Assembly: GCA_022457155.1 (NCBI GenBank)
Contig: JAJGOT010000001.1
Location: 2,255,001-2,319,000 of the forward strand
DNA: 64,000 bases
DNA from: Cladopsammia gracilis
Lineage: Eukaryota > Cnidaria > Anthozoa > Scleractinia > Dendrophylliidae
Reading direction: 5' to 3'
Shown: in pieces, positions 1 through 64,000 of the stretch
Layout: each line of letters begins with the position of its first letter
How positions within the stretch are numbered: position 1 is the stretch's first letter
Made by a program: the position numbers and the translations under genes
Notes under the pieces: generated by a model
What the model was told of the DNA's origin: nothing
The model's input: the letters and a program-made list of their open reading frames with translations, nothing else
Databases searched by the model: none

Positions 1-834
1 ACACTTTATTTTAAGAAGAATGCAAACTAAGGGCGTCAACGATTACGATTTCTTCGTTCACTCTAGTTGCTGTACAGCACACAGCCCGTCGTGCGCCAGT
101 TGCTCGTCAGCCAAGACATGCTTGGGTATTTAAAGTTGCCGTGGAAAAGGAAAAATAAGTTGAAATGTTTCTCCTACTGAACACAATCAAATAGGGTATT
201 TAAAAGTAATATAACGGGCTAAAACGCAGCTAACTCACTCAGCAACTAGGAGAGGTATCGGGACTCTTGTTTATTTAGCAACAGCGCCTCAACTTCTTCT
301 ACTCCTACTTCTTCTACTGACTCACAACTCGATTGCAAGCAACTTATATACCCTAATCTTAGACATATTTGGGTTTGCTGACCGTGGGGACTTCTACCGC
401 ACATCCCGTGTCCTGTAGACCTATTTTGGCTTCTAAGCGTGGGAACTTTTAATTTATATCCTGTGGCCTAACAGAGCGAGTAGAGGAAATACCTACACGG
501 CTGTTCATAACAAGTACTAGAGAATCAATGAAATAGCTAGGGGTAAAACTGTAAAGTTAGACTAGACACCCAAAACAGGAACCTTAGTGTAGGTAAAACC
601 CAAGGTCAGCTTTAGTTCCCAAGTATACCTACTTCAAAAACCGACATTCAAGTTTAACAAATTCATAAAGGTAGACAGTACTACTCAAAAACCTAGGGAC
701 TACCAGTGTGGGCCAAACATTCAATAACCTTGGACTATGAACGCGATTATAAAGAAACTCTAAACATAAAAGAAACCTTAGGCATAACATTACGACTAAA
801 TACATCACAACAGTAAATACAGTTGACAAAATTA
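1..834. other. No gene recognised
   Basis: AT-rich sequence without a recognisable coding exon, RNA gene or mobile element. The only open frame over 60 codons (minus strand, 629-829) shows no domain and no start or splice context. Confidence 0.5.
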
Positions 835-1132
835 GTAGCTTTTGTTACAGGTGAATAACTCGATAATTATACATCGCTAGTACGTAATGTACAAGGTATT
901 TGCGACCTTGAAAATCTATTGATACATCGCTGGTTAGTAAGCCGCTTGCTGACTCGGCTGTTCTGCTGGTTGATTGTTTTAGAGTTTTCAAATAGTTTCA
1001 TGAACAATAGACGCTTGAGTTAAAAAATATATTTTGTAATTAACTTTCGTTTGGCTCAAAGGACTTCGCTTAATTTACATCCTTATGTTGAACGTATGTA
1101 CCTTTTGTATACGAGAACCTAGTTTGCAATTG

Positions 1133-1236
1133 TTTTTATTATTATTAGATATATTATATTAGATATATATTAGATATTATTAGGTCCCTCATGAAAACCA
1201 CCCATGGGTGATGTGGTTTCCTCCTTAAATAAATTG

Positions 1237-1298
<62 letters not shown>

Positions 1299-1326
1299 AT
1301 TATTTCATCTACGAATTCATCTCGAT
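1133..1326 (+). mobile_element. 3' end of a non-LTR retroposon with (CTTA)n tail
   Basis: Absent from the matching position in the paralogous repeat at about 47360. It holds a hairpin-forming stretch (ACCACCCATGGGTG) followed by CCTCCTTAAATAAATTG and then roughly 15 CTTA repeats (1237-1296). A unique 3' end followed by a simple-repeat tail is typical of 5'-truncated non-LTR retroposons. No coding part is present. Confidence 0.5.
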
Positions 1327-1399
1327 ATAGAATAAACGCTGTTGGAATCAAGTCATGTTTCTTGATTGTCTAACTGTTTCGTACCAGTTTGTGGTTTGG

Positions 1400-1532
1400 T
1401 TTAGCCTGCGTAGCTGGCGGTTTTGTTGCCGCGCGCGATGCCGAATTTGCGAGCGGCGAAGCCGCGATGGGAACGGAGAGGATAAAGCATCGCGCGCGCC
1501 AACAAAAAAATCCGCCAGCTTCGCAGTCTAAA
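1400..1532. mobile_element. 133-bp TIR element (MITE), TAGCCTG-type ends
   Basis: Imperfect terminal inverted repeats of about 35 bp (TTTAGCCTGCGTAGCTGGCG against TTTAGACTGCGAAGCTGGCG), with a GC-rich core containing CGCGCG runs. TTTGG flanks both ends (1395-1399 and 1533-1537). A degenerate 9-bp duplication of GGTTTGGTC is equally compatible. The paralogous repeat at about 47483 has the uninterrupted site. Ends resemble the elements at 40549 and 50656. Confidence 0.75.
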
Positions 1533-1645
1533 TTTGGTCCCGTACCTAGCTTCCGAGAGTGACGGCTCTTTCCAGCAAGCGAGTTCCCATTTAAGTTATA
1601 TTTAAGTTTTAGTTTCACCCGCATTCAAGCGCAGAGCCCCGTTGA

Positions 1646-3034
1646 GCCTCCCCTTTTTTAATTTTTTGTAAATTTAGGTAACAATTGTAAACATAAGATA
1701 TTTGGATTCAGTAATTTGTGAACACTGTAATCAGAGCTATAGCGCTGTGCACCAATGACATCACAGACGTTTGACCCTCGTTGTGACTAAGGCAAACAAG
1801 TGTTCAGTCTCCATAAGAACGTTGTATGGGAAAGTGGTGTTGCATGGCGAACACTAATTGATGCGGCTTTTATCGATATATACGCAAAGACGGGATTTTT
1901 ACACAAAAAAATTCGCGTTGTCATCTTTCGTATCCAAAACACATCCCGCTCATAGAAAGCCCTTGAGATGACTGCAAACTTTGTCTGAGTCACGTAGGAG
2001 GTCTATCTATTTTTAACTGGGTCTATTTTTCCAGGAAAAACTTAATTTATACATAGCATTTACAGTGCATTAAATCACGTCCCCATAAGGATGTGAACAA
2101 TAAAACACTCACAAGAAATCACCACAAGAAATACGCGCAGGATATGACTAAAATCCTGCGTAAAATGTGCAATATTTAGTTTTGGGGCTCACGGATTTTA
2201 GCAAGTGTTTACATCTCAAACCTTGGGGATGGCAGAACTGCACGACCTTTACGTTATGCTTTTTAATGCCATTTGCCCCCTCTATATGTTTTTGAACGGG
2301 TATACATTCAGTTTGCTTTGGAGGATTTTAGTATTGACTAAATGATCGCAATCTTTTAAAAGCCGCGTGCAACGGTCAGGGGGTCAACGCTACTCTATCT
2401 ATAATGATTTTCTGTGGTTTTGCTCTACTAAAATTTTACCTCTTTTTGCGTCCCTATTTTGCTATTGAAGTTAATAAGTTGCTAATATTTTTAATGTGTT
2501 GACGTGAGAAGCTAGGATGGCTGGCACAGCGGGTTACTGAGATCTCGGCTTTTCCATCCACCATCTCGATAACCGACGCGGGCTGGAAATTTTCCCATGT
2601 CGGATCAAACCCACAGGTCTTAAAAATGCACCCCGACAGTTAAAGTAAAAATTGTTTCGTAAAATACACATGCATTTCTGTTCAAGGAGAACTAGTTCTA
2701 GTTTAGCATCATGATCCATTCCGCCCTATTTTTTTTCACACAATTTTTTATTAAAAAAAATGATCTCAAGATGCAGCTGAACGTGTGAAGTTACAAGAAT
2801 GTTTAGAATCACAGCAAAGCTAGGATCGACTACAAGCCGCTGTTCGGGAAACGAGCCCGCGCGGGGAGGCTCAGAGACCGGACGCGAGAAAGCGGAGGAA
2901 ATCGAGCCTAAAGCAAAACAAATCATGAGTGAACATTCTGTTCCCAATGTTGGTGGAATTATTTGCGGTCGTGGATCATCTTCTGTCAGGGATCATTTTT
3001 GGTCCTTTTAAAACAGAACCCTTTTAGTGTGCAT
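1646..3034. other. No gene recognised
   Basis: Intergenic AT-rich sequence. A piece at about 1940-2000 is repeated in inverted form at 49797-49852. ORFs at 2534-3011 have no recognisable domain and no support from repeats or splice context. Confidence 0.45.
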
Positions 3035-3299
3035 TACCGTTTTTTCTCAATTAAACGCCCCCGGCGTTTATTTCAAACTTGGCCTAATGGACCCGGCGTT
3101 TCTTTGTATCAGCAGGTTTTTCTCGCCTTCCATTTTTTAAGAAAGGGTTATTATTCGTTTTTCTTGGCAGCCGTGTACCTTGCCCTTAAATCTTAAGTTT
3201 ATTATACCGCAAATAAACGTTTGAGGGGCTTACTTACAACTTCCTCTATTATACCCGGCGTTTGTTCGGGGCCCGGCGTTTATTCTAGAAAATACGGTA
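3035..3299. mobile_element. 265-bp TIR element with TACCG ends
   Basis: Left end TACCGTTTTTTCTCAATTAA and right end (reverse complement) TACCGTATTTTCTAGAATAA are terminal inverted repeats. Both are followed internally by copies of AAACGCCCCCGGCGTTTATT-like sequence. A TA target fits Tc1/mariner/pogo-type elements. Too short to code for transposase, so non-autonomous. Confidence 0.6.
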
Positions 3300-3451
3300 A
3301 TCGTATCAGTTTTGAAGAGCACCAAGATCGCCAAAAGACCTACCACTAAATAAAAATGATGCTGTGCATCGCATCGTTTTTAAAACTGACTGAGGTAGCC
3401 GCGAAGCAGGGCCTCCCTCTTTGATGCAAACCAGTGAATAAGTAATATTAG

Positions 3452-3619
3452 TATATACTGAAACAGTGGACAGCATTGTTGGCGCGCTCTGATTGGCTAA
3501 TGAAGTTCGGAATAGCAAGTGCTATTTACCAGCAATTTGTGCGCGAAAATTGTAATCGTTAACAGGAATAAATGAGTTAAAAAGCATCATTTTCGTTATA
3601 TTATCTCACTGTTTCAGTA
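3452..3619. mobile_element. Small TIR element (TATACTGAAACAGTG ends)
   Basis: TATACTGAAACAGTG at the left is matched by CACTGTTTCAGTATA at the right, about 165 bp apart. Followed by a perfect 12-bp-arm hairpin at about 3649-3681 (GTGGGTAGTGGT paired with ACCACTACCCAC). No coding capacity. Confidence 0.45.
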
Positions 3620-3711
3620 TATACTGAAACAGCTGTTCACCTCAGTGTAGGTGGGTAGTGGTGGATATTTACCACTACCCACTAATTGGACTGAGTGGAG
3701 TACAATTCGTA

Positions 3712-3725
3712 ATAGTAATTGGACT

Positions 3726-3766
<41 letters not shown>

Positions 3767-4105
3767 AAATTGGCCGAGCGCGTAGCGCGAGGACGATTTG
3801 AAATTACGAGCACGATTACCCCTGAATTGTACGACGCGAAGTTCAATTATTAATTAATCGAATCAATAACAAAATTCGAGATTAAAAAGTCTATCCAGTA
3901 TGTGGAGATTTTTGTACTCAAAAAGTCAGGATATTTTCTATCAGTTTGAAAGCAGAAGGAAACAGCCGCGAAAAAAAAAAATTTAAGTGCACCTGATTGA
4001 CGCGCGCGCAACGTAGGTGTCCAATTACAGCTATCCAATTACAAAAAGTTGTAATTGGATAGCTGTAATTGGACACCCACGTGATGGGATGGGATGACCA
4101 ATCAC
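3712..4105. mobile_element. Foldback element family (TAATTGGACTGAGTGG), copy 1
   Basis: Begins with AATTGGACTGAGTGGAGTAC, an end also duplicated just upstream, and ends in a near-perfect palindrome centred at about 4049 (CCAATTACAGCTATCCAATT and its complement). The same block occurs reversed at 60097-60440 and partially at 4131-4390, which defines a repeat family. Confidence 0.6.
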
Positions 4106-4130
4106 AATCTAGAATTTTGTTATTGATACG

Positions 4131-4390
4131 ATTAAGGGAGTAATCGGGCGAGTAATTTCAAATCGGCCGAGCGCGTTGCACGAGGACAATTTGAAGTTAC
4201 GAGCACGATTACCCCTGAATTGTATGACGCGAAGTTCAATTACTAATTAATCGCATCAATAGCAAAATTCGAGAATAAAAAGTCTATGTGGACTCTTTTG
4301 TACATGTACTCAAAACGTCTAGGACATTTCTATCAGTTTGAAAGTAGGAAAAATCAGCAAAAAAGAACCTAGTATTGGTATTGCATTGTG
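4131..4390. mobile_element. Foldback element family, partial copy 2
   Basis: Repeats the GGGAGTAATCGGGCGAGTAA ... TGACGCGAAGTTCAATTA segment of the preceding copy with a few per cent divergence and lacks the central palindrome. Non-coding. Confidence 0.5.
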
Positions 4391-5200
4391 CATCACTACT
4401 GCGCATAATTTCTTGCATCATTAGCGCGCGCACGAGCGCGCGCACAGTCTGAACGCGCGTGTTTCCTCAAGGGAAACCGGGTCTTGAAGAGCCAGTTTCC
4501 TTTGAGGATAAGTTGGCCAAATGAATAAGAGATTGTTTTCTCCTAAACAATCACGCGACCTATCTTTTTTATTGCTTAATTTTACTGTTAAAAGCGTCCG
4601 CTTTGAGTTAAAAGAGTTTTAAAATATTTCTTCTTCAGGAAAGAAATTACATTTATTACATTAAATTATTATATTTATGTAAATTTATGCTAAGATTTTG
4701 ATACTATTTTTGTAAATTGTAACTAAACATATCGCAGGTCTGCCGTCTGACTTGCGTCACAAATACATTATGTATGTATGTATGTGAAGTTATCGCTAAA
4801 AACACGCACGTATACGCTCATAACTCATGGAAGTAAAATTATGACCTTCAGATCATGCACGCAAGGAGCGTTTTGAACCAAAACCGTTTGAGGCTGTGTG
4901 CCTTTTCCGTGATTCATATATCAAGTATTCCTTATGGTCGATGCAATTATATCTATTAGAGTTTATCAAGCATTCCATTTTAATTACGCTTCAAGTAAGC
5001 GCGTATAGTAACGTGAACCGATAAGATAATCACGCGAGCGTGGTGTCCTATATTTTTTATTGAATTTTTCGAAACAATGCTTGATGGGCAACAATTATAG
5101 AAAGAGATCTAGCTGGAATGAGGAATCAAGTGATTGACGCGCGCAACGTAGGTGCCATCACGGCAAACCATGACTCATATCAAAATCCCCCCATCCCTCA
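4391..5200. other. Upstream region of secreted-protein gene 1; no other gene
   Basis: Includes a GC-rich patch (GCGCGCGCACGAGCGCGCGC, about 4423) and a short (GTAT)n run near 4772. No coding sequence recognised. Promoter elements of gene 1 may lie in its last few hundred bases. Confidence 0.4.
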
Positions 5201-5207
5201 TATAAAG
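5201..5207 (+). promoter_or_regulatory. Putative TATA box of secreted-protein gene 1
   Basis: CATATAAAGGGGG lies 73-79 bases before the ATG of exon 1, a plausible distance for a short 5' UTR. Copy 2 has only a weaker TATAAGC at about 40842, 142 bases upstream of its ATG. Confidence 0.45.
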
Positions 5208-5279
5208 GGGGCCTTCGATAGCTCTTCATATATTTGCACACCAACTCCACTAGTCCTATCAAGAAATCTGAAAAGGAAA

Positions 5280-5306
5280 ATGGGCAACCTTCTTCTGCGT
5301 TTAGTT
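5280..5306 (+). CDS. Secreted-protein gene 1, exon 1 (start of signal peptide)
   Basis: ATG followed by eight codons, reading MGNLLLRLV, then a strong donor GTAAGT. It ends in phase 0, matching the acceptor of exon 2 at 19385. The split product starts with a charged, then strongly hydrophobic run typical of a signal peptide. The same ATG, codon count and donor recur at 40984-41010 (MDSPLLRLV) in the second copy. Pairing with exon 2 is inferred from phase, signal-peptide completion and identical order in both copies. A transcript would prove it. Confidence 0.6.
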
Positions 5307-5735
5307 GTAAGTACAAAACATTATTGCTTCAAAAGGTTAAAAGTTCTCTTTTTTGGGGGTGACGAAATGAAACAATTTGGAGGATTTGTTTGAAAAAGTG
5401 TTATAAAGACAAAAAAGGAATTTTCTTAACTGGTCGTCATATCACTCTTTACTGTATTATTGAGTTGTACGATTTCTGTGCCATAAATGGCATCAAGACA
5501 ATTTCTGTCAATGCATTTTGTCGTAATTGTGATATGGTCTAGATGTTAGCAGGCAGGTTATAATTTTAAGAAAAACGACAAAACGTTTTAGTTTGAAAAA
5601 CATGTTTCGACAGCAACTTCTGTCATCTTCAGTTAATTAGTAGTGTACAAAGCGTTGACAGTGAATATATAAGTGGGAACAAATGTTAATTATGCTAGTA
5701 ACAACAATGTAAATAAAAGCGTGACAATGTGAGAA

Positions 5736-6065
5736 TTATAAGGATAGTTTCAAATTTACATGATGTAATTGTTGATTCAAAGACGGTTTTTCTCTATGAA
5801 TATGAAAAGCCTCTTTTATCTTAAGTTGGAAACTCGTAGAAGCGTGATCTAAAATATGAAAGCAATCTTGTGAACACAAGGTACGGCAATGTTCAGAATT
5901 CAGTAGATGTTTGAAAATGTGCGAGGTCCTGTCATTGACTAAGTGCTCACGCACGCGTGTGGAAAAATGCCGGGTTGTTTCGCCGACATAACAGGCATTA
6001 CAGCCCGCACATACAAACTTATAAACCACACGCGAACGAAGCCCGTCAGGGACAGGGTCTTTCAC
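5736..6065 (-). pseudogene. GIY-YIG endonuclease fragment of Penelope-like element (left arm)
   Basis: Encodes about 110 C-terminal residues of a Penelope-like polyprotein. A CxxC motif (CAGCNACYVGE) runs into the GIY-YIG core, followed by TRHFSTRVREHL and a conserved basic tail ending at the element's stop codon. The family uses this nuclease for target nicking during retrotransposition. There is no reverse transcriptase and no start of its own, so the fragment cannot be autonomous. It is a mirror image of 6141-6470. Confidence 0.8.
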
Positions 6066-6470
6066 TTTATTAAGCACTATTGTAATGATTTGGATATAAA
6101 ATTAGTTTTTTCTTCCTTTAAGATAGGCAACATGTTTAGCGTGAAAGACCCTGTCCCTGACGGGCTTCGTTCGCGTGTGGTTTATAAGTTTGTATGTGCG
6201 GGCTGTAATGCCTGTTATGTCGGCGAAACAACCCGGCATTTTTCCACACGCGTGCGTGAGCACTTAGTCAATGACAGGACCTCGCACATTTTCAAACATC
6301 TACTGAATTCTGAACATTGCCGTACCTTGTGTTCACAAGATTGCTTTCATATTTTAGATCACGCTTCTACGAGTTTCCAACTTAAGATAAAAGAGGCTTT
6401 TCATATTCATAGAGAAAAACCGTCTTTGAATCAACAATTACATCATGTAAATTTGAAACTATCCTTGTAA
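6066..6470 (+). pseudogene. GIY-YIG endonuclease fragment of Penelope-like element (right arm plus linker)
   Basis: Same C-terminal nuclease as the left arm, but with about 25 more upstream residues (reading DLDIKLVFSSFKIGNMFS) that form the usual linker between reverse transcriptase and endonuclease. The CxxC, YVGET and TRVREH motifs are intact. The reverse transcriptase is missing (5' truncation). The open frame upstream of 6066 on the plus strand is only antisense read-through of the left arm. Confidence 0.8.
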
Positions 6471-9159
6471 TTCTCACATTGTCACGCTTTTATTTACATT
6501 GTTGTTACTAGCATAATTAACATTTGTTCCCACTTATATATTCACTGTCAACGCTTTGTACACTACTAATTAACTGAAGATGACAGAAGTTGCTGTCGAA
6601 ACATGTTTTTCAAACTAAAACGTTTTGTCGTTTTTCTTAAAATTATAATTGTGATATATTTTAATGACAAAATTAGTTAAAAACTGTCTAGATTGTTTTG
6701 CATTTTGTCATTTATATACGTAAAGTGACAGTTCGATGAATTTTTAAATTTCATTTTTGTGCATTTACCTCTTTCACAATCACAATTCACGATCACAACA
6801 GCAGCGATAGCGGCACAAAACAAGAGCTTTAATGAGCGAAAACAATGCCTCTGCACGTGCGAAGCTCCGAAGAGAGGAATTTTTGAGTCTCTGACGTCAC
6901 TTTCGCTGGCTATCTTTTGGAAATTCAGAAACATGCAAATTTAATAGCGGCCATGCAAAATTCGAAAAGAAAAAAAAATCGTTTTCCCTTGATCGGATTA
7001 TAAAACCTTTTGGAAAGGTTACGAAATACATTATTTACTTTCGAAAAGTGCAAAAAGAATGAAATTTCAAAATTTGATCGAACTGGCACTAACGATAGTC
7101 TATGAATAAAATAACAAAAAGACCGAATCTAAGAAGTAACGATTAGGTTAAGTTTTGAAAAAAAGAACTTAAAACCGAAAGGGAAGGCAGTTTGGCCTTG
7201 ATCCGAATTCCTTAGGAGAACACGTGTGCGGAAAGCTAAGAGCGGAAAACACGTGTGCGGAAAGCTAAGAGCTTTTCTGTGTTGTGTATTAATTTTATTT
7301 TCTATATATATATTCCATTACACCTTCACCGCGGGGCCAAACCACCCCTCCAAGGAATCATTAAGAATGGCAAATTTTGGTTATCCAACTGGATTTTTTA
7401 AAACCATGTCGCCCTTAGTAAGCGTCTGTGAGTGTGTTTGGCCTTGGATTTTGTCTCTAAACTGCGCAATATAAAAACTAAAGACTGCTGCTAGTCTTTT
7501 TTCCTCTCGCTATCGACCCTTTTCCCTCTTCTCTCTCTTTTCTGTGATTTTCGGGCTCATCGGGGTCACAAAAACCCTTGTTTGGTCGAGCTGTAGTGAC
7601 TCAGCTATAAATGTATTGGGCATTTCGTTACCAAACTGAGAAAGCGAACGGGACAGGCACCAAATTATTTAGATATCAAAATTAACAGAAGATATAAAAA
7701 AATATGACGTCACAGTTGATGACGTCATACTATATCCTTAATTTAAAGTTTGTAATTTCCAACTTTTTTTTTAGAAAGAGGACAACAAGAGAAGTTAAAA
7801 ACTGAAAACCATTTGTCGATGTCACAAATATTAGATATGATATCACAATTATTTCATGGCTTAAATTAAAGTTTTCGAGGTGAAAATCAAAAATATAAAA
7901 CCATACGATTTTTTTTTTCAACACTAAGTACTTTACTTTATCAAATTCTCAGCTTTACTTAAAAGAAAATTGAAAAAAAAATTATCATAGGAGTTTATTT
8001 TATTGGAAATTTATGGTTCCGGGGAAAAACTGAAATTTCTTCAAATTGTTATAACTCAAGAAATATTTGTCAAAGCGAGTTATGGTTTTCTGTATATTAG
8101 TCCCCTAGTCAAGCTCTTTCAAATGACGTATTTGGCGATACAAAACTAAAAAAACTCTGTACCACGTGTTTTTGTGACGTCATAATTATGACGTCAGATT
8201 TTGACATTTTGAGATATTTTTACCAATGAAATGTTTTGGACAACAATCCAAGTGAATGTACGAAGTTTGTTGATGAAATGTGCAAAAGAAGCAAACTTAG
8301 CCTAGATGATCATTTTTAGTGTCGTTTGGCCCCGCCGTGTTATTCAACCAAACTAACAAAAACTGTGACTAAACTAACTGTGATCAGTGGACAATTAAAA
8401 CCAGTAATTGTCAGTATTGAGAGGGATCTGGAGCTGATTACCCGATGCCTTCCTCTCCGGTATATCCTCGAGTCAACCCTTTGCCGTATCAGTATGACTT
8501 ATGCACGTAATCGGAAAAAGAAAATGGCGGCCAAAGGCGCAAACCTAGTCTCGATTTAATTGGCTCCTGCCCGTGTTCATCGTCTGTTTTCCTCGAACAT
8601 TCCTCCTTTTCTGATTACAAAAACACGCAGTTGAGGTTCTCGGTTAGTTTATAACCTAACATTTAATATATAACTCGCCTGAAGTTCTGAAATAACGTGA
8701 GTGTTTGTCTGTCTTTTGAGGTTTGAGTTCGTTTCTACTGAACACGTGTAGAAAATTGAACATTAATTGTGAAGTCTTCGTAAGATCACCGCCTTTCTGT
8801 GGATTACAGGGCAAAACTTCAGCTGCGCTAACGATCCAAGGCGAATGAGTATTTCTATTCAGTGTCGAGATGACGATGTTGATCCTTCGCCTTGGCTGGC
8901 TTTAGTTTCGTGTGTTTCTGCGATGGATACTTCGATCATTTACTGGAGCTCACAATTCAATTCACAATTCACTATGCTAGCGAGGTCAACAGTAATTTAA
9001 AAGATTATACTGCACAAACGGCTTAAACTGCTTTGCGTGGCCATTAGAAGAAAGAGCACATCGACACCGGTAAACTGGCACTGAACTAGCACCATATAAA
9101 TATAAATTCCAACATCACTGAACAAGGTACTAATATGCACACGATCAGGAAGCCTATAG

Positions 9160-9259
9160 TGCATAAGCCCCCGGCTTCTATATAGGCTTCCTTGTCACTA
9201 CTACATTAAACATTTTGTAGTCTATCGTCTTTTAAGTTATTATAAATTTCTAGTGTATT

Positions 9260-9322
<63 letters not shown>

Positions 9323-9330
9323 CATATATA
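9160..9330 (+). mobile_element. Retroposon 3' end with (ATT)n tail
   Basis: A unique stretch ending in TTTTAAGTTATTATAAATTTC is followed by about 18 ATT repeats (roughly 9262-9317), the pattern of a LINE or SINE 3' tail. No reverse transcriptase remains. Confidence 0.35.
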
Positions 9331-10048
9331 TTTTTTTAATGTGGTTCAGTGGCAAAATAAATAAAATGAAATGAAAAATGAAATGAAAGGCTCTGAGGAT
9401 ATACCGACATTCTACCTGGGAATAAGTCACAGTGCTGTGCCAGATTATCAAGCTCCAAGGTCTTTGAGCTCACTGAAATCCAAAACTGACTGGGCATTTT
9501 ACGGTGCTGTTTCATTTTAGGTTGCATTCACTCAGTGATGCTGCGAGAGATTTTCGCTGTCTCAATTCGCTGTCAACTCCTTAAAAAAAAACCTGCGTTT
9601 CCTTTCTTTATGTAAACTAATATGTCAGAAAGAAACATCACAGTTTTCGTTTGAAGAAACTGGCGAGAATCGGAACTTTCTTTCGATGAATCAGTGATAA
9701 CTCTTTCCGAGCACAATTTCCGTGTATATGTAGCTGTCGGCTTGACATCAAATTACCAGCTTGTGACGTAAAACAATAACTCTGTTCTGATTGGGCATTT
9801 TAAAGAATGCGCGGGAATCTGAGAGCCCTGTGGAGTTCTAAAAAACGATACGGAAATTAAAACTGACGAATTTATAAGGGGGAGGAAGGCTCCAGGTAGC
9901 CGGCTGCTGGAGAGATATACATTTAAAGGGGGACTGACCCGGCTGATATATCGCCGTTTCATGATTATGGCCAGGAGCTTGCTTTCATGACTTATTATCT
10001 TGAAATAGGAACCGGCGGGACAGTGTCCTTTCAAACGTGTCCCTTTAA

Positions 10049-10428
10049 AGGGGAAGTATCACGGGGATTTGGTGTCATTTCAAAAAGCTAAAAATGTTAT
10101 TGTATATGATCAGAGCAGAAACCGAAAAATAGAACTCCAATGGCGGTGTGATAAATTATCACAAAATATATCAACACTGTCGATAAATGTCTCTCGACAT
10201 TGACGGAGTGGGTTTGAATGAATTACAACTTTAAAAAAGTTAGCCTAATTTTTTCAAGTTTCCACATTTTCGTCTCCCAATGGGCTAGAACAGATCATTA
10301 TCTGTCTCTCTTTCAAAAATTGGTTTATTCCACTGTCTTGGTGTTTTTGTATTATTTTGTAAATAAGTACAAGGTATTGTAAAATGGCTTTGACCAAAAA
10401 ACATCAAAATTCCCGTGATACTTTCCCT
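10049..10428. mobile_element. 380-bp TTAA-flanked TIR element
   Basis: Ends AGGGGAAGTATCACGGG and CCCGTGATACTTTCCCT are terminal inverted repeats, flanked by TTAA (10045-10048, 10429-10432). The matching local repeat units at about 12095 and 14985 have uninterrupted TTTAA sites in the same context (CGGCATTTAATCATTACACA-like flank), giving two empty sites. TTAA duplication suggests mobilisation by a piggyBac-type transposase. It has no coding capacity. Confidence 0.8.
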
Positions 10429-10432
10429 TTAA

Positions 10433-10933
10433 ACGGCATATACTCATCACACGACAATTTGAATGATGCGGCTCATCCATAAAGAATTACAAGTGACATA
10501 AGTTTCAATCGAAGTTTTACCTTGTTGTATAAACTTTAACAGCGACAGCACTTCCATCCTTATTATCTGTAATCCTACACTTAATCTCCAAACTATTTTT
10601 GTTCAATTAAGTTGTATATTTGGTGGCATCTGATGATATGACATGAAAATAAGGTAAGGGAAATTTTGCATGTCGGCGGGACACTGTCCATTTAAACTGC
10701 ATGTAATCATTACACAAAAATTTGAATGCCTTTCGTGACGACGCTCAACAACTGAAAAGTCCATGAAGTATTGAACGTGACATAACTGGCGGAATTATTA
10801 GGGAAGTTATATTCGTTAGATGCACAGTATTGAACAGCAAATAATATGGTAGACCAGTAATTGCCAACGGCAGATTACAATCTATTCTCGCTTCCGATTT
10901 CCCACACGTTCCAGCTATTAACGAGAAATTTAA
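10433..10933. repeat. Local dispersed repeat, unit a
   Basis: Contains AATCGAAGTTTTACCTTGTT ... CACTTCCATCC ... CACTTAATCTCCAAAC, then CAGTATTGAACAG and CACACGTTCCAGCT. The same order recurs at 11938-12390 and 14770-15330, with a fragment at 12718-12785. It continues after the insertion at 10934. Identity unknown; it behaves as an old local duplication or element family. Confidence 0.55.
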
Positions 10934-11334
10934 GGCCCCGTCCACACGTATACGTTTACGTTCGTAAACGCATATTTTTTAATCTAAAACGCTCCCGTCC
11001 ACACGAAGCCAGCCATCGTTTACGATTCGTTTTCACCTGTCCACACGTAAACGCTAAAACGATACGTAAACGCTAAAAATCTGCATTGAGCATGCGCTAG
11101 ATAACTTGAGCATGTGCCATAAACAGCTGTGACATCAGCGTTTACGAAAATATCCGTTTACGCTGTCCACACGTAAACGGGTAAACGGCGTTTTCGAAAA
11201 TATCCACTTTGGAGAGCGTTTTCTAAAATATCAGTTTAGGGTGACCGTTTTCATCGTTTACGTGTGGACGGAAGGCCTAAACGCATTAAAAAATATGCGT
11301 TTACGAACGTAAACGTATACGTGTGGACGGGGCC
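10934..11334. mobile_element. 401-bp TIR element (GGCCCCGTCCACACG), TAA target duplication
   Basis: Long near-perfect terminal inverted repeats (GGCCCCGTCCACACGTATAC at both ends) continue through subterminal CGTTTACG repeats. It is flanked by TAA (10931-10933, 11335-11337). The empty site is visible in unit b at about 12345 (GAGAAATTGAAAAAAATGTG). Three-base TAA/TTA targets fit PIF/Harbinger-type MITEs. Non-coding. Confidence 0.8.
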
Positions 11335-11337
11335 TAA

Positions 11338-11937
11338 GAATGTGGCACCTGATTGAAAGTCATTCTATATACAGCTGAATTTTTGAAAACGTGGTCAATG
11401 AAAATTACAGCAATTTCACTACAACTAGCTCAAACAAGGGTTTTTATGATCCCGATCAGCCAGAAAATCACCGAGAAGAGAGAAAAGAGGGAAAGGGAGC
11501 GAGAGCGAGAAAAAAAAAAAGACTAGCAACAGTCTTTAGTTTTTATATTGTGGGGTTACTTAGGACGACATGGTTTTCAAAAAATCCAGCTAGATATCTC
11601 GATAAAATGGCGACTATGATCAGGAAAAGTGCCAAAAAGCCATTACCGGCCAACGTCCCGCTTTCTGGAACACTCCACAGGCTGAGCGTTTCCTTGAAAT
11701 AATTATCTCGATAGAATGGCTACAATGATCGGGAAAAGTGCCAAAAAGCCATTTCCGGCAAACGTCAGCGCTTTCTGGAACACTCCACAGCGTTTCCTTG
11801 AAATATGTAGCTGAATCATAGTTGATAGAACAATGGTTGAATTTTTGTAAACGTGGTCAACGAAAATTACAGCAATTTCACTACAACTAGCGCAAACAAG
11901 GGTTTTTATGACCCCGATCAGCCCGAAAATCACAACA
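11338..11937. repeat. Repeated non-coding block
   Basis: Holds two similar about 170-bp units (around 11580-11700 and 11703-11810, sharing GGGAAAAGTGCCAAAAAGCC-like sequence). Parts match 7330-7600 in inverted orientation. Open frames here on both strands (11391-11702, 11703-11975) reflect the repeat and show no domain. Confidence 0.4.
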
Positions 11938-12390
11938 CAGCACTTCCATCCTGTAATCCTGCACTTAATCTCCAAACTATTGATTGTCTTTTGTTATATG
12001 GAATCTTTTTTTTTAATTAAGTAAATGTATTTTTATTTTTAAGTTGCATTTGGTGATATGACATGAAAATCACTAAATGTAATTTTGTATGTCGGTGCCC
12101 CTTTAACGGCATTTAATCATTACACAACAATTTGAATAAGGCGGCTCAAGAAAAGGACCATGAAGAATTATTAGGGAAGTTATATTTGTTAGACGCACAG
12201 TATTGAACAGCTATATTTGAACAGAGAGCTTGATGCAAATAATATGGAGACCATGCAGTAATTGTGCCGGTAAACACACTGCCAAAGGCAGATTACAATC
12301 TATTCTCGCTTCCGATTTCCCACACGTTCGAGCTCATAAGGAGAAATTGAAAAAAATGTGGCACCTCATCGAAAGTCATTCTATATTTTC
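11938..12390. repeat. Local dispersed repeat, unit b
   Basis: Second unit of the repeat described at 10433. It lacks both MITEs present in unit a, so it preserves their target sites. Confidence 0.55.
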
Positions 12391-12603
12391 AGAAACTATA
12401 AATGACCCTAAATCCTAAGTAGCTCTAAGTAAGAATAATATTTCTGTGAACTTCACGTTTCCAAAATTAAATTTACAACCGTTTGAATTTCACGAAAATT
12501 CGAAAACATGCCAATAAACAATCATTTGCCTTTAGAAGAATGTTCGTGCGAGTTCACTTTTTTATAATCTCTTTCTTTGCTTTAAGTTGAGAGTTATAGC
12601 AGC

Positions 12604-12605
<2 letters not shown>

Positions 12606-12652
<47 letters not shown>

Positions 12653-12666
12653 GATTATTATTATTA
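12606..12666. repeat. (TTA)n microsatellite
   Basis: About 20 TTA/ATT trinucleotides with a single GATTATTA interruption. Confidence 0.9.
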
Positions 12667-13209
12667 AGTCATCCCTAAATCCTAAAAAGTATCAATGCAG
12701 TACGATTTTTATCAAGCGCTAAGTTTCAATCGAAGTTTTACCGTGTTGTATAAACTTTAACAGCGACAGCACTTCCATCCTTGTGTGGAAAGAACGAAGT
12801 CTTACGCTCGTCTGGGAGGACTGCTCAAGGCAAAGCAGAGGTCCGGAATCACTGTACATCAATATTCTCAGCTATTCTCAGCTATAGGTTTATTTCTCTT
12901 CTTAGCTTTCTTCTCAATGCTGTTTTCTCTGCTCCAACGTTCTTCTTCTTACTTCGCTTTCTTCTTACTTCTAGACCTACTCTTATTCACAATGCTCGTA
13001 TTTACTCATGCGCGTAGCGACATGAGTTATAAAATGGGCTCCGTTTTTCTTTTTTTTTTCTTTCTTTTTTTTTTGGTGTCACGATTTTTCATGCAAATTT
13101 ATGCACGCATATTTTAAATTGTATATATCCGGTTCATAGCTTTGCCCTTTACACTTCCGGTTTAGTGACTTCCGGCTACTCTCACTTCCGGCAAAACATC
13201 GTTACTTAA

Positions 13210-13535
13210 GGTGGCTCCCAACAGTTTCCAGCACTTTCCAAGACGTAGATTTTGATGGTCATTAAAACCACTCTTTATCAGTTGATGTTACAATCATGAT
13301 ATCAAACGAATGCCCGATAATTGGTGAACACGTTGTTATCATTTTTGTGACACAATATGTTACTATAGCAACAGTATAACGTGCTCAAAACACCCTTAAT
13401 TTTAGCTTTAAGTATTCATAACACAAAAATGACTCGGTGAACCCCATTTTTTTATTGTCGAAATTTGATCAGTAGGATAAGATGCAACTTTTGGCAAAGT
13501 TTAAAAAAATTCTGTAGGTGGGGTTCAGAGCTACC
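13210..13535. mobile_element. 326-bp TTAA element, GGTGGCTC family, copy 1
   Basis: TTAA then GGTGGCTCCCAAC at the left and GAGCTACC then TTAA at the right (TTAA at 13206-13209 and 13536-13539). A second copy of identical length lies at 18082-18407. Both are followed by the palindrome AAATTTTCGAAAATTT. Non-autonomous. Confidence 0.75.
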
Positions 13536-13551
13536 TTAAATTTTCGAAAAT

Positions 13552-14764
13552 TTAAGGTAGCTTAAATTGTGAAATAAAATGTTTCAAATGTCAAAAAAAA
13601 AAATCTGAAAGTTTCATTGGCATTGATTCACTGGAACGCCTTTAAATTTAAAGATGAAGACGACGTACGAACCGGCCGAAAAAAATGGCGTTACAAATTT
13701 ACTTTTTTTAGTTATTCTCAGTAATGATTTCAAATCAATGCGCACTACATTCTTCCGTGATTGAAACATTGCAATGTACGCTCGTTGATGCAAATTTCTT
13801 TGCGTCTGTTTTCTTTTGCGTTCAAAACGCCTGCTGTAAAAACGTTTTCAAAACACAAAAGAGCATTTATTGCTCAAAATAATCCTAAAAAGAGACTTAA
13901 GGGAATCTGGAAAGTAGCAAGGAGAGTAATAAAGTACAATCATGCTCGAATATTGATAATAATAAATGCACAGCAGACCACAACGAAAGTATAAATCACG
14001 GAGGAATGCAGTGCGCATTGATTTGAAATCATTATGAAGCATAACTTAAAAAGGTAAATTTGTAACGCCGTTTTTTCGGCCGGTTCGTACGTCGTCTTCA
14101 TTTTTTAATTTAAAGGCGTTCCAGTTAATCAATGTCAATGAAACTTTTTTGCACATCGGTAAGCATGCACAGTGAATGTTTTAAAAAAAATCCATCGAGC
14201 CGTTTCTCAGATTTTTGCAAAAGCCATTAAAATCGAAAATTACCTAAAAATTGCACATGAAGCGATGTTAGGAAAAAAGGTTGTTCTCAAGATCGCAAAA
14301 GAGAAAGTAAACAAAACTTTCAAAGTTTACAAACATAACATCAAGCTACGTTTTGACATTATCATTAAGTAGTTTCACAAAACCAGTGTTAATCTCTCGA
14401 TCAATTTAATACCAGTATACAAATAGAAAGGTTTGAAATGTTATTACGATTTATTTGAATTCAAACATACAGAATATTTTTATTCTTGCAAAATATATAT
14501 GCCATATACCATATTTTAAGATGCCTATGTGGGATTTTCAATGCGAAATCTTAAACGCGCTAAATTTCACTTTTACTGATTTCTAAGTTTCTTGTTTATC
14601 GTCGTCATGGTAATATCGATTTTACCAGAAAATATATCTTGCCAAACTTCAATTCAAAACCAGTTAGTGGTGAAAATTTCACGTTGATCTGACTTGGAGA
14701 AGGCCGCTTAAAAGCCGATTGAAAAATGTTGGTATGGTCTCCAGAAAACTGTATCGAACCACCT
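13552..14764. mobile_element. Foldback element with about 155-bp internal inverted arms
   Basis: Arms 13607-13762 and 13997-14148 are reverse complements (left arm contains GGAACGCCTTTAAATTTAAA and GACGACGTACGAACCGGCCG). The block ends at ACCACC-TTAA (14759-14768) and begins near TTTAAGGTAGCTT, so it may be a longer TTAA element of the GGTGGCTC type. Its outer boundaries are uncertain. Open frames inside (13761-13994, 14172-14372) have no recognised domain. Confidence 0.5.
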
Positions 14765-14769
14765 TAAAT

Positions 14770-15330
14770 CGAAGTTTTCCCTTTTGTATATAAACCTTTA
14801 ACAGCGACGGTACTTCCATCCTTATAATCTGTAATCATGCACTTAATCTCCAAAGTATTGCTTTTGTTTTGTTCTATAGAATCTTTTTTGTTTAATTAAG
14901 TTGTATATTTGGTGGCATTTGATGATATGACATGAAAATAAGGTAAAAGGAAATTTTGTATGTCGGTGGAACAGTGTCCATTTAAACTGCATGTAATCAT
15001 CACACAACACTGAATTTGAATAAGGCGGCTCAAGAAAAGGACCATGAAGAATTATTAGGGAAGTTACATTTGTTAGACGCACAGTATTGAACAGCTATAT
15101 TTGAACAGAGAGCTATGCAAATAATATAGCAAACCAGTAATTATGTAAAGACATTGCCAATGGCAGATTACAATCTATTCTCGCTTCCGATTTCCGATTT
15201 CCAACGCACAGTATTGAACAGCTATATTTGAACAGTGAGCTATGCAACTAATATGGCCGGAAACACACTGCCAACGGCAGATTGTAGTCTATTCAGTCTC
15301 GCTTCCGGTTTCCCACACGTTCGAGCTTAA
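14770..15330. repeat. Local dispersed repeat, unit d, with internal duplication
   Basis: Third full unit of the 10433 family. The piece CAGTATTGAACAGCTATATT occurs twice (about 15081 and 15211), indicating an internal tandem copy. Confidence 0.5.
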
Positions 15331-15374
15331 AACTCGGTAAAATAAGCGAAGAACTTTACTGTGTTGTGTTTTAA

Positions 15375-16361
15375 GGTGGCTCAACTGTTTTTTTTTGGCG
15401 ACACAACATCCCAACTTTAAACGGCTGATGCTTCCCTGTCTAAGCTCGGTCAGGCAAGCTGCTTCACTCATATACTGGAGATGAAATAAACTTTCGAAAA
15501 AAGTAGATTTGATTGACATCGGTGTTACCATAACTATGACTGATGACGTCATGGTTTTTGCATCAGTATTCGTAATTTTCTCAACATCTGGACCTGAACT
15601 TTTAAAACGACTCTATGCCTCCCATAGTCTAGATGTTGGTCTCCAAGACTGCAAAGTTTGCAAAAATGCTATTAGAGCGTTTTCGAAAAAAATTGGGTTG
15701 AATATTTGCCATCAAAAATTCAAAGATTCGCATTATTTTCTGTTAATTAGTCGATGCCAGTGTTCTCCTGACAAATTGAAACACTCATCGACTAGTTTTT
15801 TTAATAAACGCTTCACTAACAAAAGTATTACTTCTGTGGGTAAAGTATTTAAGACATTGCTTTTGATCACATCATCTGAAAACTAGTGAAGCAAACAGGA
15901 TGAAACCTTTAAGGAATGTAGTTTTATGGCACATATCATGTATAATATATGGTGAAAATATTGTTTCAATTTGTCAGGCAAACACTGGCATCGACGAATT
16001 AACAGAAAATAATGCGAATCTTTGAATTTTTGATGGCAAATATTCAACCCAATTTTATTCGAAAACGCTCTCATAGAATTTTTCAAACTTTGCAGTCTTG
16101 AAGACCAAAATATAGACTATAACTGACTGAGAGGCATAGAGTCGTTTTAAAAGTTTAGGTCTAGATGTTGAGAAAATTACTAATATGCAAATACCATGAC
16201 GTCATAAGTCGTTGTTATGGTAACACGGATGTCAATCAAATCTACTTTCTTGGATAGTTCATTTCATCTCCAAAGCAGCTTGCCTGACCGAGCTCAGACA
16301 GGGAAGCATCAACCGTTTAAAGTTGGGATGTTGTGTCGCCAAAAAACTCAGTTGAGCCACC
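15375..16361. mobile_element. 987-bp TTAA-flanked foldback element with about 400-bp arms
   Basis: Terminal repeats GGTGGCTCAACTG and CAGTTGAGCCACC are flanked by TTAA (15371-15374 and 16362-16365). The inverted arms run 15375-15783 and 15963-16361 with perhaps 10-15% divergence, around a roughly 180-bp centre. Both arms carry AAGTTGGGATGTTGTGTCGC-type subterminal sequence and a GACGTCAT motif. Open frames at 15509-15886 and 15883-16086 are the two arms read antisense to each other. No transposase, so it is mobilised in trans, if at all. Confidence 0.8.
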
Positions 16362-16365
16362 TTAA

Positions 16366-17990
16366 GGTGGCTCAAAACAGTTTAACTTTTTTTAGACTTA
16401 ATAAAACCGGCGTGCGAATTTTTAGGCTTGGAACTGAACCCACTTTTTACCATCAGTCGCATTTATCTTTAAAACTAAGTCGGTGACCCTGTTTTTTATA
16501 ACATAAATCCATTAATTACATCCAGAAGACGATGCAGGGAAAATTATAGAAAATTCTGTGGAGGAGATTTTGCTAAAATAAAAAAAAAAACGGAAAAAAG
16601 AAATTGAGTAATTTTTCTCCACACATTTTTTACAATCTTGCAGGCACCTTCCACTTTTATTGCTAAATTATATTTTACATTTAAAAATTAGGGTCACCAG
16701 GTCAGTTTTTGAGATTTTGGCCTTCGTGGATAAGGAAACTTTCGCGCGTGTGTCACGCGCAAATTGAAATCTCAAGTTTGCAAGATCGCTCCTTGCGAGT
16801 AAAACCCGCGATTACAGCGTGCCTTCGATGAGTGTTTGTTTTCGGCAGGATTTTCGGGTTCGAAATGTAATGTGACCTTCCCTTGGAAATCGAATTGAAC
16901 TTAGCCAGCTTCGGTAGACTGTTCATAACCTCTGATTTCCTGTCATTTTCTGGATAATTTTGCTCACTATGCTATGGTAATTATTGCAAGATGGGTCAGC
17001 TGACGCATGGTTTCGTAGAAAAACAATCAAGCATGTGTTTTCAGAAGACTACAAAGCCTTACCAAGACCGCTTAGAATGTGTGAAATCTTGAATGAATTA
17101 ACATTTATGCCAAAAATACAGCCACAACTTACCAATATATACAACTGAAATTGTTATTTATTTTGCGAGGTATATTGTTTCGTGAAAGTGATTTGCGATG
17201 GCAGCAAGAATTCGTTCCGTTCACGCTACACGAGGTCGTTTTGAGCCACACTGAATGGAAGGCATACTCAGGATTGCCAACAATCCCTTTGTGCCCGACT
17301 TCATCTACAAGTCTTTGAGATTGGAATACGACAGTTCACTTCCAGCAATGTTTTAAGCCATCGACTCTGTTATTATCCTATTGTTTTCGGTAGGGTTGAA
17401 AAGCTTGCCGCTAAGTGTCTGAAAGGAGTTCGTGGCGCCGATCCAAATATAACAGGTTGTCAACTGCTTGTAAAAAAAATTGCTCCAGAACAATTTATAA
17501 TCTTTTCTTTGCTTAACTGAAGTGCAGATTTGAAAACAATTTTGTGCAGGGCAGAGAAAATACGGTATACAAAATCCTGGTTACAAGCATGTTGCAATTT
17601 TCAAACTCAGATCAGGGAAATTAGAGTTGATACAGTTTTTATTTGGTCCTTATTTTCCAAAAGCTCTGTTGACCGCTGAAGCAAATAATATGGTGAAACT
17701 GTAGGATAATAGAAAAGTGCAGTCTAGGTATTCTTTTTACATCATTGGAGTTCCAGATTAAAATTAGAATTGGTTGCATGTATATCCATTAATTCAATAA
17801 AGACACCACATTAATTTTTCAAAAGCTGCAACTTCGTTGTATTCCTATTTTTACCGCTTCCGCCGTCTCGGGTGTTTTTTTAATAAATAACAATAATAAA
17901 TAATAATATAATTAACTTACATTGCGCAGATATCAATATAACATTTTCAGCTGTGCATTACAATGTTTAAGCAAATATAACTACTTACAA
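16366..17990. other. No gene recognised; starts with another GGTGGCTC end
   Basis: Immediately after the shared TTAA a second GGTGGCTCAAAACAG terminus begins, but its partner end was not found. The remainder is AT-rich with no convincing exon. Confidence 0.4.
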
Positions 17991-17998
17991 ACCCTTAA

Positions 17999-18077
17999 CC
18001 CTATTCAGCCTTGGCGGGGGTGGGGGCCACAAAGTGCCCGCGCCAATTTTCAACATTAATAACTTCTTTAATATGTA
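17999..18077 (+). mobile_element. 5' fragment of the TTAA element family of 27552-28138
   Basis: TTAA (17995-17998) then CCCTATTCAGCCTTGGCGGG and CACAAAGTGCCCGCGC, matching the left end at 27552. It is cut at the point where the next element (18082) begins, so it served as its target. Confidence 0.65.
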
Positions 18078-18081
18078 TTAA

Positions 18082-18407
18082 GGTGGCTCCCAACAGTTTT
18101 CAGCACTTTTCAAGACTTAGAATTTGATGGGTCATTATAACCACACTTTATCAGTTGATGCTACAATCATGATATCAAACGAATGCCCAATGATTGGTAA
18201 ACACATTATTATCATTTTTGTGACACAATATTTTACTATAGCAATAGTATAACGTGCTGAAAACACCCTTAATTTTAGCTTTAAGTGTTAATAACTCAAA
18301 AATGACTCGGTGAACCCCATTTTTTATTGTCGAAATTTGATCAGTACGATAAGATGCAACTTTTGGCAAAGTTTAAAAAAATTATGTAGGTGGGCTTCAG
18401 AGCCACC
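18082..18407. mobile_element. 326-bp TTAA element, GGTGGCTC family, copy 2
   Basis: GGTGGCTCCCAACAG to TTCAGAGCCACC with TTAA at 18078-18081 and 18408-18411. Same length as copy 1 and about 90% or more identical by eye. Inserted into the element fragment at 17999. Confidence 0.75.
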
Positions 18408-18606
18408 TTAAATTTTCGAAAATTTAAGTTGCACATCTTTACAATCTGTAAAGTGCCAATTAGTCCTCAGAGAGTGCTATACAACGTAGAAGTTGGAGCT
18501 TAATTTATAGTGAAGGGTAATTATGGACTAGATTTCGTTCATTGCGAGAATCTACAAATATGTTTTAAAGAACGCTAACATAGATCATAGATGAATGTGA
18601 ATATAT

Positions 18607-18838
18607 ATGAAAATCATATATTTGAACTGCGGATAAACATGAGTGAAATTTGTGATCCTCGCAGTGTGCTCTCAACTTAAGCAGTTGAAAAAGTAACCTG
18701 AAAAAAATTCAGGCTTGAACGGGATTTGAACCCATGACCTTGCGATACCGTTACAATGCTCTATCCACTGAGCTACCAAGCCACATGGATAGATGGTCAA
18801 TCGTGACTTCGTAACACACCCGATGACAGTGAATATAC
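18607..18838 (-). mobile_element. tRNA-like retroposon (SINE) with 16-bp target duplication
   Basis: ATGAATGTGAATATAT lies at both edges (18591-18606 and 18839-18854) as a perfect 16-bp duplication. The tRNA-like region (18711-18782, minus strand) is followed by a short hairpin (CCTGAA...TTCAGG) and a unique tail containing ACTGCGAGGATC and CCGCAGTTC. A target duplication and a tRNA head indicate LINE-mediated retroposition rather than a resident tRNA gene. Confidence 0.65.
18711..18782 (-). tRNA. tRNA-like sequence, probably SINE head or tRNA pseudogene
   Basis: On the minus strand it reads GGCTTGGTAGCTCAGTGG at the 5' end, with an A-box-like D arm and a B box GGTTCAAATCC. It closes with CAAGCC pairing to GGCTTG, 72 nt in all. 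The anticodon arm is degenerate: its inner pairs mismatch and loop position 33 is not T. The nominal anticodon GGT (Thr) is therefore unreliable. A functional tRNA is unlikely. Confidence 0.4.
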
Positions 18839-19384
18839 ATGAATGTGAATATATGACCCATCAGTTAACTTCTATATACACTGAACCATCAGTAAGGGTT
18901 ACGACAATATGATTGCGTTTAAATAAACCGTTAAAATAAATCTTTAAAATAAACCGTTAAAAAAACGTTAAAAAACCGTTGAAAACTAAAAAAGTATGCG
19001 CGCTTCTCGTAATAAGTTCTTAATTGTACTTAATTGTTCTTAATTGTACTTAATTGTACTTAATTGTACTTATATATATTTGTTTAGTACTTTTTTTCAT
19101 GCAGTATCACTACTGGTTTTAATTTTTATCTGTTATTAAACTGTCCTGGTATTATCTCTTTCTGTAAAACGCCTTTAATATTTTTTATCCCAAAAGGGCA
19201 ACATATATTTATTAACGTAATATTAACCATTGAAAAGCAAATTTAACGGATTAGAATATGTTGAAAAATAATATGAGCAGATATTATTATAAAAGTTGAG
19301 CAGATATTGTTATTAGCTAATATATCGCCTCAAAACGACAAGTTATGTTAAATAATCCTATCTTTTCTTTATTCATACATGTAG

Positions 19385-19586
19385 ACTGTTGCCGTGCTGC
19401 TTTCTGTGTTTTTGGCTGTGGAAGTGCGATCCCACAAAGAAAGCCTTTATACAACCATGGAGCATCACACTAATTGCCTCGGGGACCGTTTTATGATGAT
19501 AAACACAAATAATTGCACTCATATAGCTAACAGGTCGCAATGTGAAGCGAGATGCGATGGCTCTTCTACATTAAGTCCCCTCACAA
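19385..19586 (+). CDS. Secreted-protein gene 1, exon 2
   Basis: Acceptor ACATGTAG, then 67 codons plus one base, then donor GTAAGT (phase 1). It starts TVAVLLSVFLAVEVRSHK, finishing the hydrophobic core of the signal peptide begun in exon 1. Four cysteines follow (in NCLGD, NNCTH, SQCEA and RCDGS), with an NRS sequon. The paralogous exon at 55867-56068 has identical length and splice sites and only about eight amino-acid changes, so selection on this exon is plausible. No family was recognised from this exon alone. Confidence 0.7.
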
Positions 19587-20055
19587 GTAAGTTGAGATTG
19601 TTATACTTTTAACCTTGTGGCCACACTAGCTTGTTGTTTATTTGTTTGACGTAAACATGAATCAATCAATGAATGAATCGGTGATATTCTAACTTTTAAG
19701 ACAACTAACTAACTATTGATGTTGGCCTTCACCATCTATGAACTTATTTTAACATTCTTTGTTTCAGTTGAAACTGCACTTACGGTCTCCAATTATAAAC
19801 AGTACATTCGTGTGATTATTATATCACCCGTACGGCCCTGCGAACCTTTTCTTTGCAAAAAGGCGTACGGCCTTATTACAAAAGCGGACGGCCTCGCGCG
19901 CGAAAATTTCAAGTACTGTAATATTGTCGCCATGATCTCGAGCCAAAAATTTTCCCATCCGGCCGGCCCACTTAGTCAATAAGTACATATTATTTACCTA
20001 TAATAATTCTAGTTCGTTGAATTAACTTTTGAATTTTGTATTTTTACTTAACAAG

Positions 20056-20183
20056 GATTTAAGGTGATTGGGCGAGGAAAGACCATGACAGGACGGAAAG
20101 TGTGCATCAAGTTCATCCAAAAGAGTGGTATCCAGTATGTCCTTAAGATCAACAGGAAGAGACCAGTGCAACTTGTCTTTGAG
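20056..20183 (+). CDS. Secreted-protein gene 1, exon 3
   Basis: Acceptor ACTTAACAAG and donor GTGAAT. The length is 128 nt (two bases plus 42 codons), entering in phase 1 and leaving in phase 0, which fits its neighbours. It encodes a basic segment (KVIGRGKTMTGRKVCIKF ... INRKRPVQLVFE). In FGF genes the middle core exon is also a short exon of 3n+2 bases in this position, one of the reasons for suggesting an FGF-like beta-trefoil. The sequence similarity itself is weak. The paralog at 58002-58129 has the same length and only a few changes. Confidence 0.65.
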
Positions 20184-20205
20184 GTGAATAATAGCTTTCA
20201 CTTAA

Positions 20206-20539
20206 AGCTGAATAACAGTCCGAACTGCGCAATCTCGGGATTTGTTTTCATTTTTTGGTTTTGAATTTGTTGATATGTCACACTTCGGTAATAGCACACA
20301 TGAGAGAAAATGGGAGTAAACCGTCAGTCCGCCATTACGGCCGTCGTGTTTACGAATGCTCGATGTTGGGGTTCTTTTACTTATTATTATTATTGTTTAG
20401 CAAGGATATCTGACGTTAATAATGAAGGAAAAGGTAATTTTGTCCCGTAATTTTCATTTTTGCTAGTAAACGTTCCATGTTTGTGAGTCTCACAAACATT
20501 GCCGAGCTGAGATCGCGCAGTACGGACTGTAATTCATCT
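20206..20539. mobile_element. 334-bp TTAA-flanked TIR element in intron 3 of gene 1
   Basis: Imperfect inverted ends of about 35 bp: AGCTGAATAACAGTCCGAAC at the left and, reversed, AGATGAATTACAGTCCGTAC at the right. They are flanked by TTAA (20202-20205, 20540-20543). The second gene copy has the intact site CACTTAAATTTCC at about 58147, so the insertion post-dates the gene duplication. Non-coding, probably a piggyBac-mobilised MITE. Confidence 0.9.
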
Positions 20540-20978
20540 TTAAATTTCCATGCATTGAAATTGTCCATAATCCATAGACACCATAGGCACGAGAAAAAGA
20601 ATAATGCACAGTTCGACTTGATATAGCTTTCTTTTGAAAAAAGTCACTGTCACTGGTGCTCGTTGTGAATTATTAACACTTAAGTTCTAATTGGAGAACA
20701 AACGACATTAATTTTGAATCCGGATATTTTAAAGAGACTGATGGATATTCCTGTCTTAAGCAACCGCAACCAAAGAATCGGATTATTTGTTTGCATTATT
20801 TAGCGAAATGTGGCACTGGTAACGAAACCGAGCCAGTGTTTGTTTTGCTACTGATGCATGAAGATATGTCTTTGGCTTTTCAAAGCGATGACTATTTTAC
20901 GTGATGATAGCGGTGAATGTCTGTTGTGATGAGAAATATGTTTTATTCATGCCAACAATCCATCCATTGCTTTCACAG

Positions 20979-21185
20979 AATCAGTCCCGTAACACAGCTT
21001 ACGACCCCGACTCCTTATTTGTGGAGAAATATGTCGATGGTACTACACGATCCACCCGCATATATGAACACACTATTAATGACGAAGTGATGTGCTTGAC
21101 TCGTCGTTGTGATGGAAGTTTGTCTCTTATTAGTACCTTGTCCAATTTGAAAGACAGGAAGTGTTATTTTGAACCCCAGTACTAG
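20979..21185 (+). CDS. Secreted-protein gene 1, terminal exon 4
   Basis: Acceptor TTGCTTTCACAG, phase 0, then 68 codons and TAG. It carries YDPDSLFVEKYVDG and, nearer the end, MCLTRRCDGSLS and KCYFEPQ. The order [C/S]LFxE ... Y ... hydrophobic-x-L-x-R ... G ... K-x-x-x-F-x-P is reminiscent of the last beta-trefoil repeat of FGFs (established for that family; the match here is by eye). With exons 1-3 the product is about 187 residues, about 160 mature, with eight mature cysteines. Function is not assigned; FGF-like ligand is a hypothesis. Confidence 0.65.
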   Translation, partial: NQSRNTAYDPDSLFVEKYVDGTTRSTRIYEHTINDEVMCLTRRCDGSLSLISTLSNLKDRKCYFEPQY

Positions 21186-21425
21186 TTAATTCAGCAAACC
21201 GGAGCACCCAAAGCAAAAATGCTAGTTAAACATTTTTTTTATATACCATGTTACATTTTCTGTCTTTTTTCATAGTTGTGTAAACAGTCACAGCTTCATA
21301 TGTTTCATTTTTTAGCAGTGCATAACTTAGGTGTGGTAAATATGTTATGTCCTAAAATACCAAGTTGCTTTTGTTTTTCCTAGAATCCTATGTAGCTAGT
21401 CATTCTATCTTTCACAAAACTATAA

Positions 21426-21431
21426 AATAAA
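21426..21431 (+). terminator. Poly(A) signal of secreted-protein gene 1
   Basis: AATAAA about 240 bases after the stop codon of exon 4, in AT-rich 3' UTR-like sequence. Confidence 0.5.
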
Positions 21432-22194
21432 ACATTATTTTCCTATGTGACGTTGGGACGCACCATGCTACAAGTCGCAAGAGCTGAGGTACGTCGCTCC
21501 GTGAGTCAAGACACCTGATTAATAGAGCACACGGATTGATTTTACGCACTAAATATCTTTCAATATGAAATAGGATGGTACCTGAAATCTAGAATTCAAA
21601 TATATACAACGGATGGCAGACGAGATGTAGCGGGAAAGGTCGCATGAACAATGCACACGAGATGACAATGCACAATGGATGAAATGAAACCAGTTTGAAT
21701 TTAAGCGGCTGCCGCAAGGACAAAACTATGTTGATGCAACCTATTCCCACGTCATGGCGGTCTCTACGACCTGTCGCCATGGTGTGCACCGACTAGTTGC
21801 TTCGATTATACATTCCAAAGAAATTTTACACAGCCATAACTTTAATCGTTTGTTGCATTACGTTGTATTTGTTTGCATGCATCAGAAACCGCTGCTTTTA
21901 ATTTAGTAATTAAAATACCACCACTTACTATTTTCTTTATGTATTTGATTGGAAAGATAATCATATATAAAATAAATTTACCTTTTTTTTGTAAGTCAAC
22001 ATCCCTTTCACGTTCTGTTAAAGGAAAATTTCCAGCGCTCGCTGTGGAAAAGATGCCATTACTTAAAAAAATTCGCTATTTAGATATATAGTTCAAAATT
22101 AGAAATAGTATATAAGAAGCTTAAAATTAAAGTGCTGGTTATTTAAATGATTTCGAAGTTTAGACGTTATCAAACAAAACCACGGTGTTAACCA
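21432..22194. other. No gene recognised
   Basis: AT-rich intergenic sequence. Open frames at 21589-21789 and 21873-22091 lack domains and splice support. Confidence 0.4.
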
Positions 22195-22644
22195 ATAGAC
22201 CTTATTCACGGTAGCTGCCATGTTGGTTTTTATATTATTATGGAAATTTACCACGTGATTTCCGAGGGGGCAAGCAGCTCAAACTCGGGGGATTTCAAAC
22301 CAGTTGTTAATTATGCTGATATTTTTTTCAGAGCTAATGCATTTTTCAGTAGTTAATTTACTTAAATTTGAGTCATTTAGTAACAAGTAAACAGTTTGCA
22401 TAATTAACAAAACTAATACAAGTCAGATATAGAGCAACCATTCCAAACTTCTAATTTAAAAATATCATAACTGCCAACTATCTGGCTCTCAAATATGACT
22501 TTTACACCAATACTTCACTGTTAGAAAGAGCCGATCTTCCGAAAATTGTTCTTTTATCCATTGTTTGCCCCTTGGCAGAGTACATGGCTAAATTGCATCA
22601 TAATGTTGCCACCAAAATGGCGGCTGTCGTGGATAAGGCCTATT
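22195..22644. mobile_element. About 450-bp TIR element
   Basis: AATAGACCTTATTCACGGTA ... CCATGTTGG at the left and, reversed, AAATAGGCCTTATCCACGAC ... CCATTTTGG at the right form terminal inverted repeats of about 33 bp. The target duplication is not clear. Non-coding. Confidence 0.55.
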
Positions 22645-22815
22645 TCAATCAGCCCAACCTGGTATTATTTGCTGTAAACAATGTCGAGAAGGCATATTAC
22701 ACAGACTAGTAAACCATTTATCTACTTAAAATGACCCAGTTATAAACAGATGTGGAGAGCCATAAATTGTCTTCAAGAGCGGTCTAAGTTTTTAAACTTC
22801 GTATAAATAGTCCGG

Positions 22816-23111
22816 GCGGCACGGTGGTCTAGTGGTTAGCGCGTCGGACTTTCAACCTGAAGGTCGGTGGTTCGAGCCTGGTCTCTGCCGCCGTGTTGTT
22901 TCCTTAGAAAGAAACAAGAAACTTTACTCTACACTGTCTCTCTCCACCCAGGTGTATAAATGGGTACCGGCGACAAAATGCTGGGGGTAACCCTGCGATG
23001 GACTAGCATCCCATCCAGGGGGGAGTAGCAATATTCCTAGTTGCTTCATGCTACGGAAACCGGGTTAAGCTCCGGCTGTGTGGGCCATCGTGGCCCGAGT
23101 GCGACTTTACT
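22816..23111 (+). mobile_element. tRNA-derived SINE with conserved central domain
   Basis: A tRNA-like head (GGCGGCACGGTGG, A box TGGTCTAGTGG, B box GGTTCGAGCC; anticodon loop CTTTCAA, Glu-like TTC) runs into a body with GGTGTATAAATGGGTACCGG and GCGATGGACTAGCATCCCAT. TATAAATAGTCCGG is repeated exactly at both ends (22802-22815, 23112-23125). The body resembles the Nin-type domain reported for cnidarian and deuterostome SINEs; this assignment is from memory and should be checked. Transcribed by Pol III and moved by LINE machinery in trans. Confidence 0.8.
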
Positions 23112-23664
23112 TATAAATAGTCCGGCGGCCCAAAACGTCTCACAGAAATCAATATACAAGAAACATTTAGAACAACTTTGAGTTTTAAAGCCTTACGAAA
23201 TTGCTGAGTGCGCCAGCTGTTTAGTGATTCATTAATTAGGTATGATTGAATTTTTTTAAAAATGTTTTCTTAACTTTGACAGGCTTTTTAGCTATACTAA
23301 AGTATACCGTGCAGCACTTTTATTTTGCGGGGTTTAATTTTTGCGGATTTTGCGGGGTTTAATTTTTGCGGATTTTGCGGATGGTACTTGATCCGCAAAA
23401 ATAAGTTCCAGCAGAAGAAAAACACCAGCAAAATTAAAAACCGCAAAAATTTACTCCCGTTAATATAATCAAAAACGGCTTTTAATCCACTTGTGTTTTT
23501 ATATATTATACACTGGGGTAAAAAAGAACGTTTATTTTGATATTTACATTGAGAAAAAGCATTCGGAGCTTGCTACAAACAAAACGAAACGATAAAAGGC
23601 TAAGTCAATACTTTTCCAGTCTCTGAGGCACAAGAAACGAACTCAAAGCAGTCAAAAGGTCACG

Positions 23665-25090
23665 TTAAACTTGCTCGAATGGGTCATCCGAAGGGACACC
23701 ATTTTCTAAGGCCTCTAGGATGCCACATTTTTTCCACTCGTTCTCGATGATTGTGGGGGTTTTCTGCACGTACTGATAAAAATCGACCAGCCAGCGCGGG
23801 GTATGTTCACGCATAACCGGAATGTCCATGTCAACTGCAATGTCACTTCTGTTTTGCCCAGCGTTTATCTTCTTCTCAATTTCTTCCGCGTACCATCCTG
23901 ACGGCTTGAAACTTTTCTCTCATAAAATGTTTGCATGGACGATTAACTGATACATCAAGGGGCTGGTTAAATGCAGTGGTATTTGCTGGTACAATGACTT
24001 CTGCGATGTTATGCTTCTAGCCTCTAGTAGGGCTCTGACATCATTATTATTCTGTCCTTTAAATGTATCCCAAATTATTATGGTTTTCTGTGAAGCTGGC
24101 AGTTTCATCTCCTCTTTTACTTTCTCCGTGTACGGCACAATGATTTTAGTTAAAAGTTTATTGGTTGTGTCCGAATTTGACCAGTGCTTAGGATTATGAG
24201 TGACGTGGAAACCGGCCGGGAAATCCATTTTGGGGTGGCATCTCCCTGTTTTTCCGCCGTAAATCAGCTGCATTGGAAGAAATTTCCCAGTCACTGTCAC
24301 TGAGAACACAGCAGTAAACATTTTCTTGTCATCGCCTCCAATAACAGAAACACAGTCCATTCCCTAGTTTTCGCTCATTGTGTAATCTGATACAGGAACC
24401 ATCTTTACTGGAGTTTGGCCGATGTTTATAATAAGCTCGTGCGGGACCATTGCTGACTGCTGGACAGTATGGATATGTCGGAGGTAGTTTATCTGAAGTT
24501 GGTCCTTTACCTCTCTGATCATCTTTGGTTTAATTTTGCAGAGGTGGTCTTCTTTCTGCGCACAAAATTCATTCTTCTAAACAGGGATTCCACCCGAACC
24601 ATCACCCAGCACAACGTGGCCTCCATTTTCTACTAAAATGTTTTTGTTCTTAGCATTAATAATGCCTTTCGCAGCAGCTATGGCTATCTTACTATTAACA
24701 ACTCCTCCAACTTCACGAAGATTGTAAAGGAAATATATCACTTCTTTGTCCATGTCACCAATAAGCAACTTCCTCCCGCGCCTTGAGGTTGGTATGCTCG
24801 ACAAAGAGTTCTGTTCATTGCCATCTTGCAGATCCTGCGATAGATGCTTAATGTACTTATCGCGGAAGTTGCGCGCAGTGCTCTCTTAAAGATTTGGGAA
24901 TTTCGTCTTGAAATGCCTAACGGTTGCAATAAGACCGTGTTGGGCGCAGTAAATGGCTATAGCATAACGATCTTCGTCGGCAAATCGATCATCTATCGCA
25001 ATTCTATCGCAATTCTATCGCAATTCTCTTCAATGACAACATCGGACACTGACGGCAGAAGTCTCAGAGCATCACTATGGCACTTGGCCC
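23665..25090 (-). pseudogene. DDE superfamily (CENP-B/pogo-like) transposase, disrupted
   Basis: Reading on the minus strand: an N-terminal helix-turn-helix-like region (AIAIYCAQHGL ... FKTKFPNL, stop, ESTARNFRDKY), then GRKLLIGDMDKEV. The DDE core follows, with INIGQTPVK, FLPMQLIYGGKT, KHWSNSDTTNKL, IIWDTFKGQ and NQPLDVSVN, and the C-terminal tail ends at 23665. At least two stops and two frameshifts are present. The first catalytic aspartate (usually N-x-D-Q-T-P) is a glycine here, so the protein would be inactive even if the frames were intact. Later Asp positions are visible in WDTFKGQ and PLDVS. Confidence 0.8.
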
Positions 25091-25379
25091 AGTAGAATTT
25101 TCTCGTACTCTAAAATATCTCTTAATGGACATACTGATTCAATGATAGCAATCCCCGGGTAGCAATCAGAGATTACCGCAATGGAGCCAAAAAATGAAAT
25201 TGGAGTAGAAACGCGATAACTACACAGGTATAAAAAGTACCAATAACGTACCAGTAAACGTGACATGTATGGAAAATCTGTCCAGCAATGGTAACTCTAC
25301 ACCGCCTACCATATACCTTTACACGTAAGAGTCTGAAAAAGTGACAAGCATAAGGGTCGGAAAACTAGAAACGCTTATC

Positions 25380-26019
25380 ATGGACTCATTTACGATTAAT
25401 GCTTGCATTCGAGGACTTCACGTTTATAGTGCAATATGGAAACCTTTAATAGGGGAGGATTTGAGATGCTATCAAGTCTATCAAGAGCCGAAAAATATGT
25501 ACGATATGTACGCCGTTGCGGTCAAGAAGACATTCAGTGGTCGCCAACTTGGAATACCCTCCTATTTTTACTAGGAAATGATGTTTACCAGGAGGAAAAA
25601 ATTGTTGGACACATACCACAGTACAAATCAAGATTTGCGTGGTACTTTATTCAACATGGCGAAACCATCCATGCGAAAGTTTCAGGATCACCGACTTTCT
25701 CACGGGATCTTCCCCAAGGTGGCCGACATGTTCCAGCCAAATTAATATTTTCCTGTTCAGATGAAAGACTGCTCGCTAAATGTAAAGAACTAATTACGGT
25801 AATCCCCAAATAGCCAACATATCCACCTTCGTTACTTGTGATATAGAAAGTGAGTCCGAGGACGAAGAATACGAAATGGTACATGACTCACGAAATGAAC
25901 AGCCTACGGGTATCGCTGAGTCAACTCCTGCAACAGACCAACCATACTCTACCGGTAGCTCTAGAAGCACTTCTTCCGTTGCTTGCACGACAGATGTTAT
26001 TGCGATTGACTCAGTTTAG
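25380..26019 (+). pseudogene. HIRAN-domain protein of the transposon, frameshifted
   Basis: Starts MDSFTINACIRG; the HIRAN-like core reads HVYSAIWKPLIGE, then YAVAVKK in one frame. It continues in the next frame with IVGHIPQYKSRFAWYF and SRDLPQGGRHVPAKLIF. A third frame adds an acidic, serine/threonine-rich tail (ESESEDEEYE) ending at TAG 26017-26019. HIRAN domains bind DNA ends or 3' termini in SNF2-type repair proteins. Here it stands alone beside a transposase, suggesting an accessory DNA-binding role. One frame change could instead be a small intron (acceptor TTTACCAG at about 25590). Confidence 0.65.
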
Positions 26020-26787
26020 ATTTATTGTATTTTTCACAGCTTGACTGGAAATGTTTTGTTGTAACCGGAAATACTTTGTTGTACAACCGGCTTGTCGTTG
26101 ACTGAAATGTCTGAGAAGTATACGGTACAGACTGTTGTTTTACCTGAAAAGAAATAAAAGTTGAAAATATTACATTTCCTTCCTTCTTGATGGCTCGCTG
26201 CTTGAAAAGGAAACCGCAAAAATTAGTTCCCAGCGGATATTTCAGTTAATTCGAGCCGCAAAACTTTGTTCCCGCAAACCTCAAAAAATCGCCAATCCGC
26301 AAAATAAAAGTTCCGCAAAAATTTCATGCGACACAGTATTACTAAGACTGTCAATATCTTAACTTTTATTTATATAAAATAGACATGATGCAATGACTGG
26401 TCATTATCCTGCCAATGTTGTCCACTACTGGTGCCGTAGAAATAATTTGACCGGTGAAGGAGGCTAACTTTCTAGCGGAAAACTTTAAATCAGCGAGAAT
26501 TACACGGTCTATGGTATCAATAATCTTTGTAATTCTTCTACCCACAATTTTTAAAGTACCCAATAAGGAATTCCAGGTTATACCTAACCAGTCCTACATT
26601 TGAGTGGGTTCCCATACCGTTTTCTCGTCATAAATTACAAAACCAGCATTACATAAATCCTGCTTTACAGCCAGGGCCTTAATGGCAACCTTCAGTATAC
26701 TGGACTGTCGCCAACCGTCGTCCAAGAAAATTGTTATGCAGGTCCCCTGTATACTCCAGTGCTTCTCTAAAACCCTTTGTAAATATA

Positions 26788-26951
26788 ATATACAGCTATT
26801 TCAATTAACGTTTTCGGATGGAAAAGGCGAAAAGTCAAGACTGCAAGGTAGTATGGGATTTTGATGCAATGCTATTTACCCTAACCCATACTACCTTGCG
26901 GTCTTGGCTTTAAGCTTTTATCCGACGACGTTAATTGAAATAGCTGTATAT
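26788..26951. mobile_element. 164-bp foldback element
   Basis: Arms of about 70 bp (ATATACAGCTATTTCAATTA ... AAGGTAGTATGGG and its complement) surround a short AT-rich loop. Symmetry extends to ATATACAGC / GCTGTATAT at the ends, with a possible TA target. Non-coding. Confidence 0.6.
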
Positions 26952-27547
26952 AGATAGGCTTAGCCTAACAGCGTCGCTCTGTGAACAAGCTAATCTAACG
27001 TGAAACTTAATTAAGGTGAAAGGTGGAAAGCACAAGAATTAAGATTGACGAAGGCTATTTTTTCAATTTAAGCAATTCTCAAAAACAGTATTTGGCGACC
27101 GTCTGCACAGTACATTTAGACCGTACAAAAGTTCACAAAAACAACGTTTTCTCCGTCTAGAATAACTAGTACGACTACTTTCCGACTACTTTGTTGCTTG
27201 CCAAAAAATGCCCGAGAAACTGATTTGAAAATCAAAATTGCAAAAATACACAAACATATTTGCATAAGGCGAAGCGAGTGAAGATAGAACTGTACTATAA
27301 AATCCAAGTCTTGTTTTGTTTACGTAAAATCGCTTTTCAATCTATGTAATGAATGAACAAACATAAAAATGGACAACAAAATCTTCTTTCGAAAAAATTT
27401 ATTCAAATCTCCATTAGTTTTTGTTTAAAAGCAAAACGCGTACCATTTATAGCGCATCGAGTTTGAGCATGGTTCGATTTGCCTTTAATGAAATTCAAGA
27501 AATGATACAACTGAATTTAAGGACGTTTTAAAAACAATTCTCCAAAA
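26952..27547. other. No gene recognised
   Basis: AT-rich sequence; the minus-strand frame at 27116-27307 has no domain. Confidence 0.4.
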
Positions 27548-27551
27548 TTAA

Positions 27552-28138
27552 CCCTATTCGGCCTGGGTGGGGGGGGGGGGGCACAAAGTGCCCGCGCTAA
27601 CTTTGAACGTTCATAACTTCTTTAATATGTATTCAAACGCCATCAAACGTTGTGACGTTACCTAAAATTTATCTGGCAATAATTTTATATGACAATTTTT
27701 TGGTCACGTGACTTGATGTTTCCATGGCAACAAGATTTTGATAGCCCTGTTTATTGAAATTTGCATAGTTGTACCTTTGAATGAAGAAAAACAATGTTTA
27801 TTGGTATAACTTTTATATTTTCACGTCATTTAGCATTTATTTATTGGTTTTGATTAACTTTGATTCAATTTGGACGGTTTTTAAGAGGTTTTAAAAAATT
27901 TCAGAAATCCAAGATGGCGGATCCAAGATGGCGGCCGTATAACTAATTACCTAATAACTACGTCATATGACGTCATCGTTCCATTGTGCGGAGCGCAAAG
28001 GAGACAGTTTCGGACGTACTATGTACCCTCTAGGTTTCATTGTCGTAGCCTTAATGTTCTTGAAGTTACGAAGGGGGGGCACAATGTCCCCCCCTCCCCC
28101 AGGCTCAGGAACTCAAAAAAAGCCCAGGCCGAATAGGG
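27552..28138. mobile_element. 587-bp TTAA element with CCCTATTCGGCC ends
   Basis: CCCTATTCGGCCTGGG and CCCAGGCCGAATAGGG are perfect 16-bp terminal inverted repeats. The left flank is TTAA (27548-27551) and the right is CTAA (28139-28142), a decayed TTAA. Subterminal poly-G/poly-C tracts follow each end. CCC-starting ends and a TTAA target are the piggyBac signature. A fragment of the same family is at 17999. Non-coding. Confidence 0.8.
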
Positions 28139-29119
28139 CTAACAATAACACGAAGAGAAAGTCAATCACAGATTGATATCAACATAAATTCCCATTGAAA
28201 AATGTAATCTGTTTTACCTTTAAGTCCTTCGCTTGCTTGGAATTCTTTATTTAAATTTCCGCTTCTGGTTCTGAGATCCGTATTAAAAAATTAAAACAAA
28301 CATCATCCGCATTGATACTGGTTTCAAAAGCTTCAGGTTTAAAAAATAAGCAGAGAAGCACTAAGCTCTATATTCCTTCAAAAACGCTTGATTTGCAGAG
28401 TTACGCAGCCTCAAATGCGGTGTTGACCACTGTTGAAAAATGTAAAACCTGTCTTGAGTAGCAAACCGCGAAAAAATGCAGGGAAAATAACTTTTGGTTT
28501 TCTAAGCTAAACACAGCTGCAACTAACGTGTGACGTCATACGCGCATGTTTTGCGACGTCATACGCGCCCGCGATCTAGCCCTGCCCAACCCGGGCGGCG
28601 GGCACACATGCGCCCGCGAAACGTTCCGCTAGCCATGACCATGAAAAATGACGGGCATAGGTTCTTTGAGTATGGTGCTCCGCGCGGGCCTTCGGCCCGC
28701 AGAGCTCCACTATAAGGAGCTTTTGAAAGCCCAAACAGAAGAACAGTAAAACGAAAGAGAACATGCACGAATCTTTGGTAAAATAAACCATAGCGACTTT
28801 CCAATCTTCATGTATATTTGCCCCTGTGTTTACTTAACGACCTACTAACGTGGCATAAATCAAGAATAAGCTTCTTTTTGCCCCAAGGCTATATAGATAC
28901 TGACAAGTCATAAACAACTAAAGGTTGCTGATATACCCTGCAAACTCGACCAGAATTAGCTAGCTCAATGATGGCTTGATCCACAAATTCAGCATACAGT
29001 AGCGCGGAACTATTGTTTTTTTAGTTTTTCAGACAATGGGAAACTAGTAAACGGCAATTTATAGCCCTTTCCAATGGTTGTCAAAATAAAAATCGGGGCA
29101 CCAATAGATCTCCACAACC
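28139..29119. other. No gene recognised; GC-rich patch at about 28560-28715
   Basis: Contains TGACGTCATACGCGC repeats near 28531-28568 and the palindromic GCGGGCCTTCGGCCCGC. Open frames on both strands over the GC-rich patch are compositional. Confidence 0.4.
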
Positions 29120-29446
29120 CTAGATTTTTCTTCCGAGTTCATATTTCTCCATCACATCCTCTACCTGTGCCAAGTCCTCTTTGCCGCTTTGATTGAAACT
29201 GATATGATTGCCTACCGGCTTGTTACATGAGCGTCCAGGGTATGTATTGTAGCTATGGGACCAGTAATCTCCTTGCCAAGACCTGAGTCTGCAGTCCTTA
29301 AAAGCCCAACACCCAAGCCTTCCGCATATGTAGCAACGGACGTTGCCGCCAGTAGCGTCTTTACGGCCTACAAAATAAAGCCGGGGGAGGGGGGGGGGGG
29401 GGATATGTGTAAACTGTGTGGAACCGCTAGCGTGAATGAAATTCAT
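29120..29446 (-). pseudogene. Possible retroelement gag-like fragment with zinc-knuckle remnant
   Basis: A 108-codon minus-strand frame includes CYICGRLGCWAFKDC, which looks like a CCHC knuckle with the histidine changed to cysteine and one extra residue. No flanking gag or pol motifs are visible. Assignment is tentative. Confidence 0.25.
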
Positions 29447-29801
29447 GAATAGGCAAAGGTCCTATAAGTACTAGAAAACTGACCAATAGGACGTGTGTAA
29501 TGCACAATAGAGGGTGCGGCAGGTTATAAAGCTAAACAAGTAGCATAAATGATTTGGAATACCAGCGGAAAATACATAACTCTCCTTCCTTTCAGTTATA
29601 TTATACAGGGTAAGATAAAAAGATAGAACACAACACCAATAAATGTTTCAAGATTTTATTCAGCAATTTTGATTTTCAGTTTATTGCTTAAAACGTTGAA
29701 TTCGAAATTGCATACAATGTCTTATATTTTCAAATATCATTAATATGCAAACATTACGCTTGGGTTTCCTGTGCTTTTATGCATTCTGGCGAACGTATTT
29801 A

Positions 29802-31412
29802 GGGGCCGACCTTTAACCTTTTTTTTTGGGGGGGGGGGGGGGGTGATTTCTGGTCAGCAAGAATTTTTTTTCTCTAGAGAGCCGGTGTGCAGGATTTTTT
29901 TTCCTTCTCAATGCTTTGCAGGATATTTTTTTCCCTTCTCAGTTCTCTGCAGCATTTTTTTTTCCTGAAGAAGGGTCAGTCCAAGCTTTTGATTTACATT
30001 TACATTGTGGCTATTGCAGCAATAGTCCTGATATGGAGCCTTAAGATTTTGTAAGCTTTACAAAATCTTTCTTCTTTGCTGTACAAATACCATTCGTGTT
30101 CTGTGTATCACACTTTTAGTCATATCCCACAAGCCCTACATTTTCACTGCTTGTTATCTTTATGTATTGTGGGATACTTGAGGCCATTAGTATCAGCTAT
30201 GCCATGCTGATGAGGCCTAACAAGGGCTTAGGCTGAAACAGCTGTCCATGGCTGCTAATGCTTGGGTTCAGCCTTAGGTTTCCACTGCTATGCTTTTGTA
30301 TTTAGTCATTCTTTACACTCATGTCATATGAAGTCATTATAATATTGTCATATCATAAAGTGATGCACATCAATCAAATGTAACAGAGATTCCAATCCCA
30401 TTTGATGGAAAATAGGGTCGGAGTAATTATTAGCGCAGTAGGCGCTATTCCGAGCGCCGAAGGCGCGAGTTTCTAGGGGGGTGCGGTCCTGTGGCATGCA
30501 CCCCCGGGAAATTTTGCAAATTTAGGTTCTCTCAAGTGCCATTTCCTGCATTTTGACATCATTCCGGCCTGAGTTATTCTATAAGGTCTATTCTCATCAC
30601 ACACATCTTTGTGCTTTTCTTTACTGTCGTTAATCCACCTTTTCAGGCACTACCTGCACACGACCTCTGTTCAGCTTGTGAGGAATCATGTACTTTCTTC
30701 ATGAATACATCGTCGAAGAAGAAATTGGCAGACTGAGAATAGCTTGGGCACCGAGAATGTATAGAGGTTCCCAAGCACCTCTACCCTCTATACCGCCTTT
30801 CTACTTCCTCTGCTCACAGCTTTGATATTTCCTCTTGGCGCTTGGATTCAAGGGCATTAAACTCATCCTGAGTAAGTGATAAGACCTGATCTTGATTAAC
30901 ACCCCAAAATAGAGGCACCTTTGGAACAGGAATGGAACGGCCGTCACCAGTTGCTTCATTCAAGCTTCTCATCACCTGTTCAGCAATGTGTGACCTAGAG
31001 TCATTAGGTGCATAATAAATGCGAGCATGTAAATCTAAATTGAAAACTTGGAAATATTCGGCCATCCATATTTGAACCAGCCTCTCATGAGATGACACAC
31101 CTGGGTCAGCATCACTTGTCTGGATATCTATGGGTCTATTGAAGATACCACCAAATCCAGAGTTAAAAGGAAGTAAGAGAAGAAAAGTGACAGTTTCGCT
31201 GGTGATTTTGTACAGCTCTCAGTCTAAATAATAAAATAGCTTTGTGACATTTTTTCCTTCCTTACAGCACTACAAGAATTTTTGTCTATTCCATTTGTGC
31301 TGCATGCATTTTTTTTCTTCCGACATGCGCTTGCAGGAATTTTTTTTCAAAATCCCCCCCACCGCCCCCCCCCCCCCCCCCCTCCCTCCTCAAAAGTTAA
31401 ATGGTCGGCCCC
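29802..31412. mobile_element. 1.6-kb TTA-flanked TIR element (GGGGCCGACC ends)
   Basis: GGGGCCGACCTTTAACC at the left and, reversed, GGGGCCGACCATTTAAC at the right. Flanking TTA at 29799-29801 and 31413-31415, and poly-G/poly-C just inside each end. The subterminal TTTTTTTTCCTTCTC-type units near the left end resemble those near the right. TTA targets fit PIF/Harbinger-type elements. It contains a coding remnant on the minus strand (30814-31210). Confidence 0.65.
30814..31210 (-). pseudogene. Remnant exon of a transposon protein (family not identified)
   Basis: The minus-strand frame continues upstream of its first ATG: FLLLLPFNSGFGGIFNRP ... VSSHERLVQIWMAEYFQ ... DLHARIYYAPNDSRSHIAEQ, ending EEISKL-stop at 30814. 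The HARIYYAPNDS stretch looks like a core used by an abundant cnidarian transposon-linked protein family. No catalytic motif can be named from this fragment. Confidence 0.4.
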
Positions 31413-31485
31413 TTATGTTCTCTTCGTAGGTAAGTCCCTTGGGACTAAATTGAACCCATTTGTTTACCTTTTGTTTACAGTTGTA

Positions 31486-31610
31486 AGATGGGGGTTTTTG
31501 GGGAACAAGGGAACACGGGAAATTTGGCAATGGGAACACGGGAACAAAGCAAAAAAATCGTAGGGAACAAGGGAACATCAAATAGGTTAGGGAGCAGGGG
31601 AACAAACACA
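31486..31610 (+). repeat. GGGAACAAGGGAACACGGG short tandem repeats (left block)
   Basis: Irregular repeats of GGGAACA with A/C variation. A matching direct-orientation block lies at 34243-34321, so the two may mark subterminal regions of one element enclosing the decayed gene between them. Confidence 0.5.
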
Positions 31611-31859
31611 AAAAATTACAAGGCCCTACATTTTTTACATAAACATGGGGGTGATAGAAGATTTTCTGCTGTTTTCTGATTTCTTTGGCAAGTTTTTGTT
31701 CCCATCTTTCGTGTCTACTCGTCTCTACCTCTGGCGCTGAAATCGTTCTTTTCCGACAAGTGCCGACAATTGGTTTAATATTTAACTTTAACGATGTTAT
31801 AGCGGTTTTCTAAAGACTATTGATAATCAATACAGCCCGGGAAAAGGTGTCAACCGTGT

Positions 31860-32035
31860 CCAAGCGTGGAAAACATGACCCAGTGCCAAGAGCTGAAAGA
31901 AAAAGGTGCAACTTAGTGGTGCCAAGCGCGGGAAAAAAGGAAACAAGTGCTAAGCGCGGGAAAGCGTATAACTAGTGCCAAGCGCGTGAAAACATGCAAC
32001 CGATGCCAAGCGCGGGAAAACGTGCAACCGATGCC
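31860..32035 (+). promoter_or_regulatory. Minisatellite of E2F-like motifs upstream of the 32065 gene
   Basis: At least four degenerate units of about 30-40 bp each contain GTGCCAAGCGCGGGAAAA or a close variant. GCGCGGGAAA is the reverse complement of TTTCCCGCGC, the E2F consensus. The array ends about 80 bases before the first long coding frame, a promoter-like position. Regulation by E2F is inferred only from the motif. Confidence 0.4.
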
Positions 32036-32064
32036 AGGTCCTGCCAGGTCAGACCTGGTCAATT

Positions 32065-33997
32065 TTGTCAATTTTGACAGCACATGTGCAGCTGGTGAAT
32101 TCGAAAGTCCTGAGGATGGATGTGGTCGATCTTGGTAGAAACGTTGACCGTATGTTGCTGCCAGTGACTGCAGCGATTTACCAAAATGGAGTGGAGAAGC
32201 CAGCAATGCGCTGGACATTTGAAATGGCGGTTGGCGCCATTAGCGACCAAAAGTTGCATGGATTCCTTCAAAGATTAAGAGGAGGATTTGGAATTGCAGA
32301 GCGTTGCTCGGAACGTACAATACGCAAATTCATAGTCTCACTGAGTACCAAAGACTTCAAAGTTACGCCAGAATTCCCAAAAGGACGACTCTTCGAAATC
32401 GATTGCGAAGAACAGTGGCAAACTGCATTGAAATACCTCGTGAACAGAGAGCGAGAATTAATAGGTACGTGCTGTGCATTAACTTATAGCTACTTATTAA
32501 AAGTACGGCAATTTTCAAAGGACTTGAAAAGCATTATTTGTCTTATATATTTGCCAATATTGGTTGACTGATACAGAAAGCTAAACTGGGATTGTTTTGA
32601 TATAATTGACTGCCTACGTTTACACCTAGACGATGTTGTCACTCATATTCACATGACTTATTTTTTTTTACAAGGTTTTGCATTTCGGCATAAATCAGAC
32701 CGGCGGGTTTGTAAAACAAGGGGAAAAAATGGTTTCGCCTGATGTCCCTAATGCAAATGTTTTCAATGTTCTTGGAGTCTATGATGCCTATGATCGGTCA
32801 TCTGAGTAATCTTCAGACGTTTGCTGTCACATTTGGCTTGCACCAGAAGAAACAAATGTCAACGTCGTTCACTATCGACACAGCAATTGCCAGAATCCAA
32901 GAAGTATATGACTTTGATTTCCGGTGTATAGATCGGTCAAAGCCTTCCTTGGGACAGAAGCCCAGACTCAAGGTCCGCAGGGAACCGTTTCGTCAGTCGT
33001 TGTGGAGGACGAAAGAAGGATCTTGCTTGCACTGGGAGAAATTAGATATCTTTTTCGAAAGTATGCCCCACAGCTTTTGGATGTGTTCAAACTTAAAAGC
33101 CTTTTGACGCTGGTAGTGGAGAACTTTTTCTCCGAGATTAGGGCAGGTGCATCTGACATGCCAATGCAGTTGCAATTTGATTTCCGCTTCAGTCGAGCAA
33201 TGAAGGAACATTTAAAGCAGATGTGCACAACCAGGTTTTCATACTACACAAGTGCGACGTCTCATTACCCAAGGGTCAAATCTGACTTGAAATATTCAGC
33301 CCTACCTAAGATGTCGCCGCCTTCTACAGCACAGTTGACAAAGCAACAAGTTCAGCAAATGAGAGACTAGCGCATGAAGTATGGTCAAAGTGTTCCACAG
33401 AAGACTGTGTGCAACATGAGCACCAAAGATAATCCGGGTACTCTGCCGATAAATCTTTATGCCCAGGTACAGCCTACAATAACGCCTTTGGATTTCTCGA
33501 AGATCGCAGAAGATGGACAAGATGGTGCCAGAACAACTGCTCATCATGACAACTCACACGAACTCCTTTATACCTCGGGAGATGTTGTTTTTCTTGCATC
33601 TGACGCCACATCTGGGCGGACAGTGGTATACGTACTAGAAGAAAGCATCACTGCCTCGACAAAGAAAGCAAAGGCCAGGTTATTTGAAGGTGACCCATTC
33701 AATCCTCTGATATTTTATACAGAAGGTGTTGTCGAGATCAATGTTAAGGACATAGGTGGCTCACTGGAAGAAACTGTTAGAGGAGATGGCAACATTGAAC
33801 TGACAGAAAATGAGTTTATAAGGTATCAGTCAAGATTGATTGAATGCGTGGATGCAGTGACTATTGAAGAGGCGAGGGAGATCAGTGAGGGCCTGGATAC
33901 TGACCAAGATCGTGCAGAGGATGCGAGGCCAAGACATGCATCACGTGCGCGAAAGAGGCTACATACGGACGATTTTCTGTATTATGACGACTGAAAA
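32065..33997 (+). pseudogene. Decayed multi-exon gene, probably transposon-encoded, function unknown
   Basis: A first exon (about 32114-32463, including VEKPAMRWTFEMAVGA and ERTIRKFIVSL) ends at donor GTACGT. A second begins after TTTTTTTTACAAG (32676) and runs into a stop and frameshift near 32808. A long frame follows (32924-33370, VVENFFSEIRAG and MQLQFDFRFSRAMKEHL). It continues after a single in-frame TAG (33368-33370) to 33994 with an acidic, arginine-rich C-terminus. The E-N-F-F-x-x-I-R patch recalls the C-terminal E region of P-element/Kolobok-like transposases, but that is weak. Direct GGGAACA repeats flank the gene. Confidence 0.45.
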
Positions 33998-34242
33998 GGT
34001 GAGGTCAGGATTCTTAGTATTTCCCAAGCATTATCTTCATTTGTTGGAAAAAGTTGATGTAATTACAACGATTTGTTTTAAATTTTGTTACGAAATACTT
34101 TCACAAAGTCAAAAATATCACAGAAATAATGATCAAAATTTATCAGCAACACTGTAGACCTTCAATCAGTTATTTTGTTTTGTTCAGTTTGGTTAATTAG
34201 GACGTATATGCAAAGAATAAGAGAAAAAATTTAATCTTGAAA

Positions 34243-34321
34243 GGGTAACAAGGGAACAAGGTGAAATTTTGGACGGGAACAAGGGAACAGAGTTAAAATT
34301 TTGAAGGGAACACGGGAACAC
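34243..34321 (+). repeat. GGGAACAAGGGAACACGGG short tandem repeats (right block)
   Basis: Same repeat as 31486-31610 in the same orientation, immediately followed by CCCCCCCTGGGGG. Confidence 0.5.
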
Positions 34322-34784
34322 AGACCCCCCCTGGGGGACCCTCTGTGATGGCTAGTTTGTTTGAGCTTTTGTGAATTGTTTATATCGCGATCGGTTACTC
34401 TGACACATTTCTACACTCAACAAAGAGGTCTCGGTTCTGCGGAGAAGAGAGTTTCTACACTAGATAGAGCAGCGTAAATTAGTGGAAAGCTTTCTGCTTT
34501 GTAATACATGCGATTTTGGGATTTTGTTGGATCATTTTGATCATTTGCAATCTGATATTTCAATGAATTATGCGGCTTCACGCAATCGTGGAACCAAGCG
34601 TTTGACTTCTGCCGTTAGGATCTCTAGTCTGCTGGGAAAAATGTTGGTTTTTAGGACTCATGGTTTATTTGATAACATAACGCCCCGAAGAGTGAGTAGA
34701 GAGAGTTGAGGTGAGCAATTACATTGTTCATGGAACATTGCTGCAAGAGCTGTTTCATCGATTGAAGGAATTTAAAACGAACCG

Positions 34785-35910
34785 TTATTTATCAAGCCAA
34801 TTTGGATCTAGCCTGTTTTTAAATGAGCTTAAAATAATTCTTTTTCAAGTTATAAGCTTATTAGATCCATGAAATATTGCTGAGGATGATCATTGATACA
34901 TTGTACAGTACAATTGTAAAAAAAGTTTAAGATATTTACAGTCAAATCGGATGTCAGTCCAACCAGCTTTCATGTTGTTCGCATTGAGTTGCAAATTTGT
35001 TTGCGTAGATTACTCCGGATTCCTCTAAAATTGAACCTTTGGCTTGTAATATCTTAAAAAGTTCTTCATAAAACGAAAAAATTACGAAGACTGCCCTGTT
35101 GGGAACTAGCAAGGTTCGCTGTTACCATAAAGCAGATAAAAAAATTGTGAACTGAAAAAAGGTTTTCACTTGGGAAGTTGTTGTTTGTTCAATTCGGTTA
35201 CCGTTTGTTTGGATAAAATTGAAAATGTTGCTTAGGATATCTTGGGAATTCGGCCCCCGCTTCTTCATCGTTCGCATGACAGAACTAATAAACCAAATGG
35301 ACAATATTGAAATTCCCATTTTAAAAGGAGTTTGCCGAAGAAATAGCTTATTTATCAAGCCAATTTGGATCTAGCCTGTTTTTAAATGAGCTTAAAATAA
35401 TTCTTTTTCAAGTTATAAGCTTATTAGATCCATGAAATATTGCTGAGGATGATCATTGATACATTGTACAGTACAATTGTAAAAAAAGTTTAAGATATTT
35501 ACAGTCAAATCGGATGTCAGTCCAACCAGCTTTCATGTTGTTCGCATTGGGTTGCAAATTTGTTTGCGTAGATTACTCCGGATTCCTCTAAAATTGAACC
35601 TTTGGCTTGGAATATCTTAAAAAGTTCTTCATAAAACGAAAAAATTACGAAGACTGCCCTGTTGGGAACTAGCAAGGTTCGCTGTTACCATAAAGCAGAT
35701 AAAAAAATTGTGAACTGAAAAAAGGTTTTCACTTGGGAAGTTGTTGTTTGTTCAATTCGGTTACCGTTTGTTTGGATAAAATTGAAAATGTTGCTTAGGA
35801 TATCTTGGGAATTCGGCCCCCGCTTCTTCATCGTTCGCATGACAGAACTAATAAATCAAATGGACAATATTGAAATTCCCATTTTAAAAGGAGTTTGCCG
35901 AAGAAATAGC
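34785..35910 (+). repeat. Near-perfect tandem duplication of a 563-bp unit
   Basis: Unit 1 34785-35347 and unit 2 35348-35910 both start TTATTTATCAAGCCAATTTG. By eye only about three substitutions separate them, so the duplication is very recent or an assembly duplicate. The unit has no recognised coding content; reading frames at 35122-35358 and 35782-36039 overlap it. Confidence 0.9.
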
Positions 35911-36921
35911 TACTCATGTGCAAGCAAGTTGTTCGCGGCGGTTGTAAATTCAGTGCTCCGAGAAAACAAACTGTCAATGAAAATACCAATGTTACGGCGG
36001 AATTTCGCAAAGTCGTGTGGAAAGGAACATCCGATTTGACTGCAAAATGTTTTAGCATTAAGCTTGTAAAAGGGATACAGTTTCATGACAATGTTGTAAG
36101 ACGTAAATTAAAGAGATTTTTATATTTTTTGGAAGATGCGTTTTTTACTGTAAGTAGACTGATCTCCATCCTAAGTGAGAAAAATATTCATCGCTTGATT
36201 CGTTAAGAGCGTGACTTTTGTCTTGCTTGAATCTCGCTCGTGTCTGGCCATAAATTTTCAAACAGGGTGGTTTGAATATGGCCCGATTCTCACTCAGTCA
36301 AGCTATCCAAATGTCACGGCGGTACAAGTCACGTTCGATTCTCGCTGATTAGCATGTTTTTTTGTATGGCCTGAGTCCGGTTTTGTAAAAACAATCAGAT
36401 ACAATGACAATATAGAACAAATTCAGTAACATTTGACAATTTGTCACATCGTTAATGAGCTTACTTCTATACCTTTGTTGTTTACGATAATAATTGTTCC
36501 ACGGTTGTTGGAACTTGGTGTAAAACACCAGCCTCTCCACAGTTTGGGTCCATACACATTTTAACATCTTCAAGTACCTTGACTGGGGCTCATTAGTAAA
36601 ACAGAAATGAAAGACTTGCATTTCGACATTCCATCACATACATTTACATGTATCCAAGAAATTAAATTCAGGGAACCTTTTTTATATATCAAATTTTGAA
36701 ACTAGATGAAAGCAAAAACCCAATTAATTAAAAAACGAGTATGTAGATTAATCAATGGAACTTAAGAAATGTCTGTCCGTATATGCTTAAGTACATGTAC
36801 CATAAAGGCAGAATTAATCAATAAGATCTGTATTTACAAGCGATTATATGAAAAAGAGTTATCAATAACTTTACTAATCTCTTCAGACTGTTGGGTTTCT
36901 ATTGATGCTATTACTTCTTAC
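35911..36921. other. No gene assigned
   Basis: A plus-strand frame 35916-36206 (starting MCKQVVRGGCKFS) follows the duplicated unit, but no domain, poly(A) signal or splice site clearly supports it. The rest is AT-rich. Confidence 0.35.
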
Positions 36922-37290
36922 CTATGTGTTGTTTAAATCCGTTTTGATCAATGGTCACAGTTGGAGGGATTGCCTCAAAGAAACCATTTACATACCCATC
37001 TCTGCTATGAAAAGGCAAAGATGAATGTACCTTTTCATCACATGATGGGTAGTAAAATCTCTTCGGGCAGTTATTACACCTGATTTGTATTTTCCCTACC
37101 AAACACAATGGGCATAAATCAGGTGAAGGGAGGCCCTCACAACTAAGGGCAGTCTCCATCAGCAGCTTTCAATTGTTGTCCCAGTTTGATGTCAAATTTG
37201 ACATTCGGGTCTCCCAATTTTTGGATAATGGATTGCCCATTGTTTCAAGGATGTCATCACATCTTGTCAAGGCAGCCTCAAGATTATCTG
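36922..37290 (-). pseudogene. Exon with a cysteine/histidine-rich domain like KDZ-transposon CxC domains
   Basis: Minus strand: acceptor TTTTCTTTTCCACAG, then DNLEAALTRCDDILETMG and SKNWETRMSNL. One in-frame TGA follows, then CPLCLVGKIQIRCNNCPK, YYPSCDEKVH and PFHSRDGYVN, ending at donor GTAAGA. The spacing C-x2-C ... C-x2-C ... C-x2-[CD] ... H ... H-x-R fits the treble-clef-like CxC modules that accompany Kyakuja-Dileera-Zisupton transposases. The TGA suggests decay, unless a short intron removes it. No transposase core is seen nearby. Confidence 0.45.
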
Positions 37291-37963
37291 TGGAAAAGAA
37301 AAGGTTTGGTCAGTCAGGAAAACTACATCCTTAAAGATCAAAAATAATTACAGTGTATGACCTGTGAAAACTAGATTTACATGTAATAACTGTAATAATA
37401 TTGCCAAAAATGCTCTGAACATACTTCTAGAAGATATTTAAGGAATAGTTCATACTTCCTCTTGTCATGTTCTTTTTATCAACCCCTGAATAAAAGATGC
37501 CCTTTCCTTGCATTTCTTCCTTTTCTCATGTTTTTTTTTTTTAATGAAAAACAGACATATTGCATGCGCTTTCCAAGTACAGTGTTGACTATGCAGCTAT
37601 CCAGATGTGGCTATTGTTATTCACGTAGCTACTGTTTTCAGACGTTACTTGTAGAGGCCAGGCATTCTGCATGAGTTACACTGTAAGCCTTAAAGTGTAC
37701 ATGAAGTGACATTTCACTACCATTTTTTTTTTCGGTAATCTAAAAATAGGTTTAACAAAAACAAAACGCAAACAGCGGTTACAAACATTTGTCTAAAATG
37801 CATTTCTTTCAGTTACTTGACGTTTCGTATGTAAGTAACTGTAAGTTACAAAAGTAGTTAAGTCAGTTAACGTAATAACGTAAAATACCTCTAATCACGT
37901 TTTGTACAATAGCGCACTTTGCTTCAGTTCATCTTCATGGTCTTCTTGAGTGGCATGTGCATC
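37291..37963. other. No gene recognised
   Basis: AT-rich sequence without supported features. Confidence 0.4.
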
Positions 37964-38248
37964 TTATGAAAAAAATCTCACTCGCACAGCTCGTCCACTT
38001 CGAGTTGTTACTGCCCTCATGAATGTCAGTGTATCATCATCATTATCATCATCCACTGCATGTTCACCTTCACTATCCGTGTCATATTCGTCCTCCTGGA
38101 GATTGCTAGTCATTCCGTTTACTTCATGCTCTTGCTCCTCTTCCTCTCTCTCCTCCTCTTCATGGGCGATAATTGGTGCGTCTGGTATATGATTCTGGAA
38201 TAGGTTAACCTTACCTTTGGTGTAGTCTGAAAGGGATGGGCGGTACAT
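37964..38248 (-). pseudogene. Terminal exons of an unidentified, possibly retroelement, protein
   Basis: Minus strand: MYRPSLSDYTK then donor GTAAGG, a 30-base gap, acceptor ATACCAG, a highly acidic stretch (EEEEREEEEQEHE, DDDNDDD), and a basic end TTRSGRAVRVR before the stop at 37964. A T-R-S-G-R patch near the C-terminus is common in LTR-retrotransposon integrases, but nothing else supports that. Confidence 0.25.
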
Positions 38249-38472
38249 ATGTTGGTCATCGTAAATTCATATCTGAACGAACAAACAGACGATTTTGAAA
38301 GCAAGGGGCCTGGCACTAACAGGTATATACCTGGTATATGATTCTGGAATAGGTTAACCTTACCTTTGGTGTAGTCTGAAAGGGATGGGCGGTACATATG
38401 TTGGTCATCGTAAATTCATATCTGAACGAACAAACAGACGATTTTGAAAGCAAGGGGCCTGGCACTAACAGG
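38182..38472. repeat. Tandem duplication, 149-bp period
   Basis: Units 38182-38323 and 38331-38472 are identical by eye, from CTGGTATATGATTCTGGAAT to GGCACTAACAGG. The duplicate carries the MYRPSLSDYTK exon a second time. Confidence 0.85.
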
Positions 38473-38569
38473 CTTGGTTACCTTGCTTCCCATCCGCCAT
38501 TTTGATTTTCCCATAAACCATCACTCCCTTTACTAGTTCCATTCCTCTTAGCGAGTACTGGGACCGAGA

Positions 38570-38800
38570 TACAACCATTTGTTCGTCTGGTGTGAATTTA
38601 AGTCGGACTTCGGACGACTTATCCGTCTAGACGAACAAATCGTCCTCGAAAAATCGTCTTAATAGACGGCCAAATCGACGGACAAAATCAGACGACTTTT
38701 ACGTCCAAAATTTTGTTCGTCCCGTTTTCTCACTAAGACGACTTGTCCGTCTGAGACGACTTGTCCGTCCAGACGATTTGTCCGTCTCTAGTGTGAAAAC
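38570..38800. repeat. GACGGACAAGTCGTC-type short repeat block
   Basis: Many variants of GTCCGTCTGAGACGACTTG and its complement, ending in CTAGTGTGAAAACGGCC. Probably the end of a TIR element whose partner end was not located. The minus-strand open frame 38699-39124 is partly produced by it. Confidence 0.4.
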
Positions 38801-39628
38801 GGCCAATGTCAATAACACTTTGTTAACGCAATTCAGTTTGCACCCTCTTGTCCTTTGCCTTCTCCTCCCCCTTCTGTTTAATCGAGCTAAATTTCTTGAT
38901 ATCCTGAAAGTGATGTCAAGCAAAGTTTCTGGTAGCTCCCCCGTACTCAACCAAAACAAATATCTCTGATTCTCTATTGTCACAAATAAATCCCTGCCTC
39001 TATAGTCAAAACCATGAAATGTGGGATCGAGACGCTTCATTATCGGTGGGAGGAACCTGCATTGAAGCCAGCAGTAATAATGCGGGCAGTTCTTTGTTGG
39101 CAATTCTTGCGGAATGGCCAACAAATGGCGCCGGGATTGTTGTAACTAACGTCAGTAGAATATAGCAACCTTCAAGAAGCTGTCTCGAAGGCCCTCCAGG
39201 CATGATGATCAATTTAATGAAATGGGGTCAGATCCAAAAGCATACTGCAAGTTTTTTTAAATCTGGGAGGGATTGAATTTTGTTTCGTTATCATTCACAT
39301 ATACATTAAAACCTTTTATAATGCTAATGTTTCAAAGGCGCGGCTTCTGACTTTACTTTGTTCGTCATTCTTAGGTCGGACATAGCAAAGCAATCCGACA
39401 AAACTTGATGGCTGCCAAAGGTGTGACGGCCACATGCATGTTGATGGTGGAAAAAATAAAAGGAGGTGACAAAAAATCGTTTGTTTATTACCACTAACGT
39501 GACGGAGATGACATAACCTGTAAACAAAGAATGGGACCTCTTTTCTTTCACGTTGCTAGAAATTGGGCGCAATTTACACTGAAACCGTTCCGGTGCAATA
39601 GGGCTTTTCACATCTAGAGACCGGTGTA

Positions 39629-40424
39629 TTTTGAAGACGATGGCCACTCAGAAGGAGTGCCAAAAAGGTATATATCAATTGACATTAGCGAATACATATC
39701 ATGACATGATATAAAAATGCGTTTCTCTGGCATGTTCTTATTTCTTTATTCATTCTCGATATATAACCCCAAAGAAAAAGCAGCGACGTTGCAAAGTAAC
39801 CGAGGCGGAGGACGAAATAGTACTCCAGTCCTATGAACTATTCTCGACCGCTGGATGGAAGGCCGTACTGGAAAACGTCAAAGAACGAGTACGAGAACCA
39901 ATGACTGGAAACGCTCTTCAAGCGAACAAAATCAAGGATTATTACCTAGACAAACAAGTTCCAACAAAGCCTTTCTTAAGCGCATACAAAGAATCGTCAA
40001 CCAGAATGTCCAGAAATCTCTCCGTCCTCATCATCAAAGCACATCAACAAGCCAGACGCAAAGAATGTCGGAGACCATACAGCAAAGCAAAACCCGTTAC
40101 TCACGCAAGTGTGCCCACTCCGAGTTACGAAAGACCAACAAGTTTGCGCATGCCGCAAATCTAGATTCCACCGATTCCAGCGACGAAGGCCTGGAGGTCG
40201 TCGACGAACCAGTGGTGAATCACGACCCGCCAGAGGCCAGCGTAGAAGGTAACAGAGACGACAAAGAAAGCATGAAAATAAGAAAACAAAAATCAGAGCA
40301 TCGTGGGAAATTTGCCAAACAGGCAAGTAAAGCTCACGTGGAGATATGTAGTAAAGCGATGAAAATGATGGATAAAATACAAAATCTGCTAGAAAAATAT
40401 GATTCAAATGATGGCACGGCTTGA
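39629..40424 (+). CDS. Possible small two-exon gene, frame unresolved
   Basis: ATGGCCACTCAGAAGGAGTG ... AAAAG with donor GTATAT (39638-39669) is followed by an exon from about 39777. Its first part reads PKKKQRRCKVTEAEDEIV and YELFSTAGWKAVLENVKE, open to 40164. A second, longer frame (39855-40424) ends in a charged helical tail (KAMKMMDKIQNLLEKYD), with AATAAA at 40492-40497. The two frames overlap for 300 bases, so either a small intron or a frameshift joins them. No family recognised. Poly(A) signal placement supports transcription. Confidence 0.35.
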
Positions 40425-40548
40425 CTTTGCACTGAACATGATGTGTAAATTAAAATATGGAAATAGATTATCCACACACTGTTTAGGAAATAATAAAAAT
40501 AAATTACGACTTTGTCACCTAATCTTGCTTCTGCTGCTTTACTATTGT

Positions 40549-40726
40549 CAGCCTGCATAACAGGCGTTATTGGAGGGCGCTCAAGCTAGTTTTGGGGCGC
40601 GAGTGCGTAGCGCGAGACACGCACGGGGAGTGAAACGTGTCTCGCGCTTTGCGCTCGTGTCTCGCACAACGCGGTTGTGCCCCAAAACCCGCTTGAGCGC
40701 CCCAATAACGCCTGTTATGCAGGCTA
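40549..40726. mobile_element. 178-bp TIR element, TAGCCTG type, with 9-bp target duplication
   Basis: CAGCCTGCATAACAGGCGTT and (reversed) TAGCCTGCATAACAGGCGTT begin inverted repeats of about 40 bp around a GC-rich core. TACTATTGT is repeated exactly at both sides (40540-40548 and 40727-40735). A 9-bp duplication suggests mobilisation by a Mutator-like transposase. Confidence 0.85.
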
Positions 40727-40983
40727 TACTATTGTTAGTTTTTTATTCTAAATTTCGCAACAGAATCAACTTTGCATATTTAACAGTTGTTTTCCACTAC
40801 AATAGCTCATTAGCGTATGAAGTGGAGTTATGCGAAACCTCTATAAGCGCGGCGATAAGCACGCAATCGAGAATTTTGATACGAGTAAACAGGGAAAGAT
40901 CCTTTCAATTTCAACACAGCAAGGCAACACATTTTAAGTCATATGGAAATGCCCCCACCCATCCAAGCAATCTGAAAAGCAAA

Positions 40984-41010
40984 ATGGACAGCCCTCTTCT
41001 GCGTTTAGTT
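40984..41010 (+). CDS. Secreted-protein gene 2, exon 1
   Basis: ATG plus eight codons (MDSPLLRLV) and donor GTAAGT, phase 0. Same length and splice site as 5280-5306. Homology to copy 1 continues on both sides (AATCTGAAAAG upstream, GTACAAAAC downstream). Confidence 0.55.
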
Positions 41011-41108
41011 GTAAGTACAAAACGTTATTGCTTTAAAATATTAAAAGTTCCCTTCTGGGGGGTAACGGAATGAAGCAATTGGGAGGATTTGTTTGAAAAG
41101 GTGGTATG

Positions 41109-42077
41109 GCCTGGCGCGCGCTACTGTGTACTGTGTAACACCGTGCACTAACTCACGCTTCTGTGAAAGGCACGGATTTCGCGCAAAAGCACAGGAGAAG
41201 AAACAAAGGCACAAGTTACAGGTTTGGCACGTTTTACTTAATGCTTAGGCGCAGTTTAGGCACAGCTTAGGCACAGTTTACGCGCCTGAGTTTACGTAGA
41301 TTTAGGCACGTGTTTGGGAACTCGTCCGAGTGAAGGCAAGCGGCGTACGAAAATTCTCGTCGAGTGACCAGCCAGATTCAATCCGAAAAAAATATGCTTA
41401 TCAGCAAGAATCGATCGAGAAAAATTCTTGTAAATTGCTTTGACCGGCATAGTCTCAAACAGTCAAGTAGTGAGAATACAAAAATAATTAAAAATTGTAC
41501 ATAATCGATCGGAAATCATAGAGAATTTCGCCTCCTCGTCGCTTAAAGCTTCGGCTGCATTTGGTTTGTTTCCTTTGCCTTCTTTTTCAGTTGCCATACA
41601 TTCTCTTGCTTGTTGAAACGCTTTGTCGTCAATAATGCTCACAGAGTGTTTACTTTTTGCGAAATGCCAGTTGAGACTCGAAATCAATCCTCGAAGGCTT
41701 GAAGGCTCGCAGTCTTCGCCGGCTTTTCTTTTAACACTTAAAATAAATTCGCATACGTACTTGTTGAGTTCTTCTGGTTGAATTTCTTGTTGTTGTTGTT
41801 TTGCTCTTCGTGGATTAACTTCGCTCGCTGAGTATTTTGTTTTCCTGCTCTTGAATGTATTCTTCAATTGGTTTGTCCGGAACTTTCAGTCATCTCTTGA
41901 GTTTTGAATAAAGAGTTAAAAGTTCAAGCACTGAATAGTTTTGTGAAAAAAAAAGGCTAGCGCCAGCGACAGTACAAGCGCCTTTGAAAATACTGATATG
42001 TCATGATAGTTACGGGGGGGGGGGGGGGGGGGGGGGGGGGTTTCACGCGCGAAATTCTATCAGAAAATCTCAGTATG
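41109..42077. mobile_element. Crypton-type insertion (969 bp) in intron 1 of gene 2
   Basis: The flanking sequence is continuous in gene copy 1 (5385-5435) but interrupted here. TATG occurs at both edges (41105-41108, 42074-42077), resembling the short TATG-type direct repeats of Cryptons. It contains a tyrosine-recombinase N-terminal fragment on the minus strand, GGCACAG-rich short repeats near 41240, and a run of about 27 G near 42015. Confidence 0.55.
41463..41867 (-). pseudogene. Crypton-derived tyrosine recombinase, N-terminal core-binding part
   Basis: A 134-codon frame with ELNKYVCEFILSVKRKAGED and SSLRGLISSLNWHFA, then ACMATEKEG-like spacing and EALSDEEA. This is the alpha-helical domain that precedes the catalytic domain in Crypton-derived proteins. 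The catalytic R-H-R-Y region is absent, so this is a truncated copy. Family assignment is by eye. Confidence 0.5.
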
Positions 42078-42215
42078 TATAAAATAAAAAAATAGTAATT
42101 TTCTTAACTGTTTGTCATACCACTCTTTAATGTATTATTAAGTTGTACAATTTCTGTGCCATAAATGACATCAAGACAATTTTTATCAATGCATTTTGTC
42201 GTAATTGTGATATAT
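42078..42215 (+). repeat. Paralogous flank preserving the empty Penelope target
   Basis: Matches 5420-5535 (CATACCACTCTTTAATGTAT ... GCATTTTGTCG) and runs without interruption through TAATTGTGATATATTTTA, the exact site occupied by the Penelope-like insertion in copy 1. Confidence 0.85.
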
Positions 42216-42472
42216 TTTACAGTGCGACCACGAAAAGCGTGAACGCCGAAAATATGTCTGGAATGTTTATTGCGTTACAGCCAATCACATTCAAGAACCA
42301 GTAGACGAAAAGCCGACAAATTGTAAACTGTAAGACCGAGTCACGAAACGGTATTATTTCAGTTTTATGACTTTTTCTTTCAAAAGACGTCTCATTTTTT
42401 TCCATACAAGCATTTGTTTGTTATTTGTTTGATTTTTTAGTTAGGAACTGTGAAGATAAGCAACTGTGAAGC

Positions 42473-42567
42473 ATTCCGATATATGCATTGCCCAATGACA
42501 AACCATAGTTAATCGAGGTTAACTATGGACAAACAAACGCTTTTGTGCAATGCATATATCGGAATGC
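42473..42567. repeat. Long hairpin
   Basis: GCATTCCGATATATGCATTG and AACCATAGTTAA are mirrored by TTAACTATGG and GCAATGCATATATCGGAATG. A small foldback element or remnant. Confidence 0.5.
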
Positions 42568-42634
42568 CTTTGTATGTGTGGAGAACAATAGAATAAAAAT
42601 GCTGAACTTCGTACAGAAGAAACATGTTTTGCGT

Positions 42635-44583
42635 GGGCGTCGATAAAACCAGGAACATGGAACATTCCGGAACATCCCAAAACATGAAAAAATTATGATT
42701 ATTATGACAAAATAAATAACTAAATAAAAAATAAATAAATAACCAAAAGAAGAGAAATAAATAAATAAAACTTAACTGGTGTCATTTCCGAAAATTTATA
42801 TGGAAAAAAAAATATTTTATAGTTGGAAGTTGGGCGGGGGAGGTGTTGAATACAGTTTATGCAACTGACCGCGACGAGTGAAGGCTTACCTCTTTAAAAT
42901 CTTTTAATCATTTGACGGTCATCCATCTATGACTCTGTGATCGTGAGAAGAGCTTTTTTTTTTTCAAAACAATTTTACGGGAAAATTCCACCATCCTGAT
43001 TAATAGTTTTGTAGTCTGAGTTCAAAAAAAGAAGTTCAGTTATCTAATAGCTGTCTTGTTTAGTGCTGCAATTCTTTCAAAATGGGATTCTCAAGTGTTT
43101 ACAGATTCCAATTTTGACATGTTCAAAAAATAAGCAGTCGAGGACTGCATGTGTTTACTGCTGTAAAAAGGAAATTGATAATCAATGTAAAGAATTGGTA
43201 TTCATGTGTTACTAAATCGCATGCAACCTGTGTAAAATGGGTAAGTCCAGGAAAACAATCCGCCCCCCCACCCACCTACGGATGCAAGATTTTTTTTACC
43301 CCCTCCCCACCCGGATTTCCAGGCCAGCTTGACCCACCCTCGCACCTTGATTTTTAATGTAACACTCCAATTAAGCAAGGACCACTTGGACAAACAGCAC
43401 GGCGAAGTGAAGCCGGATCTTGGTAATTGGGTAATAAAATACCCTTTTTATAGCTGTCCGATCAGCCTTGCATTTAGTTTTAGCCTTGATTTTTAACCCA
43501 TACACCCCCTCCTGCCTCGATTGCCCATTAACTTTTTGTAGGCCCTAAATTAACAGGTAATAAAAGCAATAAAAAAATGAAATCGCATTCAGGAGATCCT
43601 AGATTTTTTTTTTTAAATTTCCAAATCTTTGGTGATAATTGCTATATAAAATTGGTCAAACATTTTTTAAATAAACGTTGCGTAACGCATTCACTAAAAC
43701 CTCTCCGTGATTTCAAGACCAAATCGAAATGGGATGTTTCCATAAAGCTGGTTCTTTTAAAAATGCTTTGATTCCAGTCTTCACAGTTTCTTCAAAGTTA
43801 ATTGTCACAAATACACAATTTTGTTTTATGCAAATTTCACGTGAAATGTAATTTGATAGCAAGCTGTCTATATTTTTATGACCACTGAAAGGCTGAATCC
43901 AAAATATCTTTTCCATAAAAGGTCGAAACTTTTGCATGAAACTCACATTTCCTTGAATGAAAATGTCTTTCCTGTGATTAAAAGAGTCAAACACTTATCA
44001 CAATTCAGTGATTTTCTGCTTCTGGATGTCTTGGCGATTTATTTATCCCCTAATTATGGCGCGGAACGCTAGCGCCTGCGAAAATATAATAAATATCACA
44101 AAATAATTCAATTAAGCAAATTCAGTTATTATGGTTTCTAAAATTTCCGACTTTTCCAGTGTATATAGAATGCACATTCTTATCCGGAAAGATGATTCAC
44201 ATAATGCTTTCGCTAATCAAAAAAGCAGTTCTGAATGCTCTGAATGCTCAAAGACCGTAACATGATTAAACCCACGGCGAACAACAAGGGTGGCTGGGGG
44301 GGGATAGCCAGAACACCCCCCCCCCCCCCCCACCAGACCTGTATCCAACACCTCCTCGATCCCCCGCCCTACTTCCAACTAAATTGATATACTTTTTTTC
44401 ATATTCGGAGATGATACCGGTTTATTTTATTTTTATTTATTGATTTCTCTTTATTGGTTAATTAGTTATTATTATTTTTTGTAATAATTGTTCTAACTTT
44501 TTATGTTCCGGGATGTTCCGGAATGTTCCGGGATGTTCCGGAATGTTCCGGAATGTTCCGTGTTCCGGGTTTTATCGACGCCC
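42635..44583. mobile_element. 1949-bp TIR element with 10-bp target duplication
   Basis: GGGCGTCGATAAAACCAGGA and (reversed) GGGCGTCGATAAAACCCGGA begin inverted repeats that extend about 220 bp through GGAACATTCCGGAACATCCC-type units and a TTGGAAGTTGGGCGGGGGA block. TGTTTTGCGT is repeated exactly outside (42625-42634 and 44584-44593). A 10-bp duplication fits Mutator-like transposons. Open frames inside (43151-44072) show no transposase motifs, so the element is probably non-autonomous, with possible nested insertions. Confidence 0.85.
44504..44570. repeat. (GGAATGTTCCGGGATGTTCC)n subterminal repeat
   Basis: Five or six 11-bp GGAATGTTCCG units in the right TIR of the surrounding element. Fewer units occur at the left end, so the array expanded on one side. 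Confidence 0.7.
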
Positions 44584-44593
44584 TGTTTTGCGT

Positions 44594-45585
44594 CGTGTCT
44601 GAGCTTTATTTACTCCAAGATCAGAAGACATGAGTGATTCTGTCAGCAGACGACTTGTTTCTTACTCGGAACAGTTTCAGTGGTTCGTTAAATATAAGCA
44701 GTAAGCTAGACGAGGAGCTCGCGACTGAACAACCTCGAGGTGTTTATGATAACGCGCAGTTTAGCGTTGCAGAAGTGACTGAGGTGTTGTTCGAAGATGC
44801 CAAGCAATGTCAAGATATCGCAGCAGAAAGTAGAATCCAGTAATCCAGTATTTCGGAACGATCATCGTCTGTGTTCAATTTAACAAATTGCTCGGTTGTG
44901 TTCAAAATGTAAGAATCCTTAAAGTTGGTGACAAATTTTTCTTGCTTTGCTGTTAGTTTTGTTTGCAACTTTGGGTGTTGAGAGGGGAATATGTCAGGGG
45001 AATATTTCAGGGGAATATGTCGGGGGAATATGTTGGGGGAATATATTCCATTGTTTTGCTATTGTTTCAGCCCCGCACTCCCCTGTAACAATCAAAAGCC
45101 GCCACCAGCTTTTCAGACAGTTGATAATTAGCGGGGATTACTCAAGATAATCCCCTACGAGAACAAAGGAAACCAAGCCATGTGGAATATAAAATTGTTT
45201 ATTTACGACTTACATATACCAACAAAATAACTGGATGATATCCATATTGGTGCTTTGTTCGAGCCAGCTCAGGGATCGGCGCACGACTTGAAAATATTTT
45301 TTCACCTGACGCGATAAAGTCCACAAAAACAACTCAATAATTTCAACTTTATTTTTAATTTCTCAATGCATGTAAAATATCAATACATTTCTCCTAAACT
45401 CCGATCCGGCCACAAACACAACTCAATAATTTCAACTCTATTTCCACTTTACAAATAAACTATCAATTTAAGCTTATATTTTGTTGAAAACTCGACATAA
45501 TTAGAATGGCGGCCACAAAACCAGAACGCAAAACTAAAGCTTCACTTGCCGTAAATCGACTGATAACATTTCAAACCGGTTGAGT
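44594..45585. other. No gene recognised; GGGGAATATGTC repeats at about 44985-45050
   Basis: Five variants of GGGGAATATGT in tandem. Plus-strand frames 44634-44843 and 44947-45150 have no domain. A third of the stretch is AT-rich intergenic sequence. Confidence 0.4.
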
Positions 45586-45629
45586 TTACAATAAATAAAG
45601 CTGAGCAACCATTATATCACTGTTAGAAT

Positions 45630-46268
45630 TGGTACGGATGAAATTTGTAAAGTCTGGACACTTCTGTCGAGGTTTTGACATGGTGGTTGTTATTTGCAGG
45701 AGGATTTTGAACCGGCGCTTTGGCAGAATAGCACATGCCTTTGCAATTTTCAATAACGTAGGATAACCGCCAGTCTTCCGCCTCTGGGGGTATTTTGTTT
45801 TCCAAGGCTTTATGAAGATACAGAAGATCTTTATCAAGTTCTTGTCCGGTTAACTGGGTACTTTAATGGATTTATGCGTTTTAGGCGAGGGCGCATAACG
45901 GCATAAAAACTCTCGGACGATCGTTCAAGCTGCAGGGTAAATTGTTCGAGTGTTTGCTTAGCCGCGTCCTTGTTCTTCGTTAATAACACCAATTTTTTTT
46001 GAGGTTCAATGATCGATTTCCCCAGTTCTGGATGTTTATCTTTCAATCTGCAATTCACATGAGAATCGCAGGTTGTTCCGCGGCAATTGTTCCGGTTGTG
46101 ACCGGTCTGGTGACAGTTGCTGCAAATTCTCCCGCGGGTAACAGTTGTTAGCGAATCATTTTCCCTTTTGAGCTTGAACAAACGTTCTTGGGCATTGGAA
46201 ATTTGCACTTCCAAAAAACATACGTTTTCAATGAGCTCCTGCTTCCGGCGGTCAAGTGGGGAAGCCAA
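45630..46268 (-). pseudogene. CCHC zinc-knuckle, coiled-coil protein (gag-like family), frameshifted
   Basis: A 144-codon frame starts MASPLDRRKQELIENVC and contains a predicted coiled coil, an exact C-x2-C-x4-H-x4-C knuckle (CSNCHQTGHNRNNC), LKDKHPELGKSI, and SFYAVMRPRLKR. A one-base shift near 45850 passes to a second frame (ELDKDLLYLHKALENKIPP ... VIENCKG), ending at about 45624. Zinc knuckles bind single-stranded nucleic acid. The protein could be a retroelement gag or a domesticated multicopy cnidarian family. No protease or reverse transcriptase adjoins it. Confidence 0.5.
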
Positions 46269-47026
46269 ATTGTTGTGTTAGGAGGAAATTGGCAATATGT
46301 ACGAGAATTTAAAGAGTTTTGTGCGATTAGAAATGTTAAGTGGGAAAGACGTATTTACTTCACTTTTGCCGGTATTATCTGATTAAGCTTATATTACGCA
46401 TAGAATTCAAGTTTACGCTTTGCTGTTAGCAGTTTTTCCGTTTCGCTATTTGGTAGTTTTTCAAGTTTTGCTATTGGTTGTAGATCAACAGCTGGATCAA
46501 TTCAGCTTGGTTTTTAATACTCCGCATTCAGCTGTGAAAGGTTTTGGCTTAGTATGAAATTCGCTTTTATTATAAGCTTTTGTGCTATTCATCGAAATTT
46601 AATCTTCTAAAAGTCAACAGGGTTTTTGTTTTTGACAATCAAACTTAATTGTTTTAACTTCTTTGAAAAGCATCCAATTACTGTACCAGGTCGTGCTTTC
46701 ATTCATACTAAAATGTACTACCTTCTGAACAATAGTTTACCTTGAGTTAATTTATCGTTCTTAATTAGGTTCGTTCCACAACTCCGCGGTGTCTATTCAA
46801 GTTGACACCTTGTTAGTAAAATTATCATATTCTAAGTTATGTCTAGCCGATTTTTGACGTATCAAGCTGTACACACAATAGTTGTTATTACTGTTCTAAA
46901 TTAGTCTCGTTCGGCACTCACGGTGTCTTTTCAGTTTTAACTAATCAACGACTTGGCAAGTAATGGTGTCATTTTGTTTTTCAGTATGAATAGTTTAGCT
47001 GACTCATCGAAGTTAAATTTAGTCGG
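46269..47026. other. No gene recognised
   Basis: AT-rich sequence leading into the LTR-like repeat. Confidence 0.4.
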
Positions 47027-47570
47027 CTTTTGTTGTAGGTGAATAACTCGATAAGTGTACATCGCTGGTACGCATGCCGTACAAGTTATTTGCCGACCTT
47101 GCAAATCTATTGATACGACACCATTACGTGCTTAAAAGCCGCTTGCTGACTTGGCTTTTCTGCTACTTCTTTGTTTTAGGGTTTTCAAATGTAGATTACT
47201 TTTAAAAATAGTTTTATGAACAATGGACACTTGGGTTAGAAATATATTATGAAATTTACTTTTGCTGAGCTCAAAGAATTTCGCTTGACACTTTCATTAT
47301 GTTCCTTTGTGTTGAACACTTGTACCTTACGTATATAAGAACCTAGTTTGCAATTGTTAGTTGGATTACATCGTTTGATTACATCGTTGGATTACATCGT
47401 AAAGTCACAAGTCAGGAATAAACGCTGTTGGAACCGCAAGTCAGGTTTCTTGATCGCCTTCCTGTTGCGTACCAGTTCGTGGTTTGATCCCGTACCTACC
47501 GAGAGATTCGGCTCTCCTTTGCAAGCGAGTTGCCCATTTGAGTTAGTTTTCCCCCGTTATCAAGCGCCGA
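47027..47570 (+). repeat. LTR-like repeat, copy B
   Basis: Matches copy A (835-1645) without its two insertions. It contains a TATA box (GTATATAAG at 47332-47339), a 13-bp tandem TTGGATTACATCG, AATAAA at 47417-47422, and a U5-like stretch through GTACCAGTTCGTGGTTTGAT. Confidence 0.55.
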
Positions 47571-47647
47571 TTCCCCTAAAGGCTTTCCTTAGTCCGACAC
47601 CACACCGGCAAAACCTTCCGTCACACCGATCAGAAAAAGGTTTTTAA

Positions 47648-47830
47648 AAATACTGCGGTCAGGAATCCCGCATGTTTGATTACTTTAGTACAAATTTTAT
47701 AATCTGTGTTTAACAGAGAAATTGGTTGCCAGTTTTTCAAGTCTAACTTGTCGTTCTTCTTGTAAAGCAGGCGGATAATTCCTTGACGTTGTGTGTCAGA
47801 GATTGATCCGTGTTTAAAAGAGTAATTTAG
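47648..47830 (-). pseudogene. LINE reverse transcriptase fragment (Tx1/L1 type)
   Basis: Minus strand reads SDTQRQGIIRLLYKKNDKLD then KNWQPISLLNTDYKICTKV, the conserved RT block with the NWRPISLLN motif. About 60 residues; both sides are lost. Confidence 0.7.
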
Positions 47831-47859
47831 TAAATTGTGACTTAATAGACCCTAGCCTG

Positions 47860-48060
47860 CATTATGAGCCAAGCGGGGCGAGCGAAGCATTTCGCGCGAA
47901 GCGCGACACGAGCGCGAAGCGCGAGACGAGGGGAGGAAAAAAAATAAGCGCCTGTAGACAGTCCATTGTTCTGGCTCTTCCGCCCACCAACTCCCACCAA
48001 TATTAACTGACCGCAGTGATTTGGAAATAACCAATCAAAACACGATCTATATCGCAAGTT
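47860..48060. mobile_element. Partial TAGCCTG-type GC-rich repeat
   Basis: Begins CTAGCCTGCATTATGAGCCA and carries GCGCGAAGCGCGA repeats like the other TAGCCTG elements in this window. The right terminus was not found. Confidence 0.35.
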
Positions 48061-48337
48061 ATGGAGATTTGAGAGTAGATAAGGTAATATGTGGTGTAGG
48101 AGAAGTAAATTCGGATGTGCGTAGGCTAATAAATTGATTAAAAGGTTGTTTGTGTAAAGGGTATTCGTTTATAGCGGTGTGGGAGGAAAGCGTGAAGGGT
48201 GAATTGTCTTGTGAGCGTTTAAAGAGGTTTTAAAAGACACTGACCTATTTCTATAGTAAGTGAAGGAAAAAAACGGCAAACTGATCCTTACGGCAGAAAA
48301 ACAGAAGCAGAAGCAGAAGCAAATAAAATAAAATAAA

Positions 48338-48560
48338 AGTGGAATATAATAGTGCCCAATATTTCGCTTTGCAAAACAAAGCTTCTTCAGGGGCTAGCAC
48401 TATAAATGATTACAACTGTAAAACCGTTATACAAGTGGTTTTGAAAAAACTAAAGAATAACAAAAACAATGAATGTGTGATTGGTGAAGGGTTTGACGGG
48501 TGATAAACTAAACTGACTAGTGATGAGAAAGTTAATGAAGTTCGTCGCGTCTGTTGATTC
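48338..48560 (-). mobile_element. Possible Penelope-like 3' tail
   Basis: On the plus strand CAATATTTCGCTTTGCAAAA and CTTCTTCAGGGGC resemble (reversed) the 3' UTR hairpin region of Penelope-like elements. No nuclease remains. Confidence 0.25.
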
Positions 48561-48639
48561 CACGAGAAATGCTTCACGCGCTTTTCGTAGCTGGTATTAA
48601 TAGATTAAAAAGGGTGAAACCCGTACGAAAAATTATAGA

Positions 48640-49360
48640 CTACGAGCAGTCCCTCCTTTTTCCTCAGGGATAGTAGAGCGAGCGAAATGCGAGCGCGCGT
48701 GAAAATCACCCCACGCGAGAAAGGCGAGACGCGCGGCGGAGAGAGAGAAAAAGGAGAGTCTACAGACAAAGCCCAAACTTTTGACCCTTCACGGTCGACT
48801 GATTTTGGAGTGTGAAGTTCGTATCGCCTTTCAAACGAATTACGTCATTATGACGTCACAATGACGTAATTCGTGATGAAATACGCGTCATAGTACAACA
48901 TATGCTAAGTTGAAAAAACTACAATTTCGATTTTATGCAACTTTGTCCTTTCTCCGTTGTGCCTACATTCATTGTTTTCGCGTTTAAATACCCCTAAAGT
49001 TTGACCATATATGGTCATTTGGCGGGAAATTTGAATTTCTTTAACTAGCTGTAACTTTACGTCTTTTTATCCGATTGAGATGGGGTTTTCACCAGAAATC
49101 ATAGAATTCTATACTGAAAACTAATACAACATTTTTCACACTTTTTTCCTGAATTTTAATTCTGATGCCAAATTTGGACATCATTTATGACGTCACAATA
49201 GCAGTCAAATGGGATGAAATAATCATCAATTGATAGGTAATTTATCCACCTACTTTCCTTCCAAGTTTCGTTAGATTCGATGTATTCTACTTTTGTCTAT
49301 AGCCTAAAACTCTCAGTTTCGAGAGTTGCGGGAGGAAAAGCCCTAGCAACCGACCACCGT
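48640..49360. other. Repeat-like block, no gene
   Basis: Starts GACTACGAGCAGTCCCTCC with GC-rich GCGAGCGAAATGCGAGCGCG sequence and contains several GACGTCA motifs. It looks like an element end, but boundaries are not determinable by eye. Confidence 0.3.
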
Positions 49361-49479
49361 GAAGATGGAATCTTTTGTGAATCTTTTCCCTTTATTAAAA
49401 CACTGTGGTGACAATCTAGTTAAATGCTGTTTTCTTTTTTTGATATTTTTCACCCCGAATGTTTTCCTACTAACTCGAA

Positions 49480-49592
49480 ATCCAACTCGAAGTCCAACTC
49501 GAAGTCCAACTCGAAATCCAACTCGAAGACCAACTCGAAGTCCAACTCGAAGTCCAACTCAAACTCGAACTCGAACTCGAAGTCCAACTTGA
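49480..49592. repeat. Minisatellite (TCCAACTCGAAG)n
   Basis: About nine 12-bp units with small variation. Plus-strand frames reading SNSKSNSK or RSPTRNPT repeats are translation of the array only. Confidence 0.9.
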
Positions 49593-49854
49593 GGTATCAT
49601 TACTCCCATTTTGAATGACACAGGCTGGAAAACTTCAATTTTAATTAAATGAGAAATAGAACATGATCTTCATGTCAACAATCACTTTGACCGAGGTCAT
49701 GTCAAGGATGCTTATAATTGAGATAACTTGTAATGCATTTGTTAAAGATGTTATGGCTTACATGTTATAAGCTTATTTAGTATTTTGTGAAAGAAGGGGT
49801 GCGTGACTCAGACAAAGTTTGCTGTCAGCTCAAAGGCTTTGTATGAGCGTGACC

Positions 49855-50235
49855 CGGGGGGGGGGGGGGGGGCGGGTACTCCCTTATATGACCTATACGG
49901 GGACGTGCCGCTGGACAGGGTATGGTTTTTGGCATTTTTGTCCTGAACGGGGTATATAATTTAACGCGAGTCTGTCCTAAACAGGGTATGGTTCCAGTTA
50001 ACGTAGCGCTTGTGGTGACTTCCCTTGTCGTGATTAGCATATTCATGCGAAGGTGAAGTCGTTTTCGTTTCAGATCCGTCTACTATTTTTTTAAAGCTCA
50101 GATTAATAACCACGCACGAGTCGTGTCCTAGACAGGGTCCTAAAATAGAGGGTGTTGTTCTACACAGGGTAGGTATTTTCGTTTCTTTTTTGTCCTAAAC
50201 AGGGTCAGGGTCTCAGACCCTCAGCGGCACCCCTA
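49855..50235. mobile_element. Poly-G-ended repeat, family 1
   Basis: A run of G (49857-49872), then CGGGTACTCCCTTATATGAC and repeated ACAGGGTATGG / GTCCTAAACAGGGT units, ending CAGCGGCACCCCTA. Related in style to the two blocks that follow. Confidence 0.45.
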
Positions 50236-50626
50236 TGCCCAAATATTGGTGATGATGATTTGAACGTTTTGTGCGCTTCAAATACAATAAATACAAGGCA
50301 ATGTTACATTAGGAAGTGAAAAACTGATTCAAGAAATGTAAATCTTGACTTAAAATTCAACAAATTATGTGACGAGGCTGCACGGTGAAATTCGATCATC
50401 GGACTTCCAATCTATTAGCCCTTCAGCGATAAGAAAACATTTCATGACTTGTGCCCAGAGGCAAAGAGAAAAGTTATTTTTTTTGTATCCTTCTTATATG
50501 ACTAAGATGTTTGCATCGCTAGCTTGAAAAGAGATGCGTAAATAGGTTCCAAATGATCTGTATTATCCCAAATTAACTGCCGTGTACCCAAATTTTAACT
50601 TTATACTAATTAGCAGTAGCTAAAAA

Positions 50627-51243
50627 AACCCGGGGGGGGGGGGTCTCCCATATATTAGCCTGTTTCAGGCGTTCAGATAGTTGGGAAAGCGCGAATAGTT
50701 GGGGAAGGCGCGAACAAAAGCGAGCGAAAAAATTGCGGGGAGGCTGGGGAGAGGAGGCGAAAGTTCCCTCGCCTCGCCTCCCGCAATTTTTTCGCTCGCT
50801 TTTCTTCGCGCCTTCCCCAACTATTCGCGCTTTCCCCACTATCTGAACGCCTGGAACAGGCTACCCATATATAAGCTATACGGGTATGTGCCGCTTGATG
50901 GGGTCGGGTTTTTGACCTTCTGGGTCTGAGACGGGGTCTTAGTTTTGCCCACTAAGTCTGAGATGGGGTATACTTTACCGTTCAATTTTCGAATTAAGTG
51001 TTTTGTCATTTTTTTCCGGTACATTTTTCATCTGGAACCGTGCCTGTAGAAGTCGATTCAATGAGCGTGTATGGGTTTGACGCCTAATTCTGTCAATTTG
51101 TGTAAACAAACCCCTTTTTTGTATAAAGAGCCCTTTACCAAATTTAACTGTATGGTCTGAGATGGGGTAGCAAAAATAGAAATTTTAGGTCTGAGATGGG
51201 GTAGAGGTTCTTAGGTCCCAGCGAAACACCCCCACCACCGACG
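50627..51243. mobile_element. Poly-G-ended repeat, family 2, split by a MITE
   Basis: G run, TCTCCCATATAT, then after the nested element CCCATATATAAGCTATACGG, TGTGCCGCTTGATGGGG and several GTCTGAGATGGGGT units, ending AGCGAAACACCCCC. The nested element at 50656 interrupts it. Confidence 0.55.
50656..50863. mobile_element. 208-bp TIR element, TAGCCTG type, 9-bp target duplication
   Basis: TAGCCTGTTTCAGGCGTTCA and its near complement end the element; the inverted arms of about 95 bp leave a short GC-rich loop. CCCATATAT is repeated at both sides (50647-50655 and 50864-50872). The minus and plus frames here are foldback translations. Confidence 0.85.
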
Positions 51244-51554
51244 CCCGGGGGGAGACTCCCATATGAAAGGGGCGGGGGTGCCCGTCGGAAATTTTGAATT
51301 AAACCCCTAAAGGAGACCAATCTGGGTGTGGCTCAAGCTTTTGTTGACCCCTAAAAGAGACCATTTTAAAGCACAGACAAATGTATTATATTAATGTTTC
51401 TTCGCGTGCAACCCTAAACGAGACTTTGACGGCAAAATATAATGGCGTTTTGCCCAGAACACCCTAAGCGAGACCAAAATCCGAAATTTACACCCCTAAA
51501 CGAGACGACGAGCATCCCCGCCCCTTTCATATGGGAGTCCCCCCCCCCCCCAGG
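51244..51554. mobile_element. 311-bp foldback element, family 3
   Basis: CCCGGGGGGAGACTCCCATA at the left and CATATGGGAGTCCCCCCCCC at the right form inverted ends of about 40 bp, with GACCCCTAAA / CCCTAAACGAGAC units within. Target duplication not evident. Confidence 0.6.
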
Positions 51555-53197
51555 GTTTCGACGGTGATCGGGAGACTAAAATTGATGGTTTTTGAGAACT
51601 TGTTGCTACACTGTGCTGACGATCCGCAATAACGGCGAAATACCTATCCACAGTTGCATTTAAACTTTCGGTTTGGTCTCAATCATGCCATTGTTGCGTG
51701 ACTTTTTCTACGCAGTTGTCAGCCCTTGCTTCTTATAGTACCGTCGAAAGGGCCGAGACGGCCTGAATTCGTTTCTTGCTTGTAGCAGGGCGAAAATAAA
51801 GAATTTGAAAACAAAATTGTGTATTTCAAACATGTGTACCAAAGCCTTTTGACCAGCAAAAAATAAAGGAAAACTATTTTTGGTCGCGAAATCGAGCGGA
51901 CCGCTTTTAGCGGGACTGCCACTTAACGCTAACAGACGTACCACTAATCGAAAAACGGAAAACAGAGATATTTCAGCCGATCCACATCTGAATAAATTAC
52001 AAGAAAAATATTAAACATCAAACAACATTTAACAGACCGGGCCCTATGGAATATATGAATGATCGATGTTTTAAAATATATTAAAGTGAAGTCGCTTAGC
52101 GAGTGACAACCGGACATCTCGTGCGTCTCTTGTGGTCATTTATCCGACAAGGCTGTCAAATCGGAGATAAAGCACGCGTTCTATTTTCATGTCTTTCTCG
52201 TCGCATATTTGCGTCTTGTTGTACTAGATGTGGTCAATTAGCGAGTGACAACCGGAAATTTCGTGAAGACAGACAGACAGACACCTTTATTTAAAAATAA
52301 AATTCTATGTTCTCCCAGGGTAGTCCCTTCAGAGGGTTAAAAAAAACCCCACTGCTATCAATGGGAGCCCTGGGAGAAACATAATGAAAAGAGTTGCTTT
52401 CGGCTTGATTATGCAAGAGTATGGATTTGGCTTTTGTTCTGTCGGTTTTGGAATATTGAATCATTGCCATATGAAGCACTCATCAGTCAAATATTTCAAT
52501 AGTATTGCAGGAGAAAATCCAGATGATATTAAAGTTTTGAAAATAGCTCTAACTGGGAAAGCTACTTTCCATATTAGAGGCATTACATTTTACACACGAC
52601 ATTCAAGTTTTCCAGTTTCAACCATGTTTGAATTTAGAAATAATGAGACAAAAAGATGCCAAAAAATTAGCAGAGCTACTTAATCGCATGTGAAAAACAT
52701 ACTAAACATGATATTGCCATTTTAAATCGAAGAGTTCTTAATGTAAAATCAAAAGAAAAAATTATCCTATGAATATTTCCTATTTATGTCCTACAAATGC
52801 ACCAGTAGATGATCACAACAATGCTATTTATAACATTCACTTACAACCACTCATTTCACAGTCAAAAACCGTTGATGAGCCTCCACTAGTTCTAACCACT
52901 TCTGCAGTCACCGGCAAATGAATTTTAAAGCCTTCATACCGTAGCCTTTACGTTCTTTATTTAGCAAGACTCCACTTTCTGTTCTACTGTAAAGTGAACT
53001 TCATCCCTGTTCATCCGTTGCTTCAATAACTAAATGTCTCGCGGAATAAAATGACATTATTGCCTTGTACATAAAATCTTTGTCGCGTATGTACTCTTCG
53101 GAAAGATTGAACATTCGATTTTACCCCCCCCCCCCCCCCCATCTCAAGATTCTTCTTTTTTGTTAACCTCACGTTCTAACGCATTAACGAGATGGCT
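51555..53197. other. No gene recognised
   Basis: Includes a short AAGTGAAGTC-GAGTGACAACCGG direct repeat near 52087 and 52240, and a C run at 53125-53140. The frame 52384-52683 has no domain. Confidence 0.4.
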
Positions 53198-54049
53198 TTA
53201 AGAGCCCTTTGATTGTATTTCAAAGGGACTAGTTGAAAGGCCATTGTTAAGTACATAGCTTGAAATATTGTGGTAGAACGTATGTACCCATTGTATAAAT
53301 GAAGGACCGAAGTTAAAGGCAGTAAGAGCCTGATACAGAAAATGCCTGTTAACTGAATCAAAGGCTTTCTGAAAATCAACGGTTATCATCTTGCCCTTGA
53401 GTCCGTAACGTTCCGTGTATTCAAGGATGTCGTCTATTGTCCTAATTGCATCATTGATTGTTTGTCCTTTAACATATGCGTGTTGATTGTAGTGAATTAT
53501 TTTCAGTAGCACAGTCTGTAATCTCAAGGCAATGGCTTTTGATCCGATCTTGGCATCCACATTAATCAAGGAGATCAGTCTCCAGTTCGAAATTTTGCGC
53601 TTGTCTTTATCTTTCTTTTCTAATAACGTTATAATCGCTTGTTTTTGCGAGTTGTATAATTCACCGTAATCATATGAATAATTGAGACTATCCGCAAGGA
53701 GTTCACCAAGATCTTCCCAAAAAGCAGTGTAAAACTCTACTGTTTTAAAACCGTCATTACCTGGCGATTTATTTTTCTGAAAAGACTGCAGACTTTTAAA
53801 ACATTCCGTTAGAGTTATTCTGCCTTCACACAAGAGAGTATCCTGATCGGATAATTTCGGGATCCCTTTAGACCGCAAGAACGAATTAAGGACCGTGTCC
53901 GAGGTTTTAAGCTCATCCCTCTTATAAAGGTCGGAATAGAAACTCTCTAATTCTTTCATAATCTTTTTAGGCTCGTAAGTTACAAAGCCATCTCTCGTAT
54001 ATGCCTTACGGATACAGCTCTTGGACTTTCTGTGAGTTTCAAGGTTCAA
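53198..54049 (-). pseudogene. LINE reverse transcriptase, N-terminal part
   Basis: Contains KKDKDKRKISNWRLISLINV (RT block with usual NWRPISLLN altered), then HAYVKGQTINDAIRTIDDI and the motif A region MITVDFQKAFDSVN with its catalytic aspartate. The frame ends at SPFEIQ, before the expected YxDD motif. It replicates LINE RNA by target-primed reverse transcription in intact relatives; this copy cannot. Confidence 0.8.
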
Positions 54050-54059
54050 GAAATATTTA

Positions 54060-55015
54060 TTACTCTTTTCTCCGTACTCGTACCAAGTAGTCGGAAGTAG
54101 CTCTTGAACGGATTATCGCTCCTTTCGACAGGTACTCATAACAGGAATCATACTCGTGTTTTAAAAGTTCCAGTTTTTCTATATTATCTGGTGAAGGATT
54201 TTTGCCACAGTCGACCTCACATTCTTTCAAGGAGTTTTCGATGAATCTCAACTTATCTCTTCTCGCCTTAGCTTTTTCCTTACTAAATTTTATCGTTACT
54301 TGTCTAATCCGGTATTTAATTAAATCCCAGAGCACTCTTTTATCATTGACTTCCACAAATTCCCTGCGCCACACTGGTATATTATCATTTATAAGGCTAA
54401 CATACTCGGGATCGTCTAATAAACTTGCGTTACATTTCCAATAAGATGGGCAATGCCTTTGTTCTTCAATGCTATTTAAATGAAGTACAATAGCCGAGTG
54501 GTCCGAATTAATAGAGGGGATTATGTCAACATTATTTACCTCTTCTTGGTAGGAGTCGCTTAACAACGAGTAATCTAATCTTCGTTGAATAACAGGACTT
54601 TTTTGCCTCCAGGTGAAGCGTTTGCACTGAGGATTTCTAACTCGCCAAATATCTACTAGGTCAAAATTTAAACACATCTCTTGAATGCAGTTTACAGAGT
54701 CTTTCTTTGTGGGGTTACCTCCACTGCAATCCAGGTCGGAGTTAAGACTAACACTGTAATCACCTCCTATAACAATTTTTTGCTCCGTACTTAAATGAAG
54801 ATTCTCTATTAACTCATACAAGTGTTTCAAAAATTCGCATTGTTCATGAACTTTATTCGGTGCATAAATGTTAGCTAAAAGAAAATCCGATCCCTGCACC
54901 GTGGCGTTTAGCAAAATGTAGCGACCTTCAAAGTCTATTTCGGACGATAATAGGATTTAAATCCAAATCATCTCTTACTAAGATCATCACTCCACGACTG
55001 TGATTGTTGCCACTC
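54060..55015 (-). pseudogene. LINE APE-type endonuclease
   Basis: Frame starts upstream as SRGVMILVRDDLDLNPIIV, shifts near 54950, and continues ILLNATVQGSDFLLANIYAP, KIVIGGDYS (usual GGDFN) and SDHSAIVLHL. These are the Mg-binding and catalytic segments of the exonuclease-endonuclease-phosphatase fold. At least one frameshift plus the GGDYS change mark a dead copy. Confidence 0.8.
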
Positions 55016-55019
55016 GCTC

Positions 55020-55866
55020 ATGGCCGACCCAGACCCCAAAAAGTTAACAAAGTTAACAACGAACCTTTGTTAACAACTTTTGTCCCTTTTTATACTGATA
55101 CCTATATCTCGTTTGCGCGTAGGGGCATGAACGAGATAAAAATGAACGATGAAAAACTGATAACTGTGTTCCTAATCGTTCTGCCATTACGTTCTCTTTT
55201 TCCAGATGATAGTCAACTTGAAGGGAAAATATAGTTAAATGCTGTTTTTTATATCTATTTTTCTCGAATTTATTTTTATGATTTCAAAAAGTTAATAATC
55301 AATCGATGGAATCAATTTATTAGAATTCCTCCTTTCCATGTTGAGGAAATATTTAGTTGGTTTCTCTCCTTCCTCCGTCCAGCGAACTTTTGCAGCGAAA
55401 GATTGTGCTTTCTGCCCGTTTCTCGTAACTACGTCGAAGTTCATTTTGTAAGAATTCATGTTCCTTAAGAACAGACTCTAGGTTGGTGTCATCTGTACAA
55501 GAGTTGATTTTTTTCGTCTTGGATTCCTAAGCGCTTCTCCAGGTCTTTTTCGAGTTCACGAACTTTTCGTGCCTTTTGTTCACAATACGGGATAGTAAGA
55601 CTTCTGATTTCCATTTTCACAAGCACCCATTTTAGTTTCGGATCTTCGATGTCCGAGTACCTATTGACAATACCAAAAAGGCAACATATTTATTAACGAA
55701 ATATTAACGATTGTAAAGCAAATTTCACGGATTAGAATATGTTGACAAAAAATATGAGCAGATATTACTATAAAAGTTGAGCAGATATTGTCATTAGCTA
55801 ACATATCGCTTAAAAAGACAAGTTTATGTTAAATAATCCTCATCTTTTTTTTATCCGTACATGCAG
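55020..55866 (+). other. Intron 1 (end) of secreted-protein gene 2
   Basis: Homology with copy 1 resumes at about 55672 (AAGGCAACATATTTATTAAC) and runs to the acceptor ATGCAG at 55861-55866. Before that no gene was recognised. Confidence 0.45.
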
Positions 55867-56068
55867 ACTGTTGCCGTGTTGCTCTCTGTGTTTTTGGCTG
55901 TGGAAGTGCGATCCCACAAAGTAAGGCTTTATACAGTCATGGAGGACCACACTAATTGCTCCGGGGACCGTTATATGACGATAAACACAAATAATTGCAC
56001 TCATATAGCTAACAGGTCGCAATGTGAAGCGAGATGCGATGGGTCTTCTGCATTAAGTCCCCTCACAA
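55867..56068 (+). CDS. Secreted-protein gene 2, exon 2
   Basis: 202 nt with the same acceptor, phase and donor as 19385-19586. All four cysteines and the NRS sequon are kept; changes are mostly conservative (for example HKVRLYTVMEDH against HKESLYTTMEHH). An ATG at 55861 lies inside the acceptor and, because copy 1 has TAG there, is not a credible start. Confidence 0.6.
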
Positions 56069-58001
56069 GTAAGTTGAGATTGTTATACTTCTAACCTTGT
56101 GGCAACACTAGCTTGTTGTTTATTTGTTTGACGTAGATATGAATTAATAAATGAATGAATCGGTGATATTCTAACTTTTATGACAGCTAACTAACTATTG
56201 TTGTTGGTCTTCACCAAGAGTGTAATCAGGTTTAAAAACCAAATGTATATGACACCTACTAAAAAGATTCTATGTACATGTTGCAAAACAGGTAACTGTT
56301 TTCCTTGATTTCTTAGAGTTTATAATAAACTATTTTCTTGTATAAATCTAGAAGTAATTTCTAAATTTATGCCATTCATAACAATCTAGCTATGCGGCAG
56401 TTTAGTTCTTAGTTGCAATTTCAGAGTTAGCCTTTTCAATAGAGATAGAAGCACCTAACCAGACGAAAGCAATAATGCTTTTGTCGCTGTTGTTGTTGGA
56501 TATTTGAAGAATTGAAGTAAGTAAACAAAGTACGATCGATGTGTTCATTTAGATCATCATCAGATTAACTAGCTATTGGTTGCCTTTTTCCTCAAATCCT
56601 ATAGCTACCCATGCTATAGTTAATAAAGCGCAATGGTTATGAAACCTGAGCAATGTCTTTGTTCGATGTTTTTGTTATCGTTTTTCGGCCTTGACCCTGC
56701 ACAAGACAATAGATGTTGAACTTTTGTTCGAGCAACTGACCAATAGAAATGTTGCCATTAAGTTATTCAGTCACAGCGTGTGATCGAAAAACAAAAGGTG
56801 CACGGTCAAGTACAGTTTAACATAAATTGTAGTTTCTTTGTTATCGCCATTGAAGTCTGCAAGGTTCTGTTTTAATACCATTGCTAACAATTTTAAAACA
56901 CCCAATGGAAATTCGTCTTTAAATCCCGTGGCGAACTGAAAAGAAATTTTGTATTAGTTTCTTTATAGAGAGCGTCACCTTCCCCTAGTGCTGATTTTCA
57001 TATAGTGACAAACGTTCTTATTGCTCTTTTACAATTAGTGGGATAACGCAAGCAATAGAAGACAGATAAACTCAGTATTCGCAGCCACGAGGCGACGAGC
57101 CGCGGCGATTGCAGTAATTGATTTCTTTAATTTTTTCTTTCATTTGGTCGCTACTCGTTGCAGGAACAGTTTTGTCGCTGCGACTAAATTTTTTGCCCAA
57201 AAGTTAGTAGTTCACACGAAGGCGACTGGTCGCCGCCCTGTGTACCTAACACAACTTTAAGGGGCTATATCACCATTTTTAGTTTACTTTAAGAGCCAAA
57301 TATATCTTTATATCAGTGAAAACCCAAAAATAATGATCCAGTTGTGTTTAAAATTATTGTACTAGTGCTCTAAGAGTAAAAATAAGTGTCTTGGGCTGCA
57401 GATTGCCAGGATGGAAATGGATTGCATCTTCTAATTTTTTCAAGTTTATTGCTTCTCTCTTGGAAAACTCGCTAAAACTCTGATTATGGTTTATTTTCTC
57501 TTCGAGAATTCACTTGTGGGAATGTTATCTTCCTCTAAGTGTTCTATAAGCATTTTGTGTACGACAAAGATACTGAGTTTTAATTTGGGGCAATATTGAC
57601 CCAAAAACTTTAAAATCACCATGATATCTATAGCTCTTTTAACTATACAACAGCTGGGGTATTTTACAATGTTTTTTGAAAATTCTTGGGATTCAGCAAG
57701 CGAGTTTAAATCTTGACTGTAAAATATTTCTTTTTAGTTACAAATTACATTTATTCAAATTTAAATGTTCACTTCGCCCCTAAATTATGGAATAGGCTAC
57801 TGGACTCTGTAAGATTATAAGCTACCTACAAAACATTTAGAAAAGCCTTGTACCTGCAATCTATGAAGTTATTTTAACGTTTTTTATTTTTCAGTTGAAA
57901 CTGTACTTACGGTCTCCAATTATAAATAGTACATTCCGTGTGTTTATTTGCCTATTTCTTCGTTGAACTAATTTCTGAATATTGTATTTTTACTTGACAA
58001 G
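56069..58001 (+). other. Intron 2 of gene 2, with a 1.65-kb insertion relative to gene 1
   Basis: Homologous to copy 1 until TCTTCACCA (56214) and again from TCTATGAAG (57866). The intervening about 1.65 kb is absent from copy 1, where TTCACCATCTATGAAC is continuous. No clear inverted ends, target duplication or coding sequence in the insert. Confidence 0.6.
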
Positions 58002-58129
58002 GATTTAAGCTGATTGGGCGAGGGAAGACCATGACAGGACGGAAAGTGTGCATCAAGTTCATCCAAAACAGTGGTATTCAGTATGTCCTTAAGGTCAACA
58101 GGAAGAGGCCAGTTCAACTAGTCTTTGAG
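58002..58129 (+). CDS. Secreted-protein gene 2, exon 3
   Basis: 128 nt, acceptor ACTTGACAAG, donor GTGAAT, matching 20056-20183 in length and phase, with few replacements (K to N at one site, I to V at another). Homology continues to about 58227 and then stops. The terminal exon seen in copy 1 was not found within the remaining 5.8 kb. Confidence 0.55.
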
Positions 58130-58227
58130 GTGAATAATAGCTTTCACTTAAATTTCCATGCATTTAAATTGTCCATCCATAGACCACAGTTCTACTTGAT
58201 ATAGCTTTCTTTTGAATAGTCACTGTC

Positions 58228-58757
58228 TGTAGGCGGGAATTAATTCACAGACACTAATTTTTATTATTCAAAGGGGACAGACCGCAAATAAATGTGGCTA
58301 CTAAATATATCTGAATTTCGTAACTGTTCATCAGTAGGATGCCCAAAATGCGTGCAATTCCACAATTGGTTTCGGCTCCATTAAATCCTATACCAATTGC
58401 AGAACATTTTAGGAGGAGCCACCCACAGTGTGAGCACAGTTACTGACAAGACATATCAGTTAGGAAAACAACGCAAAATAAATGTAGTACGTTAAATAAC
58501 GAACTAAGCACACACGTCATGTATATATCATGTATATTATTATACATTGGTCTCACTAGCTCGATTTTGATTGGCTATAAACACGCAGCTAATTATTGCT
58601 TGCTGTTTCTGTTACGTCATACCTACAGACAATAGTTTTATGCATGCAGAAGTGACGTAAGTTGTTTACTTACAAGTTGACTGCTGTGCATTGATCACTT
58701 TTTTGTGCGCGCTCTTGTCTTTACAAGTGCAGCTCAGGAATATATATGCATAATAAA
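58228..58757. other. No gene recognised
   Basis: The breakpoint of the gene duplication lies near 58227. The rest is AT-rich. Confidence 0.4.
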
Positions 58758-58906
58758 ACAATTATTGGATTCGGTCTTCGCAAGATAGCGATAATTATCA
58801 AGGCCTCAGTTTGTGTTATCCGCCTCAGCCTTCGGCTTCGGCAGATAACACAAACTTTGGCCTTGATAATTATCGCTATCATGCTCAACCTAATCCAATA
58901 ATTGTT
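58758..58906. mobile_element. 149-bp foldback element
   Basis: AACAATTATTGGATT ... ATAGCGATAATTATCAAGGC ... GTTTGTGTTATC is mirrored by GATAACACAAAC ... CCTTGATAATTATCGCTAT ... AATCCAATAATTGTT, around CCTTCGGCTTCGG. Non-coding. Confidence 0.65.
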
Positions 58907-58920
58907 AAGTATTACTTTAA

Positions 58921-59516
58921 CCCTCGGACGTACAAGGGGGGGGGGGGGAGGGTGGTTGCCACCCCCCCGTAAGGTTTTTCTCCGATATTTTCAAGACCAT
59001 TTAAGATTAGCATATGCCATTTTCAGTAGCAGTTCATTTATCCTTGAGACACATTTTGGCAAAGTTTGGCGACAACCGGTTGCTATGGTAACGAGATATG
59101 ACGTCATAAATAACATGTGGTCAAACCATTTTTGAAGAAAAATGCATGTTTTTCACCTTTTTTCAGCGAAAAAACATATAAAATGCTACCAAAAGCATCA
59201 AAATGTTTAATTGTATATTATTTTACAACTCTAGCAAACAATATTTGCAATTTCCGCATTTTCCCGATAAATTTGAATTTTTAGTGAAATCCAAGATGGC
59301 GGCCGTCTTGGCAGCCATTTTGGATGACGTCACGGACCCCCAGTAGCGTTACAACCCATAATATTTACCTTATCTTGTAGAGCACATCGCGGGCTATCGA
59401 TTAGATGAAAAATATTTCCGAAATATTGCAACATCGCAAAAACCCAAGGGGGGGGGGGTTGCAACCCCCCCCCTTGTACCACGGTTGGGGTATACGTTTG
59501 CGTGTACGTCCGAGGG
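58921..59516. mobile_element. 596-bp TTAA element (CCCTCGGACGTACA ends)
   Basis: CCCTCGGACGTACA and TGTACGTCCGAGGG flanked by exact TTAA (58917-58920 and 59517-59520). Poly-G and poly-C tracts lie inside both ends, and the body has GTTGCTATGGTAACGAGATA and GACGTCAT. piggyBac-type signature. A rearranged inverted partial copy is at 60860-61195. Confidence 0.85.
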
Positions 59517-59989
59517 TTAAGAAGAGAAGGACATGTTGGTGGAAATGATGGAAACCCAAAAATATGGTCCAGTTTTGTTTAAAACTACTCTACTATTGCA
59601 CTGAAACTGTGAATCAGTGACTTTAAATTGCCAAGTGTCAGGATTGAAACGGATTGTAACTTTGTTTTCAACTCAGTTTTTCCTCATGCATGTCCTAAAT
59701 GATTATGTTTTTTACGTTCTCCTTTTAAAATATCACTTGATGTCTTCTTTATAGAGCTCTAAGACTATTTTGTGTTAGAAAATGTTCTTATTTAATTTTC
59801 TATTTAATCGTATCAATAACAAAATTCTCGATTGTGATTGGTTATCTGCGCACCTATTCCTTGCGTAATTGGCTTTTCTTCGAAGTTCGAACCGCAGCAA
59901 ATAGCAATTTTCCTGAGAGAAAACACACTTTTCTAGAGATCAAAATGAAAAGAAGAAGTCCTAGATAATACTCGCCCGCCGATAAGTGG

Positions 59990-60196
59990 TTGAAAGTAGG
60001 AGGAAACAGCCGCGAAAAAAAGAACCCATTTAAGTGCACCTGATTGACACGCGCGCAATGTAGGTGTCCAATTACAGCTATCCAATTACAACCTTTTGTA
60101 ATTGGATAGCTGTAATTGGACACCTACATTGCGCGCGTGTCAATCAGGTGCACTTAAATGGGTTCTTTTTTCGCGGCTGTTTCCTCCTACTTTCAA
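59990..60196. repeat. Palindrome with 102/101-bp arms
   Basis: Arms 59990-60091 and 60096-60196 differ by one base in an A/T run, around a CCTT loop, with CCAATTACAGCTATCCAATT at the centre. The right arm is the start of the foldback family copy that continues to 60440. Confidence 0.9.
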
Positions 60197-60378
60197 ACTG
60201 ATAGAAAATATCCTTGACGTTTTGAGTACAAAAAATTCCACATACTGGATAGACGTTTTAATCTCGAATTTTGTTATTGATTCGATTAATTAGTAATTGA
60301 ACTTCGTATCGTACAATTCAGGAGTAATCGTGCTCGTAATTTCAAATCGTCCTCGCGCTTACGCGCTCGGCAGATTTT

Positions 60379-60418
<40 letters not shown>

Positions 60419-60440
60419 AGTCCAATTACTATTACTAACC
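60097..60440 (-). mobile_element. Foldback element family (TAATTGGACTGAGTGG), copy 3, reversed
   Basis: Reverse complement of 3712-4045, ending in GTACTCCACTCAGTCCAATT. It retains the GATTTGAAATTACGAGCACG-type internal palindrome. Confidence 0.65.
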
Positions 60441-61400
60441 AGAATTTTAATCCCAAAATGCTCATGACATAGCCATGGATCACCCCTATACGATTCAATG
60501 AGAGATGATCATTTTATATAGCTTTTAATATATTTAGATAGGCGACCCTAACGGCGGAGCTCCGCAGTAGTAGCTAATTGTATTGACCTTTTTGGCTTTA
60601 TAACACTCTGACGTACACGGAAATTTATACCCCCACCGTGGTAATTTAATCTTCTACATATTTATTGTAAATATCATTACTAGTCGTTTCTAGTTTTCAA
60701 CCGTTACTTGTTTATTAGCCTATCATGTGTCAGCATTTTATCTTAGCCCTTTTTAAATATTGTAACCGTTTGTTTCCATCTTCACTTAGCTTTCTTTGCC
60801 ACTGATGAAGGTTAGTTTTGTCCAACCGAAATATTGGACAATATTAAAAGAAACAAATGCAGCTGGGAAAATGCGGAAATTTCAAATAGTTTTTGCTAGA
60901 GTTGCAAAATATGATACAATTAAACATTTTGCTGCTTTTGGTAGCATTTTATGTTTTTCACCGAAAAAAGGTGAAAACACGCATTTTCATTCAAAAATGG
61001 CTTGACCTCGTGCTACTTATGACGTCATATCTTGTTACCATAGCAACCGGTTGTCGCCAAACTTTACCAAAATGTGTCAAAAGGATAAACGAACAGCTAC
61101 TAAAGACGGCATGTGCCAATAATAAATGCTCTTGAAAAATTCCGAGAAAAACCGCAAGGGGAGTGGCATAAGCCACCACCCCCTCCCCCCGTTTTTTAGA
61201 TCTCAACGTTTGCTTTAAGTTACTATATGAGGTCACTTGTACATGTTTTTCAAATTTCAAATTGCAACGTTGTTGGTTTTGAAACGTGATGTTTAATTCT
61301 CTAGTTATTACGAGAAGTTACTACATCATAGATGTTATCAAATAGCTGTCAACTTTAAACAAGATTTTACTCCTTTTCAACCCACTGTGGTCGATCAGCC
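60441..61400. other. No gene; Penelope-like tail and inverted TTAA-element fragment
   Basis: CTGATGAAGGTTAG ... CCGAAATATTGGACAAT (about 60800-60842) resembles a Penelope-like 3' UTR. From 60860 to 61195 the sequence matches 58940-59230 in reverse, including GTTACCATAGCAACCGG and GACGTCAT, ending in ACCCCCTCCCCCCG. Confidence 0.4.
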
Positions 61401-61409
61401 CCAAGCTGC

Positions 61410-64000
61410 TATGTCCGTTAGGGAAATGCTAATAATCGCTAGGTTTTACGCACGTCCGTTTTTGTGTTAGAAAATTATCAGCGTTCTATTCAGTAGTTCA
61501 GTTCTAGTGTAGACTTTACTGCGTCAACATCTACTCGGCATTGGGCCACGTTTTTTCTCTCGACACTGGTATTCATCTACTTATCGAGGCAAGTTTGGTG
61601 CGTGTGCAAACCAAAGTGAGTACCACATCTATTCCTTGTTTTAGTTGTTAGTTTTTACTATTGTTATTCGTTTCAATCAGCCGGTTAGTTTCCTTATCAG
61701 AAATAAGTGTATCGCATCCTAGTTAGTTTTCGCGTGCTCGGAACGCTGTTATGTTATTCTCGCTAGGATAGGCGTTATGTTCAATATTTACCCTTGGTCT
61801 GAGACTTTTCAAGTGTTGATTATTACATAGTCTATCCTTTTTAGCTTTCGATGTAATTTCAAAGTATGGATTAGTATGATTCCACGTCAATTTACGTTAT
61901 CGCGAATTATTGCTTGTAATATCATTGTTGTTTCTATCTTAATATCCGATATATACATTAGTTAAGTAAGGTTCTATTTTCATTGTTGTATTTCAGTTCG
62001 AACCGACATTTTGTCGACAATTGACGACATTTCACGACCTTTGAGATTTCGAGTATCTATTATTGTCAGCTCTATCGCCACGTGAACTGTCAACTCAATT
62101 GAACTTTATGGAAGATTAAACTTTGTTTACACTCTAATCAGAAATTCTTGTCGAGTTCGTTTTTACGCTACGCACCGTGCTACCCCAGTGTTGTTCATTT
62201 GGATTTTGGTTCATTTTACTCTGTCCTTGTGAGCTACATTTAGTTCGAATTTGCTGCACTGTGAAGGAATTCGAAGAATTCGCTGATTAATTCACACTGT
62301 CAATCACTTCAACGTCACCTCACAACTGCGTTACGTTTCGTGGCCTGCCATCTTCTACCCACGATAATCGGATTATCTAAGGATTAACTTTATCGTAATG
62401 GCTTCCGGAAAAGAGCAATCAATCGACTATTTAAAAGCCGCCCGCAATTCCGCCGAAACAAACGTGACAGGAAAAGTCAACAAACTAAACGAATTAATGG
62501 CCGCACGCGAATCCGCCGACGCCGTTCAAAGGGTCCAGTTTGAGTTAAGGGAAGTTTTAAAGAAATTTCAAACTGCTCACGAAGCCTATCACAGCCAAAT
62601 CAAAACCGAAAGAGAACGAGAAGAGTCTTCGCAATATTACAACTCGCTCTTAGAACTAGCTTCAGAACTTGAGAAGGAAATCAGTTCATGGCTTATACAA
62701 ACAAACGCTCAAAAGTTATTGACAGATCGAAGTCAACACGTACTCCCCGAAGACTCCATAAGTAACGTCGGAAGAGCCAACGCTTTCCGCACGCGATCAG
62801 CGGTTAGCTCTTCAATTGGAAGTTCAGCCAGCTCTAAAGCGAGATCCGCCGCGAAAAAGGCCGCGCTAGAGGCAAAGGCGGCGAATTTATAAAAACTACA
62901 CGAGCTTCAAGTTGAGGAACTTAGACTCCAACAAAGGATAGCAGAAGTCCAACTTCAAGCCGACATAGCCGTTGCTGAGGCCGAGAGGCAGGTTTACGAA
63001 CTGGCCGAAGCTGAAGAAGCACTCGAAGGTCATCATCAGGATGAAATCAATTATCAGTACAAGTCCACATCTACGCCGTTAGACGACAATCTTATCGGCA
63101 ATGTCAACTCTGTTCCAGTGGTACCTTCTCTTACCGTAACCACACCACAATACGAGCAGCCGCGTCCGCTGCCGAAGAAAGCACCACTGCCAGCCAAACC
63201 GCCACTAAACCCTGCTGCACCTGAATGGCGCCATATGACGACACCAACTCAACAAAGTTTCCCTGCAAACAAACGGACCGCTAGCCTCCTAGACGCATCA
63301 TTTGAACGAATGGTAGAATCACAAGAACGTCAGGGATACGCTCTTCAACTGCTTATTCAGCAGCAGCAACAAGGCGTCATGGCTCTCACGCTTCCACAGC
63401 CGAGCATGCAAGTGTTTAGTGGAGACCCGATAGATTACTGTGACTTTGTGCGCTCCTTCGAGCATCTCGTAGAACGGAAGACCCTTAGTCCCAGTGCCCG
63501 CCTGTACTATCTGGTCCAGTACACCTCTGTCCCTGCCCAGGAGCTAATGAAGAGCTGTCTCTCAATGCGAGAACAAGAAGGCTACGTCGAAGCTCGACGG
63601 CTATTAAAGGAAAGGTACGGCCAAAGCTACAAGGTCGCTGCTGCGCATGTACAGAGGCTTATTGAGGGACCATCAATCAAATCTGAAGACGGGCCTGCAC
63701 TCCAGAAATTCTCCATACAACTCACAAGCTGCGTAAATACGTTAAGGGAAATCGGTTGCCTTAACAAGCTGGATAACCCGGATAACCTCAAGAAAATAAT
63801 TGACAGGCTTCCGTACCCCTTCAGGCTAAAGTGGAGAGACACCGTCGACCGTATCATAGAGAAGGAGGGACGAGAAGCCACCGTGAAGGACATTACGGAC
63901 TTCGTGACCGCTAAAGCACGGGCAACCACTCACCCTGTTTTCGGAAAAGTCGCTAATGAAAGGATCATTAAGCCGACAAGAACCCAAGGTCGCAGAGGAA
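61410..64000 (+). mobile_element. 5' part of a BEL/Pao-type LTR retrotransposon
   Basis: About 950 bp of non-coding sequence (probable 5' LTR and leader, possibly from TGTCCGTTAGGGAAATGC at about 61410) precedes a gag frame that runs off the window. The 3' LTR lies outside, so LTR limits and primer-binding site cannot be fixed here. Confidence 0.6.
62398..64000 (+). pseudogene. BEL/Pao-type gag with one in-frame TAA, open to the window end
   Basis: ATG at 62398. The first 164 codons are alpha-helical and charged (MASGKEQSIDYLKAARNSA, coiled-coil, alanine/lysine-rich KARSAAKKAALEAKAANL). A TAA at 62890-62892 is followed in the same frame by more coiled coil (LHELQVEELRLQQRIAEVQL), a proline-rich linker (PRPLPKKAPLPAKPPLNP) and a DUF1759-like gag core (QVFSGDPIDYCDFVRSFEHL, LYYLVQYTSVPAQELMKS, ARRLLKERYG). 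The continuity of frame and composition across the TAA suggests a single recent nonsense change. Capsid-type role in virus-like particle assembly is known for the family. Confidence 0.75.

Follow-up and report, generated by a model that had tools for sequence, protein, structure and literature searches.

Two Four-Exon Genes in Direct Orientation

The 64,000-nt stretch of Cladopsammia gracilis DNA analyzed here (the window) carries two copies of a split gene, both on the + strand. In copy 1, exon 1 (5280..5306, 27 nt, MGNLLLRLV, donor GTAAGT) is followed after a first intron of 14,078 nt (5307..19384) by exon 2 (19385..19586, 202 nt), which is predicted to encode the remaining signal peptide and the first third of the mature protein, and then by exon 3 (20056..20183, 128 nt, start phase 1, end phase 0) and exon 4 (20979..21185, stop included, with a coding part of 68 aa). 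Copy 2 has its exon 1 at 40984..41010 (27 nt, MDSPLLRLV, donor GTAAGT), a first intron of 14,856 nt (41011..55866), exon 2 at 55867..56068 (202 nt), and exon 3 at 58002..58129 (128 nt). Its exon 4 was not found inside the 64,000-nt window; it lies on the same contig at 71362-71565 (window coordinates) plus the stop, 7.4 kb beyond the window end, and both copies are therefore complete, with four exons each. The third intron of copy 2 totals ∼13.2 kb, and its first part (58130..64000, + strand) includes a DUF1759 (gag-like) frame at 62893-63999.

Exon lengths of 27, 202, 128, and 207 nt (exon 4 with its stop) are equal in the two copies, while introns 1-3 are unlike in length and content. Identity between the copies is 24/27 nt in exon 1, 188/202 in exon 2, and 120/128 in exon 3; these exons have AG/GT borders in both copies and join into a single open frame, and the exon 4 protein of copy 2 is 88% identical to that of copy 1. 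Homology extends over five collinear blocks, whose E-values range between 1e-24 and 0. The first-pass annotation had reported two direct copies, with first introns of ∼14 kb and exons 1-3 recurring at equal lengths and splice borders, and all of this stands. The 139 matches to the protein include no further locus on the 5.06-Mb contig of the window. A homologue of exon 4 of copy 1, P0121, is 67-68% identical and retains SQ|NQ at the acceptor.

The pair could in principle be two haplotypes joined during assembly, an artifact of a type that is discussed in connection with coral assemblies (in the part of PMC10236652 that was available). This is highly improbable here, however, given that the longer intron stretches are only 87-93% identical, most of introns 1 and 3 cannot be aligned, dS between the copies is ∼0.12-0.13, and many further copies of the family exist.

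First Exon and Predicted Product

The protein of copy 1 is 187 aa long, and the predicted mature protein has ∼160 residues with 8 cysteines. The signal peptide and its cleavage were read by eye as MGNLLLRLV-TVAVLLSVFLAVEVRS|HK, and in both precursors hydropathy peaks at residue 12, with a mean of 2.96 over a 10-residue stretch. Among 21 modeled family members, the exon-2 hydropathy peaks are 2.10-3.03 and lie close to the exon start in 20, with that of L026 at residue 14. The proposal that exons 1 and 2 together complete a putative signal peptide is supported, and the product is probably secreted; the label "ligand-like" is plausible. AF2 gave four strands for exon 4 alone (pLDDT 62) and a poorer model of three strands (pLDDT 51.5) when its one relative was added.

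The exon-1 block occurs at eight further places, every one of them on contigs that carry the family (5 contigs, 2.8 of 878 Mb), and its ATG, frame, and GTAAGTAC donor are intact at 9 of the 10 sites. The 27-nt exon far upstream, as first annotated, is therefore supported by sequence, and on the same grounds the ideas that it is a frame open by chance or part of a dispersed repeat were rejected. A TATA-like box (ATATAAAGG, 5200..5208, + strand) lies 72-80 nt 5' of the ATG of copy 1, and at C986:594k this exon 1 is likewise preceded by a similar stretch, CCCTATAAAAGGGGGATCTTCG. On C1113, the exon-2-like frame of a divergent member follows one exon-1 site after 2.2 kb. Less favorable is a site on C1138, where the adjoining gene L056 carries a near first exon of its own, MKYFA; this site comes in addition to five that have no listed exon 2 downstream.

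Exon 1 might instead belong to another transcript, with the duplication real and the genes starting elsewhere, for example at the ATG at 55861 of copy 2, which adjoins exon 2 in frame (ATG CAG). This alternative would also accommodate the five of ten exon-1 sites at which no listed exon 2 follows downstream, as well as the different first exon of 24 nt that some members have ∼0.5 kb upstream. However, the equivalent position in copy 1 reads ATG TAG, no first exon of the 24-nt class is present within 1.5 kb upstream in copy 1, and retention of length as well as frame and donor at the nine intact sites, all on family contigs, is difficult to reconcile with a foreign exon. We consider this alternative improbable and favor a splice from exon 1 to exon 2 across 14 kb as part of our main reading.

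A putative path from gene to product can then be drawn. The TATA promoter would drive the 27-nt first exon, which would contain the ATG and encode the beginning of the signal peptide. Splicing across ∼14 kb would join it to exon 2, the source of the hydrophobic core, of a cleavage site placed by eye at VEVRS|HK, and of the initial third of the mature domain. Exons 3 and 4 would complete a strand-rich, disulfide-bonded domain, to be released as an extracellular ligand.

A Large Tandemly Amplified Family

The window genes are two of ∼60 copies in a large tandemly amplified family. Exon-4-like matches in the same genome number 63, across 13 contigs, and after exclusion of the 13 weakest of the 139 match rows (E 0.25 and above), the remaining 126 comprise 45 of exon-2, 18 of exon-3, and 63 of exon-4 type; a second family search (127 rows) was read for more exon 2s and kept out of these counts. 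An exon 4 lies within 20 kb downstream for 41 of the 45 exon 2s, and 53 of the 63 exon-4 rows are stop-free. The latter number was counted directly in the match rows and is independent evidence; the openness of the exon models is not, as frame and phase are demanded by the exon-finding rule. The 21 modeled members were selected for having all three body exons (partial models were excluded and many loci overlap); the exon 3 start of L053 is uncertain, and 93-nt exon-4 models in L010 and L030 are false and were not used.

Nine contigs (C634, C1138, C1405, C986, C626, C1113, C1026, C399, and C1) each carry several exon 4s in the same direction, and on C634 four first exons are spaced by ∼19.6 kb. 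Homologous copies thus share one direction on one contig, and the window pair keeps its exon lengths while its introns differ. QCEARCDG is present in 21/21 spliced models, and a 12-row alignment of models has 37 invariant columns. In the tree, the window copies group together (100/98), with L024 on C986 next (95/90). New copies may have arisen via unequal exchange of 20-36 kb units, followed by quick divergence. The large tandem duplication proposed in the first-pass annotation is therefore a real pair but too narrow a description, since the pair belongs to a ∼60-copy family on 13 contigs.

The family is an orphan, new to the libraries searched. Searches of Pfam, NCBIfam, and PDB returned no relative, with chance matches only in PDB by sequence; a protein search with the 187-aa protein gave 65 candidates that share words, none of which reached E 1; no relative turned up in scans of viral and prokaryote contigs; and no description of the family was found in the literature searched. 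Weak Pfam matches (SAM_5, DUF2729, and three more) were dropped as far below cutoff. Our main reading, to which we assign a probability of roughly 0.8, is that the window holds two complete tandem four-exon genes that probably encode a secreted protein of this large tandemly amplified orphan family. What appeared to be a two-copy curiosity becomes a large secreted-protein family with testable structure, and paralogues alone can support a 27-nt exon 14 kb away.

History of the First Introns

Most of 5307-5535 and 19187-19384 in the first intron of copy 1 is common to copy 2, and 19078-19384 is common to the C986 paralogue L024. Intron 1 of copy 1 was evidently already long before the duplication, because at another locus, C1405, the sequence immediately following this exon 1 is 69% identical to window positions 6646-7235. 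The same identity rules out an ancestral intron of only ∼430 bp, the combined length of the blocks that the copies share. Copy 1 has a 1.1-kb palindrome at 5558-6648, and copy 2 has a 0.98-kb insertion at 41108-42088 and an RVT_1 element at 53201-54112 (- strand). A GIY-YIG-like frame within the palindrome gave false exon-4 models at 5739-6017 and 6189-6467, which were not used. The idea that intron 1 was colonized independently in each copy holds insofar as each has insertions, but it does not account for the age of the copy 1 intron; the two first introns were made unlike by insertions and by loss of old intron sequence from copy 2.

Selection and Divergence

The dN/dS comparison of the copies, which the first-pass annotation had suggested for exons 2-3, gave values below 1 throughout (NG86, with a Fisher test on the counts): 0.47 for exons 1-4 (15 synonymous, 24 nonsynonymous; p 0.030), 0.41 for exons 2-4 (15 and 21; p 0.013), and 0.53 for exons 1-3 (9 and 16; p 0.15), the last being compatible with neutrality. 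These values bear on whether copy 2 is a pseudogene or has been silenced by loss of its promoter. In the alignment, the TATA-box stretch appears to be missing upstream of its exon 1, a weak observation, and its third intron, which contains transposon sequence, has expanded to ∼13 kb. On the other hand, all four of its exons are open, its exon 4 protein is well conserved, and dN/dS of the pair is below 1, so that we regard silencing as unlikely.

The family is fast-changing. In all of the 10 closest pairs (dS <0.1), dN/dS is 1.08-2.70; these pairs are non-independent, and the four tested are not significant.

Relation to FGF

The same genome contains 38 exon matches to FGF (PF00167), none of them on family contigs, and PF00167 gave no hit at E 10 or below for the family members tested (HMMER filters on). 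FGF middle exons start in phase 1 and end in phase 0 in 4/4 examined, and the middle body exon of the window genes does likewise, in a layout like that of the FGF genes of this genome. Equal intron position was judged here by layout, without a significant alignment, and phase in the family models beyond the window genes is imposed by the exon-finding rule. Soon after the second intron stands the motif FxFxE in the family and CIFREE or TLFRET in FGF.

The profile comparison between the family and FGF, from which L053 and the C290 FGF were left out, was not significant (2% probability, 5/200 shuffles as good, with the reversed control scoring higher), and the global-mode alignment falls out of register. 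We also looked for a threefold internal repeat, but 7, 14, and 23 of 100 shuffles did as well (not significant); single-sequence pairs gave 39, 1613, and 1885 of 2000, the 39/2000 pair having been split by eye. The repeat was dropped as proof of a beta-trefoil.

The family may be a distant offshoot of the FGF growth-factor family, its three body exons possibly going back to an FGF gene with three coding exons. We offer this descent as a hypothesis because the profile comparison is not significant. Even odds seem appropriate for the alternative, an orphan cysteine-rich family of venom, defense, or recognition proteins that is unrelated to FGF and resembles it in phase by chance. The lack of database matches and of profile significance is consistent with such an origin, as are the ratios of the closest pairs, which are arms-race-like within the limits given above; the shared phases, layout, and motif argue against it. 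A more elaborate version of FGF descent, which we hold only tentatively, is that FGF ligands gave rise to a cryptic offshoot that evolves fast and numbers ∼60 copies, with one body joined to two or more dissimilar tiny first exons; promoter and signal start would then be swapped as a unit between array members. The first-exon types concerned are a 27-nt MDSLRLRLV type, kilobases away with its own TATA box, and a 24-nt MELKHYFA type, ∼0.5 kb away. Paralogues of one array family differ in first exon plus putative promoter, and if the FGF link is true, a signaling ligand family can drop below profile recognition yet keep its intron phases.

Comparison with Known Systems

The family resembles FGF in being partly strand-rich by prediction, in a three-exon body with introns of phases 1 and 0, and in an FxFxE-like motif after the second intron. 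It differs in being cysteine-rich, in having an extra first exon of 24 or 27 nt, in escaping recognition by PF00167, and in the length of the middle exon, which is 110-143 nt in the family models (128 nt in the window genes) vs 104 nt in the FGF at C680. The SCRiPs of corals, described in the available part of PMC2652719 as mature peptides of 41-48 aa with the pattern Cx6-7Cx4-6CPx3-6Cx4-6Cx5-6CCC, are taxonomically restricted, cysteine-rich, and secreted, the last a probable feature of the window family as well; the window family, also restricted and cysteine-rich, is in contrast ∼160 aa long and has CCC in 0/21 models. Hydra PPOD, according to the part of PMC3531485 at hand, is a secreted protein with two fascin-like beta-trefoil domains and an exposed Trp. 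It shares with the window family a cnidarian origin and, probably, secretion, a beta-trefoil being only a guess here, and by this description is set apart by its two trefoils, as the window mature protein is long enough for only one.

A parallel in organization comes from the tandem duplicates of Porites lobata and Pocillopora cf. effusa (PMC10236652, in part). That study covers all genes; in the portions available it names no family like that of the window, and "secreted" and "growth factor" are absent from the main text there. Its tandem genes are nevertheless like the window pair in their conserved exon lengths, their diverged introns, and their membership in amplified families.

Structure of the Two Copies

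The first-pass annotation had described two direct copies of a split secreted-protein gene, and reading of the sequence bears this out: the three exon pairs lie where they were placed, with exon 1 at 5280 and 40984, exon 2 at 19385 and 55867, and exon 3 at 20056 and 58002, and their lengths and splice borders are equal. In copy 1, exon 1 (MGNLLLRLV) and exon 2 (TVAVLLSVFLAVEVRS) together complete a putative signal peptide, as judged by eye and from hydropathy. When exon 4 (20979-21185) is joined to exons 1-3, the copy 1 protein comprises 187 aa, of which about 160 residues, with 8 cysteines, follow the putative signal peptide. A second exon 4 was not found inside the 64-kb window; that of copy 2 falls beyond it, in the match C1:2326347-2326565 (window position 71362 onward), where it was read in stretch L023. 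Self-BLAST of the window connects the copies by five blocks: 5260-5404/40964-41107, 5411-5535/42089-42213, 19187-19734/55670-56216, 19734-19820/57859-57948, and 20013-20206/57959-58152.

Other elements were seen in or near the copies. Intron 3 of copy 1 carries an insertion of about 330 bp (20207-20539), with inverted ends by eye, that copy 2 is without. In copy 2 intron 3, 62368-63999 holds two frames with a single stop codon between them; the second (62893-63999) is gag-like (DUF1759), and among the best 120 of its 208 relatives an organism is named for 9, 8 anthozoan and 1 crinoid, which points to a probable anthozoan source of the DNA. A 564-bp head-to-tail direct duplication, 99.5% identical, occupies 34785-35911, and Tandem Repeats Finder reports two copies of a 149-bp unit at 38182-38472 (100% matches).

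A Family across the Genome

The window spans C1:2255001-2319000 in a genome of 877.8 Mb and 1469 contigs. When that genome was searched with the protein of copy 1, 139 matches reached E 10 or better, none of them a third copy on C1. With the 13 weakest (E 0.25 and above) excluded, 126 were sorted into 45 exon-2, 18 exon-3, and 63 exon-4 types, two of the last being halves of one exon. The exon-4 matches are spread over 13 contigs (20 on C1138), and downstream of 41 of the 45 exon-2 matches an exon 4 follows within 20 kb. Stops occur inside 10 of the 63 exon-4 matches; some copies in the set are therefore broken or misread.

Exons were modeled from homology and splice rules on 20 + 16 genomic stretches, and the 21 models having all three body exons (exons 2-4) were joined. 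All 21 contain QCEARCDG, and their alignment also has GD..M.IN...C, MCL, G.LS, and R.C.F in common; a 12-row subset of the family alignment has 37 invariant columns. Members carry 8 to 11 cysteines, counted from the exon-2 start. In the tree, copies 1 and 2 are paired (support 100/98), and L024, a gene on contig C986, is nearest to them (95/90).

By NG86 between the two copies, dN/dS is below 1 in each exon set, at 0.41 for exons 2-4 (p 0.013) and 0.47 for exons 1-4 (dS 0.123, dN 0.058, p 0.030), but the value for exons 1-3 is 0.53 with p 0.15; exon 1 shows 3 nonsynonymous and 0 synonymous changes. Of the 210 pairs among the 21 genes, 200 have dS 0.1-1.2 and a median dN/dS of 0.58, all below 1. 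The remaining 10 (dS <0.1) are every one above 1 (1.08-2.70), an excess that is not significant in the four tested (p 0.27-0.44; the pairs are not independent).

At Least Two Classes of First Exon

A query of 311 bp around exon 1 found its block at 8 places beyond the two copies, on C1405 (2), C634, C1138, C986 (3), and C1113, five contigs totaling 2.8 Mb that all bear the family. Read letter by letter, the ATG, the 27-nt length, the frame, and GTAAGTAC are intact at all of the 10 sites but one, C986:587k, which reads GTAGGTAC. At five sites, the window pair included, the next exon-2 match is 7.5-33 kb off. The other five have no next exon 2 among the sorted matches; the one at C1113, a frame that resembles exon 2 and belongs to a divergent member, lies 2.2 kb after the site and was in the excluded rows. 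The four others (L059, L063, L065, and L066, at C1405:278k and C986:587-616k) may represent another gene type or remnants. These distances and absences over the ten sites, and the short exon MKYFA|GTGAGT that L056 bears beside the C1138 site, count against a simple exon-1 story.

Sixteen exon-2 models include 795 bp or more of upstream sequence, and in 8 of them a different, 24-nt exon, M[EDG]LK..FA|GTGAGT, lies 419-502 bp upstream. The genome-wide pattern search returned 16 such sites (control, 0), each followed by its next exon-2 match after 358-790 bp. Upstream search found no first exon of this class for L026, L028, L029, L033, L040, or L041, the last having a possible MESKHTF. As read from these exon models, the family thus has at least two first-exon classes.

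Upstream of exon 1, C986:594k has TATAAAAGGGGG, resembling copy 1. For copy 2, a long-gap alignment gave a 25-nt flank match that 8 of 500 shuffles equaled. This alignment suggests that copy 2 exon 1 has no TATA-bearing stretch upstream, a weak hint that copy 2 may be regulated differently from copy 1.

History of Intron 1

The first-pass annotation had intron 1 colonized independently in each copy after the duplication. Later insertions stand, but the intron was already long beforehand, and losses contributed too. L024 matches copy 1 from 19078 up to exon 2, and 6646-7235 of copy 1 is 69% identical to DNA downstream of the C1405:278k exon-1 site; the latter match shows that the intron was long before the window duplication. 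The same C1405 query finds 25 bp only in copy 2 (42195-42219), the end of a block already shared. The two 14-kb introns are unalignable because of the later insertions and losses.

The 6646-7235 stretch directly follows a near-perfect 1.1-kb palindrome (5558-6648, 96%) whose arms hold frame CNACYVGETTRHF. We take this frame to read like a GIY-YIG endonuclease, with likeness to Penelope-like elements; it has no Pfam match. Intron 1 of copy 1 also contains a minus-strand tRNA-Thr (GGT) at 18711-18782 (Rfam, 47.7 bits), either a gene or a tRNA-derived repeat. In the insertion within copy 2 intron 1, a minus-strand frame (41466-41885) has a QRICH1-like match just below the cutoff (E 1.4e-6).

Relatives and Comparison with FGF

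Tandem duplicates whose exon lengths are kept while their introns diverge are reported to be common among corals (PMC10236652), and lineage-specific "dark" families are reported likewise (PMC13044578). CEARCDG was not found in the literature searched, and no description of the family appears among the matches listed (titles and abstract starts). Database searches turned up a single relative, P0121, a 78-aa sequence from an ENA contig of 518 bp; it shares 67-68% identity with exon 4 of copy 1 and 91% with L032, a family member on C1405. In the protein database that supplied the relatives of the DUF1759 frame, and that includes named anthozoan proteins, no relative of the full protein was found, within the limits of a word-based search.

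FGF-like exons are numerous in the genome (C302, C256, C680, C347, and others), several clustered on one contig. The FGF profile PF00167 gave 38 exon matches on 14 contigs, none of them on family contigs. In 4 of 4 FGF middle exons examined, the phase is 1 at the start and 0 at the end (C680: 104 nt), as in exon 3 of the window genes, and four last exons begin in phase 0. Local hhalign against FGF aligns just the FVFEER-type motif, in the same register, at 2% probability; 5 of 200 shuffles score as well and the reversed profile better. Globally, 3 of 200 shuffles are as good and the alignment is out of register. Given these outcomes, a possible FGF descent of the family is a lead, not a result. 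FGF has CIFREE or TLFRET soon after the intron before the last exon, and FVFEER occupies the like place here.
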